DNA of 64,000 nucleotides from Actinomycetota bacterium (lineage in GTDB: Bacteria; Actinomycetota; Actinomycetes; Propionibacteriales; Propionibacteriaceae). Shown one piece after another: positions 1 through 64,000 of this stretch. The stretch lies in the NCBI GenBank assembly GCA_020161795.1, contig JAIUOR010000015.1:1-64000 (forward strand). The letters run 5' to 3'. Position numbers and translations under genes: made by a program. Positions within the stretch are counted from its first letter, which is position 1, and every line of letters starts with the position of its first letter. The notes under the pieces are model-generated. The model ran no database searches and had not been told where the DNA came from. It was given only the letters and a program-made list of their open reading frames with translations.

Positions 1-135
1 CCCACCGAAGCGCTGAACGGCCGACTCGAACACCTCCGCGGCAGCGCCCTCGGCTTCCGCAACCTCACCCACTACATCGCCAGATCACTACTCGAAACCG
101 GCGGATTCAGACCCCGACTACACCGTGGATTGTGA
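1..135 (+). CDS. ISL3-family transposase, C-terminal fragment (cut by window edge)
   Basis: Reading frame 1 is open from the window edge to a TGA at 133-135 and encodes the last 44 residues of a transposase. The residues ALNGRLEHLRGSALGFRN, followed by a tract with YIARSLLE and GGFRPRL, are typical of the extreme C-terminus of ISL3-family DDE transposases. The stop codon lies inside the terminal inverted repeat, as is common in this family. The catalytic DDE residues would lie upstream of the window, so activity cannot be judged. Confidence in the family is good; the exact IS name cannot be given. Confidence 0.85.
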   Translation, partial: PTEALNGRLEHLRGSALGFRNLTHYIARSLLETGGFRPRLHRGL

Positions 136-141
136 AGAGCC
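121..141 (+). mobile_element. Right inverted repeat (IRR) of the ISL3-family element
   Basis: Read on the minus strand from 141, the end begins GGCTCTTCACAATCCACGG. GGCTCTTC is a characteristic ISL3-family terminus. The next eight bases, AAATAACT (142-149), would be the 8-bp target duplication usual for the family; the left end is outside the window, so this is unproven. Confidence 0.8.
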
Positions 142-192
142 AAATAACTGCTCCAGCCGACAGATATGGCGGCGAGTCGGCACTATTTGGCA
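138..192 (-). repeat. 55-bp palindromic element, copy 1 (damaged by the IS)
   Basis: Right arm CACTATTTGGCA (181-192) faces a left arm whose surviving part AAATA (142-146) abuts the IS end. The flank CAGAAAGTG beyond the right arm is, read in reverse, the same CACTTTCTG that precedes copies at 20202 and 54502. The arm-to-arm span is 55 bp, as in the other copies, and an inner stem CCGAC/GTCGG (157-161/176-180) is present. The outer tail of the left arm has been replaced by IS sequence. Confidence 0.6.
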
Positions 193-243
193 GAAAGTGG
201 CGCGCTGCCGGCCAGCCGGCATCGGTGGCGTACAGTCGCGACC

Positions 244-1407
244 ATGGACTCCTCGCTGGCGCGCTGGCTGGTCGGGCCGGAGGGGGCAGAGGCGCTGGCG
301 GAGGCGTCCGCCTGGCCGGATCCGTCATCGCTGGCGGCAGCACAGGCGCTGCGTCGCCGCTGGACGCCGGAGCAGTCCGCGGCGGTCACCCGGCAGGTGG
401 AGTTGCGCAGGCGAGCGGTGGTCAAGTTCGGGGAGCGGGCGGCCGGGTTGTTCTTCACCTCCGACGGGCTGGAACAGGCCACCCGCGAGAACGTCGCACG
501 CTGGCGAGCTGCCCGGTTCGTCGCCGCCGGGGCAACGCGGGTGATCGACCTCGGCTGCGGGATCGGGGCGGATTCGCTGGCCTTCGCCGAAGCCGGGCTC
601 GAGGTGGTGGCGGTCGAGCTCGATCCGGCCACCGCCCTGCTGGCCCAGGCCAATCTGGGGGAGCGTGGCCGGGTGGTCGCGGGCGATGCGGTGGCGCTGG
701 CCGACGAGCTGCTTCGGCCGGGCGATGCCGTCTTCCTCGACCCGGCACGCCGTACCGCTCGCGGCCGCACCTGGAAGCTGGCCGAGGTCAGCCCGCCCTG
801 GAGCTACGCCGTCCGGTTGCTCCGGGAGCGGCTCGCCTGCGTCAAGGCCGCCCCCGGGCTGGGGTATGCCGAGATCCCGCCCGCCGTCGCCGTCGCGGGG
901 GTGGAGGAGCGCGGTGACTTCGTCGAACTCAGCCTGTGGTCCCCGAGCCCCGACTGGCCACCGGGATCGCGCTCGGTGGTACTGCTCCCGGAAGGCCTGG
1001 AGCAGAGGGTCGAGCAGCGAGCCGAGCCGGTGGTCGGCGGCGTCGGGAGATACCTCTACGAGCCGAGACCGGCGGTGATCCGGCTGAACGGGATCCCGCT
1101 GGTGGCCGAGCAGGTGGCCGGCTGGCGGCTGGCTCCCGGCATCGCCTACCTCGCCTCCGACACCCTGGTCGCCACGCCGCTGGCCACCGTCTTCGAGATC
1201 GAGCAGGTGCTGCCCCATGACGAGCGGACGCTGCGCGCCTGGGCGCGGGAGGCCGGGATCGGCACCCTGGAGATCAAGGTCCGCGGCCTGGAGGTCGATC
1301 CCGCCTTACTGCGGCGTCGCCTGAAGCTCTCCGGCCCCAATTCCGCGACCGTCGTCCTCACCCCGACCCCCGCAGGCGTCCGCGCGTTGGTCGCCCATCG
1401 GCTGTGA
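244..1407 (+). CDS. Class I SAM-dependent methyltransferase, THUMP-like
   Basis: The 387-residue protein has the SAM-binding motif I IDLGCGIGADSLAF at about residues 101-114, an acidic loop VAVELDP after strand 2, and FLDPARR later in the Rossmann fold. Its C-terminal third resembles the THUMP-like domain that accompanies this actinobacterial methyltransferase family; the substrate is unknown, RNA being a guess from the domain. The ATG at 244 is preferred over an upstream ATG at 166 because a -10 box TACAGT (231-236) lies exactly 7 nt before it, indicating a leaderless mRNA. The neighbour on the right is convergent, with 47 bp between stops. Confidence 0.75.
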   Translation: MDSSLARWLVGPEGAEALAEASAWPDPSSLAAAQALRRRWTPEQSAAVTRQVELRRRAVVKFGERAAGLFFTSDGLEQATRENVARWRAARFVAAGATRVIDLGCGIGADSLAFAEAGLEVVAVELDPATALLAQANLGERGRVVAGDAVALADELLRPGDAVFLDPARRTARGRTWKLAEVSPPWSYAVRLLRERLACVKAAPGLGYAEIPPAVAVAGVEERGDFVELSLWSPSPDWPPGSRSVVLLPEGLEQRVEQRAEPVVGGVGRYLYEPRPAVIRLNGIPLVAEQVAGWRLAPGIAYLASDTLVATPLATVFEIEQVLPHDERTLRAWAREAGIGTLEIKVRGLEVDPALLRRRLKLSGPNSATVVLTPTPAGVRALVAHRL

Positions 1408-1454
1408 GATCGCGATGACCGCCGCCTGCGCGGACGGATGGCCGCGAGCCGGTG

Positions 1455-2753
1455 TCAGCTGAGCTGCCAGGAGTGGGGCGGGACGCCGTCCATGGGCTCG
1501 TCGGAGATGTTCAGACGGAGCTCCAAGCGCTGATCCGCCCCGGCCAGGTGAATCGTGATCGAAGTGTTCGACACCGCGGAGGTGGTGACATCGGCATCGG
1601 CCAGCCAGGGGTGACGACGGCGCAGCGCGATCATGGCCCGGTAGTGGTCGTGGAGGTCGGCTCCGAAGGGCAGCAGGCCGTCGGGCGAGTCCGGGAAGGG
1701 CGGGCGCACCGCGTCGTCCCCCGCCGCGTGCTCCTGCTTCTCACCGGTGAACCCCTGCTCGTCGCCGGCGTAGACCGACGGCACCCCGGGCAGCAGCATC
1801 AGCAGCGTCACGGCCAGCCGGACATGCCGCGGATCCTCCAACTGGGTGGCGATCCGAGTGACGTCGTGATTGCTCAGGAAGGTCTGTGGCCGGAACACCT
1901 TCAGCATCTCGCGATGGTGCTGCAGCGCCCAGTCGAGGGCGAAGAAATTGCGGTCCTTCAGGGCCGTCCAGGTGAGATGCCACAGTTCGTACTGGGTGAC
2001 CGAGTCGACTCCCGAGCTGAGGACGAACTCCTCGTAGGGGCCGTGGATCACCTCGCCCAGCACCCAGACCTCCGGGTGGGCGGCCCGTACCCGCTCGATG
2101 ATCGGACGCCAGGCCGGCGCTCCGGCGGCGTAGGCGGCGTCGAGCCGCCAGGCGTCCGCGCCGCGATCCAGCCAGTGGATCATCACGTCGCCGACGTACT
2201 CGGCGACGGCCGGGTTGGCCAGGTTGAGCTCCACCAGCCGGGGGTGGCCCTCGAAGTTCCACGGGTACCCCTCGTCGGACCATTTGATCCAGCCGCCCTC
2301 GGGGGTGTCCGGTCCGGCAGCGATCGCACGCCGGACGATCTCGTGATCGCGAGCCAGGTGGTTGAACACCCCGTCCAGGCAGAGCCGGATGCCGCGTGCC
2401 TTCGCCTGCGCGACCAGTTCGTCGAAGTCGGCATCGTCGCCCAGCCGCGGGTCGATCCGGTAGTGGTCGAGGGTGTCGTACCCGTGAGAGCCGGCGGCGA
2501 ACACCGGTGCCAGCAGCAACCCGTTGGCTCCCAGTTCGACGAGGTAGTCCAGCCAGTTCAGCAGCTGGGGTAGCCGGTGGCTGACCTGGCTCACCGCGTT
2601 GCGCTCGGCGTCCACGAAGCCGAGCGGATAGACGTGCCACCAGATGACACTCGCGGGCCAGTCCAGCGGAGCGGCGGACCGGGCCTGCTCGGGTTCGTCC
2701 GAGGGCGAAGCCGAGCTTGACGAGCGTAGCGAGGAGTCGTCAGGGGTCGTCAT
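1455..2753 (-). CDS. Alpha-amylase family glycoside hydrolase (GH13)
   Basis: This 432-residue protein has a TIM-barrel GH13 core starting near residue 37 (VIWWHVYPLGF). All three GH13 acidic residues are visible: nucleophile D205 in WRLDAAYA, acid/base E234 in VLGEVIHG and D297 in FLSNHDVTR; LCLDGVFNH near 125-132 is conserved region I. It is short for GH13, with a small C-terminal beta domain and no signal peptide, so it is a cytoplasmic enzyme acting on alpha-glucans or maltodextrins; exact specificity is not readable. The N-terminal 30 residues are Ser/Pro-rich. A -10 box TAGAAT (minus strand, 2766-2761) sits 7 nt before the ATG, so the mRNA is probably leaderless. A second GH13 enzyme is at 18372. 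Confidence 0.85.
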   Translation of the reverse strand: MTTPDDSSLRSSSSASPSDEPEQARSAAPLDWPASVIWWHVYPLGFVDAERNAVSQVSHRLPQLLNWLDYLVELGANGLLLAPVFAAGSHGYDTLDHYRIDPRLGDDADFDELVAQAKARGIRLCLDGVFNHLARDHEIVRRAIAAGPDTPEGGWIKWSDEGYPWNFEGHPRLVELNLANPAVAEYVGDVMIHWLDRGADAWRLDAAYAAGAPAWRPIIERVRAAHPEVWVLGEVIHGPYEEFVLSSGVDSVTQYELWHLTWTALKDRNFFALDWALQHHREMLKVFRPQTFLSNHDVTRIATQLEDPRHVRLAVTLLMLLPGVPSVYAGDEQGFTGEKQEHAAGDDAVRPPFPDSPDGLLPFGADLHDHYRAMIALRRRHPWLADADVTTSAVSNTSITIHLAGADQRLELRLNISDEPMDGVPPHSWQLS

Positions 2754-2808
2754 TCCCGAGATTCTAGCCAGGTCGGATCCCGAAGCCGGGGCGCCGGCAC
2801 GCGGGTTA

Positions 2809-2835
2809 CTGGCACTCGGCTTGATCGAGTGCTAG
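2809..2835 (+). promoter_or_regulatory. CIRCE element 1 (HrcA operator)
   Basis: CTGGCACTC, nine bases, GAGTGCTAG. The arms are a perfect 9-bp inverted repeat and match the CIRCE consensus TTAGCACTC-N9-GAGTGCTAA except at the outer bases. This is the known binding site of the heat-shock repressor HrcA. Confidence 0.9.
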
Positions 2836-2849
2836 CGCCGGTATAGATT
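2821..2849 (+). promoter_or_regulatory. Predicted groES-groEL promoter between two CIRCE boxes
   Basis: A -35-like TTGATC (2821-2826) inside the spacer of CIRCE 1 is followed after 17 bp by a -10-like TAGATT (2844-2849). The start of transcription would fall at about 2856, inside CIRCE 2, so HrcA bound at either box would block RNA polymerase. Placement is by inspection only. Confidence 0.5.
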
Positions 2850-2853
2850 CGGT

Positions 2854-2880
2854 TTAGCACTCTCCCTAGGAGTGTGCCAA
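2854..2880 (+). promoter_or_regulatory. CIRCE element 2 (two mismatches in right arm)
   Basis: TTAGCACTC, nine bases, GTGTGCCAA. The left arm is a perfect CIRCE half-site and the right arm differs from GAGTGCTAA at two positions. It lies 18 bp downstream of CIRCE 1. Confidence 0.8.
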
Positions 2881-2965
2881 CGCCGAGGTGGCACCGCGAC
2901 GACACCGGAGCACGAACCTGACCACTCGGGGCCATAGGGCCCACCATGAACGAAAGGGTTTTGAC

Positions 2966-3262
2966 GTGGCAGTCACGATCAAGCCGCTCGAGGATCGCAT
3001 CCTCGTCCAGCCGCTGGAGGCCGAGCAGACCACCGCCTCCGGCCTGGTCATCCCCGATACCGCCAAGGAGAAGCCGCAGGAGGGTCGCGTCCTGGCCACC
3101 GGCCCCGGGCGGATCGACGACAACGGCAACCGCGTCCCGCTGGACGTCGCCGAGGGTGACATCGTCATCTTCAGCAAGTACGGCGGCACCGAGGTCAAGT
3201 ACAACGGCGAGGAGTACCTGTTGCTCAACGCCCGCGACATCCTCGCCGTCGTCACCAAGTAA
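2966..3262 (+). CDS. groES: Co-chaperonin GroES (Cpn10)
   Basis: The 98-residue protein ([20 protein letters not shown] at the start) is full length for GroES. It forms the heptameric lid of the chaperonin. The mobile loop [19 protein letters not shown] and the C-terminal [13 protein letters not shown] are conserved. The GTG at 2966 is chosen because the preceding AAAGG (2953-2957) is a plausible ribosome binding site and the family starts here; an ATG at 2888 in the same frame would add unconserved residues. It is the first gene of a two-gene operon, with groEL 12 bp downstream, under double CIRCE control. Confidence 0.96.
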
Positions 3263-4885
<1,623 letters not shown>

Positions 4886-4898
4886 GTAGTCCCTTCGG

Positions 4899-4928
4899 AC
4901 GGGCCCTCACCCTCGGGTGGGGGCCCGT
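4899..4928 (+). terminator. Terminator hairpin after groEL
   Basis: ACGGGCCC (4899-4906) pairs with GGGCCCGT (4921-4928), and the intervening CACC/GGTG extends the stem. Only a short TTC follows, so it is an actinobacterial-type hairpin terminator without a long U-run. Confidence 0.75.
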
Positions 4929-4958
4929 TCTGCTGCCCAGGCACTGCGGCGCATCCGA

Positions 4959-5029
4959 GCAGAAACCGGGTGGCTCAGGGTGGCTGAGTGGATAATCCAG
5001 TCGTCGGGGCGAAATCGCCCGGTTTCTGC
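4959..5029 (+). repeat. 71-bp hairpin repeat, copy A
   Basis: Perfect 12-bp arms GCAGAAACCGGG (4959-4970) and CCCGGTTTCTGC (5018-5029). The internal motif GTGGCTGAGTGGATA (4980-4994) is identical in copy B at the same offset of 21 bp. Confidence 0.75.
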
Positions 5030-5130
5030 GGAAAGAGCTGGTGAGAGGCGGGTCCGGCTGGACGATGGCAGCGGGCCGAGCTGCCAACACCGAGCTAAGC
5101 CGCAGTGACCGAGCCAAGCTGCCCTGACAC

Positions 5131-5201
5131 GCAGAATCCGGGTGATTCTGAGTGGCTGAGTGGATATTGCCGGCAGCCGGGCCGGATTACCCGGTTTGTG
5201 C
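5131..5201 (+). repeat. 71-bp hairpin repeat, copy B
   Basis: Arms GCAGAATCCGGG (5131-5142) and CCCGGTTTGTGC (5190-5201) pair imperfectly. Total length, arm length and the internal motif GTGGCTGAGTGGATA (5152-5166) match copy A, 172 bp upstream. Confidence 0.75.
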
Positions 5202-5300
5202 GGGCCATGGGTCGGGGCGAGGGGGAATCGTCCCCCAGGAGGATGACGTCTGCCCGTGAGGACGACGCGGCCTGGCGGGTGGCTCGCCTACCGTGGCGGT

Positions 5301-6233
5301 ATGAGTGAGACCCACCCGGAGAGTCCCGGGATCGAGGCGGACGGCCTCAAGCGCGCGTTCGGCGACGTGCGGGCGGTGGACGGCGTCAGTTTCGTCGCAC
5401 CGGCCGGCGCGGTCACCGCGCTGATCGGCCCCAACGGATCCGGCAAGACCACGTTGTTGCTGCTGCTGGCCGGGCTGCTGAAGCCCGACGCCGGACGTGC
5501 CGCGGTCGGCGGGTTCGATCTCGCCACCCACAACCTGCAGGCCCGCTCCCGAGTCGGCTGGATGCCCGATGTCTTCGGCACCTGGGATTCGCTGACCTGC
5601 GTCGAGATCCTCGCCACCTTCGCCCGGGCCTACGGCATCGCCAAGCCGGAGGCGGAACGCCGTGCGCTGGAACTGCTGCACAAGGTCTACCTCGACGAGT
5701 TCGCGCCCCGGCCGGCCCGGGTGCTCAGCCGTGGTCAGAAGCAGCGGCTCGGACTGGCCCGGGCGCTGGTGCACGATCCGTCCGTGCTGCTGCTGGACGA
5801 GCCAGCTTCGGGTCTCGACCCGCGTTCCCGGATCGAGCTGCGCGAGGTGCTGCGCGATCTTGCCGCTCAGGGCAAGACGGTGCTGGTCTCGTCCCACGTG
5901 CTCAGCGAACTCGAAGAGGTCTACGACCACGCCGTCTTCCTCTCCCAGGGCCGGACGGTCGAACTCGCGACCGCTGCCCAGCCGGCCTCGATGAGCCGTG
6001 GCTGGCGGCTGGACGCCATCGACCCGGTCGCGCTGCGGACCTTCCTGGACGACGCCGACATCCCCTGGCAGCCCGGCGCCGGCGGCGAGGTGGTCGTCCA
6101 GCTGGCCAGCTACGAATCCGCCGCCGAGTTGCTGCACGCCGCGGTGGCTGCCGGCGTACTGGTGCACACCGTGGCGCCGTTGTCGGGCCGGCTGGAAGAG
6201 GCCTACCTTTCACTGGATCAGGAGCGGGTATGA
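5301..6233 (+). CDS. ABC-2 type exporter, ATP-binding protein
   Basis: This 310-residue ATPase has Walker A GPNGSGKTT (43-51), signature LSRGQKQRLGLARAL (from about 142) and Walker B SVLLLDEP (161-168), followed by the D-loop SGLDP and the switch His in VLVSSHVLSE. It energises the membrane partner at 6230, with which it overlaps by 4 bp (ATGA), so the two are translationally coupled. The C-terminal 90 residues are the variable domain usual in drug or bacteriocin-type exporters. The ATG at 5301 follows the -10 box TACCGT (5289-5294) by 6 nt, which points to a leaderless start. The substrate is unknown. Confidence 0.88.
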   Translation: MSETHPESPGIEADGLKRAFGDVRAVDGVSFVAPAGAVTALIGPNGSGKTTLLLLLAGLLKPDAGRAAVGGFDLATHNLQARSRVGWMPDVFGTWDSLTCVEILATFARAYGIAKPEAERRALELLHKVYLDEFAPRPARVLSRGQKQRLGLARALVHDPSVLLLDEPASGLDPRSRIELREVLRDLAAQGKTVLVSSHVLSELEEVYDHAVFLSQGRTVELATAAQPASMSRGWRLDAIDPVALRTFLDDADIPWQPGAGGEVVVQLASYESAAELLHAAVAAGVLVHTVAPLSGRLEEAYLSLDQERV

Positions 6234-7465
6234 ACACGTGGTCGTTGAGCTGGCACGGCCTGCGAACGGTCGTCAGCCTCGAACTCCGGCAGCGGATCCG
6301 ATCCCCGCGGTGGATGGTGGCGCTGGCCGCCTGGTTCGTCCTGATCGGTGGCATCACCGGACTGGTGATCTATTCGATGTCGTACCTGTACGGCGATCGC
6401 GGGTACGCGTCGGAGTACAGCGCCGGTCCGCTGGCCTTCGGCATCATCACCATGTTCGTGCTCGGCATGGGCCTGATGATCGCGCCGGCCTTCACGTCGA
6501 CCTCCATCAACGGCGACCGTTCGTCCGGCACTCTCGCCACCCTGCAGGCCACTCGCCTGTCGGCCTTCGAGATCGCGGCCGGCAAGCTGATCGCGGCCTG
6601 GCTGGCCGCGGCGGTGTTCCTGGTGGTGGCGCTGCCGTTCATCGTCTGGACGATGGTGCTCGGCTGGATCTCGATCTGGCAGGTGGCGGTCTGCTTCGCG
6701 GTGGTGTTCGCCCTGGTGGCGGTGGTGTGTGCGATCGGTCTGGGCTGGTCGGCACTGATCCAGCGGACCGCCGGGGCGACGGTGATGACCTATCTCAGCG
6801 TCGTCCTGCTCAGCATCATCAGCCCGATGGTGATGGTGCTGTCGATGCCGTTCACCCTCGAAGAGACCACCTACAAGGTGTGGGGACTGCCCGAGAGCGT
6901 CTCCAATGCCTACTACGACGAGGTCAACCGGTACTGGGAGCAGCATCCGGACGGCGATGGGTCGGGCCTTCCCGCCCCGCCGGTCGGCGAATGCACCTGG
7001 ACCGAACAGCGGTACGAGAACTACCGCACGGACCGGCTGTGGTGGCTGTTGGTGCCGAACCCGTTCGTGATCGTCGCCGATGCGGCCCCGCTGCCGGATG
7101 TCGCCCGGGACAGGCTGGACACCTACGTCAACATGTCGTCCGATCCGCTGGCCGGCATCCGCCTGGGGGTCCGCTCGATGGCGATCGGTCCGGAGCTGGT
7201 GCGCGACGACTGCATCTGGCTGTACAACGAGCTGGGCTACAACGTCGACTGGAATGAGGACGGCACGCCGAACCTGACCACCCAGAACGGAACCCCGGTG
7301 CCCTACGACAGCCCGGTGCCGCAGCGCACCGTCGATGCCGGTTCTCCGGTCTGGCCCTGGGGTCTGGGGGTCAATCTGGCGATTGGCGTCGTGTTCTTCT
7401 GGGTCGCGGTGCGCCGCCTGGCGATTCCCTACGGCGTCCTCCCGCGGGGCGTCCGGGTCGCCTGA
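6230..7465 (+). CDS. ABC-2 type exporter, membrane protein
   Basis: A 411-residue membrane protein with an N-terminal segment at about 24-50, a cluster of hydrophobic helices between about 80 and 220, a large hydrophilic loop of about 150 residues, and a final helix near 380-400. The conserved ABC-2 motif NGDRSSGTLATLQATRLS follows the second helix. It should form the pore for the ATPase encoded immediately upstream. The big extracytoplasmic loop between the last two helices is unusual compared with the standard six-helix ABC-2 layout. The following gene is convergent. Confidence 0.8.
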   Translation: MNTWSLSWHGLRTVVSLELRQRIRSPRWMVALAAWFVLIGGITGLVIYSMSYLYGDRGYASEYSAGPLAFGIITMFVLGMGLMIAPAFTSTSINGDRSSGTLATLQATRLSAFEIAAGKLIAAWLAAAVFLVVALPFIVWTMVLGWISIWQVAVCFAVVFALVAVVCAIGLGWSALIQRTAGATVMTYLSVVLLSIISPMVMVLSMPFTLEETTYKVWGLPESVSNAYYDEVNRYWEQHPDGDGSGLPAPPVGECTWTEQRYENYRTDRLWWLLVPNPFVIVADAAPLPDVARDRLDTYVNMSSDPLAGIRLGVRSMAIGPELVRDDCIWLYNELGYNVDWNEDGTPNLTTQNGTPVPYDSPVPQRTVDAGSPVWPWGLGVNLAIGVVFFWVAVRRLAIPYGVLPRGVRVA

Positions 7466-7517
7466 CCGGGCCGTTCCACCCTCCGTCGGAGCTGAAGTGG
7501 GCTTTTGGTCGGCCAGC

Positions 7518-8198
7518 TCAGCTGCCGGCCTGGGCCAGACCGGTCTCGTAGGCGACCACGACGGCCTGGACGCGGTCGCGGACGCCGAGCTTGGCCAGGA
7601 TGTGGCGGACGTGGGTCTTCACGGTGGTCTCCGAGAGGTACAACTCGGCCGACAGCTCGGCGTTCGACAACCCCCGCGCGATCAGCTGCAGGATCTCGCG
7701 CTCCCGCTCGGTCAACCCGGCCAGTCGTGGGTCGGGCTCGCTGGAGGCGGAGGGGGTGACGCCGGTGGCGACATGCTCCAGCAGCCGCCTGGTGGAGGAC
7801 GGCGCGATCACCGCGTCGCCGCTGTGCACGGTGCGGACGGCCGTCAGCAGGTCGGCGGGCGGGGCGTTCTTCAGCAGGAAGCCGGAGGCGCCGGCGCGGA
7901 TCGCGCTCAGCAGGTACTCGTCCACGTCGTAGGTGGTGAGCATGATCACCTTCGGCGCGTCGCAGTTCTCCAGGATGCGGCTGGTCGCCTCGATGCCGTC
8001 CATCCCCGGCATCCGGACGTCCATCAGGATGATGTCAGTGGGGGTCCGGGCGAGCCGGACCGCCTCCACGCCGTCGCCGGCCTCCCAGGCGACCACCAGG
8101 TCGGGCTGGGATCCGATCACCATCGCCAGCCCGGCTCGCACCAGCTGCTGGTCGTCCACCACCCCCACCCGGATCGGCTCGGTCACGCTCTCACTCAT
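7518..8198 (-). CDS. LuxR/NarL-family response regulator
   Basis: This 226-residue regulator has the acidic pair VVDDQQL (14-20), phosphoacceptor D60 in DIILMDVRMPG, the conserved Lys in GFLLKNAPP, and a C-terminal LuxR helix-turn-helix (LTEREREILQLIARGLSN and ETTVKTHVRHILAKLGV). The ATG at 8198 is chosen because AGGAGG lies 6 nt upstream, whereas the ATG at 8204 would directly abut it. The start overlaps the stop of the kinase gene by 8 bp, so the pair is co-translated. Target genes are not evident; the convergent ABC exporter is a candidate by proximity only. Confidence 0.9.
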   Translation of the reverse strand: MSESVTEPIRVGVVDDQQLVRAGLAMVIGSQPDLVVAWEAGDGVEAVRLARTPTDIILMDVRMPGMDGIEATSRILENCDAPKVIMLTTYDVDEYLLSAIRAGASGFLLKNAPPADLLTAVRTVHSGDAVIAPSSTRRLLEHVATGVTPSASSEPDPRLAGLTEREREILQLIARGLSNAELSAELYLSETTVKTHVRHILAKLGVRDRVQAVVVAYETGLAQAGS

Positions 8199-8973
8199 GG
8201 ACATCCTCCTTCGGGCAGGGCGCCGGCAGTACCGCCCGGACGCGGAAGCCGCCCTGCGGCTGCGGCCCGGCCTCACAACTGCCGCCGACGATCTCGGCGC
8301 GTTCCTGCATCCCGACCAGGCCGAGGCCACCGCTGCTGGCCGGGGTGGCCTCGCTGTCGCCGGCATCGGTGACGGTCAGCACCACTTCGCCGGGCACCCA
8401 GTTCTCGGTCACCACGACCCGGGCGGCGGGAGCGTGCTTCATCACATTGGTCAGGGCTTCCTGACAGATCCGGTACAGCGCCAGCCCGATCGCCGACGGC
8501 AGCGGACGGGGTTCGCCCAACTGGACGAAGCTCGCCGCCACCCCGGCGTCGCGGGCGTCGGCGACCAGCTCGGCTATCCCGGTCTGGTTGGGGACGGGGG
8601 AGAGTTCGGGCCGCTCCTCGCTGCGCAGCATGCCGAGGATGCGCCGGGTGTCGGCCAGCGCCAGGCGTCCGGTGTCGGCGATGGTCTCCAAGGCGCGCTT
8701 GGTGGCGGCCGGATCGGTGGTGTAACTCCCGCCGTCCGCCTGGGCGACCATGATCGCCAGCGAGTGCGCGATCACGTCGTGCATCTCCCGCAGAATGCGG
8801 GTCCGTTCGGCGGCGACCGCGATGTCCACCTGGTTCTGATCGTGCTCGGTCAGGGCGGTCTGCTGCTCCGCCTGGAGCCGCGCGCCCTCGCGGCGAGCTC
8901 GTTGCCACAGCACCGCCAGCACTGCGCATCCGGCCAGTGCGAGCGCGAGCAGGACGCCCAGCAGCGTTGTCAT
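8191..8973 (-). CDS. Sensor histidine kinase (HisKA_3 type)
   Basis: A small 260-residue kinase with one N-terminal membrane helix (about 3-23), a short linker, the HisKA_3 dimerisation box with phosphoacceptor H65 in ILREMHDVIAHSL, N-box ALTNVMKHAP, and C-terminal G-box GGLGLVGMQERAE. It phosphorylates the response regulator encoded directly downstream. The sensory part is minimal. Its start overlaps the stop of the DUF3054 gene (ATGA), so the membrane protein, kinase and regulator form one operon, and the DUF3054 protein may supply sensing. Confidence 0.88.
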   Translation of the reverse strand: MTTLLGVLLALALAGCAVLAVLWQRARREGARLQAEQQTALTEHDQNQVDIAVAAERTRILREMHDVIAHSLAIMVAQADGGSYTTDPAATKRALETIADTGRLALADTRRILGMLRSEERPELSPVPNQTGIAELVADARDAGVAASFVQLGEPRPLPSAIGLALYRICQEALTNVMKHAPAARVVVTENWVPGEVVLTVTDAGDSEATPASSGGLGLVGMQERAEIVGGSCEAGPQPQGGFRVRAVLPAPCPKEDVHE

Positions 8974-9314
8974 GATCGCCGAGCCAGTGCCGCGGCGAGG
9001 GCCCGCCAGCCGAGCAACAGCAGCCCCAGCACCGCCGCTGTGACCACGACGAAAGGCAGCTGGGCGGTGTCACCGCCGAGCAGCCGCAGCCCGAGGCCGC
9101 CACCGACGGTCACCACCCAGGCCATCAGCCCCGCCCGCCACCAGCTGTCGCCGCCGAATCGCGAGGCGAGCAGCGAGCCGGCGAGCGCCGCGACCACGAA
9201 CGGCCAGGCGGTCTGCGCGATTCCTGGCAGGGAGAGCTCGGAGCCGTGCGAGGCCCGTCCGATGATCGCGAACACGAGGGCTGCCGCCACGTCGATTCCC
9301 AGCGCGCGCCCCAT
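8970..9314 (-). CDS. DUF3054 integral membrane protein
   Basis: A 114-residue protein with four predicted membrane helices. The N-terminal DVAAALVFAIIGRASHG and the middle AQTAWPFVVAALAGSLLA match the DUF3054 family of actinobacteria, for which no function is established. It is the first gene of an operon with a histidine kinase and response regulator. The ATG follows a minus-strand -10 box TAGGGT (9327-9322) by 7 nt, so its transcript is probably leaderless. Confidence 0.75.
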   Translation of the reverse strand: MGRALGIDVAAALVFAIIGRASHGSELSLPGIAQTAWPFVVAALAGSLLASRFGGDSWWRAGLMAWVVTVGGGLGLRLLGGDTAQLPFVVVTAAVLGLLLLGWRALAAALARRS

Positions 9315-9441
9315 GGGCTCGACCCTAGCGGTTCCGTATCGCGCCTCGTCGCAGCAACCGGAACGGGTCGGGGATCGACCGGGGTTCGGCCGGACCTCCG
9401 GGGAGCGAAGGTGGTGGAGTCGGGGCGCCGACGGTGAGGCG

Positions 9442-10548
9442 TCAGGAGTGGACGACGATCTCCACCCGCTGGAACTCCTTGACCTCGGTATAGCCGGTGG
9501 TGGCCATGGCGCGGCGCAGCGCGCCGACCAGGTTCATGGTGCCATCGGGGGTGTGCGAGGGGCCCAACAGGATCTCCTCCAGGGTGCCGATCGCGCCCAC
9601 CTTCACCCGTTCGCCGCGCGGCAGGGTGGGGTGCCAGGCTTCCGACCCCCAGTGGTAGCCCTTGCCGGGGGCGTCGAAGGACCGCGCCAGCGGCGTGCCC
9701 ACCATCACCGCGTCCGCGCCGCAGGCGATCGCCTTGGTGATGTCCCCGGAGCGGCCCAGCGCCCCGTCGGCGATCACGTGGACGTAGCGGCCGCCCGATT
9801 CGTCGAGGTAGTCGCGCCGGGCCTCGGCCACGTCCGACAGCGCCGAGGCCATCGGCACCTCGACGCCCAGCACGTTGCGGGTGCGCTTGGTCGCGCCGCC
9901 GCCGAAGCCGACCAGGACGCCGGCCGCGCCGGTGCGCATCAGGTGCAGCGCGGACTGGTAGGTGGCGCAGCCGCCCACGATCACCGGGACGTCGAGCTCG
10001 TAGATGAACTTCTTCAGGTTCAGCGGCTCAGAGACCGTCGAGACGTGCTCGGCCGAGACCGTCGTGCCGCGGATCACGAAGAAGTCCAGCCCCGCCTTCT
10101 CGATCACCGGTGCGAACTCGGCGCAGGTCTGCGGCGACAGGGCGCCGGCGACCGGCACACCGGCCTCCCGCAGTTCGGCCATCCGGGCGGTGATCAACTC
10201 GGCCTGGATGGGCGCGGCGTACAGCTCCTGCATCCGCCGGGTGGCGGTCACCTGATCCTCGATGCCGGCCAGCTCGTCCAGCAGGCCGGTCGGGTCCTCG
10301 TACTTCGTCCACAGGCCTTCGAGGTTGAGCACGCCCAGGCCGCCCAGCCGGCCCAGCGCGATCGCGGTGGCCGGCGACATCACGGAATCCATCGGTGCGG
10401 CGACGATCGGGAAGTCGAAGGTGAGGGCATCGATCCGCCAGCCGAGGTTGACCTCCTCGATGCCGCGGGTGCGCCGGTTCGGGACGATGGCGATGTCGTC
10501 GAACCCGAAGACGGGCACGGCACGCTTGGAACGTCCGATGTCGATCAT
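9442..10548 (-). CDS. guaB3: GuaB3-family IMP dehydrogenase-related protein
   Basis: This 368-residue TIM-barrel protein begins MIDIGRSKRAVPVFGFDDIA, the hallmark of the GuaB3 family that accompanies GuaB in actinobacteria. It lacks CBS domains. The loop that in true IMPDHs carries the catalytic Cys is replaced by GVLVGFGGGATKRTRNVLG, consistent with a distinct activity. Family members have been studied as possible GMP-reductase-like or auxiliary purine enzymes; the role here cannot be stated. It lies 13 bp downstream of guaB with an AAGGA ribosome binding site, so the two are co-transcribed. Confidence 0.9.
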   Translation of the reverse strand: MIDIGRSKRAVPVFGFDDIAIVPNRRTRGIEEVNLGWRIDALTFDFPIVAAPMDSVMSPATAIALGRLGGLGVLNLEGLWTKYEDPTGLLDELAGIEDQVTATRRMQELYAAPIQAELITARMAELREAGVPVAGALSPQTCAEFAPVIEKAGLDFFVIRGTTVSAEHVSTVSEPLNLKKFIYELDVPVIVGGCATYQSALHLMRTGAAGVLVGFGGGATKRTRNVLGVEVPMASALSDVAEARRDYLDESGGRYVHVIADGALGRSGDITKAIACGADAVMVGTPLARSFDAPGKGYHWGSEAWHPTLPRGERVKVGAIGTLEEILLGPSHTPDGTMNLVGALRRAMATTGYTEVKEFQRVEIVVHS

Positions 10549-10561
10549 GTGGCTTCCTTGC

Positions 10562-12112
<1,551 letters not shown>

Positions 12113-12117
12113 TCATC

Positions 12118-13026
12118 CTAACCCCGCCCGGGGCCCCGCTGGTCGCCGTGGCCAAGGGCTGCGAAGGCCCTGGTCAAGGTGGGCTGGGCGAAGGTGAAGC
12201 CGGCATCCAGCAGGCGCGCCGGGCGAACCCGGGTGCTCGCCAGCAGCACCTCGTCGACGAACTCGCGGGTGAACAGCGTCCGCACGGCCAGCAGCGGCAT
12301 GGGGATCAGGGTGGGCCGGTTCAGGAAGCGGCCGTAGGCGCGGGTGAAGGCGGCATTCGTGACCGGATTGGGGGCCACGAGGTTGACCGGACCGGTCAGC
12401 TCGGAATCCAGCAGCCAGGTCACGGCCCGCAGCCAGTCGGGCAGGCCGATCCAGGAGACGAACTGGCGTCCGCTGCCGATCCGTCCGCCCAGCCCCGCGG
12501 AGAAGAGCGCCTTCTGGGCGCCCAGGAAGCCACCCGATGGGGTCAGCACGTTGCCGGTGCGCAGGGTGGTTGTGGGTACGGCGCAGTGGCCGGCTGCGGT
12601 TTCCCAGTCGACGCAGAGCTGGGGCAGAAAGCCGCGCCCGGGTGGGGTGGTCTCGTCGACCACCTCGATTCCGGCGTCCCCGTAGTAGCCGATCGCCGAG
12701 GCGTTCAGCAGCCGCTGGCAGCGCCCGTCCGGGTCGATGCTGGTGACGATGGTCAGCGTGCTGGAGATGCGCGAGCGCCGCAGTTCGGCCTTGCGTTCCT
12801 TCGTCCACCGGCCGCCGCCGATCGATGCGCCGGCGAGGTTGACGACCGCGTCCACGTCGGTCAGGCCCGGGGCGTCGATCCGTCCGGCGTCGGGATCCCA
12901 GTGACGCTGGTCGGAGGCCGTCACCTGGCCGCGCACCAGCCGCACGACCTCGTGTCCCTGTTCGCGCAGCCGGCGCGACAGAGCACTCCCCAACAGGCCG
13001 GTGCTGCCGCCGATCGCTACGCGCAT
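12118..13026 (-). CDS. TIGR01777-family NAD-dependent epimerase-like protein
   Basis: A 302-residue SDR-fold protein with nucleotide-binding motif GGSTGLLGSAL at residues 6-16, VVNLAGASIGGGRWT, and a C-terminal domain with PMPLLAVRTLFTREF typical of the TIGR01777 (SDR39U1) family. Members are annotated as nucleoside-diphosphate-sugar epimerases but the substrate is generally unknown. The ATG at 13026 is chosen because the family begins MRVAIGGSTG; a CAGGAT box (one mismatch to TANNNT) lies 6 nt upstream. The 3' end is 35 bp from the guaB start, so it is upstream of guaB in the same direction. Confidence 0.82.
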   Translation of the reverse strand: MRVAIGGSTGLLGSALSRRLREQGHEVVRLVRGQVTASDQRHWDPDAGRIDAPGLTDVDAVVNLAGASIGGGRWTKERKAELRRSRISSTLTIVTSIDPDGRCQRLLNASAIGYYGDAGIEVVDETTPPGRGFLPQLCVDWETAAGHCAVPTTTLRTGNVLTPSGGFLGAQKALFSAGLGGRIGSGRQFVSWIGLPDWLRAVTWLLDSELTGPVNLVAPNPVTNAAFTRAYGRFLNRPTLIPMPLLAVRTLFTREFVDEVLLASTRVRPARLLDAGFTFAQPTLTRAFAALGHGDQRGPGRG

Positions 13027-13386
13027 GGCCCGATCCTGCCATGCCGAGCAAGCACCGCAGGCGCCCGACGTCATACGGGGGTGACGCCGGGCTGCTCAGC
13101 GGCCCGGGCGAAGCGGCTCGGTGCAGCCTGGCGCTGCCACGCCTGGTCCAGCCCGGTGAGGCGACGCTGCCCACCGGTGATCGGCCCGGTCGTCGGCCGG
13201 CTCGACTCGCTCTTCCCGCTCCCGCATCGCGCCAGGCCGACGACCCGGCCTCTTCGGAGTCTTGCAGCCGGTGACCTCCGGCGAAACGGTCAGGCCCGGA
13301 AACCCCCAGTGGTCAGGGGACAATTCCCCCAGAGCTGAGGACGGATGGGATCGTGGTGCGCTGGACGGCATCGCTATGCTCGGAGC
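13027..13386. other. 360-bp divergent intergenic region, no gene recognised
   Basis: Separates the epimerase-like gene and the response regulator. Several GC-rich frames are open on both strands but none has a recognisable product or start signal. GGTCAGG occurs twice (near 13289 and 13313). The only clear signal is the -10 box TATGCT at 13375-13380 for the downstream gene. Confidence 0.5.
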
Positions 13387-14031
13387 GTGGCAGTGATGAC
13401 GGCGCGGATCGGCATCGTTGACGACCATCCGGCGATCCTGCTCGGGACAACGGCCATCCTCAACGCGCGCGACGGCTTGCACGTGGTGGCGACCGCCCCC
13501 ACGGTCTCGGAGTTGCTTTCCCGCGGAGTGGGGCTCGACGTGGTGCTGCTCGACCTGGTGCTGGCCGACGGCACGACCCCGGCGGAGAACGTCGCCCGGC
13601 TGACCGCGTCGAGTATCCCGGTGATCGCCTACACCTCCGGCGACCGCCCGCAGTTGGTGCGCGAGGCGAGCCGGGCCGGCGCGGCCGGCATGGTGCGCAA
13701 GTCCGAGCTTCCCGAGGCGATCGTCGAAGCGGTGCGAACCGTCCTGGGCGGCGGGGTGGTGGCCAGCACCGACTGGGCCAGCGCGCTGGACACCGATCGC
13801 GAGTTCGTCAACGCCAGGCTCACCGGCCGCGAGGCCGAGGTGTTGGGGCTGTATGCCTCGGGTGAGACCGCCGAGCGGGTGGCGGCGTTGCTGTTCATCA
13901 CCAAGGAGACGGTCTACGACCACATCCGGCGGATCCGCGCCAAGTACGCCGCGGCCGCCCGGCCCGCGCCGACCAAGCTCGATCTGTACCACCGCGCGGT
14001 CGAGGACGGCATCGTCCCACGCGGGCGATGA
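13387..14031 (+). CDS. LuxR-family response regulator
   Basis: A 214-residue regulator starting VAVMTARIGIVDDH. Receiver features are VDDH (11-14), phosphoacceptor D56 in VVLLDLVLADG, and the conserved Lys in AAGMVRKSELPE; the C-terminal LuxR helix-turn-helix contains LTGREAEVLGLYASGET and ETVYDHIRRIRAKY. The GTG at 13387 is preferred because TATGCT (13375-13380) stands 6 nt upstream, the leaderless pattern; the GTG at 13393 or ATG at 13396 would shorten the protein by two or three residues. It overlaps the kinase gene by 4 bp and heads a three-gene operon. Confidence 0.87.
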   Translation: MAVMTARIGIVDDHPAILLGTTAILNARDGLHVVATAPTVSELLSRGVGLDVVLLDLVLADGTTPAENVARLTASSIPVIAYTSGDRPQLVREASRAGAAGMVRKSELPEAIVEAVRTVLGGGVVASTDWASALDTDREFVNARLTGREAEVLGLYASGETAERVAALLFITKETVYDHIRRIRAKYAAAARPAPTKLDLYHRAVEDGIVPRGR

Positions 14032-15158
14032 GCGTCGACGCCTCCCGGCGGTCGGTCGGCCTGCTGATCTCCCTGGGCGGCGTGCTCCTGATCGCCGGAC
14101 GGATTCCGTCCGCGCTCGCGCAAACCCCGTACTTCGCCCCGTCCTGGACGGTGACAGCGCTGGCGTGCGTCGGTCTGCTGGTGGCGCTGGCCGGGTTCGG
14201 ACGGACACTGCCCGGCCCGGCACTGCGGTTCGGCTGGGCGGCCGTGCCTGCGCTGGCCTGGCTGCTGCTGTTCACCTGGGCCGGTGCCTACGGCGGGGCC
14301 GACCTGGCGGACGTCGACCCCTGGTTCCGTGGCCTGGTGCCGGCCGTGCTCTGCTACCCGCTGTTGCTGGTGCGGCCGTGGGCCGCGTTCGGTCTCGCGG
14401 TCGGCCTCACCCTCACCCCTCCGCTGTCCACGATGGTGTTCGCCGGCGGGCTGACGCCGCGCTTCGCCACCGACACCGTGATGCACTTCGGGAACCTGAT
14501 GTTCGTCGGGATCATCGCCGGAGTGCTGGCCAGATTGCGCCACCTGGAGGCGCAGGAGGCCGCCGCGCAGCGGCAGCGAGCGCTCGAGCTGGCCGCGCAG
14601 GCGTCCGCCGAGCGGCAGTTGGCGGTGGCGCGGCTGGTTCACGACGAGGTCTTGTCGACCCTGGTGGGAGCCCTGCAGAGCGACGGTGCGCCGATGGTCC
14701 GGCAGGCCGCCGAACAGGCCCTCTCGCGACTGCGGACGGCGGGCGTGGCGCACCCGGGCGCCGAGCCGGTGACGTTCGGGCAGGTGACCCAGCTGGTGAC
14801 CGAGGCGGTGCGGGCAGGCGGGGTGGCCGTCGAGGTGGCCGCGGAGAACCTCCCGGACGCGGAGTTGCCGCGGGTGGCCGCGGACGCGCTGGTGCAGGCC
14901 TCCGCCGAGGCGGTGCGCAATGCCGCCCGTCATGGTGGGGCGCGGGTGCGGGTGACGATCTCGTCCGCCGAGGATCCGGGCGGGCTGCGGATCCGGATCG
15001 AGGACGACGGGCCGGGCTTCGATCCGGCCGGCCTGCCCCCGGATCGGCTCGGCGTGCGGCAAAGCATCGACGGACGGCTACAGGCCGCCGGCGGGCGCGC
15101 CGGCTTCGGCCAGGCTCCCGGTGGCGGTACCCGGGTCGACCTCCGGTGGCCGGCATGA
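14028..15158 (+). CDS. Membrane sensor histidine kinase
   Basis: The 376-residue kinase has about five membrane helices in residues 10-170, a coiled linker rich in Ala, Gln and Glu (172-198), the phosphoacceptor H205 in ARLVHDEVLSTLVGAL, N-box AEAVRNAARHGG, and the ATP lid RIEDDGPGFDPAGLPPDRLG. The HDEV context is the HATPase/LuxR-partner subtype common in actinobacteria. It should phosphorylate the regulator encoded upstream (ATGA overlap). Its 3' end overlaps the next membrane-protein gene by 4 bp, so all three are co-translated. The signal sensed is unknown. Confidence 0.87.
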   Translation: MSVDASRRSVGLLISLGGVLLIAGRIPSALAQTPYFAPSWTVTALACVGLLVALAGFGRTLPGPALRFGWAAVPALAWLLLFTWAGAYGGADLADVDPWFRGLVPAVLCYPLLLVRPWAAFGLAVGLTLTPPLSTMVFAGGLTPRFATDTVMHFGNLMFVGIIAGVLARLRHLEAQEAAAQRQRALELAAQASAERQLAVARLVHDEVLSTLVGALQSDGAPMVRQAAEQALSRLRTAGVAHPGAEPVTFGQVTQLVTEAVRAGGVAVEVAAENLPDAELPRVAADALVQASAEAVRNAARHGGARVRVTISSAEDPGGLRIRIEDDGPGFDPAGLPPDRLGVRQSIDGRLQAAGGRAGFGQAPGGGTRVDLRWPA

Positions 15159-16141
15159 CCGTGGAGCATCGGACAGCATCCGTTCCCGGGCTGGGTGCGG
15201 CGGGCTTCGACAGCGGCCGGGCACGCTGGGCGCTGGTCGTGGTCTGGGTGACGGGGATCGCGCACGGCTTCGTCGTCGGCCATCTGCCCTCGGGCGTTGC
15301 TCCGGTGATCCTCGCCTACCTCGCCAGCCTGGCGGCGGCGCTGCTGCTGACCAGCCGGCGTCCCGCGCCGCTCACGGTGTTCCAGGCAACCCTGCTGGCA
15401 GCCTGCGCGGTGTTCAGCAGCGGGGTCTCCCTCCAGTTCGCCGAAGCGGACAGCTGGCTGCTGCAGTTCCCCTGCTATGTGGCGGCGATGATGATTCCGC
15501 GCGGGAATCCGATTGCCGGCGGCGCGGCCGGGGGCGTCATCATCGCGCTCGTGATCGGCTGGGGGATCACCACCGGCGAGCCGGCGGCGGTGCTGGTGAG
15601 CATGATCGCCGATCCGGCGGCGGGGCTGCTGGTGGGCTACGTCTGGCTGCTCGCGCTGCGGTACTTCGTGGTGCGGGAACGAGCGGCCCGCGATCGCGTT
15701 GCCGAGGCCGGGGCGAGTGAGGCGGCGGCGCTGGCCGCCGGCGAGGCAGCCACCGCGGATCTGGCGGGGATCGAGGCGGTCGTCGCGCCGGTGCTGAGCG
15801 ACCTGGCCGCCGGGCGGCCGCTGGATGAGGCATTCCGGGCCGAGCTGGGCATCGCCGAAGCGGTGGTCCGGGATCGGATCCGGGTGCCGCAGTTGCGGCA
15901 CCCGCGGCTTGAGGAGTCCCTGGTGCGGGCCCGTCGCCGCGGGGTGCGGGTCCTGCTGGTCGGCGAGCCCTCCGGGGTGCGGGGACTGGATTCCGGGACG
16001 GCCGCCACACTCTCCGGGCTGGTGGATTCGGTGGCGACGGGCGGTATCACGATCCGCGCGGTTCCCGGGCAGGCCGCGGTGACGGCCGTCCTCGATCGCG
16101 CTGGTGAGATCGAGCGAGTGGAGCTGCTGCCCGGTAGCTGA
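15155..16141 (+). CDS. Membrane protein with pseudo-sensor architecture, third member of a two-component operon
   Basis: This 328-residue protein has about six membrane helices (roughly residues 28-180), then a charged Ala-rich linker with RERAARDRVAEAGASEAAAL, and a soluble C-terminal domain of about 120 residues with VVRDRIRVPQLRHPRLEES and RARRRGVRVLLVGEP. The layout copies that of a sensor kinase, but no phosphoacceptor His box and no ATP-binding N or G box are visible. Similar proteins accompany LuxR-type two-component genes in other actinobacteria and have no agreed function. Overlap ATGA with the kinase gene implies stoichiometric production. It may be an input or modulator subunit for the kinase; that is inference. 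Confidence 0.65.
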   Translation: MTVEHRTASVPGLGAAGFDSGRARWALVVVWVTGIAHGFVVGHLPSGVAPVILAYLASLAAALLLTSRRPAPLTVFQATLLAACAVFSSGVSLQFAEADSWLLQFPCYVAAMMIPRGNPIAGGAAGGVIIALVIGWGITTGEPAAVLVSMIADPAAGLLVGYVWLLALRYFVVRERAARDRVAEAGASEAAALAAGEAATADLAGIEAVVAPVLSDLAAGRPLDEAFRAELGIAEAVVRDRIRVPQLRHPRLEESLVRARRRGVRVLLVGEPSGVRGLDSGTAATLSGLVDSVATGGITIRAVPGQAAVTAVLDRAGEIERVELLPGS

Positions 16142-16142
16142 C

Positions 16143-17561
16143 CTACCGGATCACGCCGTGCCAGACGGCGGTCTGGACGGCGTTCCAGTTCGCGAACCCC
16201 ACCGCGGATCCGTACACCCACCGGCACTGTCGCCGGGTGAGCGGAATCAGGGCGAGGAGGGCCAGGCTCCACGGCAGGTACCAGGGGTGCAACGCCTGGC
16301 CGAGGACGGCGAGCGCGAACGAACCCCAGGCCACCGCCGCCAGCGGACGGTCGGCGAAGGTCACCACCACCCAGCCCAGGACCACCAGCAACACCGCGGT
16401 GCCGATCAGGCCCGCCACGGCCAGGACGGCCTCGGCATCGCCGCCGCTCCAGGACGCGATCGCCGCGGCGCCCTTCGACAGCAGGGCCAGCGGCGCCGGG
16501 GTGGGCGCCCGGCCCATCAGGTCGAGGCCGGCCACCCAGCCGAAGCCGAGCCCGGTGCCCAGGCAGATCGCGGCGAAGGTGGCGACCGTGACGGCGGTGG
16601 CGATCGCCGTCCGCCAACCGAGCAGCCATAGCCGTCGCGGCAGCGGGGAGGCTGCCAGCGCGGCGGCGACCGGCAGCCCGGCGACCGCGATCACCGCCAG
16701 CCCGCCCTGTTGCTTGAGTGCCATGGCCACCCCCACGACGGCGGGCGCCAGCAGCAGGCTCATCCAGTCGGCCGGTACCCGTAGCACCAGCCAGATCGCC
16801 AGCAGGGTGACCGCCACCATCGGAGCGTCGTTGTGGGCGCCGCCCACGAAATGCAGGACGACCAGCGGATTCAGCACCCCCAGCCAGACGGCCACGCGAG
16901 GCGCGGGGACCGCGCCCCCGCGTGACGTCCCAACGAGCGGCACCCGCCGCGAGGAATCGACCGAGCCGCGGAGCTCGGCCGCGATCCGGGGAATCAGCCA
17001 CAGCATCGCCGCCAGGGCGAGCAGTACCGGAATCCGCATCGCCACGATCGACCAGTACGGATGAGCTCCGGCGAGGGAGACCATCGCCGCCTGCACCACG
17101 ATCGCCAGCGGGGGATAGGCCACGGTGCTGCCGGCCCACAGCGGATCGACCTGGCCGGCGAACGGCCCACCGCCGCCGGCCAGCCCGAGCAGATAGGGAT
17201 CCAGGCCCCGCAGTCGCATCCAGCCGAGGTCGGCGTACAGCACCGCGTCCGGGCTGAGTACCGGTGGCACCACCAGCAGCGGCAGACTCCACAGCGCCAG
17301 CACGGCCGCGGCCGGCGGGCCCGGGTTCGCCGGGGTGGGACGCAGCCGCCACCAGGCCCAGGTCAGGCCGGCCGCGCCGGCCCCGATGAGCACCCGGTTC
17401 AGCGGGATCGGGATCAGCGCGGCGGCCGTCATGACGGTGTCGTTGGGCCAGTACCCGGCGAAGGAATACTCCGGATGGGTGCTGCCCCAGGCGACCAGCG
17501 TGGTCGCCAGCATTCCCAGCCATACCCATCGATCGCGCAGGGTGGCGATGAGCGACGGCAT
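16143..17561 (-). CDS. GT-C mannosyltransferase-like membrane protein (MptB type)
   Basis: A 472-residue protein with about a dozen membrane helices. The first extracytoplasmic loop contains [17 protein letters not shown] and GLDPYLLGL, matching the region of MptB/MptA polyprenol-phosphomannose-dependent alpha-1,6-mannosyltransferases where the catalytic Asp lies. Such enzymes extend the mannan core of lipomannan or lipoglycan on the outer face of the membrane. A hydrophilic loop of 30 residues near 205-235 is Ser/Arg-rich. The start has AGGAAG 3-8 nt upstream. It ends 1 bp from the convergent sensor operon. Confidence 0.7.
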
Positions 17562-17632
17562 GGCTTCCTGGAGTCGAGGACGGTAATGCCCCAGTCTAGG
17601 GCGCCTCGCTCACGAGACGGTGAGCCGGCGGC

Positions 17633-18241
17633 TCAGTCGTCGTAGCCGTAGCGGTCTTCCCAGCGATCCTCGACCCGGTCGGGGGCCTTGTACTGCCGCA
17701 GGATGTCCTTGCCCTTGCCGCCGGAGAGCTTGTCCTTGCCGGAGCCGCCCTCGATCAGGTCATGGCCGGACTGGCCGTAGAGCTTGTCCTTGCCCGAGTC
17801 GCCCTCGATGTGATCGTTGCCCGAGCCGCCGTAGATCCGGTCGGCACCGCTGCCGCCTTCCAGCGTGTCGTGGCCGGAGCCGCCGTAGATGACGTCCTTG
17901 CCGGATTCGCCGTCCACCTCGTCATGGCCGCTGCCGGCGTCGATCCAGTCGTTGCCGGAGCCGCCCTCGACCTCGTCGTTGCCGCTCCCCGCGCAGATGA
18001 CGTCGTTGCCGCCCCGTCCGTCGATCTCGTCGTGCCCGCCGAGCGCGACGATCACGTCGCGTCCCGAGGTTCCGTTGATCTCGTCGCTGCGTTCGGTGCC
18101 GACGATGGTGGCCGGGTAGCCGTTGCAGGTGTAGGCCGGGGTCGCCGCGTCGGCGGTGGTGGTGCCGACCAGGGCGAAGCCGCCGGCGAGCACCCCCGCG
18201 AACCCGACCGAGGCGATCCTGCGAAGCGTCCTGGTGTCCAT
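17633..18241 (-). CDS. Secreted RTX-like calcium-binding repeat protein
   Basis: The 202-residue protein has a signal peptide (about 1-33, ending ADAATPA), a short segment with one Cys, then 15 uninterrupted nonapeptides from residue 48 to 182. These follow the RTX consensus GGSGxDxUx, for example GGSGNDWID and GGSGADRIY, where paired repeats form a calcium-binding parallel beta-roll. It lacks any enzyme domain, and the final 20 residues are charged and aromatic (DRVEDRWEDRYGYDD). Type I secretion genes are not nearby and the N-terminal signal implies Sec export instead, unlike classical RTX toxins. AGAGAGGA lies upstream of the ATG. Function is unknown; calcium sequestration or a surface scaffold are possibilities. 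Confidence 0.85.
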   Translation of the reverse strand: MDTRTLRRIASVGFAGVLAGGFALVGTTTADAATPAYTCNGYPATIVGTERSDEINGTSGRDVIVALGGHDEIDGRGGNDVICAGSGNDEVEGGSGNDWIDAGSGHDEVDGESGKDVIYGGSGHDTLEGGSGADRIYGGSGNDHIEGDSGKDKLYGQSGHDLIEGGSGKDKLSGGKGKDILRQYKAPDRVEDRWEDRYGYDD

Positions 18242-18371
18242 GGTGCTGTCCTCTCTGCTGGGGGCGGTTCAGGCGACCGCTGTGAGCACAGTCGATCACC
18301 GCCCGGTGGGAGGCCGATGAATCGTGGATGAGAGCCTGTTCATCCAGCCCGTCACTACGCCACGATGAGCC

Positions 18372-20150
18372 ATGACCACAGATCGTCTGCCCGGTATGGG
18401 CGCGTTGGTGAGCCCGGAGGGCATCGGCTTCCGTGTCTGGGCGCCGCATGCCGAGACCGTGTCGGTGGTGGGGACCTTCAACGACTGGGATGCCGCCGCG
18501 ACACCGCTTGCCGGGGAGGACGACGGCTACTGGTACGGGTTCGAGCCCAGGGCGAAGGTGGGCGACCAGTACCGGTTCGAACTGGTCAACGGCGAGCAAC
18601 GGCTGTCGAAGGTCGATCCGTACGCGGCCCAGGTGACCAACTCGGTGGGCAACGGGGTGATCTACGACCATGCCGCCTTCGACTGGGAGGACGACGACTT
18701 CGCCTGTCCCGCCCACAACGAACTGGTGATCTACGAGTTGCACGCCGGCACCTTCGCCACCACCGAGGGCGAGGTCGGCGATCTCTCCGAGGTCTCCGAC
18801 CGGCTGGATCACCTGGTCCGGCTGGGCGTCAACGCCGTCCAGATCATGCCGGTGGCCGAGTTCGCCGGCGACTACTCCTGGGGCTACAACCCGGCGCACA
18901 TCTTCGCGGTGGAGAGCGCCTACGGCGGGCCGGACGCGCTGAAGGCGCTGGTCAGGCATGCCCACCGGCGCGGCCTGGCGGTGATCCTGGACGTGGTATA
19001 CAACCACTTCGGGCCGTCCGACCTCAACCTGTGGCAGTTCGACGGCTGGAACCAGGACGACAAGGGCGGCATCTACTTCTACAACGACTGGCGCTCGGCC
19101 ACGCCCTGGGGCGACACCCGTCCCGACTACGGACGCGGTGAGGTGCGCCAGTTCATCCACGACAACGCGCTGACCTGGCTGGAGGCCTTCCACGTCGACG
19201 GGCTGCGGTACGACATGACGCCCTACATGCGCAGCGTGGACGCCACCACGACGAACATCCCCGAGGGCTGGAGCCTGTGCCGCTGGATCAACACCGACAT
19301 CCGGGAGCGGTACCCCGACAAGATCCTGATCGCCGAGGATCTGCACTCCGATCCGTCCGTCAGCTCGACCGGGCCCGAGGGCGGTGCCTTCCATGCCCAG
19401 TGGGATGCCCAGTTCGTCCACCCGGTGCGGGAGGCGCTGATCGTCGCCGACGACGCCTGGCGCTCCACCGCCGAGGTGGCCACCGCGATCGGCTACTCCT
19501 ACGGCGACGCCTTCGCCCGGGTGATCTACACCGAATCCCACGACGAGGTGGCCAACGGCCAGGCCCGGGTGCCGCAGGAGGTGGATCCGGAGGATCCCAC
19601 CGGCTGGTACTCCCGCAAGCGCTCGACCCTGGGCGCCGGGCTGGTGCTCACCGCGCCCGGCATCCCGATGATCTTCCAGGGCCAGGAGTTCCTGGAGGGC
19701 GGCTGGTTCCGCGACGACGTGCCGCTGGACTGGGATCTGGACGAGGAGTTCCACGGCATCGTCCGGCTCTACCGGGATCTGATCCGGCTGCGGCGCAATA
19801 CCGCTGGCAGCACGGCCGGTCTCACCGGGCAGGGCCTGCTGATCTTCCACAACAACGACGAGGCCAACCTGCTGGCCTTCCAGCGCTGGCGCGACCATGG
19901 GCCCGGCGATGACACCGTGATCGTGGCCAACCTCTCCCACGAGCCGCGCAGCGGCTACCGGATCGGGATGCCGGCGCCGGGGGAGTGGCGGCTGCTGTTC
20001 AACAGCGACGCGGCGGTCTACTCCGATGCCTTCGGCGACCATCCCAGCGCGGACCTGGTCGCCACCGACGACGACTACGACGGCCTGACCGCCAGCGCCG
20101 AGATCACGATCGCCGGCTACTCGCTGTTGATCTACAGCTGGGCCGGCTGA
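18372..20150 (+). CDS. GH13 branching-enzyme-like protein with CBM48
   Basis: The 592-residue protein has an N-terminal CBM48 domain (about 10-105; FRVWAPHAETVSVVGTFNDW) and a GH13 barrel with LDVVYNHFG (206-214), nucleophile D281 in HVDGLRYDM, acid/base E322 in LIAEDLH and D391 in TESHDEVANG. The ESHDEV motif and SWGYNPAHIFAVE are those of 1,4-alpha-glucan branching enzymes and the related malto-oligosyltrehalose trehalohydrolases; the former is favoured. It is shorter than classical GlgB (about 700 residues). Divergent from the RTX-like gene across 130 bp. No other glycogen or trehalose gene is adjacent. Confidence 0.8.
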   Translation: MTTDRLPGMGALVSPEGIGFRVWAPHAETVSVVGTFNDWDAAATPLAGEDDGYWYGFEPRAKVGDQYRFELVNGEQRLSKVDPYAAQVTNSVGNGVIYDHAAFDWEDDDFACPAHNELVIYELHAGTFATTEGEVGDLSEVSDRLDHLVRLGVNAVQIMPVAEFAGDYSWGYNPAHIFAVESAYGGPDALKALVRHAHRRGLAVILDVVYNHFGPSDLNLWQFDGWNQDDKGGIYFYNDWRSATPWGDTRPDYGRGEVRQFIHDNALTWLEAFHVDGLRYDMTPYMRSVDATTTNIPEGWSLCRWINTDIRERYPDKILIAEDLHSDPSVSSTGPEGGAFHAQWDAQFVHPVREALIVADDAWRSTAEVATAIGYSYGDAFARVIYTESHDEVANGQARVPQEVDPEDPTGWYSRKRSTLGAGLVLTAPGIPMIFQGQEFLEGGWFRDDVPLDWDLDEEFHGIVRLYRDLIRLRRNTAGSTAGLTGQGLLIFHNNDEANLLAFQRWRDHGPGDDTVIVANLSHEPRSGYRIGMPAPGEWRLLFNSDAAVYSDAFGDHPSADLVATDDDYDGLTASAEITIAGYSLLIYSWAG

Positions 20151-20201
20151 GCCCCCGCGCCCCGCTGCGCCCGCTGGCTGCCCTGCGTCACTGGAACTTT
20201 C

Positions 20202-20256
20202 TGCCACATAGTCCCTCTCCGCGACGGATATGTCGTGGGGCTTCGACTATGTGGCA
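20202..20256 (+). repeat. 55-bp palindromic element, copy 2
   Basis: Perfect arms TGCCACATAGTC (20202-20213) and GACTATGTGGCA (20245-20256), extended outward by CTTTC/AAAAG to 17 bp with one mismatch. An inner stem CCGCGAC/GTCGTGG closes on a GGATAT loop. It lies between the branching-enzyme gene and the gntR promoter. Copies also occur at 138 and 54502. Confidence 0.85.
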
Positions 20257-20286
20257 AAAAGCGCACCGGGCTGGCCGAGGCAGGTC

Positions 20287-20331
20287 TTGACATCCCGCTG
20301 CTTCCATGGTTAGTTAGTTGAGTAACTAACC
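20287..20331 (+). promoter_or_regulatory. gntR-ABC operon promoter and operator
   Basis: A consensus -35 TTGACA (20287-20292) is followed 17-18 bp later by TTAGTT/TAGTTA as -10. The -10 lies within a perfect inverted repeat GGTTAGTTA (20308-20316) and TAACTAACC (20323-20331) with a 6-bp centre. This is the type of operator expected for the YtrA-subfamily GntR regulator encoded next, so the operon is probably autorepressed. Confidence 0.8.
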
Positions 20332-20349
20332 AAGAAACCCGGGGTTGAG

Positions 20350-20721
20350 ATGGACGAAGGACGGGCGCTCTTCCTGCAGATCGCCGAGCAGATCGAGGAC
20401 TCGATCGTCGATGGCAGCCTGCCGGAGGAGACGCAGGCGCCTTCGACCAATGAACTCGCCGCCTTCTACCGGATCAATCCCGCCACGGCAGCGAAGGGAG
20501 TGAACATGCTGGTCGAGACCGGAGTCCTCTACAAACGTCGTGGTATCGGCATGTTCGTCGCCCCCGGTGCCCGCGAGGCATTGCTCGCCCGCCGCCGAGC
20601 CGGTTTCGCCGAGAGCTTCGTCCGTCCGCTGCTGGCTGAAGCCGCACGGCTCGGCCTCAGCGCCGGCGATGTGACGGCGCTGATCGTTTCCCATGCCCCT
20701 ATCGAAGGAGACCCCTCATGA
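20350..20721 (+). CDS. GntR-family transcriptional regulator (YtrA subfamily)
   Basis: A 123-residue regulator made of an N-terminal winged helix-turn-helix (ALFLQIAEQIEDSIVDGSL, then TNELAAFYRINPATAAKG) and a short C-terminal helical tail. The absence of a large effector domain and the linkage to an ABC-2 transporter define the YtrA type. It probably binds the palindrome 19 bp upstream of its start codon and represses its own operon. The stop overlaps the ATG of the ABC ATPase (ATGA), giving translational coupling. Confidence 0.9.
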   Translation: MDEGRALFLQIAEQIEDSIVDGSLPEETQAPSTNELAAFYRINPATAAKGVNMLVETGVLYKRRGIGMFVAPGAREALLARRRAGFAESFVRPLLAEAARLGLSAGDVTALIVSHAPIEGDPS

Positions 20722-21623
20722 CTGCCGTGATCCAGGCCAGTCACCTCACCAAGCGCTACGGCGACACCCTGGCGCTGGACGACGTCAGCTTCACCATCGA
20801 AGCTGACACCATCTACGGCCTGCTCGGCCGCAACGGTGCCGGGAAGACCACGGCGATGTCGATCCTCACCGCGCAGAACTTCGCGACCTCCGGCACCGTG
20901 CGGGTCTTCGGGGAGAACCCCTACGAGAACGAACGGGTGCTGCCGCGGATGTGCTTCGTGAGGGAGAGCCAGAAGTACCCCGACGACGCCACCGCGCGCC
21001 ACGCGCTGACGATGGCCAGCCTGTTCTTCGCGAACTGGGACGCGGAACTCGCCGCCCGGCTGGTGGACGACTTCCAGCTGCCGATGGGGAAGCCGATCAA
21101 GAAGCTCTCCCGCGGTCAGCAGTCCGCGGTCGGGGTGATCATCGGGCTGTCCTGCCGGGCCGAGGTCACCTTCTTCGACGAGCCCTACCTGGGCCTGGAC
21201 GCGGTGGCCCGGCAGCTGTTCTACGACCGCCTGCTGGAGGACTACGCCGAGCATCCCCGCACGATCATCCTCTCCTCGCACCTGATCGACGAGGTCGCGA
21301 ACATGCTGGAGCGGGTGATCGTGGTCGAGCGCGGCCGCATCCTGCTGGACGACGAGACCGATGTCATCCGCTCCCGGGCGGCGACGATCGTCGGCAATGC
21401 CGACGCGGTCGAGCAGTTCGTGGCGGGACGCGAGGTGATCCATCGCGAGAGCCTCGGCCGGGTCACCAGCGCGACCGTGTTCGGTGAGCTCTCGGCGGAC
21501 GACCACCGGCGGATCGCCGAGGCCGGGCTCGACCTGGCCCCGGTCTCCCTGCAGCAACTGGTCGTGCGGCTCACCATGCGCGACGACTGGAGCAATGGCA
21601 ACGCCCAGGAGGTGGCGGCATGA
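20718..21623 (+). CDS. ABC transporter ATP-binding protein (YtrB-like)
   Basis: A 301-residue ATPase with Walker A GRNGAGKTT (37-45), signature LSRGQQSAVGVIIGLS and Walker B EVTFFDEPYLGLD, followed by the switch His in IILSSHLIDE. In the CFVRESQKYP segment the usual Q-loop position is recognisable. It overlaps both neighbours by 4 bp. GntR(YtrA)-ABC operons in Gram-positive bacteria respond to cell-envelope stress; that role here is inference from family and context. Confidence 0.88.
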   Translation: MTAVIQASHLTKRYGDTLALDDVSFTIEADTIYGLLGRNGAGKTTAMSILTAQNFATSGTVRVFGENPYENERVLPRMCFVRESQKYPDDATARHALTMASLFFANWDAELAARLVDDFQLPMGKPIKKLSRGQQSAVGVIIGLSCRAEVTFFDEPYLGLDAVARQLFYDRLLEDYAEHPRTIILSSHLIDEVANMLERVIVVERGRILLDDETDVIRSRAATIVGNADAVEQFVAGREVIHRESLGRVTSATVFGELSADDHRRIAEAGLDLAPVSLQQLVVRLTMRDDWSNGNAQEVAA

Positions 21624-22312
21624 ACCGGGTACTCAAAGTGGCGCGGATGCAGCTGATCAACAAGCAGACCTACGTGTGGGTGCCGCTGATGATCATCGGC
21701 GCCGCCTTCGTGATCAGCTGGCTGATCTTCGCGATCCTGCGCGTCCCCAGCGACGCCACCGCCTTCAACGGGGCCGCGCAGGCACCGCTGTGGTACTTCG
21801 CGGTGATCGGGGTGCAGAGCCTCACCCTGACCTTCCCGTTCTCCCAGGCGCTCAGCGTGACCCGGCGGACCTTCTTCCTGGGAACCACGCTGGTGGCGAT
21901 CGCCTCCGGGGCGATCGTGGCGACCCTCTACGTCGTGCTGGCGCCGCTGGAGCGTGCCACGAACGGCTGGGGCGTCAGCTCCAACATGTTCAACGTCGTC
22001 TGGGTGACCGACGGCCCCTGGCACCACGCCTGGGTGTTCTTCCTCGCCCTGACCTCGGTCTTCTTCCAGTCCGGCTTCTGGGCGGCGACGATCTACAAGC
22101 GCTGGGGCGCCACCGTGCTCACCACGGTCCTGATCGGCCTGGGGCTGCTGGTGGTCGGGGTGCTCGCCCTGGTCTCCTGGCAGAACTGGTGGGCGCACCT
22201 GGGCAGCTGGTTCGTGGTTCAGACCCCGCTCTCCCTGGGCGGCTGGCTGCTCGCGTTCTCCGCGATGCTGGCGGTCTTCGCCTATCTCGCGCTGCGCCGC
22301 GCGACGCCGTAG
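21620..22312 (+). CDS. ABC transporter membrane subunit (ABC-2 like)
   Basis: A 230-residue protein with six predicted membrane helices, starting with MQLINKQTYVWVPLMIIGAA. The helix order and size match the permease of YtrA-regulated ABC systems. No extracytoplasmic domain is visible. It is the last gene of the gntR operon, coupled to the ATPase by an ATGA overlap. An 81-bp gap with an independent ribosome binding site separates it from the next gene. Confidence 0.8.
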   Translation: MNRVLKVARMQLINKQTYVWVPLMIIGAAFVISWLIFAILRVPSDATAFNGAAQAPLWYFAVIGVQSLTLTFPFSQALSVTRRTFFLGTTLVAIASGAIVATLYVVLAPLERATNGWGVSSNMFNVVWVTDGPWHHAWVFFLALTSVFFQSGFWAATIYKRWGATVLTTVLIGLGLLVVGVLALVSWQNWWAHLGSWFVVQTPLSLGGWLLAFSAMLAVFAYLALRRATP

Positions 22313-22393
22313 CAGGGGCCGTGCCCCACGGTGAAGAACGGCGGCATAGGCTCGATGCGAGCCGCCCTCCGCGGCTCTGGCGAAGGAGTCGGG

Positions 22394-24970
22394 ATGTCGA
22401 CCATCGTGTGGCTGGAGCAGGCCAGCGGGCTGGCGCTGGTGGGCGGCAAGGCCGCCAATCTGGGCGAGTTGATGCGAGCCGGATTCGAGGTGCCACGCGG
22501 GTTCGTGGTGACGACCGAGGCCTACCACCGTCGCGATCCGGAGGGTGCGGTGCCGCCGGGCATCGCCGACGAGATCCGTGCCGCGTGCCAGGAACTGGTG
22601 GGGGAGCCCGGGGCGCGGGTCGCCGTCCGCTCCTCGGCTACCGCGGAGGATCTCGCCGAGGCCAGCTTCGCCGGCCAGCAGGAGACCTTCCTCGACGTCG
22701 CGGGTGAGAACGTGGTCGGCGCGGTCGCCGGCTGCTGGGCCTCGCTATTCTCCGAGCGTGCGGTCGCCTACCGCCGCGAGCGCGACATGGACGAGTCCGG
22801 CCTCGGGATAGCGGTCGTCGTCCAGCTCATGGTGCCGGCCCGGGCTGCCGGAGTGATGTTCACCGCCAACCCGGTAACCGGCAAGCGCGGCGAGACCCTG
22901 ATCACCGTCGCCTTCGGGCTGGGGGAGGCGGTGGTCGCCGGGACGGTGAACCCCGACACCTTCGTGATCGACCGGACGAACCACTCCGTGACCTCCTTCC
23001 GGCGGGGTGACTCCGACGAGGCCGACCATCCGGTCGGCCTCCCCTCCGGCCGGACGCCGGAACCGCTGAGCAGGGAGCAGGCGATCGAACTGGCCGGCAT
23101 CGGCGATCGGATCGAGACCCACTTCGGCGTGCCGCAGGATGTCGAGTGGGCGCTGGACGCCGCGGGCTTCCACCTCCTGCAGGCCCGCCCGATCACCGCC
23201 CTGCCGGAGCCGACCACCGAGGTGCCCGACGAATGGCCCAGCGAACCGGGCAACATGTACTTCCGGGCCAGCATCGTCGAGCAGTTGCCCGACCCGCTCA
23301 CCCCGCTGTTCGCCGACCTGATGGCAGAGGCCGTGCCCACCAGCCTGCAGGCGCTGATGGACGACCTGGGGGAGGCGGTCGGCCGTCGCGAGAACCTGCT
23401 CGCCGGGCTGGACATCGGCTTCCCCACCATCAACGGCTACGCCTACTACCGCTACGCCAACGACGCCATGCGACGGGTCACCGGCGCCTCGCTCCCCGCC
23501 GTCCGGCTGCTCCTTCACGAAGGCGGCAGGTTCTTCCTGAAGCGCTGGCGCGAGCAGGGGCTACCCGAGTACCGCGCCGCGGTCGCCGCCTGGAGCGGAC
23601 GCGAACCGGCCGGGCTGGAGACTCCCGAACTGCTGGCGGGGGCGGCGGAGCTGCTCGCCGCGGGGTGCCGCTACTACACCTTCGTCCAGACCATCATCCC
23701 GCTCTCCGGAGCCGGGGAGCTGAGCTGGCACGCCCTGCACCGCGGTCTGGTCGGGGTGCGGCGCGAGACCGTCGAAACCTACCTGCTGGGGCTGGATTCG
23801 GCTCCGCTGCGCGCCGAGCAGGCGCTGTGGCAGCTGGGCCGGTGGGTGCTGGCGGACGATGCGCTGGCCACCGCCCTCGCCGATCCGGCGCTCGACGCGC
23901 GCGGGCCGGTTCCCGCGGGGGTCCGGGCCGAGCTCTGGGAGCAATGGCGGCAGCGCTTCGCCGGCTACCTGGCCGAGTACGGGCACACGGTCTACAACCT
24001 CGACTTCGTCAACCCGGTGCCGGCCGACGATCCGGCCCCGATCCTGCAGGCCTTGCGCTTCGTGCTGAGCGGCGCGGCCGTCGACCCGTTCGCGCGGCAG
24101 GCCCGGCTGGCCGAGAACCGTGCCCGGGCCACCGCTGCGCTACTGGACGCGCTCGATCCGGTGCGGCGCGGGCTGGTGGCCCGCTCGCTGGAGTGGATGG
24201 CCCAGGTCGTTCCGGCCCGCGAGGACGCGCTGGCGGCGCAGGGGCTCGCCTGGCCGGTGATGCGGCGCCTGCTGGCCGAGTTCGGTCGCCGGCTGGTGGC
24301 CGCGGGTGTGCTGACGGAACCCGAACAGGTCTTCTGGCTGACCCGGGTGGAGGCCGGGCAGGCCGCGGCCGGGCAGCCGCTGCCGGGGCTCGCCGACCGG
24401 ATCGCCGAGCGCGCGGCTCTGCACCGTGGCCGGGCGCTGCTGCGCCCGCCGCAGTATCTGCCGGTCAACCGATTGATGACCGTCTGGGATCGCTTCCTGC
24501 CGGCCAAGGTCGATGCCGGCTCCGGGGAGGTGCTGCGCGGCAATGCCGGCAGTGGCGGGGTGGTGACCGGGCCGGCGCGGGTGATCTCCGGACCGTCCGA
24601 TTTCGCCGACTTCACGCCGGGGGAGATCCTGGTCGCCGAGATCACCACGCCGGCCTACACCCCGCTGTTCGCGGTCGCCGGAGGGGTGGTGACCGACATC
24701 GGCGGCGTGCTCTCGCACGGCTCGATCGTGGCCCGTGAGTACGGCATCCCCGCGGTGCTGGGGACGGGTGCCGCGACCTCGCGGATCGCCACCGGCGACG
24801 TCATCACGGTGGACGGCGGACGCGGCGAGGTGCGGCTGGCCGGCGCCGAACCGGCGGCGCCGGGCCGCGCGGTCTGGCCGTGGCTGGTGGCCGGGGCGGT
24901 CGCGGGGGCCGGAGCGTGGTGGTGGTACCGCCGGGCTACTGCTCCGGAATCGCGGCCAGCAGATCGATGA
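22394..24970 (+). CDS. PEP-synthase / rifampicin-phosphotransferase-like protein with C-terminal membrane anchor
   Basis: The 858-residue protein has an N-terminal PEP/pyruvate-binding ATP-grasp domain (LVGGKAANLGELMRAGFEVP near 15-35; RSSATAEDLAEASFAGQQET), a large alpha-helical middle, and a C-terminal swivelling phosphohistidine domain with catalytic H775 in GGVLSHGSIVARE. This three-part layout and size fit both PEP-synthase-like proteins and rifampicin phosphotransferase (Rph); the sequence alone does not settle which. Unusually, residues of about 829-850 form a hydrophobic segment (PWLVAGAVAGAGAWWW) followed by YRRA, which looks like a tail anchor. GAAGGAG at 22382-22388 fixes the start. 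Its 3' end overlaps the convergent FKBP gene by 35 bp. Confidence 0.75.
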   Translation: MSTIVWLEQASGLALVGGKAANLGELMRAGFEVPRGFVVTTEAYHRRDPEGAVPPGIADEIRAACQELVGEPGARVAVRSSATAEDLAEASFAGQQETFLDVAGENVVGAVAGCWASLFSERAVAYRRERDMDESGLGIAVVVQLMVPARAAGVMFTANPVTGKRGETLITVAFGLGEAVVAGTVNPDTFVIDRTNHSVTSFRRGDSDEADHPVGLPSGRTPEPLSREQAIELAGIGDRIETHFGVPQDVEWALDAAGFHLLQARPITALPEPTTEVPDEWPSEPGNMYFRASIVEQLPDPLTPLFADLMAEAVPTSLQALMDDLGEAVGRRENLLAGLDIGFPTINGYAYYRYANDAMRRVTGASLPAVRLLLHEGGRFFLKRWREQGLPEYRAAVAAWSGREPAGLETPELLAGAAELLAAGCRYYTFVQTIIPLSGAGELSWHALHRGLVGVRRETVETYLLGLDSAPLRAEQALWQLGRWVLADDALATALADPALDARGPVPAGVRAELWEQWRQRFAGYLAEYGHTVYNLDFVNPVPADDPAPILQALRFVLSGAAVDPFARQARLAENRARATAALLDALDPVRRGLVARSLEWMAQVVPAREDALAAQGLAWPVMRRLLAEFGRRLVAAGVLTEPEQVFWLTRVEAGQAAAGQPLPGLADRIAERAALHRGRALLRPPQYLPVNRLMTVWDRFLPAKVDAGSGEVLRGNAGSGGVVTGPARVISGPSDFADFTPGEILVAEITTPAYTPLFAVAGGVVTDIGGVLSHGSIVAREYGIPAVLGTGAATSRIATGDVITVDGGRGEVRLAGAEPAAPGRAVWPWLVAGAVAGAGAWWWYRRATAPESRPADR

Positions 24971-25877
24971 CGATCGCCTGGGATTCGATCCCGTTCTCGT
25001 CATCGGTCGGGTAGATCAGCAGCAGCCGGGAGCCGACCCGCTGGCCGATCGTCTCCGGGCCGCCACCGCCCTCGGTCTGCTGGAAGGACTCCGACCAGCT
25101 GGAGTAGTCCTGCGATCCCCAGTAGCCCAGCACGACGTGGTAGAGCAGGTAGTCGGTGTCCGTCACGACGTCGCCGGAGCCCTCCGCCAGGACGATGACC
25201 TGCGCCTCGGTGGGCTCGGGGGAGTCGGCGGCGAACTCGAGGGCCGGCTCCTGGCCCAGTTCGCCGGAGACCGTCAGCCCCGGCGGCAGGGTCGCCTCGA
25301 CGGGGGTGGCCGCGGTGAGGGCTTCGGTGGTGACCGTGACGGTGGCCAGCACGTCGACGACGAAGACCAGGGTCGAGCCGGCGGGAATGGAGTCGTCGTC
25401 CACGTCGCCGTAGCCGTAGTCCGGCGGAACCACCACCAGCACCCGATCGCCCACCCTGGTGCCGGTCAATCCGTACCGCCAGCCGTCGACCACCTCATGC
25501 AGCGAGAAGTGGGCCGGTGCTCCGGTGCCGTAGGAGCCGTCGAACTCGGAGCCATCGCTCCACAGGAAGCCCGCGTAATCGACCGTCACGAAGTCGCCAT
25601 CGGCCACGGTCTCGCCGTCTCCAGCGGTCAACGTCTGGACGCTGATCACCGACGGCGGATCGGCGTCGACCGTGGTCATCGTGGGGATGCCATCTGCGTC
25701 GAAGCTGATCGTCGGCAATTCGCCCGAGGGATCTCGATCCACGTCGGGAGCGCCGGGCGCCGTGCTCGAACTGACTGTGGGGGAGGGAGTAACGGCGCCG
25801 CCGCCGGCTGAGCAGGCCGTCAGCGTCAGGGCGGCGGCAGCGAGCAGGGCGACGGGGAGCTTCATCTTCGTTGTCAT
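24936..25877 (-). CDS. FKBP-type peptidyl-prolyl isomerase, lipoprotein
   Basis: The 313-residue precursor has a lipoprotein signal with lipobox LTAC (Cys22), a Ser/Thr/Pro linker, and an FKBP domain (about 85-180) containing DFVTVDYAGFLWSDGSEFDGS and VGDRVLVVVPPDYGYG. A second, more divergent half follows, with STLVFVVDVLA. It should assist folding outside the membrane. ATG 25877 is used; a GTG at 25883 is possible. A related two-domain lipoprotein is encoded at 30433. Confidence 0.85.
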   Translation of the reverse strand: MTTKMKLPVALLAAAALTLTACSAGGGAVTPSPTVSSSTAPGAPDVDRDPSGELPTISFDADGIPTMTTVDADPPSVISVQTLTAGDGETVADGDFVTVDYAGFLWSDGSEFDGSYGTGAPAHFSLHEVVDGWRYGLTGTRVGDRVLVVVPPDYGYGDVDDDSIPAGSTLVFVVDVLATVTVTTEALTAATPVEATLPPGLTVSGELGQEPALEFAADSPEPTEAQVIVLAEGSGDVVTDTDYLLYHVVLGYWGSQDYSSWSESFQQTEGGGGPETIGQRVGSRLLLIYPTDDENGIESQAIVIDLLAAIPEQ

Positions 25878-25888
25878 CCCCACCGACG

Positions 25889-26206
25889 CTAGCCGGTGAA
25901 GTTAGGAGCCTGCTGTGAGCCCGGTTCGTTGGCGATCGCCTCGTGGTGGCGCACCACTTCGGCGACGATGAAGGTCAGGAGCTTCTCGGCGAACTCGGGA
26001 TCGAGATTGGACGCGATCGCCAACTGACGCAACCGAGCGATCTGCTCCACCTCGCGATCGGGATCGGCCGGGGCGAGATCCCGTTCGCGCTTCAGCACGC
26101 CGATCTGTTGCGTGATCTTGAAGCGTTCGGCCAGCAGGGCGATGATCGCGGTGTCGAGATTGTCGATCGACCCCCGTAGGCGGTCGAGTTCGGGATCGGT
26201 CTGCAC
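25889..26206 (-). CDS. Chorismate mutase (AroQ type)
   Basis: A 105-residue all-helical protein converting chorismate to prephenate for Phe and Tyr synthesis. The family pattern LDRLRGSIDNLDTAIIALLAERF, then a basic KITQQIGVLKRE and the C-terminal FIVAEVVRHHEAI, is that of AroQ mutases. The start is GTG at 26206. A minus-strand -10 box TAGGCT (26218-26213) stands 6 nt upstream and coincides with the TAG stop of cysE, so it probably has its own leaderless promoter despite the tight spacing. Confidence 0.88.
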   Translation of the reverse strand: MQTDPELDRLRGSIDNLDTAIIALLAERFKITQQIGVLKRERDLAPADPDREVEQIARLRQLAIASNLDPEFAEKLLTFIVAEVVRHHEAIANEPGSQQAPNFTG

Positions 26207-26215
26207 GGCGTCAGC

Positions 26216-26767
26216 CTAGGCGACGATGTCGCCGGGGGAGGTGTTGGCGGGAATGCCGGTCACCACCGAGTTCGGTGGCACATCCTTCACGACCAGGGCG
26301 TTGGCGCCGATCTTGGTGCCGTCGCCGATGGTGATCGGGCCGATGATCTTGGCCCCGGCTCCCAGCAGGACATTGCTGCCGATCGTGGGGTGCCGCTTGA
26401 ACCGGCCCCGGGAACGGCCGCCCAGGGTCACCTGGTGGTACATCAGGACGTCATCGCCCACCTCGGCGGTCTCGCCGATCACCACCCCCATGCCGTGGTC
26501 GATGAAGAACCGCCGTCCGATGGTGGCACCGGGATGGATCTCGACGCCGGTGAAGAACCGGGCGAGCTGGGAGAGGATCCGCGCCGGCGGGTGGAGCGCC
26601 GGGCTGGTCACCCACAGCTTGTGGCACAGCCGGTAGACCCACACGGCATGGACGCCGGGGTAGGTCAGCGCCACCATCAGCTTCGAGGTCGCCGCCGGAT
26701 CCTCCCGCATGGCAGCGTCCAGATCCTCGCGGACACGCCGCCAGGCCGACTTCAACACAGGATGCAT
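26216..26767 (-). CDS. cysE: Serine O-acetyltransferase
   Basis: A 183-residue member of the short (EpsC-like) serine acetyltransferases, which make O-acetylserine for cysteine synthesis. The N-terminal helical part is followed by a left-handed beta-helix with [20 protein letters not shown], the catalytic His in DHG, and YHQVTLGG. No cysK gene is adjacent here. GGAG lies 4 nt before the ATG. It reads away from parA. Confidence 0.92.
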
Positions 26768-26912
26768 GACGCTCCGTCCGCGCGGGGTTTGGGCCTACTT
26801 TCCCACCGAGGCGGACGGGGCTGTCAACTGACCGGGAACCCGCGGGCCGCGATGTGGACCGATGCTCCGCCACAAATGGTCATTGGGCGGGCCAGCCGCC
26901 CGGGAGGTGACG

Positions 26913-26993
26913 ATGAAGCTCTCCGACCGCCACCGCACGAGCGGCGCGGAGAGCAGACTTGTCGACATTCTGGGGCTAGGCTGCGGCCTGTGA
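26913..26993 (+). CDS. Possible 26-residue upstream ORF overlapping the parA start
   Basis: An ATG with a good ribosome binding site (GGGAGG, 5 nt spacing) opens a 26-codon frame beginning MKLSDRHRTSG and ending ILGLGCGL. Its TGA (26991-26993) overlaps the GTG start of parA (26990-26992). That arrangement would couple parA translation to this ORF. It competes with the leaderless model for parA, so the call is tentative. Confidence 0.35.
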   Translation: MKLSDRHRTSGAESRLVDILGLGCGL

Positions 26994-27880
26994 AGAACGA
27001 CGAGACCGCGCTGTTCGAGACCGATCCGGCGCAGGAACTGGGGCCGACCGGTCGTCCGTGGCCGCAACTGCCGGTGCCCACGGCACCCGACCGCAGCCGT
27101 CCGACCCGGGCGCTGATCATCGCGCTGTGCAACCAGAAGGGCGGCGTGGGCAAGACCACCACGACGATCAACCTGGGTGCCGCGCTGGCCGAGACCGGAC
27201 GCCGCGTGCTGCTGGTCGACTTCGATCCGCAGGGCTCGCTGTCGGTCGGGCTGGGGGTGAACCCCCACACCCTGGAACTCAGCGTCTACGACCTGCTGGT
27301 GCGCCGCAACCTCGACATCACCGACGTCATCCAGCACACCACCACCGAGGGCATGGACCTGCTGCCCAGCAATATCGACCTGTCGGCCGCCGAGATGCAG
27401 CTGGTGAGCGAGGTCGCCAGGGAACAGACCCTGCACCGGGTGCTGGCCAAGATCCGCAGCCAGTACGACGTCATCCTGATCGACTGCGCGCCCTCGCTGG
27501 GGCTGCTGACGGTCAACGCGCTGACCGCCTCCGACAAGGTGCTGATGCCGCTGGAGTGCGAGTTCTTCGCGCTGCGCGGCATCGCCCTGCTGACCGACAC
27601 GATCACCAAGGTGCAGGACCGGCTGAATCCCGAACTCGAGGTGCTGGGCATTCTCGGCACGATGTACGACTCGCGCACCCTGCACAGCCGGGAGGTGCTG
27701 GAGCGGGTGGTCCAGGCCTTCGGCGACCAGGTGTTCCACACCGTCATCCGGCGCACCATCAAGTTCCCCGAGACGACGGTCGCCGGTGAGCCGATCACCA
27801 GCTACGCCTCGAACTCGGCCGGTGCGCAGGCTTACCGCGATCTGGCCCGGGAGGTGCTGGCCCGATGCCCCGGCGCGTAG
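26990..27880 (+). CDS. ParA-family ATPase of the scpAB cluster
   Basis: A 296-residue Walker ATPase with deviant Walker A KGGVGKTT (50-57), switch I VDFDPQG, and Walker B VILIDCAPSLG. The first 40 residues are a Pro-rich extension. ParA proteins upstream of scpA are conserved across actinobacteria and are distinct from the parAB locus near the origin. The GTG at 26990 is 7 nt after a -10 box TAGGCT (26977-26982), the leaderless pattern. It overlaps the next small gene by 16 bp, indicating a tightly coupled operon running to rluB. Confidence 0.9.
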   Translation: MKNDETALFETDPAQELGPTGRPWPQLPVPTAPDRSRPTRALIIALCNQKGGVGKTTTTINLGAALAETGRRVLLVDFDPQGSLSVGLGVNPHTLELSVYDLLVRRNLDITDVIQHTTTEGMDLLPSNIDLSAAEMQLVSEVAREQTLHRVLAKIRSQYDVILIDCAPSLGLLTVNALTASDKVLMPLECEFFALRGIALLTDTITKVQDRLNPELEVLGILGTMYDSRTLHSREVLERVVQAFGDQVFHTVIRRTIKFPETTVAGEPITSYASNSAGAQAYRDLAREVLARCPGA

Positions 27881-28188
27881 GACTGCCGGGCGCGGCGGAG
27901 CTGTTCCGCTCGACCGCCCCCGCAGAGGACGGGCCGGCCGAGACCGGGAGCGCCGCACCGGAGCAGGCGCTGGCGAGCGGCCGGGTGAAGCACGACGAGA
28001 AGATCACCGTCTATGTCAGCAGCGCGGAGCTGCTGGCCCTCGAACACGCCCGGCTGCGGTTGCGCGCCGAGCACGGGCTGGCCGTCGACCGGGGCCGGAT
28101 CGTCCGGACCGCGATCGGCCTGATCATGGCCGACTTCGAAGCCGAGGGCGACGAGTCGGGCCTGGTCCGCGCCCTGGCCGAGCAGTGA
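27865..28188 (+). CDS. Small ribbon-helix-helix-like protein between parA and scpA
   Basis: This 107-residue protein has a flexible N-terminal half rich in Ala, Pro and Glu and a C-terminal half KHDEKITVYVSSAELLALEH, then VDRGRIVRTAIGLIMADF. A short beta strand (KITVYVS) followed by two helices is the ribbon-helix-helix pattern of DNA-binding partners of ParA ATPases. No family name is certain. It overlaps parA by 16 bp and the scpA start by 4 bp (GTGA). It could be the centromere-binding or loading partner for this ParA; that is inference. Confidence 0.7.
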   Translation: MPRRVGLPGAAELFRSTAPAEDGPAETGSAAPEQALASGRVKHDEKITVYVSSAELLALEHARLRLRAEHGLAVDRGRIVRTAIGLIMADFEAEGDESGLVRALAEQ

Positions 28189-29033
28189 CCCAGGAGCAGG
28201 TCCGGGACGGGGCACTGGTCGGGGAGGAGACGGCGCAGGCCGGTGGCTTCACCGTCCACCTGACCAACTTCTCGGGTCCCTTCGATCTGCTGCTGCAGCT
28301 GATCGGAAAGCACAAACTCGACATCACCGAGGTCGCGCTTTCGCAGGTGACCGACGAGTTCATCGCCCATCTGCGGCACGCCCAGGACACCCAGGCCTGG
28401 GATCTCAACGAGACCAGCCAGTTCATCGTGATCGCCGCCACCCTGCTCGATCTCAAGGCGGCGCGTCTGCTGCCTTCCGGCGAGGTGGACGACGAGGAGG
28501 ATCTGGCGCTACTGGAGGCCCGCGACCTGCTCTTCGCCCGCCTCATGCAGTACCGCGCCTTCAAGCTGGTGGCCGGCTGGATCGCCGACACCCTCGCCGT
28601 CCAGGATCGCCGGCTGCCGCGTCCGGGCGGCTTGGAGGAGCAGTACGCCAAGCTGCTCCCCGAGGTCGACCTCACCGGCATGGCCGAGCAGCTGGCCATG
28701 CTGGCCGGCAACGCGCTGGCGCCCAAGCCGGCGATCGAGGTGTCGCTGGCACACCTGCATGTCCCCAAGGTGAGCGTCCGTGAGCAGGCCGAGCTGATCG
28801 TGGCCCGGCTCCGTGAGCACACCAGCCTGTCGTTCCGCGCACTCACCGCCGATGCCGACGACCGGCTGGTCGTGGTGGCGCGCTTCCTGGCCTTGCTGGA
28901 GCTGTACCGTGAGCAGGCGGTCGCCTTCGAGCAGCTGGCGCCGCTGGCGGAGCTGACCGTCCGCTGGCTCGGCGGCGAGGTGGGCGAGATCTCGGAATTC
29001 GACCAGGAGGCGGAGGTGCCGGCCGATGAGTGA
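28185..29033 (+). CDS. scpA: Segregation and condensation protein ScpA (kleisin)
   Basis: A 282-residue kleisin bridging the SMC heads. The N-terminal FTVHLTNFSGPFDLLLQLIGKH and ITEVALSQVTDEFIAHL are conserved, as is the C-terminal winged-helix tract. The GTG at 28185 overlaps the preceding TGA; the first 20 residues before the conserved block are non-homologous. Its stop overlaps scpB by 8 bp. smc itself is not in the window. Confidence 0.93.
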   Translation: MTQEQVRDGALVGEETAQAGGFTVHLTNFSGPFDLLLQLIGKHKLDITEVALSQVTDEFIAHLRHAQDTQAWDLNETSQFIVIAATLLDLKAARLLPSGEVDDEEDLALLEARDLLFARLMQYRAFKLVAGWIADTLAVQDRRLPRPGGLEEQYAKLLPEVDLTGMAEQLAMLAGNALAPKPAIEVSLAHLHVPKVSVREQAELIVARLREHTSLSFRALTADADDRLVVVARFLALLELYREQAVAFEQLAPLAELTVRWLGGEVGEISEFDQEAEVPADE

Positions 29034-29652
29034 CCAGGGTCTGGACGTGGAACAGATCCCCGACATCGAGTGGGATCCGGCGACTCTCGGCGCACCCGTG
29101 GAGGCGTTGCTGCTGATGGCGACCGAGCCGATTCCGGCCGACGAGCTGGCCCGCGCGGTAGGCGCTCCGGTGGACGTGGTGACCACCTGCCTGGAGCAGC
29201 TGGCGAGCTTCTACGACGAGACCGGCCGTGGCTTCGAGCTGCGCCGGGTGGGCCAGGGCTGGCGCTACTACACCCGCGCCGCCCACGCCGAGCTGATCGG
29301 CGCCTGGTTGCTGGACGGCCAGCCCGGGCGGCTCTCGCAGGCCGCGCTGGAGACGCTGGCGGTGGTCGCCTACCTGCAGCCGATCTCGCGTGGCCGGGTC
29401 GCCGCCGTCCGTGGGGTCAACGTGGACGGCGTGATCCGCACCCTGGCCACCCGCGACCTGATCGAGGAGGTCGGACGAGACCCGGAGAGCGGCGCGCGGC
29501 TGTTCGCCACCACGGCCACCTTCCTGGAGCGGATGGGCCTGACCAGCCTGGACGAGCTGCCGCCGCTGGCTCCCAACCTGCCCGATGCCTCCGCGCTGGA
29601 GGCCGAGTTGGCCGGGCTCGCGAACCCGACCCTGGATGAGGAGATCGAGTGA
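29026..29652 (+). CDS. scpB: Segregation and condensation protein ScpB
   Basis: A 208-residue protein with two winged-helix domains, including EALLLMATEPIPADELARA and the well conserved LSQAALETLAVVAYLQPISR. It binds ScpA as a dimer and controls SMC ATPase. Overlaps of 8 bp with scpA and 4 bp with the pseudouridine synthase gene show translational coupling. Confidence 0.94.
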   Translation: MSDQGLDVEQIPDIEWDPATLGAPVEALLLMATEPIPADELARAVGAPVDVVTTCLEQLASFYDETGRGFELRRVGQGWRYYTRAAHAELIGAWLLDGQPGRLSQAALETLAVVAYLQPISRGRVAAVRGVNVDGVIRTLATRDLIEEVGRDPESGARLFATTATFLERMGLTSLDELPPLAPNLPDASALEAELAGLANPTLDEEIE

Positions 29653-30386
29653 CCGAGACTGACGGCGTCCGGCTGCAGAAGGTGCTGGCCCGGGCCGGCG
29701 TGGCATCCCGCCGCGCCAGTGAGGACCTGATCGCGCGCGGTCGGGTCGAGGTCAATGGCCAGGTGGTGACCGAGCAGGGCACCCGCGTCGATCCGGTGCA
29801 CGACGTCATCCGGGTGGACGGTGCCCGGATTCCGCCCGACCACCGCAACACCTACCTGGTGCTGAACAAACCGCGCGGCGTACTCTCGGCGATGGCCGAC
29901 GACCGCGGCCGGCCCACCCTGGCCGACCTGGTGCCGAATCGACGCGGCGAGCGCCTGTTCCACGTCGGACGGCTCGACGCCGAGACCGAGGGCTTGATCC
30001 TGCTGACCAATGACGGCGAGTTCGCCCAGCGCATGAGCCACCCCTCCCACGAGGTGCGCAAGACCTATCTCGCCGTCGTCCAGGGTGGGCTGGAGCATGG
30101 CAGCCTGGCCCGGCTGCGCCGCGGCATCACCCTGGAGGACGGCCCGATCACCCCGGACAAGGTGCGGATCGTGGCCCGGGAACCCCGCCAGACCATGGTC
30201 GAGATCACCCTGCATTCGGGCCGCAACCGGATCGTCCGGCGGATCTTCGAGGACCTGGGCCATCCGGTGCTGCGGCTCTCCCGCACCGCGATCGGGCCGG
30301 TTCGCCTGGCGCGCCTGAAGTCGGGGGAGTGCCGCGATCTCACCCGCGAGGAGCTCGGCGCGCTGCTGGATGCCGTGAAGCTGTAG
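29649..30386 (+). CDS. Ribosomal large subunit pseudouridine synthase (RluB/RsuA family)
   Basis: A 245-residue enzyme with an N-terminal S4 RNA-binding domain (VRLQKVLARAGVASRRASED) and the catalytic D110 in the motif GRLDAETEGLILLTNDG. It isomerises a uridine in 23S rRNA, most likely the RluB site. Presence directly after scpB is standard in actinobacteria and Firmicutes. The GTG start overlaps the scpB stop. Confidence 0.93.
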   Translation: MTETDGVRLQKVLARAGVASRRASEDLIARGRVEVNGQVVTEQGTRVDPVHDVIRVDGARIPPDHRNTYLVLNKPRGVLSAMADDRGRPTLADLVPNRRGERLFHVGRLDAETEGLILLTNDGEFAQRMSHPSHEVRKTYLAVVQGGLEHGSLARLRRGITLEDGPITPDKVRIVAREPRQTMVEITLHSGRNRIVRRIFEDLGHPVLRLSRTAIGPVRLARLKSGECRDLTREELGALLDAVKL

Positions 30387-30432
30387 CCCGCCGGTTCGCT
30401 GGGCGATTGGGTGGCGCGATAAGGTCGGGGGC

Positions 30433-31434
30433 GTGTTCCGCCGTGTCTTGACCGTTGTCGCCGCCGCTCTCGTTCTGACCTCCTGCGCTGGCTCGCCCGA
30501 CCCCTCCGCCTCGCAGTCGGCCACGCCGGCTCCGACGCCGAGTGAGTCCGCCACGCCGACTCCGTCGCCGTCCCCGACCATTCCGGCCACCGACACGCTG
30601 GACGGGATCAAGGTCACCGGCGAGCGGCTGCAGGCGCCCAAGGTGGAGTTCGACAAGCCGCTGCGGATCGACCAGACCCGCTTCGAGGTGCTGGAGCCCG
30701 GCTCCGGCCCTAAGGTCGCCGAGGACGGCTGGGTGACCGTGCACTACTACGGCGTGAACGCGCGGACCGGCGACGTCTTCGACCAGTCCTTCGAGCGCGG
30801 CGCGCCGACGACCTTCCAGCTCACCGGCGTGATCCCGGGCTTCCAGAAGGGGCTCACCGGCCAGCAGGCCGGCAGCCGGGTGCTGATCGCCGTCCCGGGT
30901 GAGGACGGCTACGACAGCTCCTACCAGATCGCGCCGGAGTACGCGCCCGAGGGCTACGAGCTGTTCGACACCCTGCTGTTCGTCGTCGACATCATCGACG
31001 TGTCGCTGACTGAGCCCTCCGGTGCCGCGGTGACCCCGCCGGCCGGGCTGCCGACGGTCTCGGCGGGCACCGGCAAGCCGACCGTCACGATTCCTTCCAC
31101 CGCGGCTCCGAGCGCCATGGTCGCGCAGACCCTGATCGAGGGCACCGGCCGTAAGGTCGAGGCGGACGACATCATCACCGCCCGCTACGTCGGCTATTCC
31201 TGGAAGACCGGGGAGTTGATCGACGACGGCTTCGACACCCCGACCTCGCTGGCGCTGGCCAAGCTGATCCCGGGCTGGGTCAAGGGCCTGGAGGGCAAGC
31301 CGGTCGGCTCCCGGGTGCTGCTGGTGCTGCCCCCTGCCGACGGCTTCCCCGAGGGAGCCAACAACCCGCCGCTGGAGAAGGGCGACACGATCGTCTACGT
31401 GGTGGACCTGCTGTTCTCCCAAGCCGCTGCCTGA
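30433..31434 (+). CDS. Two-domain FKBP-type peptidyl-prolyl isomerase, lipoprotein
   Basis: The 333-residue precursor starts with a lipoprotein signal (lipobox LTSC, Cys18) and a Ser/Thr/Pro linker. Two FKBP domains follow: the first has DGWVTVHYYGVNARTGDVFDQSFE and GFQKGLTGQQAGSRVLIAVP, the second YVGYSWKTGELIDDGFD and GWVKGLEGKPVGSRVLLVLP. The second FKBP core has the expected buried aromatic and Asp positions. The GTG start is 7 nt after TAAGGT (30420-30425), a leaderless promoter. The PAP2 gene begins 2 bp after its stop. Confidence 0.87.
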   Translation: MFRRVLTVVAAALVLTSCAGSPDPSASQSATPAPTPSESATPTPSPSPTIPATDTLDGIKVTGERLQAPKVEFDKPLRIDQTRFEVLEPGSGPKVAEDGWVTVHYYGVNARTGDVFDQSFERGAPTTFQLTGVIPGFQKGLTGQQAGSRVLIAVPGEDGYDSSYQIAPEYAPEGYELFDTLLFVVDIIDVSLTEPSGAAVTPPAGLPTVSAGTGKPTVTIPSTAAPSAMVAQTLIEGTGRKVEADDIITARYVGYSWKTGELIDDGFDTPTSLALAKLIPGWVKGLEGKPVGSRVLLVLPPADGFPEGANNPPLEKGDTIVYVVDLLFSQAAA

Positions 31435-31435
31435 C

Positions 31436-32074
31436 ATGACGCAGGCGCTGGTGCCGCGTCGGCGTTGGCTGGTCGGGGCCGGTGCGGTCGCGGTGCTGCT
31501 GGCGGGCATCGTGGGGCTGTGGGCGGTTCGCGCCCACCCCGCGCTGGACGAACGCTGGCTCCACCTGGCGGTGGGGCTGCGCGGCCCGGGTTGGGATCAG
31601 CTGGCGCTCGCGCTCAACTACCTGGGTGGCGGCGTGCTCGGTGTGTTCGTGGTGCCGATCGTCGGCACCGCCGTGCTGGCCTGGCGGCGCGGACGCTGGC
31701 CGGCGCTCTTCTTCCTGGTCGCCTCCGCAGCGAGCGCACTGGTGGTTCAGGTGCTCAAGGCGAGCTTCGGGCGGGCCCGCCCGGACGAGATCCTGGTCGT
31801 CGCCGACGCCGGTTCGTTCCCCTCCGGGCATACCGCCAACGCAGCCACCCTGGCAGTGGTGCTGGGCGTGCTGTTCCCGACGGTGTGGGTATGGATCGCC
31901 GGCGCGCTCTACACCGCCGTCATGGCGCTCAGCCGCACCTACCTGGGCGCCCACTGGCTGACTGACACCCTGGGCGGCATGCTGGTCGGCGCCGGCATGG
32001 CGATGCTGTGCTGGGCGATCTTCGCCACCAGGCTGGCCGGGTCAGCCGTCGACCAGCCACGGGGCGCGGGGTAG
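31436..32074 (+). CDS. PAP2-family membrane phosphatase
   Basis: A 212-residue protein with five to six membrane helices and all three PAP2 signatures: KASFGRARP, PSGHTANA and SRTYLGAHWLTD. Such enzymes remove phosphate from lipid phosphates such as undecaprenyl pyrophosphate or phosphatidate at the outer membrane face. Substrate not determinable. Its last 33 bp overlap the convergent gluQ gene. Confidence 0.88.
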   Translation: MTQALVPRRRWLVGAGAVAVLLAGIVGLWAVRAHPALDERWLHLAVGLRGPGWDQLALALNYLGGGVLGVFVVPIVGTAVLAWRRGRWPALFFLVASAASALVVQVLKASFGRARPDEILVVADAGSFPSGHTANAATLAVVLGVLFPTVWVWIAGALYTAVMALSRTYLGAHWLTDTLGGMLVGAGMAMLCWAIFATRLAGSAVDQPRGAG

Positions 32075-32935
32075 CCGGGCGGGATCCCAGCGCCGGAGCA
32101 ACTCGGCAGCGGTCACCGGTTCACCGGGTGCCGCCAGAGCGAGGCTGGCCGCCAGCATCGAGAGCACCTGGTCGGCCGTGACGCCGCGGGCTGCCAGATC
32201 GGCCAGGGTGACCGCGCCGTCCCGCTTGGCCAGCCGGGTTCCGGCGCGGTTGACCGCCAGCGGGACATGGCCGTACCGCGGTGGTTCCCCGCCCAGCTGC
32301 TGGGTCAGCCAGGCCTGGCGCGGGGCGGACGAGAGCAGATCGTCGCCGCGGATCACCTGGTCGACTCCCTGGGCGAGGTCGTCCACGACCACCGCGAAGT
32401 TGTAGGCCCAGACGCCGTCGTTGCGGCGCACCACGAAGTCGTCCACCAAGCCGCTGACCTCGCCCGCCCAGATGTCGGTCACGGTGCAGGTCGCCGCATC
32501 GGCCCGGATCCGTAGCGCCGGCGGCCGGCTGCGCCGGCGCTGTTCCCGTTCGGCCTCGGACAACCCGCGGCAGGTTCCCGGGTAGGGACGGAAGCCGTCG
32601 TGCGGCGCGGACGCCGCCTCGGCGATCTCCCGGCGGGTGCAGAAGCACTCGTACAGCCGATCCGAGAGCAGCCCGGCCGCCGCCTGATAGGCATCCAGCC
32701 GGGCCGACTGCCACATCACCGGAGGATCGAAATCCAGGCCGAGGGCCGCCAGATCGGCGAGCTGTCCTTCGGCCACCGGACCGGCCGCGGCCACCCGCGC
32801 CACGTCCAGATCCTCGATCCGCAGCCAGAATCGCCGGCCGGTGCCGCGCGCCATCAGCCAGGCCACCACCGCGGTGCGCAGGTTCCCCAGATGCAGCGCC
32901 GAGGTCGGGCTGGGGGCGTATCGGCCGGCCGTCAC
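32042..32935 (-). CDS. gluQ: Glutamyl-Q tRNA(Asp) synthetase
   Basis: A 297-residue truncated glutamyl-tRNA synthetase lacking the anticodon-binding domain. It has the HIGH-like SALHLGN loop after RYAPSPT, zinc-ligand pattern CFC in YECFCTRRE, and KMSKS-like RLAKRDG. It attaches glutamate to queuosine in tRNA(Asp). The GTG at 32935 begins VTAGRYAPSP, where the family starts; a CAGACT box (one mismatch to TANNNT) lies 7 nt upstream. No queuosine synthesis genes are in the window. Confidence 0.9.
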   Translation of the reverse strand: MTAGRYAPSPTSALHLGNLRTAVVAWLMARGTGRRFWLRIEDLDVARVAAAGPVAEGQLADLAALGLDFDPPVMWQSARLDAYQAAAGLLSDRLYECFCTRREIAEAASAPHDGFRPYPGTCRGLSEAEREQRRRSRPPALRIRADAATCTVTDIWAGEVSGLVDDFVVRRNDGVWAYNFAVVVDDLAQGVDQVIRGDDLLSSAPRQAWLTQQLGGEPPRYGHVPLAVNRAGTRLAKRDGAVTLADLAARGVTADQVLSMLAASLALAAPGEPVTAAELLRRWDPARLPRAPWLVDG

Positions 32936-33025
32936 GAGCGTTAGTCTGCCGGATCGGCCCGGCGCCCGCCGCGGCCGCCACGGCGCTGCTAGCCTCGAGG
33001 CGTCCACCAACGTCCGAGGGCACGC

Positions 33026-33970
33026 ATGGCACCACGCAAGACCGAGCGGATCATGAACCTCACGATCTGCCTGCTGATGGCGCGCCGGTTCGTCGACAAG
33101 GCCTACATCCGGCAGATGATCGAGGGCTACCACGACCTGAGCGACACCGCCTTCGAGCGCACCTTCGAACGCGACAAGGACGAACTGCGCCGGCTGGGCG
33201 TGCCCGTGGAGACCGGTTCCAACGATCCCTTCTTCCCCGACGAGGTGGGCTACCGGATCCGGCGGGCCGATTTCGAGCTACCGCCGATCGACTTCGCCCC
33301 AGCCGAGGCCGCCGTGCTCGGCCTGGCCTCCCGGGTCTGGGAATCGGCCACCGCAGCCGACCAGGCGGTGTCCGCGATGGCCAAGCTCCGCGCCGTGGGC
33401 GTTGACCCCGATCCCGGACGGGTGACCGGCCTGACCGCGGCGATCGGCGGCCGGGAGCCGGCCTTCGACGCACTGTGGCAGGCCACCATGGAGCGGGTGC
33501 CGGTCGGATTCGACTACCGCGGTGAGCCGCGCCGGGTCGAACCCTGGACGATGACCTACCGGCGGGGCGCCTGGTACCTGCTCGGCTACGACCGGAACCG
33601 GGCCGGACAGCGGGTGTTCAAGGTGGCCCGGGCCGGCCGAGAGGTGACCCCGATCGGCAAGCCGGGCTCCTACCAGGTGCCCGAGATCGACGCGGCCCGG
33701 CTGCTGGCGAGCCTGCAGCCCTCCCGGCCCGACACCACCGCTGTGCTGGCGATCCGCGGCGACCGGGCGCCCACGCTGCGCCGCCGTGGCGAACCCGCCG
33801 AAGCCGAGGTGCCGCCGGGCTTCGCCGCCTACCGGGTCGGCTACGCCACCGGGGGCGATCTGGTGGGCGAGGTCTGTTCCTACGGCCCGGATGTCATCGT
33901 GCTCGAGCCGGCCGAGCTGCGCCAGGCGGTCATCGACCAGCTGACCGCCATCGCCGGAGGTGAGCGATGA
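33026..33970 (+). CDS. pafB: WYL-domain regulator PafB
   Basis: A 314-residue protein with an N-terminal winged helix-turn-helix (ERIMNLTICLLMARRFV; AFERTFERDKDELRRLGVPV) and a WYL domain with RRGAWYLLGYDR, followed by a WCX extension. PafB with PafC activates the LexA-independent DNA-damage response in actinobacteria. A TAGCCT box (32990-32995) about 30 nt upstream could be its promoter. Its stop overlaps pafC by 4 bp. Confidence 0.92.
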   Translation: MAPRKTERIMNLTICLLMARRFVDKAYIRQMIEGYHDLSDTAFERTFERDKDELRRLGVPVETGSNDPFFPDEVGYRIRRADFELPPIDFAPAEAAVLGLASRVWESATAADQAVSAMAKLRAVGVDPDPGRVTGLTAAIGGREPAFDALWQATMERVPVGFDYRGEPRRVEPWTMTYRRGAWYLLGYDRNRAGQRVFKVARAGREVTPIGKPGSYQVPEIDAARLLASLQPSRPDTTAVLAIRGDRAPTLRRRGEPAEAEVPPGFAAYRVGYATGGDLVGEVCSYGPDVIVLEPAELRQAVIDQLTAIAGGER

Positions 33971-34905
33971 CCTCGATCGAGCAGGTAAACCGGATGCTGG
34001 CCCTGGTGCCCTACCTGCAGGCCCGCCCGGATGGCGCCGACCTGGCGCAGACCGCAGCCGCCTTCGGCGTGACCCCGAAGCAGCTGCTCGCCGACCTCGA
34101 CGTGCTCTGGTACTGCGGCCTGCCCGGCGGGCTGCCGGGCGACCTGATCGAGGTCGACATCGCCCAGACCGGCTGGATCCAGCTGTCGAACGCCGAGTAC
34201 CTCAGCCGCCCGCTGCGGTTCGCGCCCGACGAGGCGATGAGCCTGGTCGTCGCCCTGCAGCTGGTGCGCGAACTCGGCGGCCCCGAACTCACCGTGGCCG
34301 TGGATGGCGCGCTGGCCAAGCTGACCGGCGCGCACGCCGCTGCGCGTCCACCGGTGGTGATCGACGTCGCGTCCGGTTCGGCCGAGATCCGGCGCCGGCT
34401 CGCCGAGGCGATCGAGCGCGGCCTGGTGGTACGGCTCACCTACGACGGCCAGACCCGCGCCGAGACCACGACCCCGCTGGTCGAGCCCAAGCGGCTCTCG
34501 GTGCGCGACGGCTACGGCTACCTGGATGCGTGGAGCCTCGACCGCGACGACTGGCGGGTCTATCGACTGGATCGGATCGCGGAGGTCACCGTCACGGAGG
34601 CGACCGGCCAGGACAGGGGAGCCGTCCCCGGCTTCGGCTCCGGCTGGCTGGATGAGCGGCCCGACGCCGCCGAGGTGACCCTGCTGCTGGGGCCGGACGC
34701 CCACTGGATCACCGAGTACCTCCCGGTGCGGCACACCGCGCCGACACCGCAGGGGCTGGCGGTCACCCTGCTGGTCGCCGATCCGGCCTGGCTGCGTTCC
34801 TGGCTGCTGCGGCTGGGGATCGGGGTGCTCTCCGTCCAGCCGCCGGAAGCCGCCGCGTCGGCCCGGGACGCCGCCCGGGAAGCCCTTTCGCTGTACCAGG
34901 GGTAA
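33967..34905 (+). CDS. pafC: WYL-domain regulator PafC
   Basis: A 312-residue partner of PafB with helix-turn-helix VNRMLALVPYLQARPDGADL and WYL domain (DGYGYLDAWSLDRDDWRVYRL). In this copy the WYL tripeptide reads GYL. PafB and PafC act together as a heterodimer or fused protein. ATGA overlap with pafB. Confidence 0.92.
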   Translation: MTSIEQVNRMLALVPYLQARPDGADLAQTAAAFGVTPKQLLADLDVLWYCGLPGGLPGDLIEVDIAQTGWIQLSNAEYLSRPLRFAPDEAMSLVVALQLVRELGGPELTVAVDGALAKLTGAHAAARPPVVIDVASGSAEIRRRLAEAIERGLVVRLTYDGQTRAETTTPLVEPKRLSVRDGYGYLDAWSLDRDDWRVYRLDRIAEVTVTEATGQDRGAVPGFGSGWLDERPDAAEVTLLLGPDAHWITEYLPVRHTAPTPQGLAVTLLVADPAWLRSWLLRLGIGVLSVQPPEAAASARDAAREALSLYQG

Positions 34906-34915
34906 GGTTTCGGCC

Positions 34916-35113
34916 ATGGTCTGGGTGTTCGTCTTCGTCGGCATCGCGCTGGGCGGCCTGATCATGCTGATCAGCTACGCGGTGTGGCTGGCGCACAAGG
35001 CGTCCGACCTGTTCTCGGAGATCGAGATGCTCGGCACCCGCGCCACCGAGCTCGGCGACCTGCTGGAGCAGCTCGAACTGCCATCGGCGACCGGTGCCGG
35101 CAGCAGCGGGTAG
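34916..35113 (+). CDS. Small single-helix membrane protein between pafC and tatA
   Basis: A 65-residue protein with one N-terminal membrane helix (VFVFVGIALGGLIMLISYAV) and a cytoplasmic amphipathic helix (ASDLFSEIEMLGTRATELGD). The shape resembles TatA, but it lacks the FG hinge and the charged tail. It is conserved in position in other actinobacteria, function unknown. The -10 box TAAGGT (34903-34908) lies 7 nt before the ATG, so it has its own leaderless promoter and may drive tatA too. Confidence 0.7.
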   Translation: MVWVFVFVGIALGGLIMLISYAVWLAHKASDLFSEIEMLGTRATELGDLLEQLELPSATGAGSSG

Positions 35114-35147
35114 AGTTCGGACGCACGAAGCAAGCCAGGAGGGGACC

Positions 35148-35387
35148 ATGCCGCAGGGCTGGGAATGGGTCATCATCGCGGTCGTCGCGCTGCTGCTGTT
35201 CGGGGGAACCCGGCTGGCAGGGATCGGCAAGAGCGCCGGTAAGGCGATCCGCGAGTTCAAGGAAGAGACCTCCACATTGAAGTCCGAGGCGCCTACGGAA
35301 CCCACGCCGCCGGCGGTCGAGCCGCCGGCCCAGCCGTCCGACACTCCTGCGCCGGAAACCGAGCGGGAGCGCGAGTCCGAAGCCTGA
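35148..35387 (+). CDS. tatA: Twin-arginine translocase subunit TatA
   Basis: A 79-residue protein with the N-terminal helix WEWVIIAVVALLLFGG, the conserved hinge FGGTRLAGIG, the amphipathic helix SAGKAIREFKEE, and an acidic Pro-rich tail. AGGAGGGG (35137-35144) precedes the ATG at 35148 and settles the start. tatC begins 2 bp after its stop. Together they export folded proteins; no tatB is visible here. Confidence 0.94.
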   Translation: MPQGWEWVIIAVVALLLFGGTRLAGIGKSAGKAIREFKEETSTLKSEAPTEPTPPAVEPPAQPSDTPAPETERERESEA

Positions 35388-35389
35388 CG

Positions 35390-36214
35390 ATGGCACGCCT
35401 GAGCCTGGCGTGGCTGCGTCCGCCGAAGGCGGCCCCCGGCGGGGTGATGTCCCTGGCCGATCACCTGCGCGAACTGCGTTATCGGCTGATCTGGTCGCTG
35501 GTCGCGATCGGGGTCGCCGCGGTGGTGGCGGCGATCTTCTACGACACCCTCTACCAGGTGATGATGCGGCCCTACCAGCAGGCCATCGCGATGCTGGCGG
35601 TCAGCCATCCCGAGATCGACACCACGACGGTGATCAGCGATGTCACCGGCCCGCTGATGCTCGCGATCAAGGTGTGCGCGGTGGCCGGGCTGGTGCTGGC
35701 CAGCCCGATCTGGGTGTACCAGATCTGGGCGTTCATCGTGCCTGCCCTGCTGGCCAAGGAGAAGAAGTGGGCGCTGGCTTTCCTCGGCACCGCCGTCCCG
35801 CTGTTCCTGCTGGGGGTCGCGGTGGGCTACTACATCATGCCGCAGGGCATCGTGGTGATGCTGTCCTTCACCCCCGACAGCGTCCCGGTGCTGAACCTGC
35901 TGGATGTCGGGCCGTTCCTGGAGCTGATGCTGCGGCTGATGGTGGTCTTCGGGCTCGGCTTCCTGATGCCGGTGGTGGTGGTCGGCCTCAACCTGGTCGG
36001 CGTGGTCAAGGCGAAGCAACTCGCCAAGGCGCGCACCTACGTCATTTTCGGCATCTTCGTCTTCGGTGCCGCCGCGACCCCTTCCAGCGATCCGTTCTCT
36101 ATGCTCGCGCTGGCGATCCCGATGACCGTGCTCTACCTGATCGCGGAAGTCATCGCCCACATCCATGACCGGCGCGTCGCCGCGCGGGAAGCACAGGAGA
36201 TGACAGCCGGATGA
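35390..36214 (+). CDS. tatC: Twin-arginine translocase subunit TatC
   Basis: A 274-residue protein with six membrane helices and the conserved N-terminal LADHLRELRYRLIWSL signature with the receptor Glu. It recognises the RR signal peptides. An N-terminal extension of about 18 residues (RLSLAWLRPPKAAPGG) precedes the family start. It overlaps the lipid kinase gene by 4 bp. Confidence 0.95.
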   Translation: MARLSLAWLRPPKAAPGGVMSLADHLRELRYRLIWSLVAIGVAAVVAAIFYDTLYQVMMRPYQQAIAMLAVSHPEIDTTTVISDVTGPLMLAIKVCAVAGLVLASPIWVYQIWAFIVPALLAKEKKWALAFLGTAVPLFLLGVAVGYYIMPQGIVVMLSFTPDSVPVLNLLDVGPFLELMLRLMVVFGLGFLMPVVVVGLNLVGVVKAKQLAKARTYVIFGIFVFGAAATPSSDPFSMLALAIPMTVLYLIAEVIAHIHDRRVAAREAQEMTAG

Positions 36215-37155
36215 GCCTGCGCAGCTACGACGGACCCACGCTGACCCTGGTGGTCAACCCCACCGCGGGCCGGGGCCGCGCCCGGCGCTGGCTGCCCAGG
36301 GTCGCGACAGCCTTGCTCACCGGGCTGCCGGGGGCGAACCTGCGGGTCTTCCAGACCACCTCCTTCGCCGATGCCCGGCTGCGGACCATCGCCGCCGTCG
36401 AGGGCGCCCGGCCGCAGGTCGAGGGGCGCCGCCCGGATGCCCTGCTGGTGATGGGCGGGGACGGCATGATGCACCTCGGCCTGAATGCCGCGGCCGGCAC
36501 TGACGTGCCGCTCGGCCTGATCCCGTCCGGGCGGGGCAACGACTTCTGCCGTGGCGCCGGCGTGCCGCGGGAGACCATGGCCGCGGTGCAGGCGATCGTG
36601 GAGGGAGTCACCCAGCGGATCGACCTGATGGAGGCCACCGGCGACCTGGTCGGGGGAGCCGAACGCCGCTGGGTGGGCTCGATCGTCTCCACCGGCTATG
36701 ACTCCCGGGTCAACCACCGCACCAACCAGCTGTCCTGGTCGCTGGGCGGGCTCAGCTACGCCTGGACGGCGCTGGCGGAGCTCGCCGTCTTCGAGCCGGT
36801 GCGCTACCGGCTGGTGATCGACGGGGTTCACCGCGAGCAGTCGGCGATGCTGGTCGCGGTCGGCAATGCGGGCTACTTCGGCGGCGGAATGTGGGCCTGT
36901 CCGCGGGCCGACGTCACCGACGGGCTGCTGGACGTCACCATCGTCAACCCGGTCAGCCGGATGACCCTGCTGCGGCTGCTGCCGGCCATGTTCACCGGCG
37001 GCTTCGTGAAGGATCCGGCGGTGGAACTGATGCGCGCGAGCGAGGTGATCGTCGACGGCGACGGGCTGTGGGGAATGGCCGATGGCGAGGATCTCGGCCG
37101 GGTTCCGCTGCACCTGCGCGCCGTCCCCGAACAGGTCAGCCTCTACACCTCCTGA
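36211..37155 (+). CDS. Diacylglycerol/lipid kinase family protein
   Basis: A 314-residue DagK-type kinase: N-terminal LVVNPTAGRGRARRWLP, nucleotide-binding GGDGMMHLGLNA, and GLIPSGRGNDFCRGAG. It phosphorylates a lipid such as diacylglycerol. Overlap with tatC (ATGA) suggests co-translation; in other actinobacteria a helY gene often follows, but here a 5.5 kb block intervenes. Confidence 0.88.
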   Translation: MSLRSYDGPTLTLVVNPTAGRGRARRWLPRVATALLTGLPGANLRVFQTTSFADARLRTIAAVEGARPQVEGRRPDALLVMGGDGMMHLGLNAAAGTDVPLGLIPSGRGNDFCRGAGVPRETMAAVQAIVEGVTQRIDLMEATGDLVGGAERRWVGSIVSTGYDSRVNHRTNQLSWSLGGLSYAWTALAELAVFEPVRYRLVIDGVHREQSAMLVAVGNAGYFGGGMWACPRADVTDGLLDVTIVNPVSRMTLLRLLPAMFTGGFVKDPAVELMRASEVIVDGDGLWGMADGEDLGRVPLHLRAVPEQVSLYTS

Positions 37156-37162
37156 GGAGGCC

Positions 37163-37196
37163 CTGCCTGGTGGAGCGCGGGCGCCCCACCAGGCAG
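37163..37196. terminator. Bidirectional terminator between lipid kinase and ald
   Basis: Perfect 11-bp arms CTGCCTGGTGG (37163-37173) and CCACCAGGCAG (37186-37196) lie between two convergent stop codons. No T-run on either side. Confidence 0.7.
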
Positions 37197-37201
37197 CACG
37201 A

Positions 37202-38320
37202 TCAGCCCAGCGCAGCCGCCAGCTCCTGGGCGGGCAGGTCGGGGAAGGCGTCCGCGACCGCCTGGTAGGTGATGGCGCCGTCGTGGGTGTTGATGCCCTT
37301 GGCCAGGGAGGGGTTGTCCTGACAGGCCTTGAGCCAGCCCTTGTCGGCCAACTGGATCGCGTACGGCAGGGCGGAGTTGGTCAGCGCCCAGGTCGACGTG
37401 CCCGGCACCGCTCCCGGCATGTTCGCCACGCAGTAGAAGATCGAGTCGTGCACCGTGAAGGTGGGCTCGTCATGCGTGGTCGGACGGGAATCCTCGAAGC
37501 AGCCGCCCTGGTCGATCGCCACATCCACCAGCACCGAACCCGGCTTCATCTGCGAGACCATCTCGTTGGTGACCAGCTTCGGCGCCTTCGCCCTGGGGAC
37601 CAGCACGGTGCCGATCACCAGATCGGCGGCCAGCACCTGCTGGCGCAGGCTCATCGCGTTCGAGGCCACGCCCTGCACCCGGTTCTGGTAGCGCCAGTAC
37701 GTCATGCGCAGCTTGTCCAGATCGGTATCCAGGATGGTCACGTCCGCGCCCATGCCGAGCGCGATGTTCGCCGCGTTCTGGCCGGCGACGCCGCCGCCGA
37801 GCACCACCACCTTGGAGTTGTTCACCCCGCCGATGCCGCCCAGCAGCAGCCCGCGTCCGCCGTTGGCCTTGCGCAGGTGTTCCGCGCCCACCTGGGGAGC
37901 CAGGCAGCCGGCCACCTCCGACATCGGGTACAGCAGCGGCAGCCCGCCGCCCGGCAGTTGCACCGTCTCGTAGGCGATCGCCGTCGTCCCGGCCCGCACC
38001 AGGGCCTCGGTCTGGGGACGATCGGCGGCCAGGTGCAGGTAGGTGAACAGCAGCAGGTCGTGGCGCAGGAACCCGTACTCGCTGGCGATCGGCTCCTTGA
38101 CCTTGATCACCATCTCCCCGGCGGCCCAGGTCGCTTCGGCGCCCTCGACCATCGTGGCTCCCTGCTCCTCGTACTCCGCGTCGGTGATGGCCGAGCCGAT
38201 ACCGGCGCCCGCCTGCACGAAGACCTGGTGGCCGCGGCGGGTCAGCTCCGCCACGCCGGCGGGTGTGATGGCCACCCGGTACTCGTTGTTCTTCACCTCG
38301 GTGGGAACGGCAATCTTCAT
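37202..38320 (-). CDS. ald: Alanine dehydrogenase
   Basis: A 372-residue NAD-dependent enzyme (alanine to pyruvate plus ammonium). It begins [20 protein letters not shown]; the NAD fold carries [22 protein letters not shown]. Full length. It is downstream of the permease and kynU genes on the same strand. Kynureninase releases alanine, so Ald here plausibly consumes that product. AAAGGACC precedes the ATG at a short spacing. Confidence 0.95.
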
Positions 38321-38356
38321 CGGGGAGGTCCTTTCTTGGCTTGATGGATGAGTAGC

Positions 38357-38476
38357 TCAGTCGGCGCTGCCGGAGCGCGTTGGGCCCTCGCTCGACGCCT
38401 CGGCCAGGTTGTCGTCGGCTTCCTGATCGGCCGCCAGTTCCGCGAGCTTGCGCGGACGCACCCGGATCCAGTATCA
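38357..38476 (-). other. In-frame continuation of the permease beyond its TGA
   Basis: After the TGA at 38476-38474 the same frame stays open for 38 codons (YWIRVRPRKLAELAADQ at the start, SGSAD at the end) to a second TGA at 38359-38357. The first residues complete the last membrane helix, and the basic RVRPRK then acidic tail is a normal permease C-terminus. The TGA therefore looks like a nonsense change in a gene of about 484 codons. Confidence 0.75.
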
Positions 38477-39811
38477 GACGCTGATCACGATGAGGAACGG
38501 GATGCCGAAGACCAGCGTCATGTTGAACGACGAGTCGGTGAACAGGGTGGTCAGCATGATCGCCACCATCAGGATCGCGCCGAGCCAGGTGCCGACCGGG
38601 TAGAACGGCAGCTTGTACTTCGGGGCCTGGCCGCGCTTGGCCAGGTCGCGACGGAAGAAGATGTGCGAGACGAAGATCATGAGCCAGGTGAACATGGCGC
38701 CGAACATCGACACCGCCATCATCACGGTGAAGGCCTGCTCGGGATTGATCACGTAGACCAGGGTCGCCACGGCGATGCCCAGGGCGGAGAGTGTCAGCGC
38801 GTTGACTGGGGCACCGTTGCCATGGACGCGGCCGACGAACTTCGGAGCATCACCGCTGCGCGAGAGGCTGAAGGCCATGCGCGTCGAGGTGTACAGCTGG
38901 CTGTTCATGGCCGACAGGGCGGCGACGATGACGACGAAGTTGATGATCGAATCCGCGAACGGGATGTTCAGCACGCCCATCACCGTGACGAACGGGCTGC
39001 CGCCCTCCAGGATCTTGCTGGTCGGCGCGATGGCCACGATCAGGGCCAGCGTGCACATTTCGAAGATGAAGAGGCGGAGGATGACGGTGCGGAAGGCCTT
39101 CTTGGTGGCGACCTCCGGCTCCGCGGCCTCGCCCGCCGCCACTGCCACCATCTCGATCGACAGGTAGCTGAAGATCGACACGATCACGGCGATCCACATT
39201 CCCCAGGCGCCGTTCGGCATGAAGCCGCCCTCGGCGGTGTAGTTGTGGAATCCGAAGTCGGGGCTCAGCTGCCCGAAGACGGCGATCGCGGACATGATGA
39301 TGAAGGCGATGATCGCGAAGACCTTGACCGAACTCAGCCAGTACTCCAGCGTGCCGAAAGCATGCACGTTGAACATGTTGACCGCGATCAGGGCGGCGGA
39401 GAATCCGAGGATCCAGATCAGGCCGGGCACGTCGGGGAGCCAGAAGGCCATGTAGGTGCCGATGGCGGTGACCTCGGTGCCGACCGCCAGCACCAGGCAC
39501 GACCAGTAGGAGATGCGGACGAGGAAGCCGGCCATCGGGCTGATGTAGTGCTCGGCGTAGGCGCCGAACGAGCCCGAGGTGGGGTGCTGGATGGTCATCT
39601 CCGCCAGGGCGGCCATCAGCAGCAGGGCGATCAGCGCGCCGATGGCGTAGCTGACGATCACGCTGGGGCCGGCGTAGCTGATGGCGAACTTCGAGCCGAG
39701 GAAGAGGCCGGTGCCGATGGCGCCGCCGAGGGCGATCATGCCGATCTGTCGTGAGGTGAGTGCCTTTCTCAGGCCCTGTTCGCGTTGCTGGATCTTGTCG
39801 AAACTGCCCAT
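38474..39811 (-). CDS. APC-family amino acid permease, truncated by in-frame TGA
   Basis: The 445-residue product has the family start LRKALTSRQIGMIALGGAIG, the GLFLGS motif of helix 1, and twelve predicted helices, the last being cut at IPFLIVISV. It belongs to the amino-acid permease group that includes GABA, aromatic and proline transporters. Position between kynU and ald suggests kynurenine or tryptophan import (inference). Codon 446 is TGA followed by 38 in-frame codons, so either the protein has lost the end of helix 12 and its tail, or the TGA is a sequence error or is sometimes read through. Its base composition seems less GC-rich than its neighbours. Confidence 0.85.
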   Translation of the reverse strand: MGSFDKIQQREQGLRKALTSRQIGMIALGGAIGTGLFLGSKFAISYAGPSVIVSYAIGALIALLLMAALAEMTIQHPTSGSFGAYAEHYISPMAGFLVRISYWSCLVLAVGTEVTAIGTYMAFWLPDVPGLIWILGFSAALIAVNMFNVHAFGTLEYWLSSVKVFAIIAFIIMSAIAVFGQLSPDFGFHNYTAEGGFMPNGAWGMWIAVIVSIFSYLSIEMVAVAAGEAAEPEVATKKAFRTVILRLFIFEMCTLALIVAIAPTSKILEGGSPFVTVMGVLNIPFADSIINFVVIVAALSAMNSQLYTSTRMAFSLSRSGDAPKFVGRVHGNGAPVNALTLSALGIAVATLVYVINPEQAFTVMMAVSMFGAMFTWLMIFVSHIFFRRDLAKRGQAPKYKLPFYPVGTWLGAILMVAIMLTTLFTDSSFNMTLVFGIPFLIVISV

Positions 39812-39864
39812 TTATGGGCTCCCTTCTAGGGGACGACAGCCATTGTCGTCGTGTGGTGAGTTAC

Positions 39865-39912
39865 GAGGGAATAGGTGAGAGAACCAGGAAAGGGGGAGAG
39901 GGAATAGGTGAG
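39865..39912 (-). repeat. 15-bp direct repeat in the kynU-permease gap
   Basis: GAGGGAATAGGTGAG occurs at 39865-39879 and 39898-39912, a period of 33 bp. It lies in the 120-bp gap between kynU and the permease. Role unknown; operator half-sites or slippage products are possible. Confidence 0.6.
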
Positions 39913-39931
39913 GAAACGTGGAAGCGCGGGG

Positions 39932-41194
39932 TCAGGTGACGGCACCGCGGCGGCGACGCTCCTCGGTGTCCCAGGCTCCGGTGGCGAGGATGTCGGCCAG
40001 GATGGCGACAGCGTCCCAGACGTCGACGTAGCGCAGGTACAGCGGGGTGACGCCGATGCGGATGACCTCGGGCTCGCGGTAGTCGGGGATGACACCGCGG
40101 GAGACCAGCATGTTGACCACCGCGTAGCCCTCGGGGAGCCGGAAGCTGACGTGGCTGCCGCGGTCCCTGTGGCTCCGGGGCGTGATCAGGGTCAGCGGGT
40201 GGTCGCCGCAGGTGGCCTCGACGAGCTCGATGAACAGGTCGGTCAGCGCCAGTGACTTCCGGCGAAGTTCTGCCTGATCGACCTCCGCCGCGATCTTGAA
40301 GCCGCATTCGGCCATGGCCATGGAGGTGATCGGCTGAGTACCGCACAGGAACCGCTGGATGCCGTCGGCCGCGTCGTACTTCGGCGACATCTCGAAGGGT
40401 GCGCGGTGGCTCCACCACCCCGACAGAGGCTGCCAGAACCGGTTCTGGTGCGCCTCGCTGACCCAGATGAAGGCCGGTGCCCCGGGGCCGCCGTTGAGAT
40501 ACTTGTAGCTGCAGCCGATGGCGAAGTCGACGTTGCAGGCGGACAGTTCGATCGGCAGGGCGCCTGCGGTGTGGCACAGATCCCAGATCATCAGGGCGCC
40601 GGCGTCGTGGACCTGGGCGGTTACCGCCGCCATGTCCCACAGCGCTCCGGTGCGGTAATTCGCGTGGGAGAGCGCTACCGCCGCCACCTGCTCGTCCAGC
40701 AGATCCTCGAGGGTGTCGGCGTCCTGGCCGATCAGTTTGATTTGGTACCCGCGATCCAGGAAGGCGGTCATTCCCTCGATGATGTAGAGATCGGTGGGGA
40801 AGTTGTCCCGCTCCGAGATGATCACCCGGCGTCCGGGGTTGTCGGCCTCCTGGATGGTCAGGGCGGCGGCGAGTGCCTTGAACAGGTTGATCGACGTGGT
40901 GTCGGTCACCACTGTCTGGCCGGCGTGGCCGCCGATGACCGGGGAGAGCAGGTCGCCCAGGCGGGACGGCATGTCGAACCAGCCGTGCTTGTTCCAGGAG
41001 CCGATCAGGCCCTGGCCCCACTCCTGGGTCACCACCTCGGCTGCCCGCGCGGGCGCATCGACGGGCATGGCTCCCAGCGAATTGCCGTCCAGGTAGATGA
41101 CGCCCTCGGGGATGACGAATCTCTCCCGGAAGGGGGCCAGCGGGTCTTGCAGGTCGGCCCGAGCGCAGTCCTCTCGGGTGGCGAACGTTGTCAT
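39932..41194 (-). CDS. kynU: Kynureninase
   Basis: A 420-residue PLP enzyme splitting kynurenine to anthranilate and alanine. It has IYLDGNSLGAMP near the N-terminus, DLCHTAGALP with the PLP-contacting Asp, and the Schiff-base K231 in GCSYKYLNGGPG. Length is normal. GGAGG stands 9 nt upstream of the ATG. It is divergent from the Lrp-type regulator across 195 bp and heads the kynU-permease-ald set. Confidence 0.95.
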   Translation of the reverse strand: MTTFATREDCARADLQDPLAPFRERFVIPEGVIYLDGNSLGAMPVDAPARAAEVVTQEWGQGLIGSWNKHGWFDMPSRLGDLLSPVIGGHAGQTVVTDTTSINLFKALAAALTIQEADNPGRRVIISERDNFPTDLYIIEGMTAFLDRGYQIKLIGQDADTLEDLLDEQVAAVALSHANYRTGALWDMAAVTAQVHDAGALMIWDLCHTAGALPIELSACNVDFAIGCSYKYLNGGPGAPAFIWVSEAHQNRFWQPLSGWWSHRAPFEMSPKYDAADGIQRFLCGTQPITSMAMAECGFKIAAEVDQAELRRKSLALTDLFIELVEATCGDHPLTLITPRSHRDRGSHVSFRLPEGYAVVNMLVSRGVIPDYREPEVIRIGVTPLYLRYVDVWDAVAILADILATGAWDTEERRRRGAVT

Positions 41195-41389
41195 GTGCGA
41201 AGTCCTCCGTTCTGTGACGATGACCGCCGATGACGCGCTCGTGGCGCCGTCGCGGTATCAATCCCGCGGTGTCTCCCGATTCGGGTTATACGACGATGTC
41301 TTGACACGAAGTTTCGGAAGACGACTAAATAGTCATGTAAACATCGGTGAATCACTACTATCCACGAATCTTCAGCGGAAGAGAGAGAA
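41195..41389. promoter_or_regulatory. Divergent kynU / lrp control region with candidate operator
   Basis: This 195-bp region is clearly AT-richer than the rest of the window. Toward lrp, TTGACA (41301-41306) is followed 18 bp later by CTAAAT (41325-41330). The palindrome GACTAAATAGTC (41323-41334) overlaps that -10. Toward kynU, a TATAAC-like -10 is at 41290-41285 on the minus strand. An Lrp-type autoregulator bound at the palindrome could control both directions. Confidence 0.6.
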
Positions 41390-41878
41390 ATGGCGCAACT
41401 AAATTCTGCGCTGATAGCGAATCGGCACACCGAGCCGAAGCTCGTTCGGCTGGATGCCATCGATCGGCGCCTTCTGTCGGATCTGGTCAAGGACGCACGC
41501 ACCCCGAACAATCTGCTGGCCAGCCGGGCCGGGGTGGCGCCGTCCACCTCGTTGACCCGGATCAGGCGGCTCGAGGAGGAGGGTGTGATCAAGGGTTACC
41601 ACGCCGATCTCGACCTGGGCCTGCTCGGGATGAGCGTCCATGCCCTGCTGCAGTTGCGGGTGCAGGTGCATGCCCGGCCGCGGATGCTGGCGGTGGCCCG
41701 CCAGTTGCGTGCCGAGCCGAACGTGCTGGGCGTCTTCCTCATCGCCGGCGATCGGGATCTGGTGGTGCACGTCGTCTGCGAGTCGACCGATGATCTCAAG
41801 AACTTCATCAACGAGAAGATCGGCACCAACCTCGACATCGCCAGCTCCAATACCAATCTGGTCTTCGAAGAACTGTGA
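41390..41878 (+). CDS. Lrp/AsnC-family regulator, probably of kynurenine genes
   Basis: A 162-residue regulator with an N-terminal helix-turn-helix (LDAIDRRLLSDLVKDARTPNN, ASRAGVAPSTSLTRIRRLEE) and a RAM ligand-binding domain (LLQLRVQVHARPRM; GVFLIAGDRDLVVHVVC). It has a 20-residue N-terminal extension. Divergence from kynU parallels KynR in proteobacteria, an Lrp-type sensor of kynurenine; the same role is inferred here. AGAGAGA precedes the ATG. Confidence 0.88.
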   Translation: MAQLNSALIANRHTEPKLVRLDAIDRRLLSDLVKDARTPNNLLASRAGVAPSTSLTRIRRLEEEGVIKGYHADLDLGLLGMSVHALLQLRVQVHARPRMLAVARQLRAEPNVLGVFLIAGDRDLVVHVVCESTDDLKNFINEKIGTNLDIASSNTNLVFEEL

Positions 41879-41885
41879 GGTCACC

Positions 41886-42680
41886 ATGGCTGTACCAGGC
41901 GGCGAACCCGGCCTGAGCCTGGCCGAGGCATCCGGACCGGTCGAGACGGTCGGCTACGGCCAGGACGCCGCGCAGGTCTACGACGTGCGCCTGCCCGTGG
42001 CGGGTACGCCGGCCCGGCCCACCGTGGTGCTGATCCACGGCGGCTTCTGGCGGGCCCGCTACGACCGCGCGCACCTGGCGGCGATGGCGCAGCACCTCGC
42101 CGACACCGGGCATCCCACCGCTGTGCTGGAGTACCGGCGGCCGGGCATGCTCGGGAGCCGGTATCCAGCGACGCTGGCTGACCTGCGCGACGGCGTGGCG
42201 GCGGTCGCGCGCGATCCCCGCCTCCCGGAGCCGCGGGTCGCGGTGGGGCACTCGGCCGGCGGGCAGCTGGCGATCTGGGCGGCCTCGCAGCCTGACGCCG
42301 CCGGCCGGCTGGCGGCTGTGGTGAGTCTGGCCGGCTGCGTCGATCTGGGGTTGGCGGCCGAACTGGATCTCGGCGACGGAGCCGTGGCGGACTTCCTCGG
42401 CGGGAGCCCCGACGAACTCCCGCGGGCCTACGCCGATGCCGATCCGGTCCGGTTGGCGCCGTGCCCGGTTCCGGTGGTGCTGGTTCACGGCGAGGCCGAC
42501 CCGGAGGTCCCGATCTCGGTGAGCGAGTCCTATCTCGCGCTGGCGGCCGGTGGGTCGGTGAGCCTGGTGCGCCTGCCCGGGGTCGGGCACTACGAGCTGA
42601 TCGATCCCACCGACCCGGCCTTCGGATCTGTCACCGAAGCGATCGACCGGTCGGTCGACCCGGTCGGCGCGGCGGGTTGA
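41886..42680 (+). CDS. Alpha/beta hydrolase, probable kynurenine formamidase
   Basis: The 264-residue hydrolase has oxyanion motif HGGFWRARYD (51-60), nucleophile S123 in VAVGHSAGGQL, an Asp in VHGEADPEVP, and the catalytic His in GVGHYELID. The HGGFW motif resembles the HGGYW of eukaryotic-type arylformamidases (AFMID). With kynU and an Lrp regulator next door, N-formylkynurenine hydrolysis is the best guess. It begins 7 bp after lrp with a GAGGT ribosome binding site. No tryptophan 2,3-dioxygenase gene is in the window. Confidence 0.75.
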   Translation: MAVPGGEPGLSLAEASGPVETVGYGQDAAQVYDVRLPVAGTPARPTVVLIHGGFWRARYDRAHLAAMAQHLADTGHPTAVLEYRRPGMLGSRYPATLADLRDGVAAVARDPRLPEPRVAVGHSAGGQLAIWAASQPDAAGRLAAVVSLAGCVDLGLAAELDLGDGAVADFLGGSPDELPRAYADADPVRLAPCPVPVVLVHGEADPEVPISVSESYLALAAGGSVSLVRLPGVGHYELIDPTDPAFGSVTEAIDRSVDPVGAAG

Positions 42681-42700
42681 GGCACCCGGGCTGAGGCCGG

Positions 42701-44839
42701 TCAGTCCTCGAGCGGCGCGACATCGACGACGCCGCGGCGGATCCGGGCGATCGCCTCGCGGCAGGTGTCGCGCAGGTCGCCGTCGGTCGCGTCGGCGACC
42801 TGGCCGGCCAGATCCATCACCTGGCGCGCCCAGCGGACGAAGTCGCCGGCGGTGAGTCCGGAGAGGTCGAGCACGTCGGCCAGCGGGAAGCCGGCCGTCC
42901 AGTGGTGGATAGCCTCGGCGAAACCGATGTCGGGCTCGGTGGGGGAGGGCAGCCGGTGGTCGCGTTCGGTCAGCGACACATGCCGCCAGATGCCGCGCAG
43001 GGCACCCTGGGCCCGCTCGCTGGCCCGGTCGGGCATCCGGGAGGGACGGCGGTCGCCTCGCGACTCGTAGACCAGGCTGGAGATCACGGCCGCGAGCTGG
43101 GGCGCGCTGAGCCGGTCGAAGACGCCTTCCCGGATCGCCTCGGCGGTGACCAGGTCGAGTTCGGAGTAGATCCGGGTCAGCATCCGTCCGGCGTCGGTCA
43201 CCTGCTCGCCGCCCTCGGTGAGATAGCCCATCGACTCCAGCACCGAGCAGATCCGGTCGAACCGCACCGCGATGGTGTTCGTGCGGGGCAGCCGGGTGCG
43301 TTCGATCTCGTTGCGCCGGCGCTTGGCGACCGTCCGCGCGGCCAGCCGCCGGTCGGCCTGGTACTGGGCGAAGGACTGCTCCAGCAGCCCGCGGGCCCGC
43401 TCCCGCCCGACCGTCGCGACCAGGTTGACCGCCATGTTGTAGGTCGGCTTGAAGCTGGAGTGCAACGGATAGGTACGCCGGGAGGCCAGCCCGGCCAGCG
43501 CGCGCGGGTCGAGACCCGGCTGCCAGCACACCACCGCGTGGCCTTCGACGTCGATGCCGCGCCGCCCGGCCCGTCCGGTGAGCTGGGTGTACTCGCCGGC
43601 GGTGATGTCGGCATGGCTCTCGCCGTTGTACTTCACCAGCTTCTCCAGCACCACGCTGCGGGCCGGCATGTTGATGCCCAGCGCCAGCGTCTCGGTGGCG
43701 AACACCACCTTGACCAGCCCAGCGGCGAAGCCCTCCTCGACGGCCTCCTTGAAGGCCGGCAGCAGGCCGGCGTGGTGGGCGGCGATGCCGGCGCGGAAGG
43801 CGACGGCGAATCCCCGGTACTCCAGCGCCGCCAGGTCGTCGGTGCTCAGGCCCTGCACGTGCCGTTCGGCGATCTCGTCCAGGGCGGCCCGCTCGGCCCG
43901 ATTGGTCAGCTGGAGACCGGAGTGCATCAGCTGGCCGACGGCGGTGTCGCAGCCCTGCCGGGAGAAGATGAAGTAGATCGCGGGCAGCAGGTTCTCGGCG
44001 GCCAGCCGCTCGACCGTCCCATCCCGGCGCGGCACCAGGTGCCGGCTGCTCTGCTGCCGGGAGTGCGCCGCCCCGCCGCCGTACCGGCCCGAGCCGTAGG
44101 CGACCGCGCGCTTCCCGCGGCCGGATTGGCCACGCGGACGGCGGCCGTCGTCGCGCAGCCCGCGCGCTTCCTGCTTGGCCAGCTGCAGCAACTCCGGGTT
44201 CACCTCGGGCGGGGACGCGAACAGGTCGACCAGCCGCCGTCCGACCGCGACGTGCTGGAACAACGGGACCGGACGCCGCTCGCTGACCACCACCTCGACC
44301 CCGCCGCGGACCTCGTCCAGCCAGTCGCCGAACTCCTCGGCGTTGCTCACCGTCGCCGACAGCGCCACCAGCTGCACGGAGGGAGCCAGCGAGATGATGA
44401 CCTCCTCCCAGACCGGCCCGCGGAACCGGTCGGCCAGGTAGTGCACCTCGTCCATCACCACGTAGCCGAGCCCCTTCAGGGTGCGCGAACCGGCGTAGAT
44501 CATGTTCCGCAGCACCTCGGTGGTCATCACCACCACCGGCGCCTCGCCGTTGATCGTGGTGTCGCCGGTCAACAGCCCTACCCGGTCCTCGCCGTGCCGG
44601 GCGACCAGGTCGTGGTACTTCTGGTTGCTCAGCGCCTTGATCGGGGTGGTGTAGAAGCACTTGCGTCCGGTCTGCAACGCCAGGAAGACGGCGAACTCGC
44701 CCACCACGGTCTTGCCCGCGCCGGTCGGCGCCGCAACCAGCACCCCGCGCCCGGCGGCGACATGCTCGCAGCCGGCGACCTGGTAGTCGTCGAGGGCGAA
44801 GGGATAACCGGCCCGGAAGGCCGCGAGGGTCTCATCCAC
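42701..44839 (-). CDS. helY: HelY-type superfamily 2 RNA helicase lacking the arch insert
   Basis: The 712-residue Ski2-like helicase has Walker A APTGAGKTVVG (37-47), DEVH in VVMDEVHYLADR, SAT in LVALSATVSNAEEF, and motif VI QLTGRAGRRGID. The C-terminal DSHCT-like region (about 526-712) is also clear. Compared with mycobacterial HelY (about 900 residues), around 200 residues between the helicase core (ending SFAQYQADRR, about 500) and RFDRICSVLE (526) are missing, replaced by about 25 basic residues. The GTG start follows a -10 box TAGGTT by 6 nt. Its stop is 20 bp from the convergent hydrolase stop. Confidence 0.85.
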   Translation of the reverse strand: MDETLAAFRAGYPFALDDYQVAGCEHVAAGRGVLVAAPTGAGKTVVGEFAVFLALQTGRKCFYTTPIKALSNQKYHDLVARHGEDRVGLLTGDTTINGEAPVVVMTTEVLRNMIYAGSRTLKGLGYVVMDEVHYLADRFRGPVWEEVIISLAPSVQLVALSATVSNAEEFGDWLDEVRGGVEVVVSERRPVPLFQHVAVGRRLVDLFASPPEVNPELLQLAKQEARGLRDDGRRPRGQSGRGKRAVAYGSGRYGGGAAHSRQQSSRHLVPRRDGTVERLAAENLLPAIYFIFSRQGCDTAVGQLMHSGLQLTNRAERAALDEIAERHVQGLSTDDLAALEYRGFAVAFRAGIAAHHAGLLPAFKEAVEEGFAAGLVKVVFATETLALGINMPARSVVLEKLVKYNGESHADITAGEYTQLTGRAGRRGIDVEGHAVVCWQPGLDPRALAGLASRRTYPLHSSFKPTYNMAVNLVATVGRERARGLLEQSFAQYQADRRLAARTVAKRRRNEIERTRLPRTNTIAVRFDRICSVLESMGYLTEGGEQVTDAGRMLTRIYSELDLVTAEAIREGVFDRLSAPQLAAVISSLVYESRGDRRPSRMPDRASERAQGALRGIWRHVSLTERDHRLPSPTEPDIGFAEAIHHWTAGFPLADVLDLSGLTAGDFVRWARQVMDLAGQVADATDGDLRDTCREAIARIRRGVVDVAPLED

Positions 44840-44888
44840 GGCCCCAACCTACCGACACCTCCCGTCCGGCCCCCGCTAAGGTGCTGGC
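44840..44888. promoter_or_regulatory. 49-bp divergent leaderless promoter pair for helY and hisF
   Basis: On the minus strand TAGGTT (44851-44846) is 6 nt before the helY GTG. On the plus strand TAAGGT (44877-44882) is 6 nt before the hisF ATG. No ribosome binding site is seen for either. Confidence 0.65.
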
Positions 44889-45650
44889 ATGGCGATTGCG
44901 GTCCGTGTGATTCCCTGCCTGGATGTCGATGGCGGCCGGGTGGTGAAGGGGGTCAACTTCCAGAACCTGCGCGATGCCGGCGATCCGGTCGAACTGGCTG
45001 CCCAGTACGGCCAGGAGGGTGCCGACGAGCTGGTCTTCCTCGACATCTCGGCCTCGGCCCAGGAACGCGACACCACCTACGACATCGTCACCCGGACGGC
45101 CGAGACCGTCTTCATCCCGCTGTGCGTCGGCGGGGGAGTACGCGGTGTCGCCGATGTGGACCGGTTGCTGCGGGTCGGGGCCGACAAGGTGGGCATCAAC
45201 ACCGGTGCGATCGCCCGCCCCGATGCCATCGACGAGATCACCAACCGTTTCGGACGCCAGGTGCTGGTGCTCTCGCTCGACGCCCGCCGGGAGGCCGGCC
45301 AGCCCTCCGGCTTCGGCGTGACCACCCACGGCGGCCGTACCTCGGCCGGCCTCGACGCGCTGGCCTGGGTCCGCGAGGCGGTCGACCGCGGCGCCGGTGA
45401 GATCCTGCTCAACTCGATGGACGCCGACGGCACCACCGACGGCTTCGACCTCGAGTTGATCACCGCTGTCAAGGACGCGGTGGACGTGCCTGTGATCGCC
45501 TCCGGCGGCGCCGGCACCGCCCAGCACTTCGTCGAGGCGGCCCAGGCCGGGGCCGACGCCGTGCTGGCCGCCAGCGTCTTCCACTACGGCACGCTCACCA
45601 TCGCCGAGGTCAAGCGTGCGCTCGCCGACGCCGGCTTCGCCGTACGCTGA
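44889..45650 (+). CDS. hisF: Imidazole glycerol phosphate synthase cyclase subunit
   Basis: A 253-residue beta/alpha barrel with catalytic D12 in [17 protein letters not shown] and a second conserved acid in the mid-barrel [12 protein letters not shown] region. It joins HisH to form IGP and AICAR in histidine synthesis. Other his genes are not adjacent. A leaderless promoter (TAAGGT) precedes it. Confidence 0.95.
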
Positions 45651-45655
45651 GCGCC

Positions 45656-46054
45656 ATGAGCTGCCTGTTCTGCCGGATCGTGGCCGGCGAGATCCCCGCC
45701 CGTCAGGTCTACGCCGACGACTATGCGATCGCCTTCCTCGACATCAACCCGTGGCATCCGGGCCACACCCTGGTGATCCCGCGCCGTCACACCGCCGACC
45801 TGCTGGACGATCCCTCCGCGCTGGCCGAGATCGCGCCGGCCGTGACCGCGACCGCCGCCCTGCTCACCGAGCGTCTCGGGGCGGACGGGCTTAACCTGCT
45901 CAGCAACGCCGGCGAGGTCGCCGGGCAGGAGGTCTTCCACCTGCATCTGCACCTGGTGCCGCGCTACGCGGCCCTCCCCGGGCTGCGGGAACTGACCGTC
46001 CGCGAACCCGACATCGATCTCGACGAGATCCACCGGAGGCTGACCTCCGGGTGA
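45656..46054 (+). CDS. HIT-family nucleotide-binding protein
   Basis: A 132-residue HIT protein with CLFCRIVAGEIPA at the start and the histidine triad FHLHLHLVPRY. Such proteins hydrolyse nucleotide phosphoramidates or dinucleotides. A TACGCT box overlapping the hisF 3' end (45643-45648) lies 7 nt before the ATG, so it may have its own leaderless promoter. Confidence 0.9.
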   Translation: MSCLFCRIVAGEIPARQVYADDYAIAFLDINPWHPGHTLVIPRRHTADLLDDPSALAEIAPAVTATAALLTERLGADGLNLLSNAGEVAGQEVFHLHLHLVPRYAALPGLRELTVREPDIDLDEIHRRLTSG

Positions 46055-46081
46055 GATCGGCCCTCGGACGGCCCGGCGCGC

Positions 46082-47704
46082 TCAGCCGAGGCTGACCACG
46101 CAGTCCTCGGCCTTGGCGGCCTTCGCCGGGCACAGGATCATGCCGGACTCGAAATCGACCCGGGTCGCGGGAACGAAGTCCTCGGCGATGTCCTCGTCGA
46201 CGATCTTGGTGGTGAACGCGTACTCATCCTTCTTCGGGAACCCGAGGCCGGACTTCTCCGGCCCGCCGGCCGCCAGGTAGGCGGCGTTGGCCACGGGGGA
46301 GAGGCGGTGGCTGCCGGTCGCCTTCGACCACCACAGCGCACCCTTCTCGAAGGCGGAGTACTGACCGCCGGCGCGAGCCACCTCGGGGGCGGTCGCCTTG
46401 CCGAGCAGGGTGCCCTTGGCGCCGCCGAGATCCTCCCAGCGCTGCTCGTTGGCGCTGAGGGTGGTCGTGCTGCCGCCGATGGTGAACATCGTCTCGCGCA
46501 GCCCCAGCGCGCTCTTGAACGAGGTTCCGGCCACCTTCTGGCTGTCCTTGGAGCCGGTCAGCGTCACCTGGGTCACCCGGCCGCCCCAGAGACCCTTGCC
46601 GTCCCGGGTCAGCGTGATCGACTTCAGCTTGCCGATCTTGGGGTACTTCTTCTCGATGTTCGAGGTCTTGATCTTGGTGTCCTTGATCTGCTTCATGGCA
46701 GCGTCGTAGGGATCCTTCTGGGCGACGATGTAATCGTTCGGGCCATCCACCGAATAGCCGCCGTTGGAGGAGGAGAACTCCGTCCAGGCGTACTGCTTCT
46801 TGTAGGTGAGCACCTCACCGGTGGTCGCCTTGATCGCCTTGTCGGTGGCCGAGTGCTCGGTCATCGTTCCCTTGTACACCTGGCAGGAGGTCGTATTGCA
46901 GATGTCGTAGACCTGCTTGCCGCCGAGATTGGCGCGGTAGCGCGCGGCATAGCTGCGCGCGGCCACGGTCTGGGCCTTCAGCGCCTCGGCCTCCCAGGAG
47001 GCCGGCATCTCCGAGGGGACCACCGAGCGTAGGTAGTTCTCCATGCTGACGTGGTTGATCGTCCGGGCGCCCTTCTCGTGGAAGCCGAGCGCGAGCGAGC
47101 CACGGTAGGTGCGGTTGCCGCTGGCGAGGTAGAGCCTCACCTTGCCCGACTCCGGGTTCTCGAAGGCCCACTGCCGCTTGGGGTCGAGCTTGAGCTTCTT
47201 GCTCGTGTACTTGACGTACTTGCCCTTGGCGTTGCGGTAGTACAGGACGGTCTTGCTGCCGGAACGCGAGAGCCGCCACTTGCTGTACTTCTTGCCCGCG
47301 GCAGCGGGCAGGGTGAAGGTCGTGCCCTTGCTGTCGCGCACCCGCAGGCCCTTCGCGGCGTAGACGTGCACCTTCTTGTCGGTGTCTGCGGTGATCCAGA
47401 CCCGGATGGTGTCGTTCTTCTTCAGCGTCTCCAGCTTGGTGCCGGGGTAGTAGAACTTCAGGATCTCGGTGTGCTTCTTGCCCTGCTTGGCCGCACCCTG
47501 GGCGCCGTACTGCGACATCCCGCGGCCATGGCCCCACCCCGCGGTGGTGATGGTGAGGGTGCCGCTCGAGGCGGCGATCTTCTCCGGCGCTGCGGCTGCC
47601 GGGCTGGCGGCGACCACGGCGCCACCCAGCACCAGAGCGGCGCTGGCGAGTCCGGCCAGGCTGTGCCGGAGCGCCGGGCGCACGGCGGCAAGCGTCTGAG
47701 CCAT
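46082..47704 (-). CDS. Secreted SpoIID/LytB-domain protein
   Basis: The 540-residue precursor has a Sec signal (about 1-40, ending ASPAAAAPEK), then GWGHGRGMSQYGAQGAA, and a SpoIID domain (about 155-330) with MENYLRSVVPSEMPASWEAEALKAQ split across its core and GQ-like VAARSYAA. SpoIID proteins are lytic transglycosylases or cell-wall hydrolase regulators. A C-terminal LGFP-like segment (GLGFPKKDEYAF) may bind wall arabinogalactan or peptidoglycan. The ATG at 47704 is chosen for its AGGGGA site; an upstream in-frame start at 47737 adds nothing conserved. The central linker is Lys-rich. Confidence 0.85.
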   Translation of the reverse strand: MAQTLAAVRPALRHSLAGLASAALVLGGAVVAASPAAAAPEKIAASSGTLTITTAGWGHGRGMSQYGAQGAAKQGKKHTEILKFYYPGTKLETLKKNDTIRVWITADTDKKVHVYAAKGLRVRDSKGTTFTLPAAAGKKYSKWRLSRSGSKTVLYYRNAKGKYVKYTSKKLKLDPKRQWAFENPESGKVRLYLASGNRTYRGSLALGFHEKGARTINHVSMENYLRSVVPSEMPASWEAEALKAQTVAARSYAARYRANLGGKQVYDICNTTSCQVYKGTMTEHSATDKAIKATTGEVLTYKKQYAWTEFSSSNGGYSVDGPNDYIVAQKDPYDAAMKQIKDTKIKTSNIEKKYPKIGKLKSITLTRDGKGLWGGRVTQVTLTGSKDSQKVAGTSFKSALGLRETMFTIGGSTTTLSANEQRWEDLGGAKGTLLGKATAPEVARAGGQYSAFEKGALWWSKATGSHRLSPVANAAYLAAGGPEKSGLGFPKKDEYAFTTKIVDEDIAEDFVPATRVDFESGMILCPAKAAKAEDCVVSLG

Positions 47705-47843
47705 CGTTCTTCCCCTAACTATGGACGACCACCACATCGTCGGAAACAGAGGTGGCTGAGGACAACCTGAGAGCTGGGAAGTCGAAGGTGGAGGTTGAGC
47801 GTTGCCGCGGATTGCTCAGCATGCGAGAGGATCAATCCACGGG

Positions 47844-47880
47844 TTGACACGATGACACCGGGAAATGCGATACTCACCTC
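47844..47880 (+). promoter_or_regulatory. Promoter of the ilvB leader
   Basis: TTGACA (47844-47849) and a -10-like GATACT (47869-47874) are 19 bp apart. The first transcribed base is predicted at about 47881, the first base of the leader peptide GTG. Confidence 0.55.
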
Positions 47881-47922
47881 GTGCGTCATTTCGCTCTCGT
47901 ACTTTGCTCGCGTGTCGCTTGA
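47881..47922 (+). CDS. ilvB leader peptide (attenuation)
   Basis: A 13-codon ORF encodes VRHFALVLCSRVA (first residue Met when initiated). It contains Leu-Val-Leu and Val, regulatory residues expected for an ilv leader. It begins directly at the predicted transcription start and is followed by a TGAGT/ACTCA hairpin and the attenuator. Too short for standard gene callers. Confidence 0.5.
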   Translation: MRHFALVLCSRVA

Positions 47923-47943
47923 GTCAAACTCAGCCGGCACGCT

Positions 47944-47974
47944 CCCTCGTCTGCATCCGCAGCGGGGGTTTTTT
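47944..47974 (+). terminator. Attenuator terminator upstream of ilvB
   Basis: CCCTCG-T-CTGC (47944-47954), loop ATCC, GCAGCGGGGG (47959-47968), then six T (47969-47974). It is one of the few terminators here with a full U-run and stands 34 bp before ilvB, so it must be conditionally bypassed. Confidence 0.85.
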
Positions 47975-48007
47975 GTTGCAGTCGAACACTAGAAAGGTTG
48001 ACCGAGG

Positions 48008-49777
48008 ATGACCCAGCTCGATACCCCGCCTCCGGCGGTCGATGCGCCCAAGACGCTGACCGGAGCCCAGGCTCTGGTCGAGTCGCTGGAGAGGGTCGGC
48101 GTAGAGGTCGTCTTCGGAATTCCGGGTGGCGCGATCCTGCCGGCCTACGATCCGCTGTTCGACTCCAAGCTGATCCGGCACATCCTGGTGCGCCACGAAC
48201 AGGGCGCCGGGCACGCGGCCGAGGGCTACGCGATGGTGACCGGCAAGGTCGGCGTCTGCATGGCGACCTCCGGCCCGGGCGCCACCAACCTGGTCACCGC
48301 GATCGCCGACGCCTACATGGATTCGGTGCCGATGGTCGCCATCACCGGCCAGGTCGGGTCGTCGTTCATCGGGACGGACGCCTTCCAGGAGGCCGACATC
48401 CGCGGCATCACCTTCCCGATCACCAAGCACAGCTTCCTGATCACGAAGGCCGAGGACATCCCGCACGCCATCGCGGCCGCCTTCCACATCGCGGCGACCG
48501 GCCGGCCCGGCCCGGTGCTGGTCGACATCGCCAAGGACGCGCTGGCCACCCAGGCACCGTTCGTCTGGCCGGAGTCGCTGCAGCTGCCCGGCTACCGTCC
48601 CACCACCAAGCCGCACGTCAAGCAGTTGCGGGAGGCCGCCCGGCTGATCGCGGCGGCGGAGCGTCCGGTGTTCTACGTGGGCGGTGGCGCGGTCAAGGCC
48701 GGAGCCCACGCTCAGCTGGCCGAACTGGTCAAGATCACCGGGATCCCGGTCGTCACCACGCTGATGGCGCGCGGGGCGTTCCCCGACAGCCACGAGCTGC
48801 ACATGGGGATGCCCGGCATGCACGGCACCGTGTCCGCGGTCGGCGCCCTGCAGCGCGCCGACCTGCTGATCACCCTGGGCGCCCGGTTCGACGACCGGGT
48901 GACCGGCAAGCTGTCGACCTTCGCCCCCGAGGCCAAGGTGATCCACGCCGACATCGATCCCGCCGAGATCGGGAAGAACCGGACGGCCGACGTGCCGATC
49001 GTGGGCGATCTGCGCGTCGTCATCGACGAGCTGAACACGTTGTTGCGCGGCGACGATCTGCCCGACTACGGCCCGTGGGTGCGCTACCTGACCGGGCTGA
49101 AGACCAAGTACGCCCCCGATCTCGACCCGATCGAGGAGGGGCTGCTCAGCCCCGAGTACGTCATCAAGCGGCTGGGCGAGATCGTCGGACCGGAGGCCTA
49201 CTACGCCGCGGGCGTCGGCCAGCACCAGATGTGGGCCGCCCACCTGCTGCCGCACGAGCGTCCGGGCCACTGGCTGAACTCCGGCGGCGCGGGGACGATG
49301 GGCTACTGCGTCCCGGCGGCCATGGGTGCGCAGGTCGGGCAGCCGGATGCGGTGGTCTGGGGGATCGACGGCGACGGCTGCTTCCAGATGACCAACCAGG
49401 AACTGGTCACCTGCGCGCTGGAGGGCATCCCGATCAAGATCGCGGTGATGAACAACCAGAGCCTCGGCATGGTGCGGCAGTGGCAGACCCTGTTCTACGG
49501 GGAGCGCTACTCCAACACCGACCTGAAGTCGTTGCGGGTGCCGGACTTCCCGAAGCTGGCCGAGGCGATGGGCGCGGTCGGGCTGCGGGCCGAGACCCCG
49601 GAGGACGTCGACCGCGTCATCAACGAGGCGATGGCCATCAACGACCGCCCGGTCGTGGTGGAGTTCGTGGTGCACAAGGACGCCATGGTGTGGCCGATGG
49701 TCGCGGCCGGCACCAGCAATGACGACATCAAGATCGCGAAGGACCTGGCCCCGGCCTGGGAAGAGGAGGAGCTGTGA
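48008..49777 (+). CDS. ilvB: Acetolactate synthase, large subunit
   Basis: A 589-residue ThDP enzyme making acetolactate and acetohydroxybutyrate, the first common step for branched-chain amino acids. It has the catalytic Glu in [19 protein letters not shown]-region [10 protein letters not shown], and the ThDP motif [14 protein letters not shown]. Expression is probably controlled by the attenuator upstream. It overlaps ilvN by 4 bp. Confidence 0.97.
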
Positions 49778-50304
49778 ACACCCACACGCTGAGCGTGCTG
49801 GTCGAGAACAAGCCAGGCGTCCTGGCCCGGATCGCCGGGCTGTTCGCTCGCCGCGGCTACAACATCGAGTCGCTGGCGGTCGGGCCCACCGAACGTCCCG
49901 ACATCTCGCGGATCACCCTGCAGGTGACGGTGGCGACCCCGCAGATCCTGGAGCAGATCGTCAAGCAGCTCAACAAGCTGGTCGAGGTGCTGAAGATCCT
50001 CGAGCTGACCGATGCCGATTCGGTGCAGCGCGAACTCGTCCTGATCAAGGTGAAGGCCGATCCGGCCACCCGCTCGCAGATCATCGAGATCGTGCAGCTG
50101 TTCCGCGGCAAGACCGTCGACGTCCACCGCGACTCGATGACCATCGAGGCCACCGGCTCGCCCGACAAGCTGGATGCCCTGCTGGAGATGCTGGCTCCCT
50201 ACGGCATCCGCGAGCTGGTCCAGTCCGGCCTGGTCGCGCTCGGACGCGGCAGCCGCTCGCTCACCGAGCGTGCCAAGATCAAGACACGCACCGACAATCA
50301 CTGA
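49774..50304 (+). CDS. ilvN: Acetolactate synthase, small regulatory subunit
   Basis: A 176-residue protein with an N-terminal ACT domain ([35 protein letters not shown]) that confers valine feedback inhibition, and a C-terminal ALS_ss domain. GTG start overlapping the ilvB TGA. Confidence 0.96.
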
Positions 50305-50320
50305 AGCCCGCCACACCTAG

Positions 50321-51367
<1,047 letters not shown>

Positions 51368-51374
51368 TCCTTCT

Positions 51375-51426
51375 ACACAAGGTGTGGCTGAAGCTCGGAC
51401 GACGAGCGTTCGGTCACACCTTGTGT
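51375..51426 (+). terminator. Hairpin after ilvC
   Basis: Perfect 12-bp arms ACACAAGGTGTG (51375-51386) and CACACCTTGTGT (51415-51426), with further pairing in the 28-nt loop. No T-run; a likely intrinsic hairpin terminator of the ilvBNC operon. Its sequence differs from the 55-bp palindromic repeat. Confidence 0.6.
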
Positions 51427-51499
51427 GGTTTCGGGGCGGGGTTCTCCACGCCGTCGCCCCTGGGCGTGCGGTGGACCTGCCTCGGTTAGGCTGACCAGC

Positions 51500-52045
51500 A
51501 TGTCGCAGCCGCCTGAGGAAACGCCCCGTTGGCAGACCTACCCCGGCGACGTCGCTCCGGGTCCGTCGCCGGAAGGTCTTCCGGTGCCGGCTGTGCCGCC
51601 AGCAGCGACGGGACCGGCAGGGATCGGACGCCCGGGGTACGCACCGCACGATCCGCTGGTGATCAGTGCCGGGGGAAGCGGGATCAAGAAGGAGGGGGTC
51701 TGGACGGTTCCGCCCTACCTCGCACTGCACGGCGACTTCGGCAGCGTCCGGGTCGACTTCCGGCGCGCCGAGGTGACCTCCCAGGTGATCTGGGTGCAGG
51801 TCTCCGGTGGAGCGGGATCGATCCTCATGATCCTCCCGGAGGGGTGGGCGGCTCAGCTGGATCGGCTCGGTGCCGGGTGGGGAAGCCGCAAGTCGGTCGT
51901 CGCCGAGGAACCTGTTGGCAGCAACCCGGTACTGATCCTCTCCGGCTCGGCCGGGATGGGCTCGATCCAGGTGCGCTACCCCAACAAGCGGGATGAACGT
52001 CGGCTGCGCAAGCAGCTGGCCAAGGAACAGAAGCACCTGCGGTGA
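51500..52045 (+). CDS. Hypothetical protein, LiaF-like or DUF1707-like C-terminal region
   Basis: The 181-residue protein has a Pro-rich, probably disordered N-terminal half and a beta-rich half with GVWTVPPYLALHGDFGSVRVD, ILMILPEGWAAQ and GSAGMGSIQVRYPN. This resembles the toast-rack C-terminal domain of actinobacterial DUF1707/LiaF-like proteins, but similarity is weak and no function can be stated. No membrane segment. The ATG follows TAGGCT (51487-51492) by 7 nt, a clear leaderless start. Confidence 0.65.
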   Translation: MSQPPEETPRWQTYPGDVAPGPSPEGLPVPAVPPAATGPAGIGRPGYAPHDPLVISAGGSGIKKEGVWTVPPYLALHGDFGSVRVDFRRAEVTSQVIWVQVSGGAGSILMILPEGWAAQLDRLGAGWGSRKSVVAEEPVGSNPVLILSGSAGMGSIQVRYPNKRDERRLRKQLAKEQKHLR

Positions 52046-52079
52046 ACCCGTTTCTTGGGTGATGTGGCAGGCTTGCCCG

Positions 52080-54476
52080 GTGACCGTCGAGACCCAGCCC
52101 AACCCGGGCCTGACCGCCGCCGAGGTCGAACAGCGGATCCGCGCCGGCCAGGTGAACACCCAGCCGCCGCGCTCGGGTCGCTCCACCTGGGACATCGTCC
52201 GGGCCAACGTCTTCACCCGGATCAACTTCCTGCTGATGGTGCTGTTCGTCCTGGTGATGACCACCGGTCAGATCCAGAACGCGCTGTTCGGCTTCCTGAT
52301 CATCATCAACTCGGCGATCGGCATGGTCCAGGAGTTGCGCGCCAAGAAGACCCTGGACAACCTGGCCGTGGTCGGCGAGGGAAAGCCGCGGGTGCGCCGC
52401 GACGGCGTGGTCACCGAGGTGATCCGCGACGACATCGTGCTGGACGACCTGATCGAGATCGGCCCCGGCGACCAGATCGTGGTGGACGGCGATGTCATCG
52501 AGGCCTCCTACCTGGAGGTTGACGAGTCGCTGCTGACCGGCGAATCCGACCCGATGGAGAAGAACCCGGGCGACCAGGTGATGTCCGGCAGCTTCGTGGT
52601 GGCCGGTGTCGGCACCTTCCGCGCGACCCGGGTCGGCAGCGATTCCTACGCCGCCCAGCTGACCGCGGAGGCCAGCAAGTTCTCCCTTGTGAAGTCGGAG
52701 TTGCAGCAGGGAATCAACAAGATCCTGCGGCTGATCACCTGGCTGCTGATCCCGGTCGGGATCGCCACGATCTGGGTGCAGTGGAACCAGCACGAGGAAT
52801 GGCAGGAGAAGGTGCTGGCCACCGCCGGCGCGCTGGTGCCGATGGTGCCCGAGGGCCTGGTGCTGCTGACCGCGCTGGCCTTCGCGGTGGGCGTGGTGCG
52901 GCTGGCCCGGGAGAACGTGCTGGTGCAGGAGCTACCGGCCATCGAGGGCCTGGCCCGGGTGGACGTGGTCTGCGCCGACAAGACGGGGACGCTGACCGAG
53001 AACGGCATGAAGTTCGGCGAGCTCGAGCCGGTGGACGATACGACGGCGGATCGGCTTCGCGCGGTGGTCGCCCAGCTCGCCGCCGCCGACCCGCGTCCGA
53101 ACGCCTCCATCCAGGCGCTGGCCGCCGAGATGCCGCTGAGCGGCCCGGCCTGGTCGGTGACCGGCCTGGCGCCGTTCACCTCGGCCAAGAAGTGGTCGGG
53201 GGTGTCTTTCGACGGCGAGGGCGACTGGGTGATCGGCGCGCCGGACGTGCTGGCCGGCGGCAGCGACGCGGCTGCCCGCGCCGAGGAGATCGGCGCGAGC
53301 GGACGCCGGGTGCTGCTGCTGGGCCGCAGCGAGGTACCGGTGGACGACCCCGCGGCGCCCGGGAAGGTGACACCGGTCGCCCTGCTCGTGCTGGAGCAGA
53401 AGGTCCGTCCGGAGGCCCGCGACACTCTGGCCTACTTCGCCGACCAGGACGTGACCGTCAAGGTGATCTCCGGCGACAACGCGGTCAGCGTCGGTGCGGT
53501 GACCCGATCGCTGGGAGTGGATGGCGACCAGGTGATGGACGCCCGCAAGCTGCCCACCGACGAAACCGCCTTCGCCGACGAAGTGGCCGGCCACAATGTC
53601 TTCGGCCGGGTCACCCCGCAGCAGAAGCGGCAGATGGTGAGCGCGTTGCAGTCCCGCGGGCACACCGTGGCGATGACCGGCGACGGCGTGAACGACGTGC
53701 TGGCGATCAAGGATTCCGACCTCGGCGTCGCGATGGGCACCGGTGCCGCGGCCACCCGCTCGGTGGCCCAGCTGGTGCTGCTGGACGACTCCTTCGCCAC
53801 CCTGCCGCACGTGGTGGCCGAGGGCCGCCGGGTTATCGGCAACATCGAGCGGGTGGCCAACTTCTTCCTCACCAAGACCCTGTACTCGGTGGCCTTCGCG
53901 CTGCTGGTGGCGGCCTGGCGGCTGCCCTTCCCGTTCGTCCCGATCCACATCTCGGTGGTCGGTTGGTTCACCATCGGCATCCCGGCCTCGATCCTGGCGC
54001 TGGCGCCGAACGCCGCGCGTGCCCGTACCGGCTTCCTGCAACGGGTGATGCGCTTCGGGATCCCGGCCGCGATCGTGATCTCGGTGACCACCTTCATCAG
54101 CTATCTGCTCATCCTGCCGCTGTCGGACGGCCGGGTGACCAACCAGGTCTCCACCGCGCTGCTCGTCACCCTGCTGTGCGGCGGCGCCTGGGTGATGATC
54201 ACCATCAGCCGCCCCTACGAGTGGTGGAAGATCCTCATGATCGTCGGCTGCATCGGGGCGACCATCGCGGTCTTCCTGGTGCCGCTGGAGCTGAACGTGG
54301 GCACCCTGCACCTGCAACTGCAGGAGGTCTTCTACATCGACACCGGCAATCCGGCCATGATGAGCACCGGCTTCCTGCTGGGCGGCATCGCGATCGTGCT
54401 GGTCGAGGTCGTCTGGTGGGTCGCCGGCCACGTCACCCACGGCGAGCGCCGCCGGCTATGGTCCTCCGGCAAGTAG
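52080..54476 (+). CDS. ctpE: P-type cation ATPase, CtpE-like
   Basis: The 798-residue protein has TGES in SLLTGESDP, helix 4 motif VPMVPEGLVLL, phosphorylation D300 in CADKTGT, and the hinge GDGVNDVLAIKDSDLG. Lack of N-terminal metal-binding domains, size and the PEGLVLL helix match mycobacterial CtpE, a calcium-uptake pump. GTG 52080 follows a near-consensus CAGGCT box by 6 nt; an in-frame ATG at 52062 is the alternative. Cation specificity is inferred. Confidence 0.85.
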   Translation: MTVETQPNPGLTAAEVEQRIRAGQVNTQPPRSGRSTWDIVRANVFTRINFLLMVLFVLVMTTGQIQNALFGFLIIINSAIGMVQELRAKKTLDNLAVVGEGKPRVRRDGVVTEVIRDDIVLDDLIEIGPGDQIVVDGDVIEASYLEVDESLLTGESDPMEKNPGDQVMSGSFVVAGVGTFRATRVGSDSYAAQLTAEASKFSLVKSELQQGINKILRLITWLLIPVGIATIWVQWNQHEEWQEKVLATAGALVPMVPEGLVLLTALAFAVGVVRLARENVLVQELPAIEGLARVDVVCADKTGTLTENGMKFGELEPVDDTTADRLRAVVAQLAAADPRPNASIQALAAEMPLSGPAWSVTGLAPFTSAKKWSGVSFDGEGDWVIGAPDVLAGGSDAAARAEEIGASGRRVLLLGRSEVPVDDPAAPGKVTPVALLVLEQKVRPEARDTLAYFADQDVTVKVISGDNAVSVGAVTRSLGVDGDQVMDARKLPTDETAFADEVAGHNVFGRVTPQQKRQMVSALQSRGHTVAMTGDGVNDVLAIKDSDLGVAMGTGAAATRSVAQLVLLDDSFATLPHVVAEGRRVIGNIERVANFFLTKTLYSVAFALLVAAWRLPFPFVPIHISVVGWFTIGIPASILALAPNAARARTGFLQRVMRFGIPAAIVISVTTFISYLLILPLSDGRVTNQVSTALLVTLLCGGAWVMITISRPYEWWKILMIVGCIGATIAVFLVPLELNVGTLHLQLQEVFYIDTGNPAMMSTGFLLGGIAIVLVEVVWWVAGHVTHGERRRLWSSGK

Positions 54477-54501
54477 CTCTCACCGTGACCGGTGCACTTT
54501 C

Positions 54502-54556
54502 TGCCACATAGTCGCCCCGCGCGGCAGATCTGCCGCGGTGATGCGACCATGTGGCA
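54502..54556 (+). repeat. 55-bp palindromic element, copy 3
   Basis: Arms TGCCACATAGTC (54502-54513) and GACCATGTGGCA (54545-54556) differ at one position. The inner stem GCGGCAGA/TCTGCCGC is a perfect 16-bp palindrome. Arm spacing is identical to the copy at 20202. It lies between the convergent ctpE and leuB genes and could act as a terminator. Confidence 0.85.
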
Positions 54557-54569
54557 ATTAGTGCCCGCG

Positions 54570-55640
54570 TCAGTCGGCGAGGCGGGCAGCGATCTCGTCG
54601 CCGATCACCGAGGTCGGACGCTTGCTGGCGCCCCGCTCGGCGATGTCGGCGTCGACGGCCGCCTCGATGCGGGCGGCGTCCGCGGTGCGTCCCAGGTGAT
54701 CCAGCAGCAGGGCCATCGACAGGATGGTCGCGGTGGGATCGGCCAGCTGCTTGCCGGCGATGTCCGGAGCCGAGCCGTGCACCGGCTCGAACATGGACGG
54801 GAAGGCGCCCTCGGGGTTGATGTTCGCGCTGGCCGCCAGCCCGATGCCGCCGGTCACCGCGGCGGCCAGGTCGGTCAGGATGTCCCCGAACAGGTTGTCG
54901 GTGACGATCACGTCGAAGCGCTGCGGATCGGCCACCAGCGAGATGGTCGCGGCGTCCACGTGCAGGTAGTCGGTCTCGATCCCGGGGAACTCCGCGGCGA
55001 CGGCCTGGAACAGCCGGTTCCACAGCCCGCCGGCGTGGACCAGCACGTTGTGCTTGTGTACCAGGGTGACCTTGTTCCGGCGCTTGGCCGCCCGCGCGAA
55101 GGCGTCCCGGATCACCCGCTCGATGCCGTGGGCGGTGTTCAGGCTGACCTCGGTGGCCACCTCGTGCGGGGTGCCGGTGCGCAGGCTGCCGCCATTGCCG
55201 ACGTAGGGGCCCTCGGTGCCCTCGCGCACCACGACGAAGTCGACCGGGCCGCGGTCGAGCACCGAATCGGCCAGCGGGGTGGGAATGCCCGGGTAGAGCT
55301 TGGACGGCCGCAGGTTGACGTAGTGGTCGAAGGCGAACCGCAGTTTCAGCAGCAGGCCCCGCTCGAGTAGCCCGCTGGGGATCGCCTTGGAGCCCGGGGC
55401 TGCGCCGACCGCGCCCAGCACGATCGCCTGGCTGGCTGCCAGCTGCTCCAGGGTGGCATCGGGCAGCACCTCGCCGGTGCGCTGCCAGTGCTCGGCGCCC
55501 AACTCGTGGTGCACGAAGTCGAAGGCGTCCGGGCCCACGGCGGCGGTCAGCACCTTGAGGCCTTCGGTCACCACTTCGGGGCCGATGCCGTCGCCGGCGA
55601 TGACGGAGATGACGGGCTTGCTGGTTTCGGTGGCGGTCAC
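54570..55640 (-). CDS. leuB: 3-isopropylmalate dehydrogenase
   Basis: A 356-residue beta-decarboxylating dehydrogenase for leucine synthesis. It starts [20 protein letters not shown]; substrate and metal motifs [27 protein letters not shown] and [13 protein letters not shown] are intact. The GTG at 55640 is 8 nt after a minus-strand TACCCT box. Divergent from ilvE over only 39 bp. Confidence 0.95.
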
Positions 55641-55679
55641 GAGAGGTGAGGGTACCGGACGGGCCGGTACCATGCGCTC
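55641..55679. promoter_or_regulatory. 39-bp divergent leaderless promoter pair for leuB and ilvE
   Basis: TACCCT on the minus strand (55654-55649) is 8 nt from the leuB GTG, and TACCAT on the plus strand (55668-55673) is 6 nt from the ilvE ATG. The -10 boxes are 13 bp apart, so each -35 region must overlap the other promoter or gene and the two polymerases should compete. Confidence 0.65.
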
Positions 55680-56765
55680 ATGTCTCTTTCGTTCCCGGTC
55701 ACCACGAACCCGTCGCCGGCATCCCAGGCCCGCTTCGACGAGATCATGGCCAATCCCGGCTTCGGGGATTACTTCACCGACCACATGGCGGTAGTGAACT
55801 GGACGAAGGATGACGGCTGGACGAACGCGAGCATCCAGCCCTACGGGCCGTTCCAGCTCGACCCGGCCACCGCCGTGCTGCACTACGCACAGGAGGTCTT
55901 CGAGGGGCTGAAGGCCTACCGGCACGCCGACGATTCCATCTGGCTGTTCCGACCGCAGGCCAATGCCGCCCGGCTCAACGCCTCGGCGGCGCGCATGATG
56001 CTGCCGGCGATCGACGAGGCCGACTTCCTCGCCGCCATCGCCGAGCTGGTCAAGGCCGACCTGCGCTGGGTGCCGGCCGGCGGCGGAGAGCAGAGCCTCT
56101 ACCTGCGGCCCTTCATGTTCGCCTCCGAGGTCTTCCTCGGGGTGCGTGCCTCGCAGCGGGTGACCTTCTCGGTGATCGCCTCGCCGGTCGGCTCCTACTT
56201 CCCTGGCGGAATCGAGCCGGTCGACATCTGGGTGACCGACAGCTGGGCGCGCGCCGGCATCGGTGGGACGGGCGCCGCCAAGTGCGGCGGCAACTACGCC
56301 GCGTCCCTGATCGCCCAGTACGAGGGCTACGAGCATGGCTGCTCGCAGGTGCTGTTCATCGAGGCCGCCGGCAAGGACCGGATCGAGGAACTGGGCGGCA
56401 TGAACGTCTTCCTGGTCACCACCGACGGCCGGCTGATCACGCCGGAACTCACCGGCACCATCCTGGAGGGCGTCACCCGCAGCTCCATCCTCGCCGTGGC
56501 CGAGGATCTCGGGCTGCGAGCCGAGGAGCGTCGGATCGCGCCGGCCGACTTCTTCGGGCTGATCGCCGACGGTACCGCGGCCGAGGCCTTCAGCTGCGGG
56601 ACGGCCGCCGTCCTGACGCCCATCGGCAGCTTCCGGACCGCGACCGACACCTACCGGCTGGCCGCGCCGGCCGGCGAGCAGACGCTGGCCATCCGCAACC
56701 GGCTGCTGGACATCCAGTACGGCCGGGTGCCCGACACCCACGGCTGGCTGCACCGGGTGGTCTGA
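55680..56765 (+). CDS. ilvE: Branched-chain amino acid aminotransferase
   Basis: A 361-residue fold-type IV PLP enzyme for the last step of Ile, Val and Leu synthesis. The Schiff-base Lys lies in [27 protein letters not shown] and [12 protein letters not shown] are conserved. Full length. Strong terminator downstream. Confidence 0.96.
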
Positions 56766-56795
56766 GCTCGCCGCGCTGAGCGGACTCGAACGGCA

Positions 56796-56838
56796 ACGAT
56801 CCCTGAGCCTGGGAACCCGGGCTCAGGGATCGTTTTGT
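56796..56838. terminator. Bidirectional terminator between ilvE and tpx
   Basis: ACGATCCCTGAGCC (56796-56809) pairs perfectly with GGCTCAGGGATCGT (56820-56833), followed by TTTGTT. It serves convergent ilvE and tpx. Confidence 0.9.
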
Positions 56839-56845
56839 TGTGGTC

Positions 56846-57343
56846 TCAGCCCAGGGCAGCGATCGCCGCGTCGTAGTTCGGTTCGACGTGCACGGTGGGG
56901 GTGACGTCGGTGTAGAGCACCGTGCCGTTCTCATCGGCCACCACGATCGCGCGGGCGAACAGGCCGGCCGCCGCGCCATTGGCCATCGTGACGCCGTAGT
57001 CGTCGCCGAAGGAGGAGTTGTAGGCCGAGGTCGTGACGACGTCCTCGATGCCTTCCGCACCGCAGAACCGTCCGAGCGCGAACGGCAGATCCTTCGAGAC
57101 GCACACCACGGTGGTGTTCTCCAGGCCGGCGGCGAGCTTGTTGAAGGTGCGCACGCTGGTCGCGCAGATGCCGGTGTCGACGCTGGGGAAGATGTTGAGC
57201 ACGACCCGCCTGCCGGCCAGTTCGCTGCTGTCCAGGATTGACAGATCGGTCCGGGTGACCTGGAAGGGCGGCAGCGTGCTGCCGACCGCGGGAAGGTCTC
57301 CGACGGTGTGGACGGGTACGTCCTTGAAGATCGTGTTAGCCAT
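56846..57343 (-). CDS. tpx: Thiol peroxidase (atypical 2-Cys peroxiredoxin)
   Basis: A 165-residue Tpx that reduces alkyl and hydrogen peroxides. Peroxidatic C60 lies in FPSVDTGICATSV and resolving C94 in LGRFCGAEG, the normal spacing. ATG 57343 gives MANTIFKDVPV. Monocistronic, ending at a shared terminator. Confidence 0.95.
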   Translation of the reverse strand: MANTIFKDVPVHTVGDLPAVGSTLPPFQVTRTDLSILDSSELAGRRVVLNIFPSVDTGICATSVRTFNKLAAGLENTTVVCVSKDLPFALGRFCGAEGIEDVVTTSAYNSSFGDDYGVTMANGAAAGLFARAIVVADENGTVLYTDVTPTVHVEPNYDAAIAALG

Positions 57344-57561
57344 GGGTTCATCTAGCCAGCCCGGTGTTCGCCGGTCAACCCTGTCTTGGTCGGTGGTCAC
57401 CTGGAGATCCCCACCTGTGCGGAGATGACGGTGTGGGCGGCGGTGCGCGGACCTGGGTGGGCTGGCGGGGGAGTGCGTCCATCTCCGGTGAAACCCATGG
57501 TGCGTCCAAAAGCTGGGCGGTAGTCTCATCCCTTGACTATTCCCGACTCGTGAGGCATCCG

Positions 57562-59184
57562 ATGACTCTGCACGTGGCTCCTGAGACCTTTCACGTGTTC
57601 GACACGACCCTGCGCGACGGCGCCCAGCAGGAAGGGGTCCGGCTGAGCGTCGCGGACAAGCTGCGCATCGCCCGGCTGCTGGACGAACTCGGGGTCGGCT
57701 TCATCGAGGGCGGCTGGCCGGGCGCCAACCCGAGCGATACCGAGTTCTTCGCGCGCGCCGCCGAGGGTGAGCTGGAGCTGCGCAATGCCAAGCTGGTGGC
57801 CTTCGGTGCCACTCGCAAGGTGGGCGCGACGGCGGCCACCGATCCGCAGGTGCAGGCGCTGCTGGATGCGCGCACCGAGGTGATCTGCATCGTTGCCAAG
57901 AGCCATGACGAGCACGTCTTCCGGGCGCTGAAGACCACGCTGGCCGAGAACCTGGAGATGATCCGCGACACCGTCGCCCACATGGTGAGCCAGGGCCGGC
58001 GGGTGTTCGTCGACTGTGAGCACTTCTTCGACGGCTACCGCGCCAACCCCGACTACGCCCTCGAGGTGGTGCGGACGGCCGCCGAGGCCGGCGCCGAGGT
58101 CGTCATCCTGTGCGACACCAACGGCGGCATGCTGCCCAGCTGGATGGGCGACGTGGTGAGCGCCGCCGGGCAGATCGGGGTGGATCTGGGCATCCACTGC
58201 CACAACGACACCGGGTGCGCGGTGGCGAACACGCTGGCCGCGGTGGAAGCCGGCGTGATGCACGTCCAGGGCACGATGAACGAGACCGGCGAGCGCACCG
58301 GCAACGCCAACCTGATCACGGTGATCGCGAACCTGCAGCTGAAGTACGGCTGGCAGGTCATCCCGCCGGAGGGCCTGGTCGAGGCATCCCGGATCTCCCA
58401 CGCCGTGGCGGCGATCACCAACGTTCCGATGAACAACCGCGCGCCCTATGTCGGTCTCTCCGCGTTCGCGCACAAGGCCGGTCTGCACGCCTCCGCCATC
58501 AAGGTGGACGCCAACCTCTACCAGCACATCGACCCGACCCTGGTCGGCAACGACATGCGGATGCTGGTCTCCGACATGGCCGGACGGGCCAACATCCAGC
58601 TCAAGGGCAGCGAACTGGGCTACGACCTCTCCGATCGCGACCTGGCCGCCCAGATCACCGATCTGGTCAAGGAGCGCGAGATGGCCGGTTACTCCTACGA
58701 GTCGGCCGACGCCTCCTTCGAACTGCTGCTGCGCGAGCGGCTGGGCCTGCCGGATGACTTCTACGAGGTCATCTCGTGGCGGGTGTTCACCAGTTCCCAG
58801 GTCGGCCCGGAGGGCGACTCCGAGGCGACCGTGAAGCTGCGGGTGAACGGCGAGACCGAAGCCCTGGTCGGCGAGGGCCATGGTCCGCTGAACGCGCTCG
58901 ATGTGGCGCTGCGACGTGCCCTGGTGCGCGCCTACCCGCAGGTGGATTCCTTCGAACTCACCGACTACCGGGTCCGCATCCTCGATCAGGGCCACGGCAC
59001 GGACGCGATCGTGCGCACCCTGATCGACACCACCGACGGCGAGCGCACCTGGACGACCGTCGGCGTGGGGGACAGCGTGGTCGAGGCCAGCTGGGAGGCC
59101 CTGCACGAGGCCTATCGCTGGGGCCTGATCCAGCGCGTCGCGGCCGAAGCGGCCGAGCCCGCGTTGGAGACGGTCAGCGCCTAG
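57562..59184 (+). CDS. cimA: Citramalate synthase
   Basis: A 540-residue member of the HMGL/2-isopropylmalate-synthase superfamily. It has FHVFDTTLRDGAQQEG, the metal site HCHNDTGCAVANTL and a C-terminal LeuA dimer domain with allosteric region. CimA condenses pyruvate and acetyl-CoA to give 2-oxobutyrate for isoleucine without threonine. ATG 57562 has GAGG 6 nt upstream; GTG 57550 is an in-frame alternative. A TAGTCT box (57521-57526) is a possible -10. Confidence 0.9.
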   Translation: MTLHVAPETFHVFDTTLRDGAQQEGVRLSVADKLRIARLLDELGVGFIEGGWPGANPSDTEFFARAAEGELELRNAKLVAFGATRKVGATAATDPQVQALLDARTEVICIVAKSHDEHVFRALKTTLAENLEMIRDTVAHMVSQGRRVFVDCEHFFDGYRANPDYALEVVRTAAEAGAEVVILCDTNGGMLPSWMGDVVSAAGQIGVDLGIHCHNDTGCAVANTLAAVEAGVMHVQGTMNETGERTGNANLITVIANLQLKYGWQVIPPEGLVEASRISHAVAAITNVPMNNRAPYVGLSAFAHKAGLHASAIKVDANLYQHIDPTLVGNDMRMLVSDMAGRANIQLKGSELGYDLSDRDLAAQITDLVKEREMAGYSYESADASFELLLRERLGLPDDFYEVISWRVFTSSQVGPEGDSEATVKLRVNGETEALVGEGHGPLNALDVALRRALVRAYPQVDSFELTDYRVRILDQGHGTDAIVRTLIDTTDGERTWTTVGVGDSVVEASWEALHEAYRWGLIQRVAAEAAEPALETVSA

Positions 59185-59243
59185 GGCGTGCTCCCACATG
59201 CCGGGCCTCACCTGGCTGCGCACATGAGAGCGACACGCTCTAG
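59180..59243 (+). terminator. Imperfect hairpin after cimA
   Basis: CCTAGGGCGTG at the cimA stop pairs imperfectly with CACGCTCTAGG (59233-59243), with an additional CTC/GAG match inside. No T-run. A plausible terminator; otherwise the 136-bp gap shows only the next -10 box. Confidence 0.45.
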
Positions 59244-59320
59244 GTGAGAAGAACCCGCGCGGCTTCGTGATTCCAGGGCGATGAGTTACGTCGGCGCCGG
59301 TCTCGCAGGTATGGTCTCGT

Positions 59321-59878
59321 ATGGACGCAAACCCGGTGCTTCTCCGGCACAGTCTGTCCCTCGACGGCTACGGCGCGGTGCCGCCCGGCGTACCAGAAGA
59401 CGTCCTCGTCAAGTACGACGAGGACGAGGAATTCGTCGCCTACATGGGCGACCTGCTCGGCCGGGCCGGGGTGCACGCGATGGGCTCGCAGACGTACCGG
59501 GACATGGCGGGCTACTGGCCGTACCAGACTGGGCCCGAGGCGGACGCGATGAACCGGATCCCGAAGGTCGTCTTCTCCCGCCGGCCGATCGAGACCCCGT
59601 GGGACACCACGACCGTCTGCTCCGGTGACCTGGCCACCGAGATCGGCGATCTGAAGGCGCGGGGTGTCGGGCCGATCATGGTGCATGGCGGTGTCCGGTT
59701 CGCCCAGTCGGTGGTCGCGGCCGACCTCGTCGACGAGTATCACCTGATGGTCGGGCCAGTCGCGTACGGCGCCGGTGGTCCGCTGTTCACCAGGTTCACC
59801 AGGCTGAAGCTGGTCGACGTGAAGTCCTTCCCGCGCGGCAATCTCGCGCTGATCTACGTCCGTCCCGACGCCGGGTGA
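59321..59878 (+). CDS. Dihydrofolate reductase-like / RibD C-terminal family protein
   Basis: A 185-residue reductase-fold protein (SLSLDGYGAVP; HAMGSQTYRDMAGYWP; GPIMVHGGVRFAQSVVAADLVDEYHLMVGPV). This family is widespread in actinobacteria and mostly uncharacterised; NADPH-dependent reduction is assumed. A TATGGT box (59310-59315) lies 5 nt before the ATG. Confidence 0.8.
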   Translation: MDANPVLLRHSLSLDGYGAVPPGVPEDVLVKYDEDEEFVAYMGDLLGRAGVHAMGSQTYRDMAGYWPYQTGPEADAMNRIPKVVFSRRPIETPWDTTTVCSGDLATEIGDLKARGVGPIMVHGGVRFAQSVVAADLVDEYHLMVGPVAYGAGGPLFTRFTRLKLVDVKSFPRGNLALIYVRPDAG

Positions 59879-59937
59879 CCTGCCACTGCTGGCCCCGGAG
59901 TCACGATGATGACTCCGGGGCCGAGTTCTGGTTCAGG

Positions 59938-60126
59938 TCACAGACCCTGCCAGGCCGGTTTGGCCGCGTAGGTCTCGCGGTAGTAGCCCGCCAGTTGCAG
60001 CCGGCCGGCCGCGGCCTCGTCCAGCAGCACCGTGACGTGTGGGTGGTGCTGCAGGATGGTCGCCGGCCAGAGCGCGCTGACCGATCCCTCCGCCAGGTGG
60101 TGGACGGCCTCGGCCTTCGCCGCGCC
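59938..60126 (-). pseudogene. nagB: Glucosamine-6-phosphate deaminase, 3' remnant
   Basis: The minus strand encodes AAKAEAVHHLAEGSVSAL, then the tract PATILQHHPHVTVLLDEAAA, LAGYYRETYAAKPAWQ and a TGA. These are the last 60 or so residues of NagB, of about 260 in the intact enzyme. The active-site region and start are missing. Homology ends at about 60126, where plus-strand GntR homology begins. Confidence 0.8.
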
Positions 60127-60360
60127 GAGGACATCGTCGAGACCGCGCTCGCCGATCCGGTCACCGCCAATCTGCTCGGCGTGGAGACCGGCCTGCCGCT
60201 GCTGTTGGCGCGTCGCACCGCCTGGGACGCCGACGCCAACCTGGTGGAGTGGACGGAATCCCGCTTCCGCGGCGACCGGTTCCGCTACATGTCCCGGCAG
60301 CAACTCGACTGGAGCGGGCCTGGCGGGAACGCGGCCCAGCCCGTCGAGAAGGCCAGCTGA
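60115..60360 (+). pseudogene. GntR-family (UTRA) regulator, 3' remnant
   Basis: The plus strand encodes RAEDIVETALADPVTANLLG, PLLLARRTAWDADANLVEW and SRFRGDRFRYMSRQQ, the C-terminal part of a UTRA effector domain as in NagR/DasR-type regulators of amino-sugar genes. The helix-turn-helix and first half of UTRA are absent. It abuts the nagB remnant head to head. Confidence 0.8.
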
Positions 60361-60381
60361 CTCGCCGAGGTCGATCCGTCG

Positions 60382-61662
60382 TCAGGGCTGGTCGATGCGA
60401 GCCAGCACCAGCGCTCCTCGCTCCAGCGGCTGGTCGGCGTAGTCGACCGCGTCCACGAGTGCCTCCCTGGCCCGGTCGATGCGTTCGGGCGTGTCGGTGT
60501 GCAGGGTGAAGAGTGGCTGGCCCTTGGCGACCCGGTCGCCGATCGACGCGTTCCAGGTCACCCCGGCCGCGGCCTGCACCGGATCGCCCTGCTTGGCGCG
60601 TCCGGCGCCCAGCCGCCAGGCGGCCAGGCCGACCGCCATCGCGTCCATTCCCGCGATCACGCCGTCGGCCTCTGCGGCCACCACCTCGGTATGTCGGGCG
60701 GTGGGCAGCGGGGCGTCGGGGTCTCCGCCCTGGGCGGCGATCATCGCCCGCCAGGTGTCCATCGCCCGTCCTGAGGCCAGGGCCCGCTCGGGGTCGGCGT
60801 CGATCCCGGCGCAGGCCAGCATCTCGCGCGCCAACGCCAGGGTCAGCTCGACCACATCGGACGGGCCGCCGCCGGCGAGCACCTCGATCGACTCGGCCAC
60901 CTCCACGCCGTTTCCGGCTGAACGGCCGAGCGGCGTGTTCATGTCGGTGACGAGCGCGACCGTGTTCACCCCGGCGGCCTGGCCCAGCCCGACCATGGTG
61001 CGAGCCAGCGCCACCGATTCGTCGTAGGACTTCATGAACGCTCCCGCGCCGGTCTTCACGTCCAGCACCAGCGCGGCAGTGCCCTCGGCGATCTTCTTGC
61101 TCATGATCGAGGCCGAGATCATCGGGATCGACTCCACCGTCCCGGTCACGTCACGCAGCGCGTACAGCTTCTTGTCCGCGGGAGCCAGGCCGGAACCGGC
61201 CGCGCAGATCACCGCGCCCACCTCCTCCAGTTGCCGCAGCATCTCGGCATTGGTCAGGTCGGCCCGCCAGCCGGGGATCGCCTCCAGCTTGTCCAGGGTG
61301 CCACCGGTGTGACCCAGCCCGCGTCCGGAGAGCTGCGGGACGGCAGCCCCGCAGGCCGCGACCAGCGGTGCCAGCGGGAGCGTGATCTTGTCGCCCACGC
61401 CGCCGGTGGAGTGCTTGTCGACGGTGGGCCGCGAGAGCGAGGAGAAGTCCATGCGCTCGCCGGTGGCGATCATCGCGTTCGTCCAGGTGGAGAGCTCCTG
61501 CAGATCGAGACCCCGGAAGAAGATGGCCATGGCCATCGCGGACATCTGTTCGGCGGTGACGTCGCCGTCGGTGTAGTGGCGGATCAGCCACTCGATGGCT
61601 TCGTCGCCGAGCCGGTCTCCGTCCCGCTTCATCCGGATCAGTTCCACGGCGTCGTAGCTCAT
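60382..61662 (-). CDS. deoA: Thymidine phosphorylase
   Basis: A 426-residue enzyme cleaving thymidine to thymine and deoxyribose-1-phosphate. The signature SGRGLGHTGGTLDKLEAIPG, the phosphate-binding DKHSTGGVGDK and the N-terminal helical domain with FFRGLDLQELSTWT are intact. The ATG follows a minus-strand TATCGT box (61674-61669) by 6 nt, another leaderless start. Confidence 0.94.
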   Translation of the reverse strand: MSYDAVELIRMKRDGDRLGDEAIEWLIRHYTDGDVTAEQMSAMAMAIFFRGLDLQELSTWTNAMIATGERMDFSSLSRPTVDKHSTGGVGDKITLPLAPLVAACGAAVPQLSGRGLGHTGGTLDKLEAIPGWRADLTNAEMLRQLEEVGAVICAAGSGLAPADKKLYALRDVTGTVESIPMISASIMSKKIAEGTAALVLDVKTGAGAFMKSYDESVALARTMVGLGQAAGVNTVALVTDMNTPLGRSAGNGVEVAESIEVLAGGGPSDVVELTLALAREMLACAGIDADPERALASGRAMDTWRAMIAAQGGDPDAPLPTARHTEVVAAEADGVIAGMDAMAVGLAAWRLGAGRAKQGDPVQAAAGVTWNASIGDRVAKGQPLFTLHTDTPERIDRAREALVDAVDYADQPLERGALVLARIDQP

Positions 61663-61721
61663 GCCGCAACGATACGCGAACCCCCTTAAGGTGGGGGGAC
61701 CATCCGATCACCAGGAGTGCG

Positions 61722-62654
61722 ATGACCAGGCTCGCGTGGCTACCCTACGAGGACGAATCCAGGGCGCTGGCGGCGCTCGGCCCGTTGCCGGCCGGGCTCG
61801 TCGCCGACTACTACCGGCCCGACGGCGAGTTGCCGGCGACGATCGCAGAAGTGGAGTTCGTCGTCGCGGACTACATGGCACCGCCGCTGCCGATGTTCGG
61901 GCGGGTGGCGGAGATGACGAGCCTGCGGGCGATCCAGCTGCAGTCGGCCGGCTACGACAACTATCTGCCGTACCTGCGGCAGGGGGTCGTGCTTTGCAAT
62001 GCGGCCGGCGTCCACGATGCCGCGACCGCCGAGCTCGCGGTCTCGCTGGCCCTGGTCAATCTGCGCAAGCTCGACCGGTTCGCCCGCAACATGACCACCG
62101 GCACCTGGGCCCCCGAGTTCGCCGAATCGCTGGCCGACCGGCGGGTGCTGATCGTCGGCTACGGACGGATCGGCGAGGCGATCGAGCGCCGGCTGGCCGG
62201 CTTCGAGGTCGCCTCGGTGACCCGGATCGCCCGGCATGCCCGCAGCGAGCCCTGGGTCTATCCGGTCTCGGAACTGCGGGAGCGGCTGGCCGAGGCCGAC
62301 GTGGTGTTCGTCATGACGCCGCTGACCCCTGCCACCGAGGGAATGATCGGTGCCGCCGAGCTAGCCGCGATGCCGGACGGCGCCCTGCTGGTGAACGTCT
62401 CCCGCGGCCCCGTGGTGGACACCGCAGCGCTGGTCGAGGCGGTGCGCAGCGGGCGGATCCGTGCCTCGCTGGACGTCACGGATCCGGAGCCGCTGCCCTC
62501 GGATCACCCGTTGTGGACGCTGCCCGGGGTGTTCATCACCCCGCACCGCGGTGGCCAGGCGGATGCCTTCTACCCGCGCGTCGGCCGGCTGTTGCGCGAC
62601 CAACTGGCCAGGTTCGCGGCGGGGGAGCGGCTGGCCAACATCGTGGCCGAATAG
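61722..62654 (+). CDS. D-isomer-specific 2-hydroxyacid dehydrogenase
   Basis: A 310-residue NAD(P)-dependent dehydrogenase. It has VLIVGYGRIGEAIE in the nucleotide domain, catalytic Arg in VNVSRGPVVD, Glu in DVTDPEPLPSDHPLW, and His in FITPHRGGQ. Substrate cannot be read. AGGAG precedes the ATG and a TAAGGT box lies about 32 nt upstream. Confidence 0.88.
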   Translation: MTRLAWLPYEDESRALAALGPLPAGLVADYYRPDGELPATIAEVEFVVADYMAPPLPMFGRVAEMTSLRAIQLQSAGYDNYLPYLRQGVVLCNAAGVHDAATAELAVSLALVNLRKLDRFARNMTTGTWAPEFAESLADRRVLIVGYGRIGEAIERRLAGFEVASVTRIARHARSEPWVYPVSELRERLAEADVVFVMTPLTPATEGMIGAAELAAMPDGALLVNVSRGPVVDTAALVEAVRSGRIRASLDVTDPEPLPSDHPLWTLPGVFITPHRGGQADAFYPRVGRLLRDQLARFAAGERLANIVAE

Positions 62655-62664
62655 GCTGACGGCC

Positions 62665-63468
62665 ATGCGCGTTGCACGTTTCTCACACGGCGGCGAGACC
62701 GCCTTCGGAGTGGTCGAGCTCCAGGCCGACGGCGGGCCTCACCCCGAGACGGTCGCGGTGGTGACCGGCGATCCGCTGGCGGGCCCCGTTCACTACACCG
62801 GCCAGCGTCTCGATCTGGCCGATGTCCGGCTGCTCGCGCCGGTGATCCCGCGCAGCAAGGTGGTGGGCGTCGGGCGTAACTACGCCGCCCACGCCGCCGA
62901 GCTGGGCAACGAGGTGCCGGAGACGCCGATCACCTTCATCAAGCCCAACACCGCGGTGATCGGGCCGGGTGAGGCGATCGTCCAGCCCCCGGAGACCAGC
63001 GACCTGCAGTTCGAGGGCGAGCTGGCGGTGGTGATCGGGCGGATCTGCCGGCGCGTGCCGCCGGAGCGGGCTTCCGAGGTGATCTTCGGCTACACCGTCG
63101 CCAATGACGTCACCTGCCGCGACCTGCAGGTGAGCGATGAGCAATGGACCAGGGCCAAGAGCTACGACTCGTTCTGCCCGCTCGGGCCGTGGATCGTCAC
63201 CCACCTGGGGCTGGACGAGGTCGCCGATCTCGACCTGACAACGACCGTGAACGGCGAAGTCAGGCAGCAGGGAAATACCTCCCAGATGGTGCGGCGGGTC
63301 GCCGACCTGGTCGCGCACATCACCAGCTTCACCACGCTGCTGCCGGGCGATGTCATTCTCACCGGCACTCCGGCGGGCGTGGCCACCATCGTGCCGGGCG
63401 ACGAGGTCTCGATCACGATCGCCGGCATCGGCACGCTGACCAACCCGGTCGTCGGCCCGGAGGACTGA
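62665..63468 (+). CDS. Fumarylacetoacetate hydrolase family protein
   Basis: A 267-residue FAH-fold protein with KVVGVGRNYAAHAAELGN, metal ligands in FEGELAVVIGR and TVANDVTCRDLQ, and LLPGDVILTGTPAGV. Typical substrates are acylpyruvates or 2-keto-3-deoxy acids; undefined here. ATG 62665 follows TAGGCT (62652-62657) by 7 nt, overlapping the end of the previous gene. Confidence 0.9.
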   Translation: MRVARFSHGGETAFGVVELQADGGPHPETVAVVTGDPLAGPVHYTGQRLDLADVRLLAPVIPRSKVVGVGRNYAAHAAELGNEVPETPITFIKPNTAVIGPGEAIVQPPETSDLQFEGELAVVIGRICRRVPPERASEVIFGYTVANDVTCRDLQVSDEQWTRAKSYDSFCPLGPWIVTHLGLDEVADLDLTTTVNGEVRQQGNTSQMVRRVADLVAHITSFTTLLPGDVILTGTPAGVATIVPGDEVSITIAGIGTLTNPVVGPED

Positions 63469-63470
63469 GC

Positions 63471-64000
63471 ATGGCGCTCGCCGGGCTGGAGGCGCTGGCC
63501 ATCCGCCGGCCACCGCCCGGGCTGGCATACCCGCAGGTCCTCACCGACGAACCATGGACGGCGCAGACCCTCGTCAGGGGGCTGTTCGGGGCCGTGCTGG
63601 GGTTGCTGACCTTCTTCGCGCTCACGCCGGTGGTGGTGCAACTGGTGCTGCTCGCCGGCTGGAACCTCGCCGGACGGCCGGGCGACTTCGCCGGCTACCA
63701 CGCCGCCGGGCTGGCCTTCGAACTACCCATGGGAATGGTGGCCTCCCACCTCGGCCTGGCTGTGCTGCTGCCCACCGCGCTGGCGCTGGTGCTGGTGGTG
63801 CATCACGTCCATCCCCGCTGGCTGCACTCGGTGCGTCCCGGCTTTCGCTGGCGGTACGCGCTGGCGGCGCTGCTGATCGCCACGGTGGTGCTCAACGCGG
63901 TGATGTTCCTCGGTGCCGCCGGCTGGGCCTGGGAACTGCGTCCGCAGCCCGACTTCGGCTGGTTCCTGCTGGTGATCCTGCTGACCTCGCCGTTGCAGGC
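63471..64000 (+). CDS. CPBP-family intramembrane protease, N-terminal part (cut by window edge)
   Basis: At least 176 residues with four hydrophobic helices (about 42-70, 85-115, 135-160 and from about 165) are encoded before the window ends. The last residues LLTSPLQA are where CPBP/Abi-family proteins carry the conserved EExxR motif just downstream. GGAGG lies upstream, and the ATG follows the previous stop by 2 bp, so it is co-transcribed. Confidence 0.7.
   Translation, partial: MALAGLEALAIRRPPPGLAYPQVLTDEPWTAQTLVRGLFGAVLGLLTFFALTPVVVQLVLLAGWNLAGRPGDFAGYHAAGLAFELPMGMVASHLGLAVLLPTALALVLVVHHVHPRWLHSVRPGFRWRYALAALLIATVVLNAVMFLGAAGWAWELRPQPDFGWFLLVILLTSPLQ

Follow-up and report, generated by a model that had tools for sequence, protein, structure and literature searches.

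A dispersed palindrome family in Propionicimonas and a Vsr-like nuclease gene as its candidate partner

Three Palindromes in One Window

The window, a stretch of 64,000 nucleotides from a Propionicimonas genome, carries three palindromes of the same geometry, which raises the question of what kind of element they represent and how it came to be repeated. All three lie where the preliminary description had placed them, each with an arm-to-arm span of 55 bp (3/3). This core belongs to a longer unit, the F1 element, a near-palindrome of 75 bp whose outer and inner half-sites, some 20 bp from each other, are arranged mirror-symmetrically.

Copy 1 (129–203, minus strand) is damaged. Its intact outer half-site (184–199, minus strand) matches the motif CACTTTCTGCCANATA exactly, and its right outer arm is replaced by an apparent ISL3-family insertion end, which the element now abuts. 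The reading frame of an ISL3-family transposase extends up to this copy with its tail (1–135, plus strand; PF01610, E 0.00024, 21.5 bits against a Pfam cut-off of 23). Copy 2 (20191–20265, plus strand) lies in the gap from the stop of an alpha-amylase-family gene at 20150 to the start of a GntR-family gene at 20350; its left outer half-site (20195–20210, plus strand) deviates from CACTTTCTGCCANATA by one mismatch and its right one (20248–20263, minus strand) by two. Copy 3 (54491–54565, plus strand) follows an E1-E2 ATPase-family gene that stops at 54476; to its right, a gene of the isocitrate/isopropylmalate-dehydrogenase family (54570–55640, minus strand) runs convergently. Here, the left outer half-site (54495–54510, plus strand) is exact.

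A Dispersed Intergenic Family of Narrow Distribution

F1 is not confined to these three sites. In the genome from which the window derives (G000), 51 strand-wise matches to model R1 correspond to 26 distinct copies, and the sister species (G009) contains 46. In G000, a pattern of 15 arm letters matches 15 times and its reversal never; the copies are not chance occurrences. Unit length is 73–76 bp over the 72 copies of both genomes, and a scan of spans from 40 to 140 reveals a single dominant span for F1 pairs, shared by 43 of 50 in G009 and 21 of 25 in G000. Independent gene calls uphold the intergenic location, with 69 of the 72 copies outside called genes. The suggestion of a REP- or MITE-like dispersed family is thus borne out by 26 and 46 intergenic copies of fixed geometry.

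The distribution is narrow. At E 0.001, F1 is absent from the 28 other genomes of the genus, such that carriers amount to two of 30. A scan of named genomes returned 26 stretches, 23 of them from one Propionicimonas MAG; the other three, from Rheinheimera, a gammaproteobacterium and a Lachnospiraceae bacterium, were judged to be chance hits. The same applies to partial, weak matches of model R2 (E 0.002–0.01) in four other Propionicimonas and some other genera, two of which were inspected and are not whole palindromes. Phage and plasmid collections yielded no DNA match for one F1 copy (query 54485–54571), an exact-pattern scan of viral contigs gave no matches, and none of the 48 pattern stretches from the viral-contig search was confirmed.

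The most alike F1 pair reaches 88% identity in G009 and 84% in G000. Near-identical copies are absent, and therefore no recent movement is visible. Since 113 of 116 half-site pattern matches in the two genomes fall within full elements, there is no sign of a longer element sharing these ends. No target-site duplication was identified for F1, its flanks being too diverged between the species. The alignment columns of the G009 copies are close to independent; the G000 copies share more structure than shuffles.

A Nuclease Gene Enclosed by Palindromes

At locus C3 of G000, two F1 copies enclose one gene of the MTES_1575 type, whose protein joins a winged-helix N-terminus resembling AbiEi to a nuclease domain of the Vsr-like MTES_1575/DUF559 kind. 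The layout of such modules, ~0.94–1.23 kb in length, is palindrome, ~100 bp, a gene of ~270 codons, ~25 bp, palindrome. For MTES_1575 REase (PF18741), the C3 protein scores 38.4 against a Pfam cut-off of 38.2 and seven other proteins score 17.9–37.5. DUF559 (PF04480, cut-off 20.6) is matched above the cut-off by three of the eight (20.8, 22.0 and 33.2), the remaining five lying at 15.1–18.2. AbiEi_4 reaches 15.1–21.1 bits in seven of the eight, all below the Pfam cut-off of 25, and is not matched in the eighth, whose N-terminus is missing as read. D, ExDS and HHTGE residues are invariant across seven aligned proteins. The product of the flanked gene is a predicted DNA-cutting enzyme.

A profile built from three flanked nucleases has matches in seven of the 37 genomes of two genera, and the same arrangement recurs with other palindromes. 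A second nuclease of the window's own genome is flanked by a second palindrome family, F2 (73 bp), which stands on both sides of the nuclease gene at G000:C20 and G009:C70; a third motif does so in G005. In the second genus, the homologous gene has a diverged version of F1 on both sides in G122, G124 and G121, the last with one partial copy; in G120, one side has it and the other shows two N letters. The nuclease of G122 has no plasmid match at 1e-20.

Relatives of the nuclease occur in 60 of 198 Propionibacteriaceae genomes. Across the family, a matched palindrome pair was found at 20 of 33 nuclease loci versus none of 29 control loci (19 leuB and 10 RAYT), usually with a motif and span particular to its own locus. 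When flanks were paired across loci, 15 of 1056 combinations passed; the motifs are near-private. A near-perfect palindrome, defined by at least 14 of 16 matching arm letters, adjoins 26 of the 33 nuclease genes versus one of the 29 controls. The pair test failed at 13 loci, where model R3 detected both flanking copies at one and a single copy at another. Motif similarity tracks protein similarity (Mantel r 0.50, P 0.0005), and the correlation is about equally strong for the N-terminus (0.50) and the remainder of the protein (0.48).

Seven of nine motifs sampled also have copies away from the nuclease gene, and up to three palindrome families occur in one genome. In the same scan of spans, 15 of 18 F2 pairs and all nine pairs of the G062 motif share a dominant span.

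A Proposed Nuclease-Palindrome Module and Competing Explanations

We favor, with somewhat better than even confidence, the explanation that F1 and a small nuclease gene are partners, F1 being the dispersed DNA part of a REPtron-like module in which an unrelated nuclease recognizes its own palindrome and has spread it. Recognition and spreading are what we infer from the sequences. A nuclease multimer would bind its palindrome of roughly 60–80 bp via the outer and inner half-sites and would nick or cut the DNA there; repair of such cuts might then spread the palindrome, alone or together with the gene. The spread copies, REP- or MITE-like, would settle mostly just 3' of stop codons. Motif and nuclease would diverge in step, such that separate families can share one genome, as F1 and F2 do here. 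With confidence slightly short of even, we extend this to a widespread, undescribed nuclease-driven class, in which a winged-helix Vsr-like nuclease would multiply its own palindrome by cutting and repair, without a transposase, while enzyme and palindrome co-diversify into many families.

Several observations count against such a module. Carriers exist in which an F1-type nuclease was not detected, namely G009, despite its 46 well-conserved copies, and G123 and G126, both with F1-type copies. That the nuclease homologue in G009 has no adjoining F1 copy at first spoke against the nuclease as partner, but the second genus overturned this argument. Searches of 104 kb for the G005 motif and of 400 kb for G133 motif a brought up no dispersed copy. 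Distant nuclease relatives (33.0% and 28.9%) are encoded in two phage records that lack annotation, and the palindrome pair is absent at both. To these add the lack of near-identical F1 copies and of an identified target-site duplication, the 13 of 33 loci failing the pair test, the AbiEi_4 scores below cut-off, and a motif correlation that is not stronger for the N-terminus than for the rest of the protein.

Alternatively, the palindromes could be kept by the host, which we consider rather unlikely. A nuclease-related or other protein would then use them as fixed regulatory or architectural sites, old and held copy by copy by selection, e.g., as two-way road-blocks at gene ends or as self-marks of a defence nuclease. 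Age and selection would suit the 11 orthologous F1 pairs, whose variable columns differ in 143 of 220 cells (65%), as do those of unrelated copies (63.6%), while the motif columns are kept in most pairs; the persistence of F1 in G009 without its nuclease points the same way. Its occurrence in two of 30 genus genomes does not. Placement is double-edged: 39 of 43 copies between tandem genes are closer to the stop than to the next start (median 18 bp), but of the 67 copies classed among the 72, 11 have convergent and 13 divergent neighbours, which fits no single regulatory role. Furthermore, the nuclease genes themselves are enclosed by two copies.

Vsr-like enzymes include homing endonucleases, and in a homing-type module the palindrome would be the recognition site into which the nuclease gene inserts, becoming enclosed, and the dispersed palindromes would have spread by another process. 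The Vsr-like domain, the position of the gene between two palindromes of near-equal span and a weak homing-endonuclease match of the G005 protein (E 0.028) agree with this; however, it is a whole palindrome, not a half, that stands on each side, and the two differ in sequence, which makes homing improbable.

A structured RNA or intrinsic terminator, selected for pairing, has a very low probability in our judgement. Strong single-copy hairpins in two of the three window copies and the placing of copies shortly 3' of stop codons would suit it: RNA folding of copies 2 and 3 is clearly better than that of dinucleotide shuffles on both strands (z −6.9 to −9.3), that of copy 1 weakly so (z −2.2 to −2.5). 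The compensatory stem changes proposed in the preliminary description are present within the three window copies alone, but in 13 copies of the own genome two-sided change occurs at none of eight predicted pairs. In G009, pairing in 41 of the 46 copies (five of other length left out) amounts to 74.9% versus 75.4% in shuffles, and column pairs 21–25 are unpaired in 20–31 of the 41. None of 4227 Rfam models matches the window at gathering score, and the 13 copies between divergent genes fit a terminator poorly. Pairing as the cause of conservation is not borne out, as the pairs do not covary, though copies tend to follow stop codons. Because arms and span are conserved while the stems do not covary, F1 is a symmetric DNA element rather than a structured RNA, and probably one that is bound by a protein.

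The reading as REP/REPIN elements of a RAYT (Y1 transposase) shares with F1 the dispersed intergenic palindromes around an enzyme gene, as in REPtrons, but retains next to no probability, since PF01797 was found in neither carrier, F1 measures 73–76 bp versus 20–40 bp for REPs, its consensus ends (GCAC..GTGCA) lack GTAG and CGTC, and the flanked gene is a nuclease. With RAYT genes absent from both carriers, F1 is not a REP/RAYT system; the RAYT partner that had been suggested is refuted for them, barring one missed in assembly gaps. Y1_Tnp (PF01797) is present in 14 of the 30 genus genomes, all 14 among the 28 non-carriers.

Relation to Known Systems

MITEs are short, non-coding, mostly intergenic and symmetric, as is F1. 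They differ in that no known transposon with F1 ends was identified, no target duplication was found and near-identical copies are missing. What the dispersed F1 copies share with the nuclease module, whose autonomy is putative, are whole palindromes.

REPtrons are RAYT genes flanked by GTAG-type REPs. As described in PMC3733652, they resemble our proposed module in that an enzyme gene stands between two palindromes that are also dispersed, and in that one genome can hold several repeat families whose enzymes are specific to the repeat. Their enzyme is a tyrosine transposase, whereas the one here combines a Vsr-like nuclease domain with an N-terminus resembling AbiEi; the palindromes here are roughly 60–80 bp, with mirrored half-sites, no GTAG/CGTC end and no RAYT found. 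In TIRtrons, according to the same paper, a RAYT-like gene stands between long terminal inverted repeats, and some of these repeats make up repeated DNA families in the genome as well; the enzyme differs, and each flank here is a whole palindrome. AbiEi and Rv2827c bind 23-bp inverted repeats in pairs (PMC7319586). The N-terminal domain is weakly similar, but here it is fused to a nuclease domain, and the sites flank the gene on either side and occur at other genomic positions. The C-terminal domain matches both families of Vsr-like nucleases, MTES_1575 (PF18741) and DUF559 (PF04480). The former was described within a very large multidomain protein, and the available portion of PMC3710099 mentions no palindromes. 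Among the literature matches listed, with subscription papers mostly outside their scope, no report links dispersed palindromes to MTES_1575/DUF559/AbiEi-type nucleases. The combination of nuclease and palindrome points to a kind of selfish or regulatory DNA module that is apparently undescribed.

If the module is real, the enzymes associated with dispersed palindromes in bacteria would gain a class unrelated to RAYTs, pairs of an enzyme and a long DNA site, diversified in nature, would come into view, and a role would be suggested for a protein family with relatives in nearly a third of the Propionibacteriaceae genomes analyzed. A single ~270-residue protein and a site of 75 bp would suffice to test how small palindromes spread without an own transposase.

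The window itself also contains F2. One element of 73 bp with the motif CGCAGAAACCGGGCA .. TGCCCGGTTTCTGCG (4958–5030) and a second copy (5130–5202) share one intergenic region, whose neighbours are a Cpn60-family gene and a gene for an ABC transporter; this pair was absent from the list of the preliminary description.

Anatomy and Distribution of the Palindrome Family

The three palindromes noted in the preliminary description were confirmed, each with an arm-to-arm span of 55 bp, and map to positions 129-203 (minus strand), 20191-20265 and 54491-54565 (both plus strand) of the window. An alignment including further copies extends the element, termed F1, to a full length of 75 bp with a half-site GCACTTTCTGCCANATA at each end; conserved are the two mirrored half-sites and the spacing between them. 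The copy at 129-203 lacks one outer arm, which turns into other sequence. A frame that stops at position 135 hits the terminal part of the ISL3 transposase family (E 0.00024), slightly below the Pfam cut-off. Since the arm changes at this point, an ISL3-family insertion into this palindrome at the contig start (window 1-203) is likely. Next to the second copy, an inverted repeat around GGTTAGTTAGTTGAGTAACTAACC (20295-20344) lies just 5' of a GntR-family gene (20350) and may be its operator. Positions 56795-56834 hold a 19-bp inverted repeat, 95% complementary (AACGATCCCTGAGCCTGGG / CCCGGGCTCAGGGATCGTT).

The family is not limited to three copies. A search model built on 13 copies from the genome of the window (G000) recovered 26 distinct copies there (51 strand-wise matches) and 46 in the sister species G009 (92 strand-wise matches), while the 28 remaining Propionicimonas genomes, some of them incomplete, had none at E 0.001, making two of 30 positive. 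A second model (R2), built from all 72 copies, gave partial, weak matches (E 0.002-0.006) in G005, G012, G042, and G045. In a pattern scan of 84,980 named species, a collection that may lack G000 itself, 23 of 26 matching stretches came from one Propionicimonas MAG, JAPUEM01.

The presumed intergenic bias was borne out: 69 of the 72 copies lie outside genes, as called by a simple codon-usage caller, in loci that are 87% coding. Among 67 copies with classable neighbours, 43 have tandem genes on either side, 11 have convergent ones and 13 divergent ones. Between tandem genes, 39 of 43 are closer to the upstream stop than to the next start (median 18 versus 91 bp).

Pairing of the Palindrome Arms

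The compensatory changes previously read from the inner stems do not carry over to a wider set of copies: none of the eight pairs in a consensus fold of 13 copies showed two-sided changes. For G009, five of the 46 copies were excluded because their length differed; the remaining 41 pair as a full-length palindrome in 74.9% of cells, and shuffled columns do so in 75.4%. Two-sided pairs numbered 15, against 14.7 in the shuffles. The N within TGCCANATA is unconstrained on both sides, and columns 17 and 60 are unpaired in 24 of these 41 copies. Described RNA families in Rfam gave no match in the window. F1 is very probably not a structured RNA.

Age and Constraint

Eleven G000 copies were paired with G009 copies via reciprocal best neighbour genes. 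In eight pairs, the genes on either side are adjacent orthologues in G000 as well as in G009; support is partial for two and weak for one (L067/L126). In the variable columns 143 of 220 cells differ (65%), versus 63.6% in non-orthologous pairs; in the motif columns 56 of 275 differ. Two out-of-register pairs enter both counts and inflate the motif figure too; without them the differences amount to 113/180 in the variable and 23/225 in the motif columns. A gapped comparison leaves shared ancestry weakly supported (P 0.025), and the kept orientation outscored the other in nine pairs, fell below it in one and tied in one. Sampled neighbouring proteins of the two genomes share 92% identity, with differences at 27% of four-fold sites.

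Copy-to-copy identity peaks at 88% within G009 and at 84% within G000; near-identical, recent duplicates of F1 are therefore absent. Of 300 column-wise shuffles, 79 reach the top pair of G009, which is not unusual, and three reach the slightly wide spread of its copies. The G000 copies do share some structure, partly linked neighbouring bases and gap placing, because shuffles reached their top pair in 18 of 300 cases and their spread in none of 300. Taken from these comparisons, F1 appears to be old and constrained.

Where the third window copy sits, several relatives without the element have their two stop codons just a few bases apart (by-eye reading). In G005, the nearest relative, repeats of the form CGTCATCCCGGGCTTGYCCCGGGATCTCGGGTG occur left of a leuB-like gene (L169) at this junction instead of the F1 element of G000. 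The junction of one G009 copy measures 205 bp in G009 versus 35 bp in the window. No target duplication was readable at the presence/absence junctions compared. Gene order between L098 and window 37152-42704 is broken at a G009 F1 copy.

A Nuclease Gene Enclosed by Palindromes

The RAYT partner considered in the preliminary description was found in neither F1 carrier; 14 of 28 other genomes of the genus have one. By the criteria tested, F1 is not a REP/RAYT element. At L063 in G000, two F1 copies enclose a single gene, whose product matches MTES_1575 above the cut-off (E 1.3e-9) and AbiEi_4 weakly. From this locus alone, a chance proximity of the two copies was conceivable.

R2 also detected diverged full-length relatives in another genus. 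A third model (R3), built from five of these, found copies in six of seven genomes of that genus, with 18-35 strand-wise matches each; their arm is CATTCACTGGCAGATA or close to it, and the layout is unchanged. G122 and G121 each have one gene of the L063 nuclease family enclosed by two copies (one partial in G121). A three-nuclease profile matched seven of 37 genomes of both genera, namely G000 (two genes), G005, G009, G120, G121, G122, and G124. The G124 gene has a copy on each side, the G120 gene on one side with two N letters opposite, and the G005 gene is flanked by two copies of a different palindrome, CAGAAACCGCCTCCC, of span 68. The association of F1-type elements with nucleases over the 37 genomes (Fisher P 8e-5) carries little weight because one genus gives most positives and the G009 nuclease is of another kind: this gene and the second G000 nuclease gene have a second palindrome, F2, on both sides (span 73-74).

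F2 is itself dispersed: across 466 kb of loci from G000 and G009 it occurs 16 times, with six copies belonging to the two nuclease loci and two lying in the window (4958-5030 and 5130-5202). None occurred in 126 kb of other Propionicimonas, 11 kb of G005 or 152 kb of the second genus, and the reversed motif gave no matches. In G009, three F2 copies stand in tandem, 122 bp apart (L100, 14-330).

Paired Palindromes across Propionibacteriaceae

A seven-protein nuclease profile matched 60 of 198 Propionibacteriaceae genomes in 19 of 29 genera. We examined 33 loci: eight initial ones, 23 further among the best search matches, and two further G133 genes. The four arms of one palindrome per side were compared, with a score of at least 72 as pass; this threshold was fixed after the scores were known (lowest pass 73, highest failure 68, highest control 64). 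Twenty of the 33 nuclease loci pass, versus none of 29 controls (19 leuB and 10 RAYT loci; five of the 29 had no candidate pair). Cross-locus pairings, those of motif-sharing loci included, pass in 15 of 1056 cases. Among 25 loci independent of the idea's origin, 14 pass. Of the 13 failures, R3 detects both flanking copies at L263 and one at L261. Near-perfect single palindromes adjoin 26 of 33 nuclease genes versus one of 29 controls. The module of palindrome, gene and palindrome is 939-1234 bp long (20 loci measured), and G133 has three nucleases with three motifs. At L276, the gene lies between palindromes of span 61 with differing motifs (1351-1411 and 2301-2361).

Proposed Mechanism and Possible Host Retention

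From this anatomy, the AbiEi-like N-terminus would recognise the half-sites, the nuclease would then act at the palindromic element, and the element may have spread through repair of the cuts. Binding of AbiEi and Rv2827c to 23-bp inverted repeats is described in an excerpt of PMC7319586. Such a module would work like a REPtron, a RAYT gene enclosed by REPs, as outlined in an excerpt of PMC3733652; a link of such nuclease genes to dispersed palindromes was not found among the literature matches listed.

Over 20 loci, arm similarity correlates with protein similarity for residues 1-45 (Mantel r 0.50, P 0.0005) and for the rest of the protein (r 0.48, P 0.0005), so the N-terminus is not singled out. 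The palindromes of the G000 and G005 nucleases differ despite 62% protein identity. At one orthologous locus, the G000 and G009 nucleases are 59.5% identical and neighbouring frames 88% and 94% (best tblastn matches).

Against spread by the nuclease module, some F1 carriers have no detected F1-type nuclease, recent F1 movement is not visible, and no target duplication was identified. Alternatively, the palindromes may be retained by the host as fixed sites, which would account better for the constraint at gene ends, whereas the module better explains why a gene is flanked and why the distribution is patchy. Both could be true in sequence, with the module spreading first and host retention following later.

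Dispersal of Other Motifs

Copies away from the gene were found for seven of nine motifs sampled, including F1, its second-genus version and F2. A span scan of 40-140 bp revealed one dominant span per family, held by 43 of 50 F1 pairs in G009, 21 of 25 in G000, 15 of 18 F2 pairs and nine of nine in G062. No dispersed copy of the G005 motif was found in 104 kb, and reversed-motif and cross-genome controls gave none wherever run. In 400-kb samples, motif a of G133 had no copy off its home loci, motif b one (3 and 4 arm mismatches) and motif c two; the G062 motif had five off its home locus, all of span 69, and four more at home; the G157 motif had two near-identical dispersed copies at a single place. 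The latter palindromes (L328, 12896-15109) lie about 2 kb apart, their similarity continues into one flank, and the frames between them resemble, by eye, a TetR regulator and an oxidoreductase.
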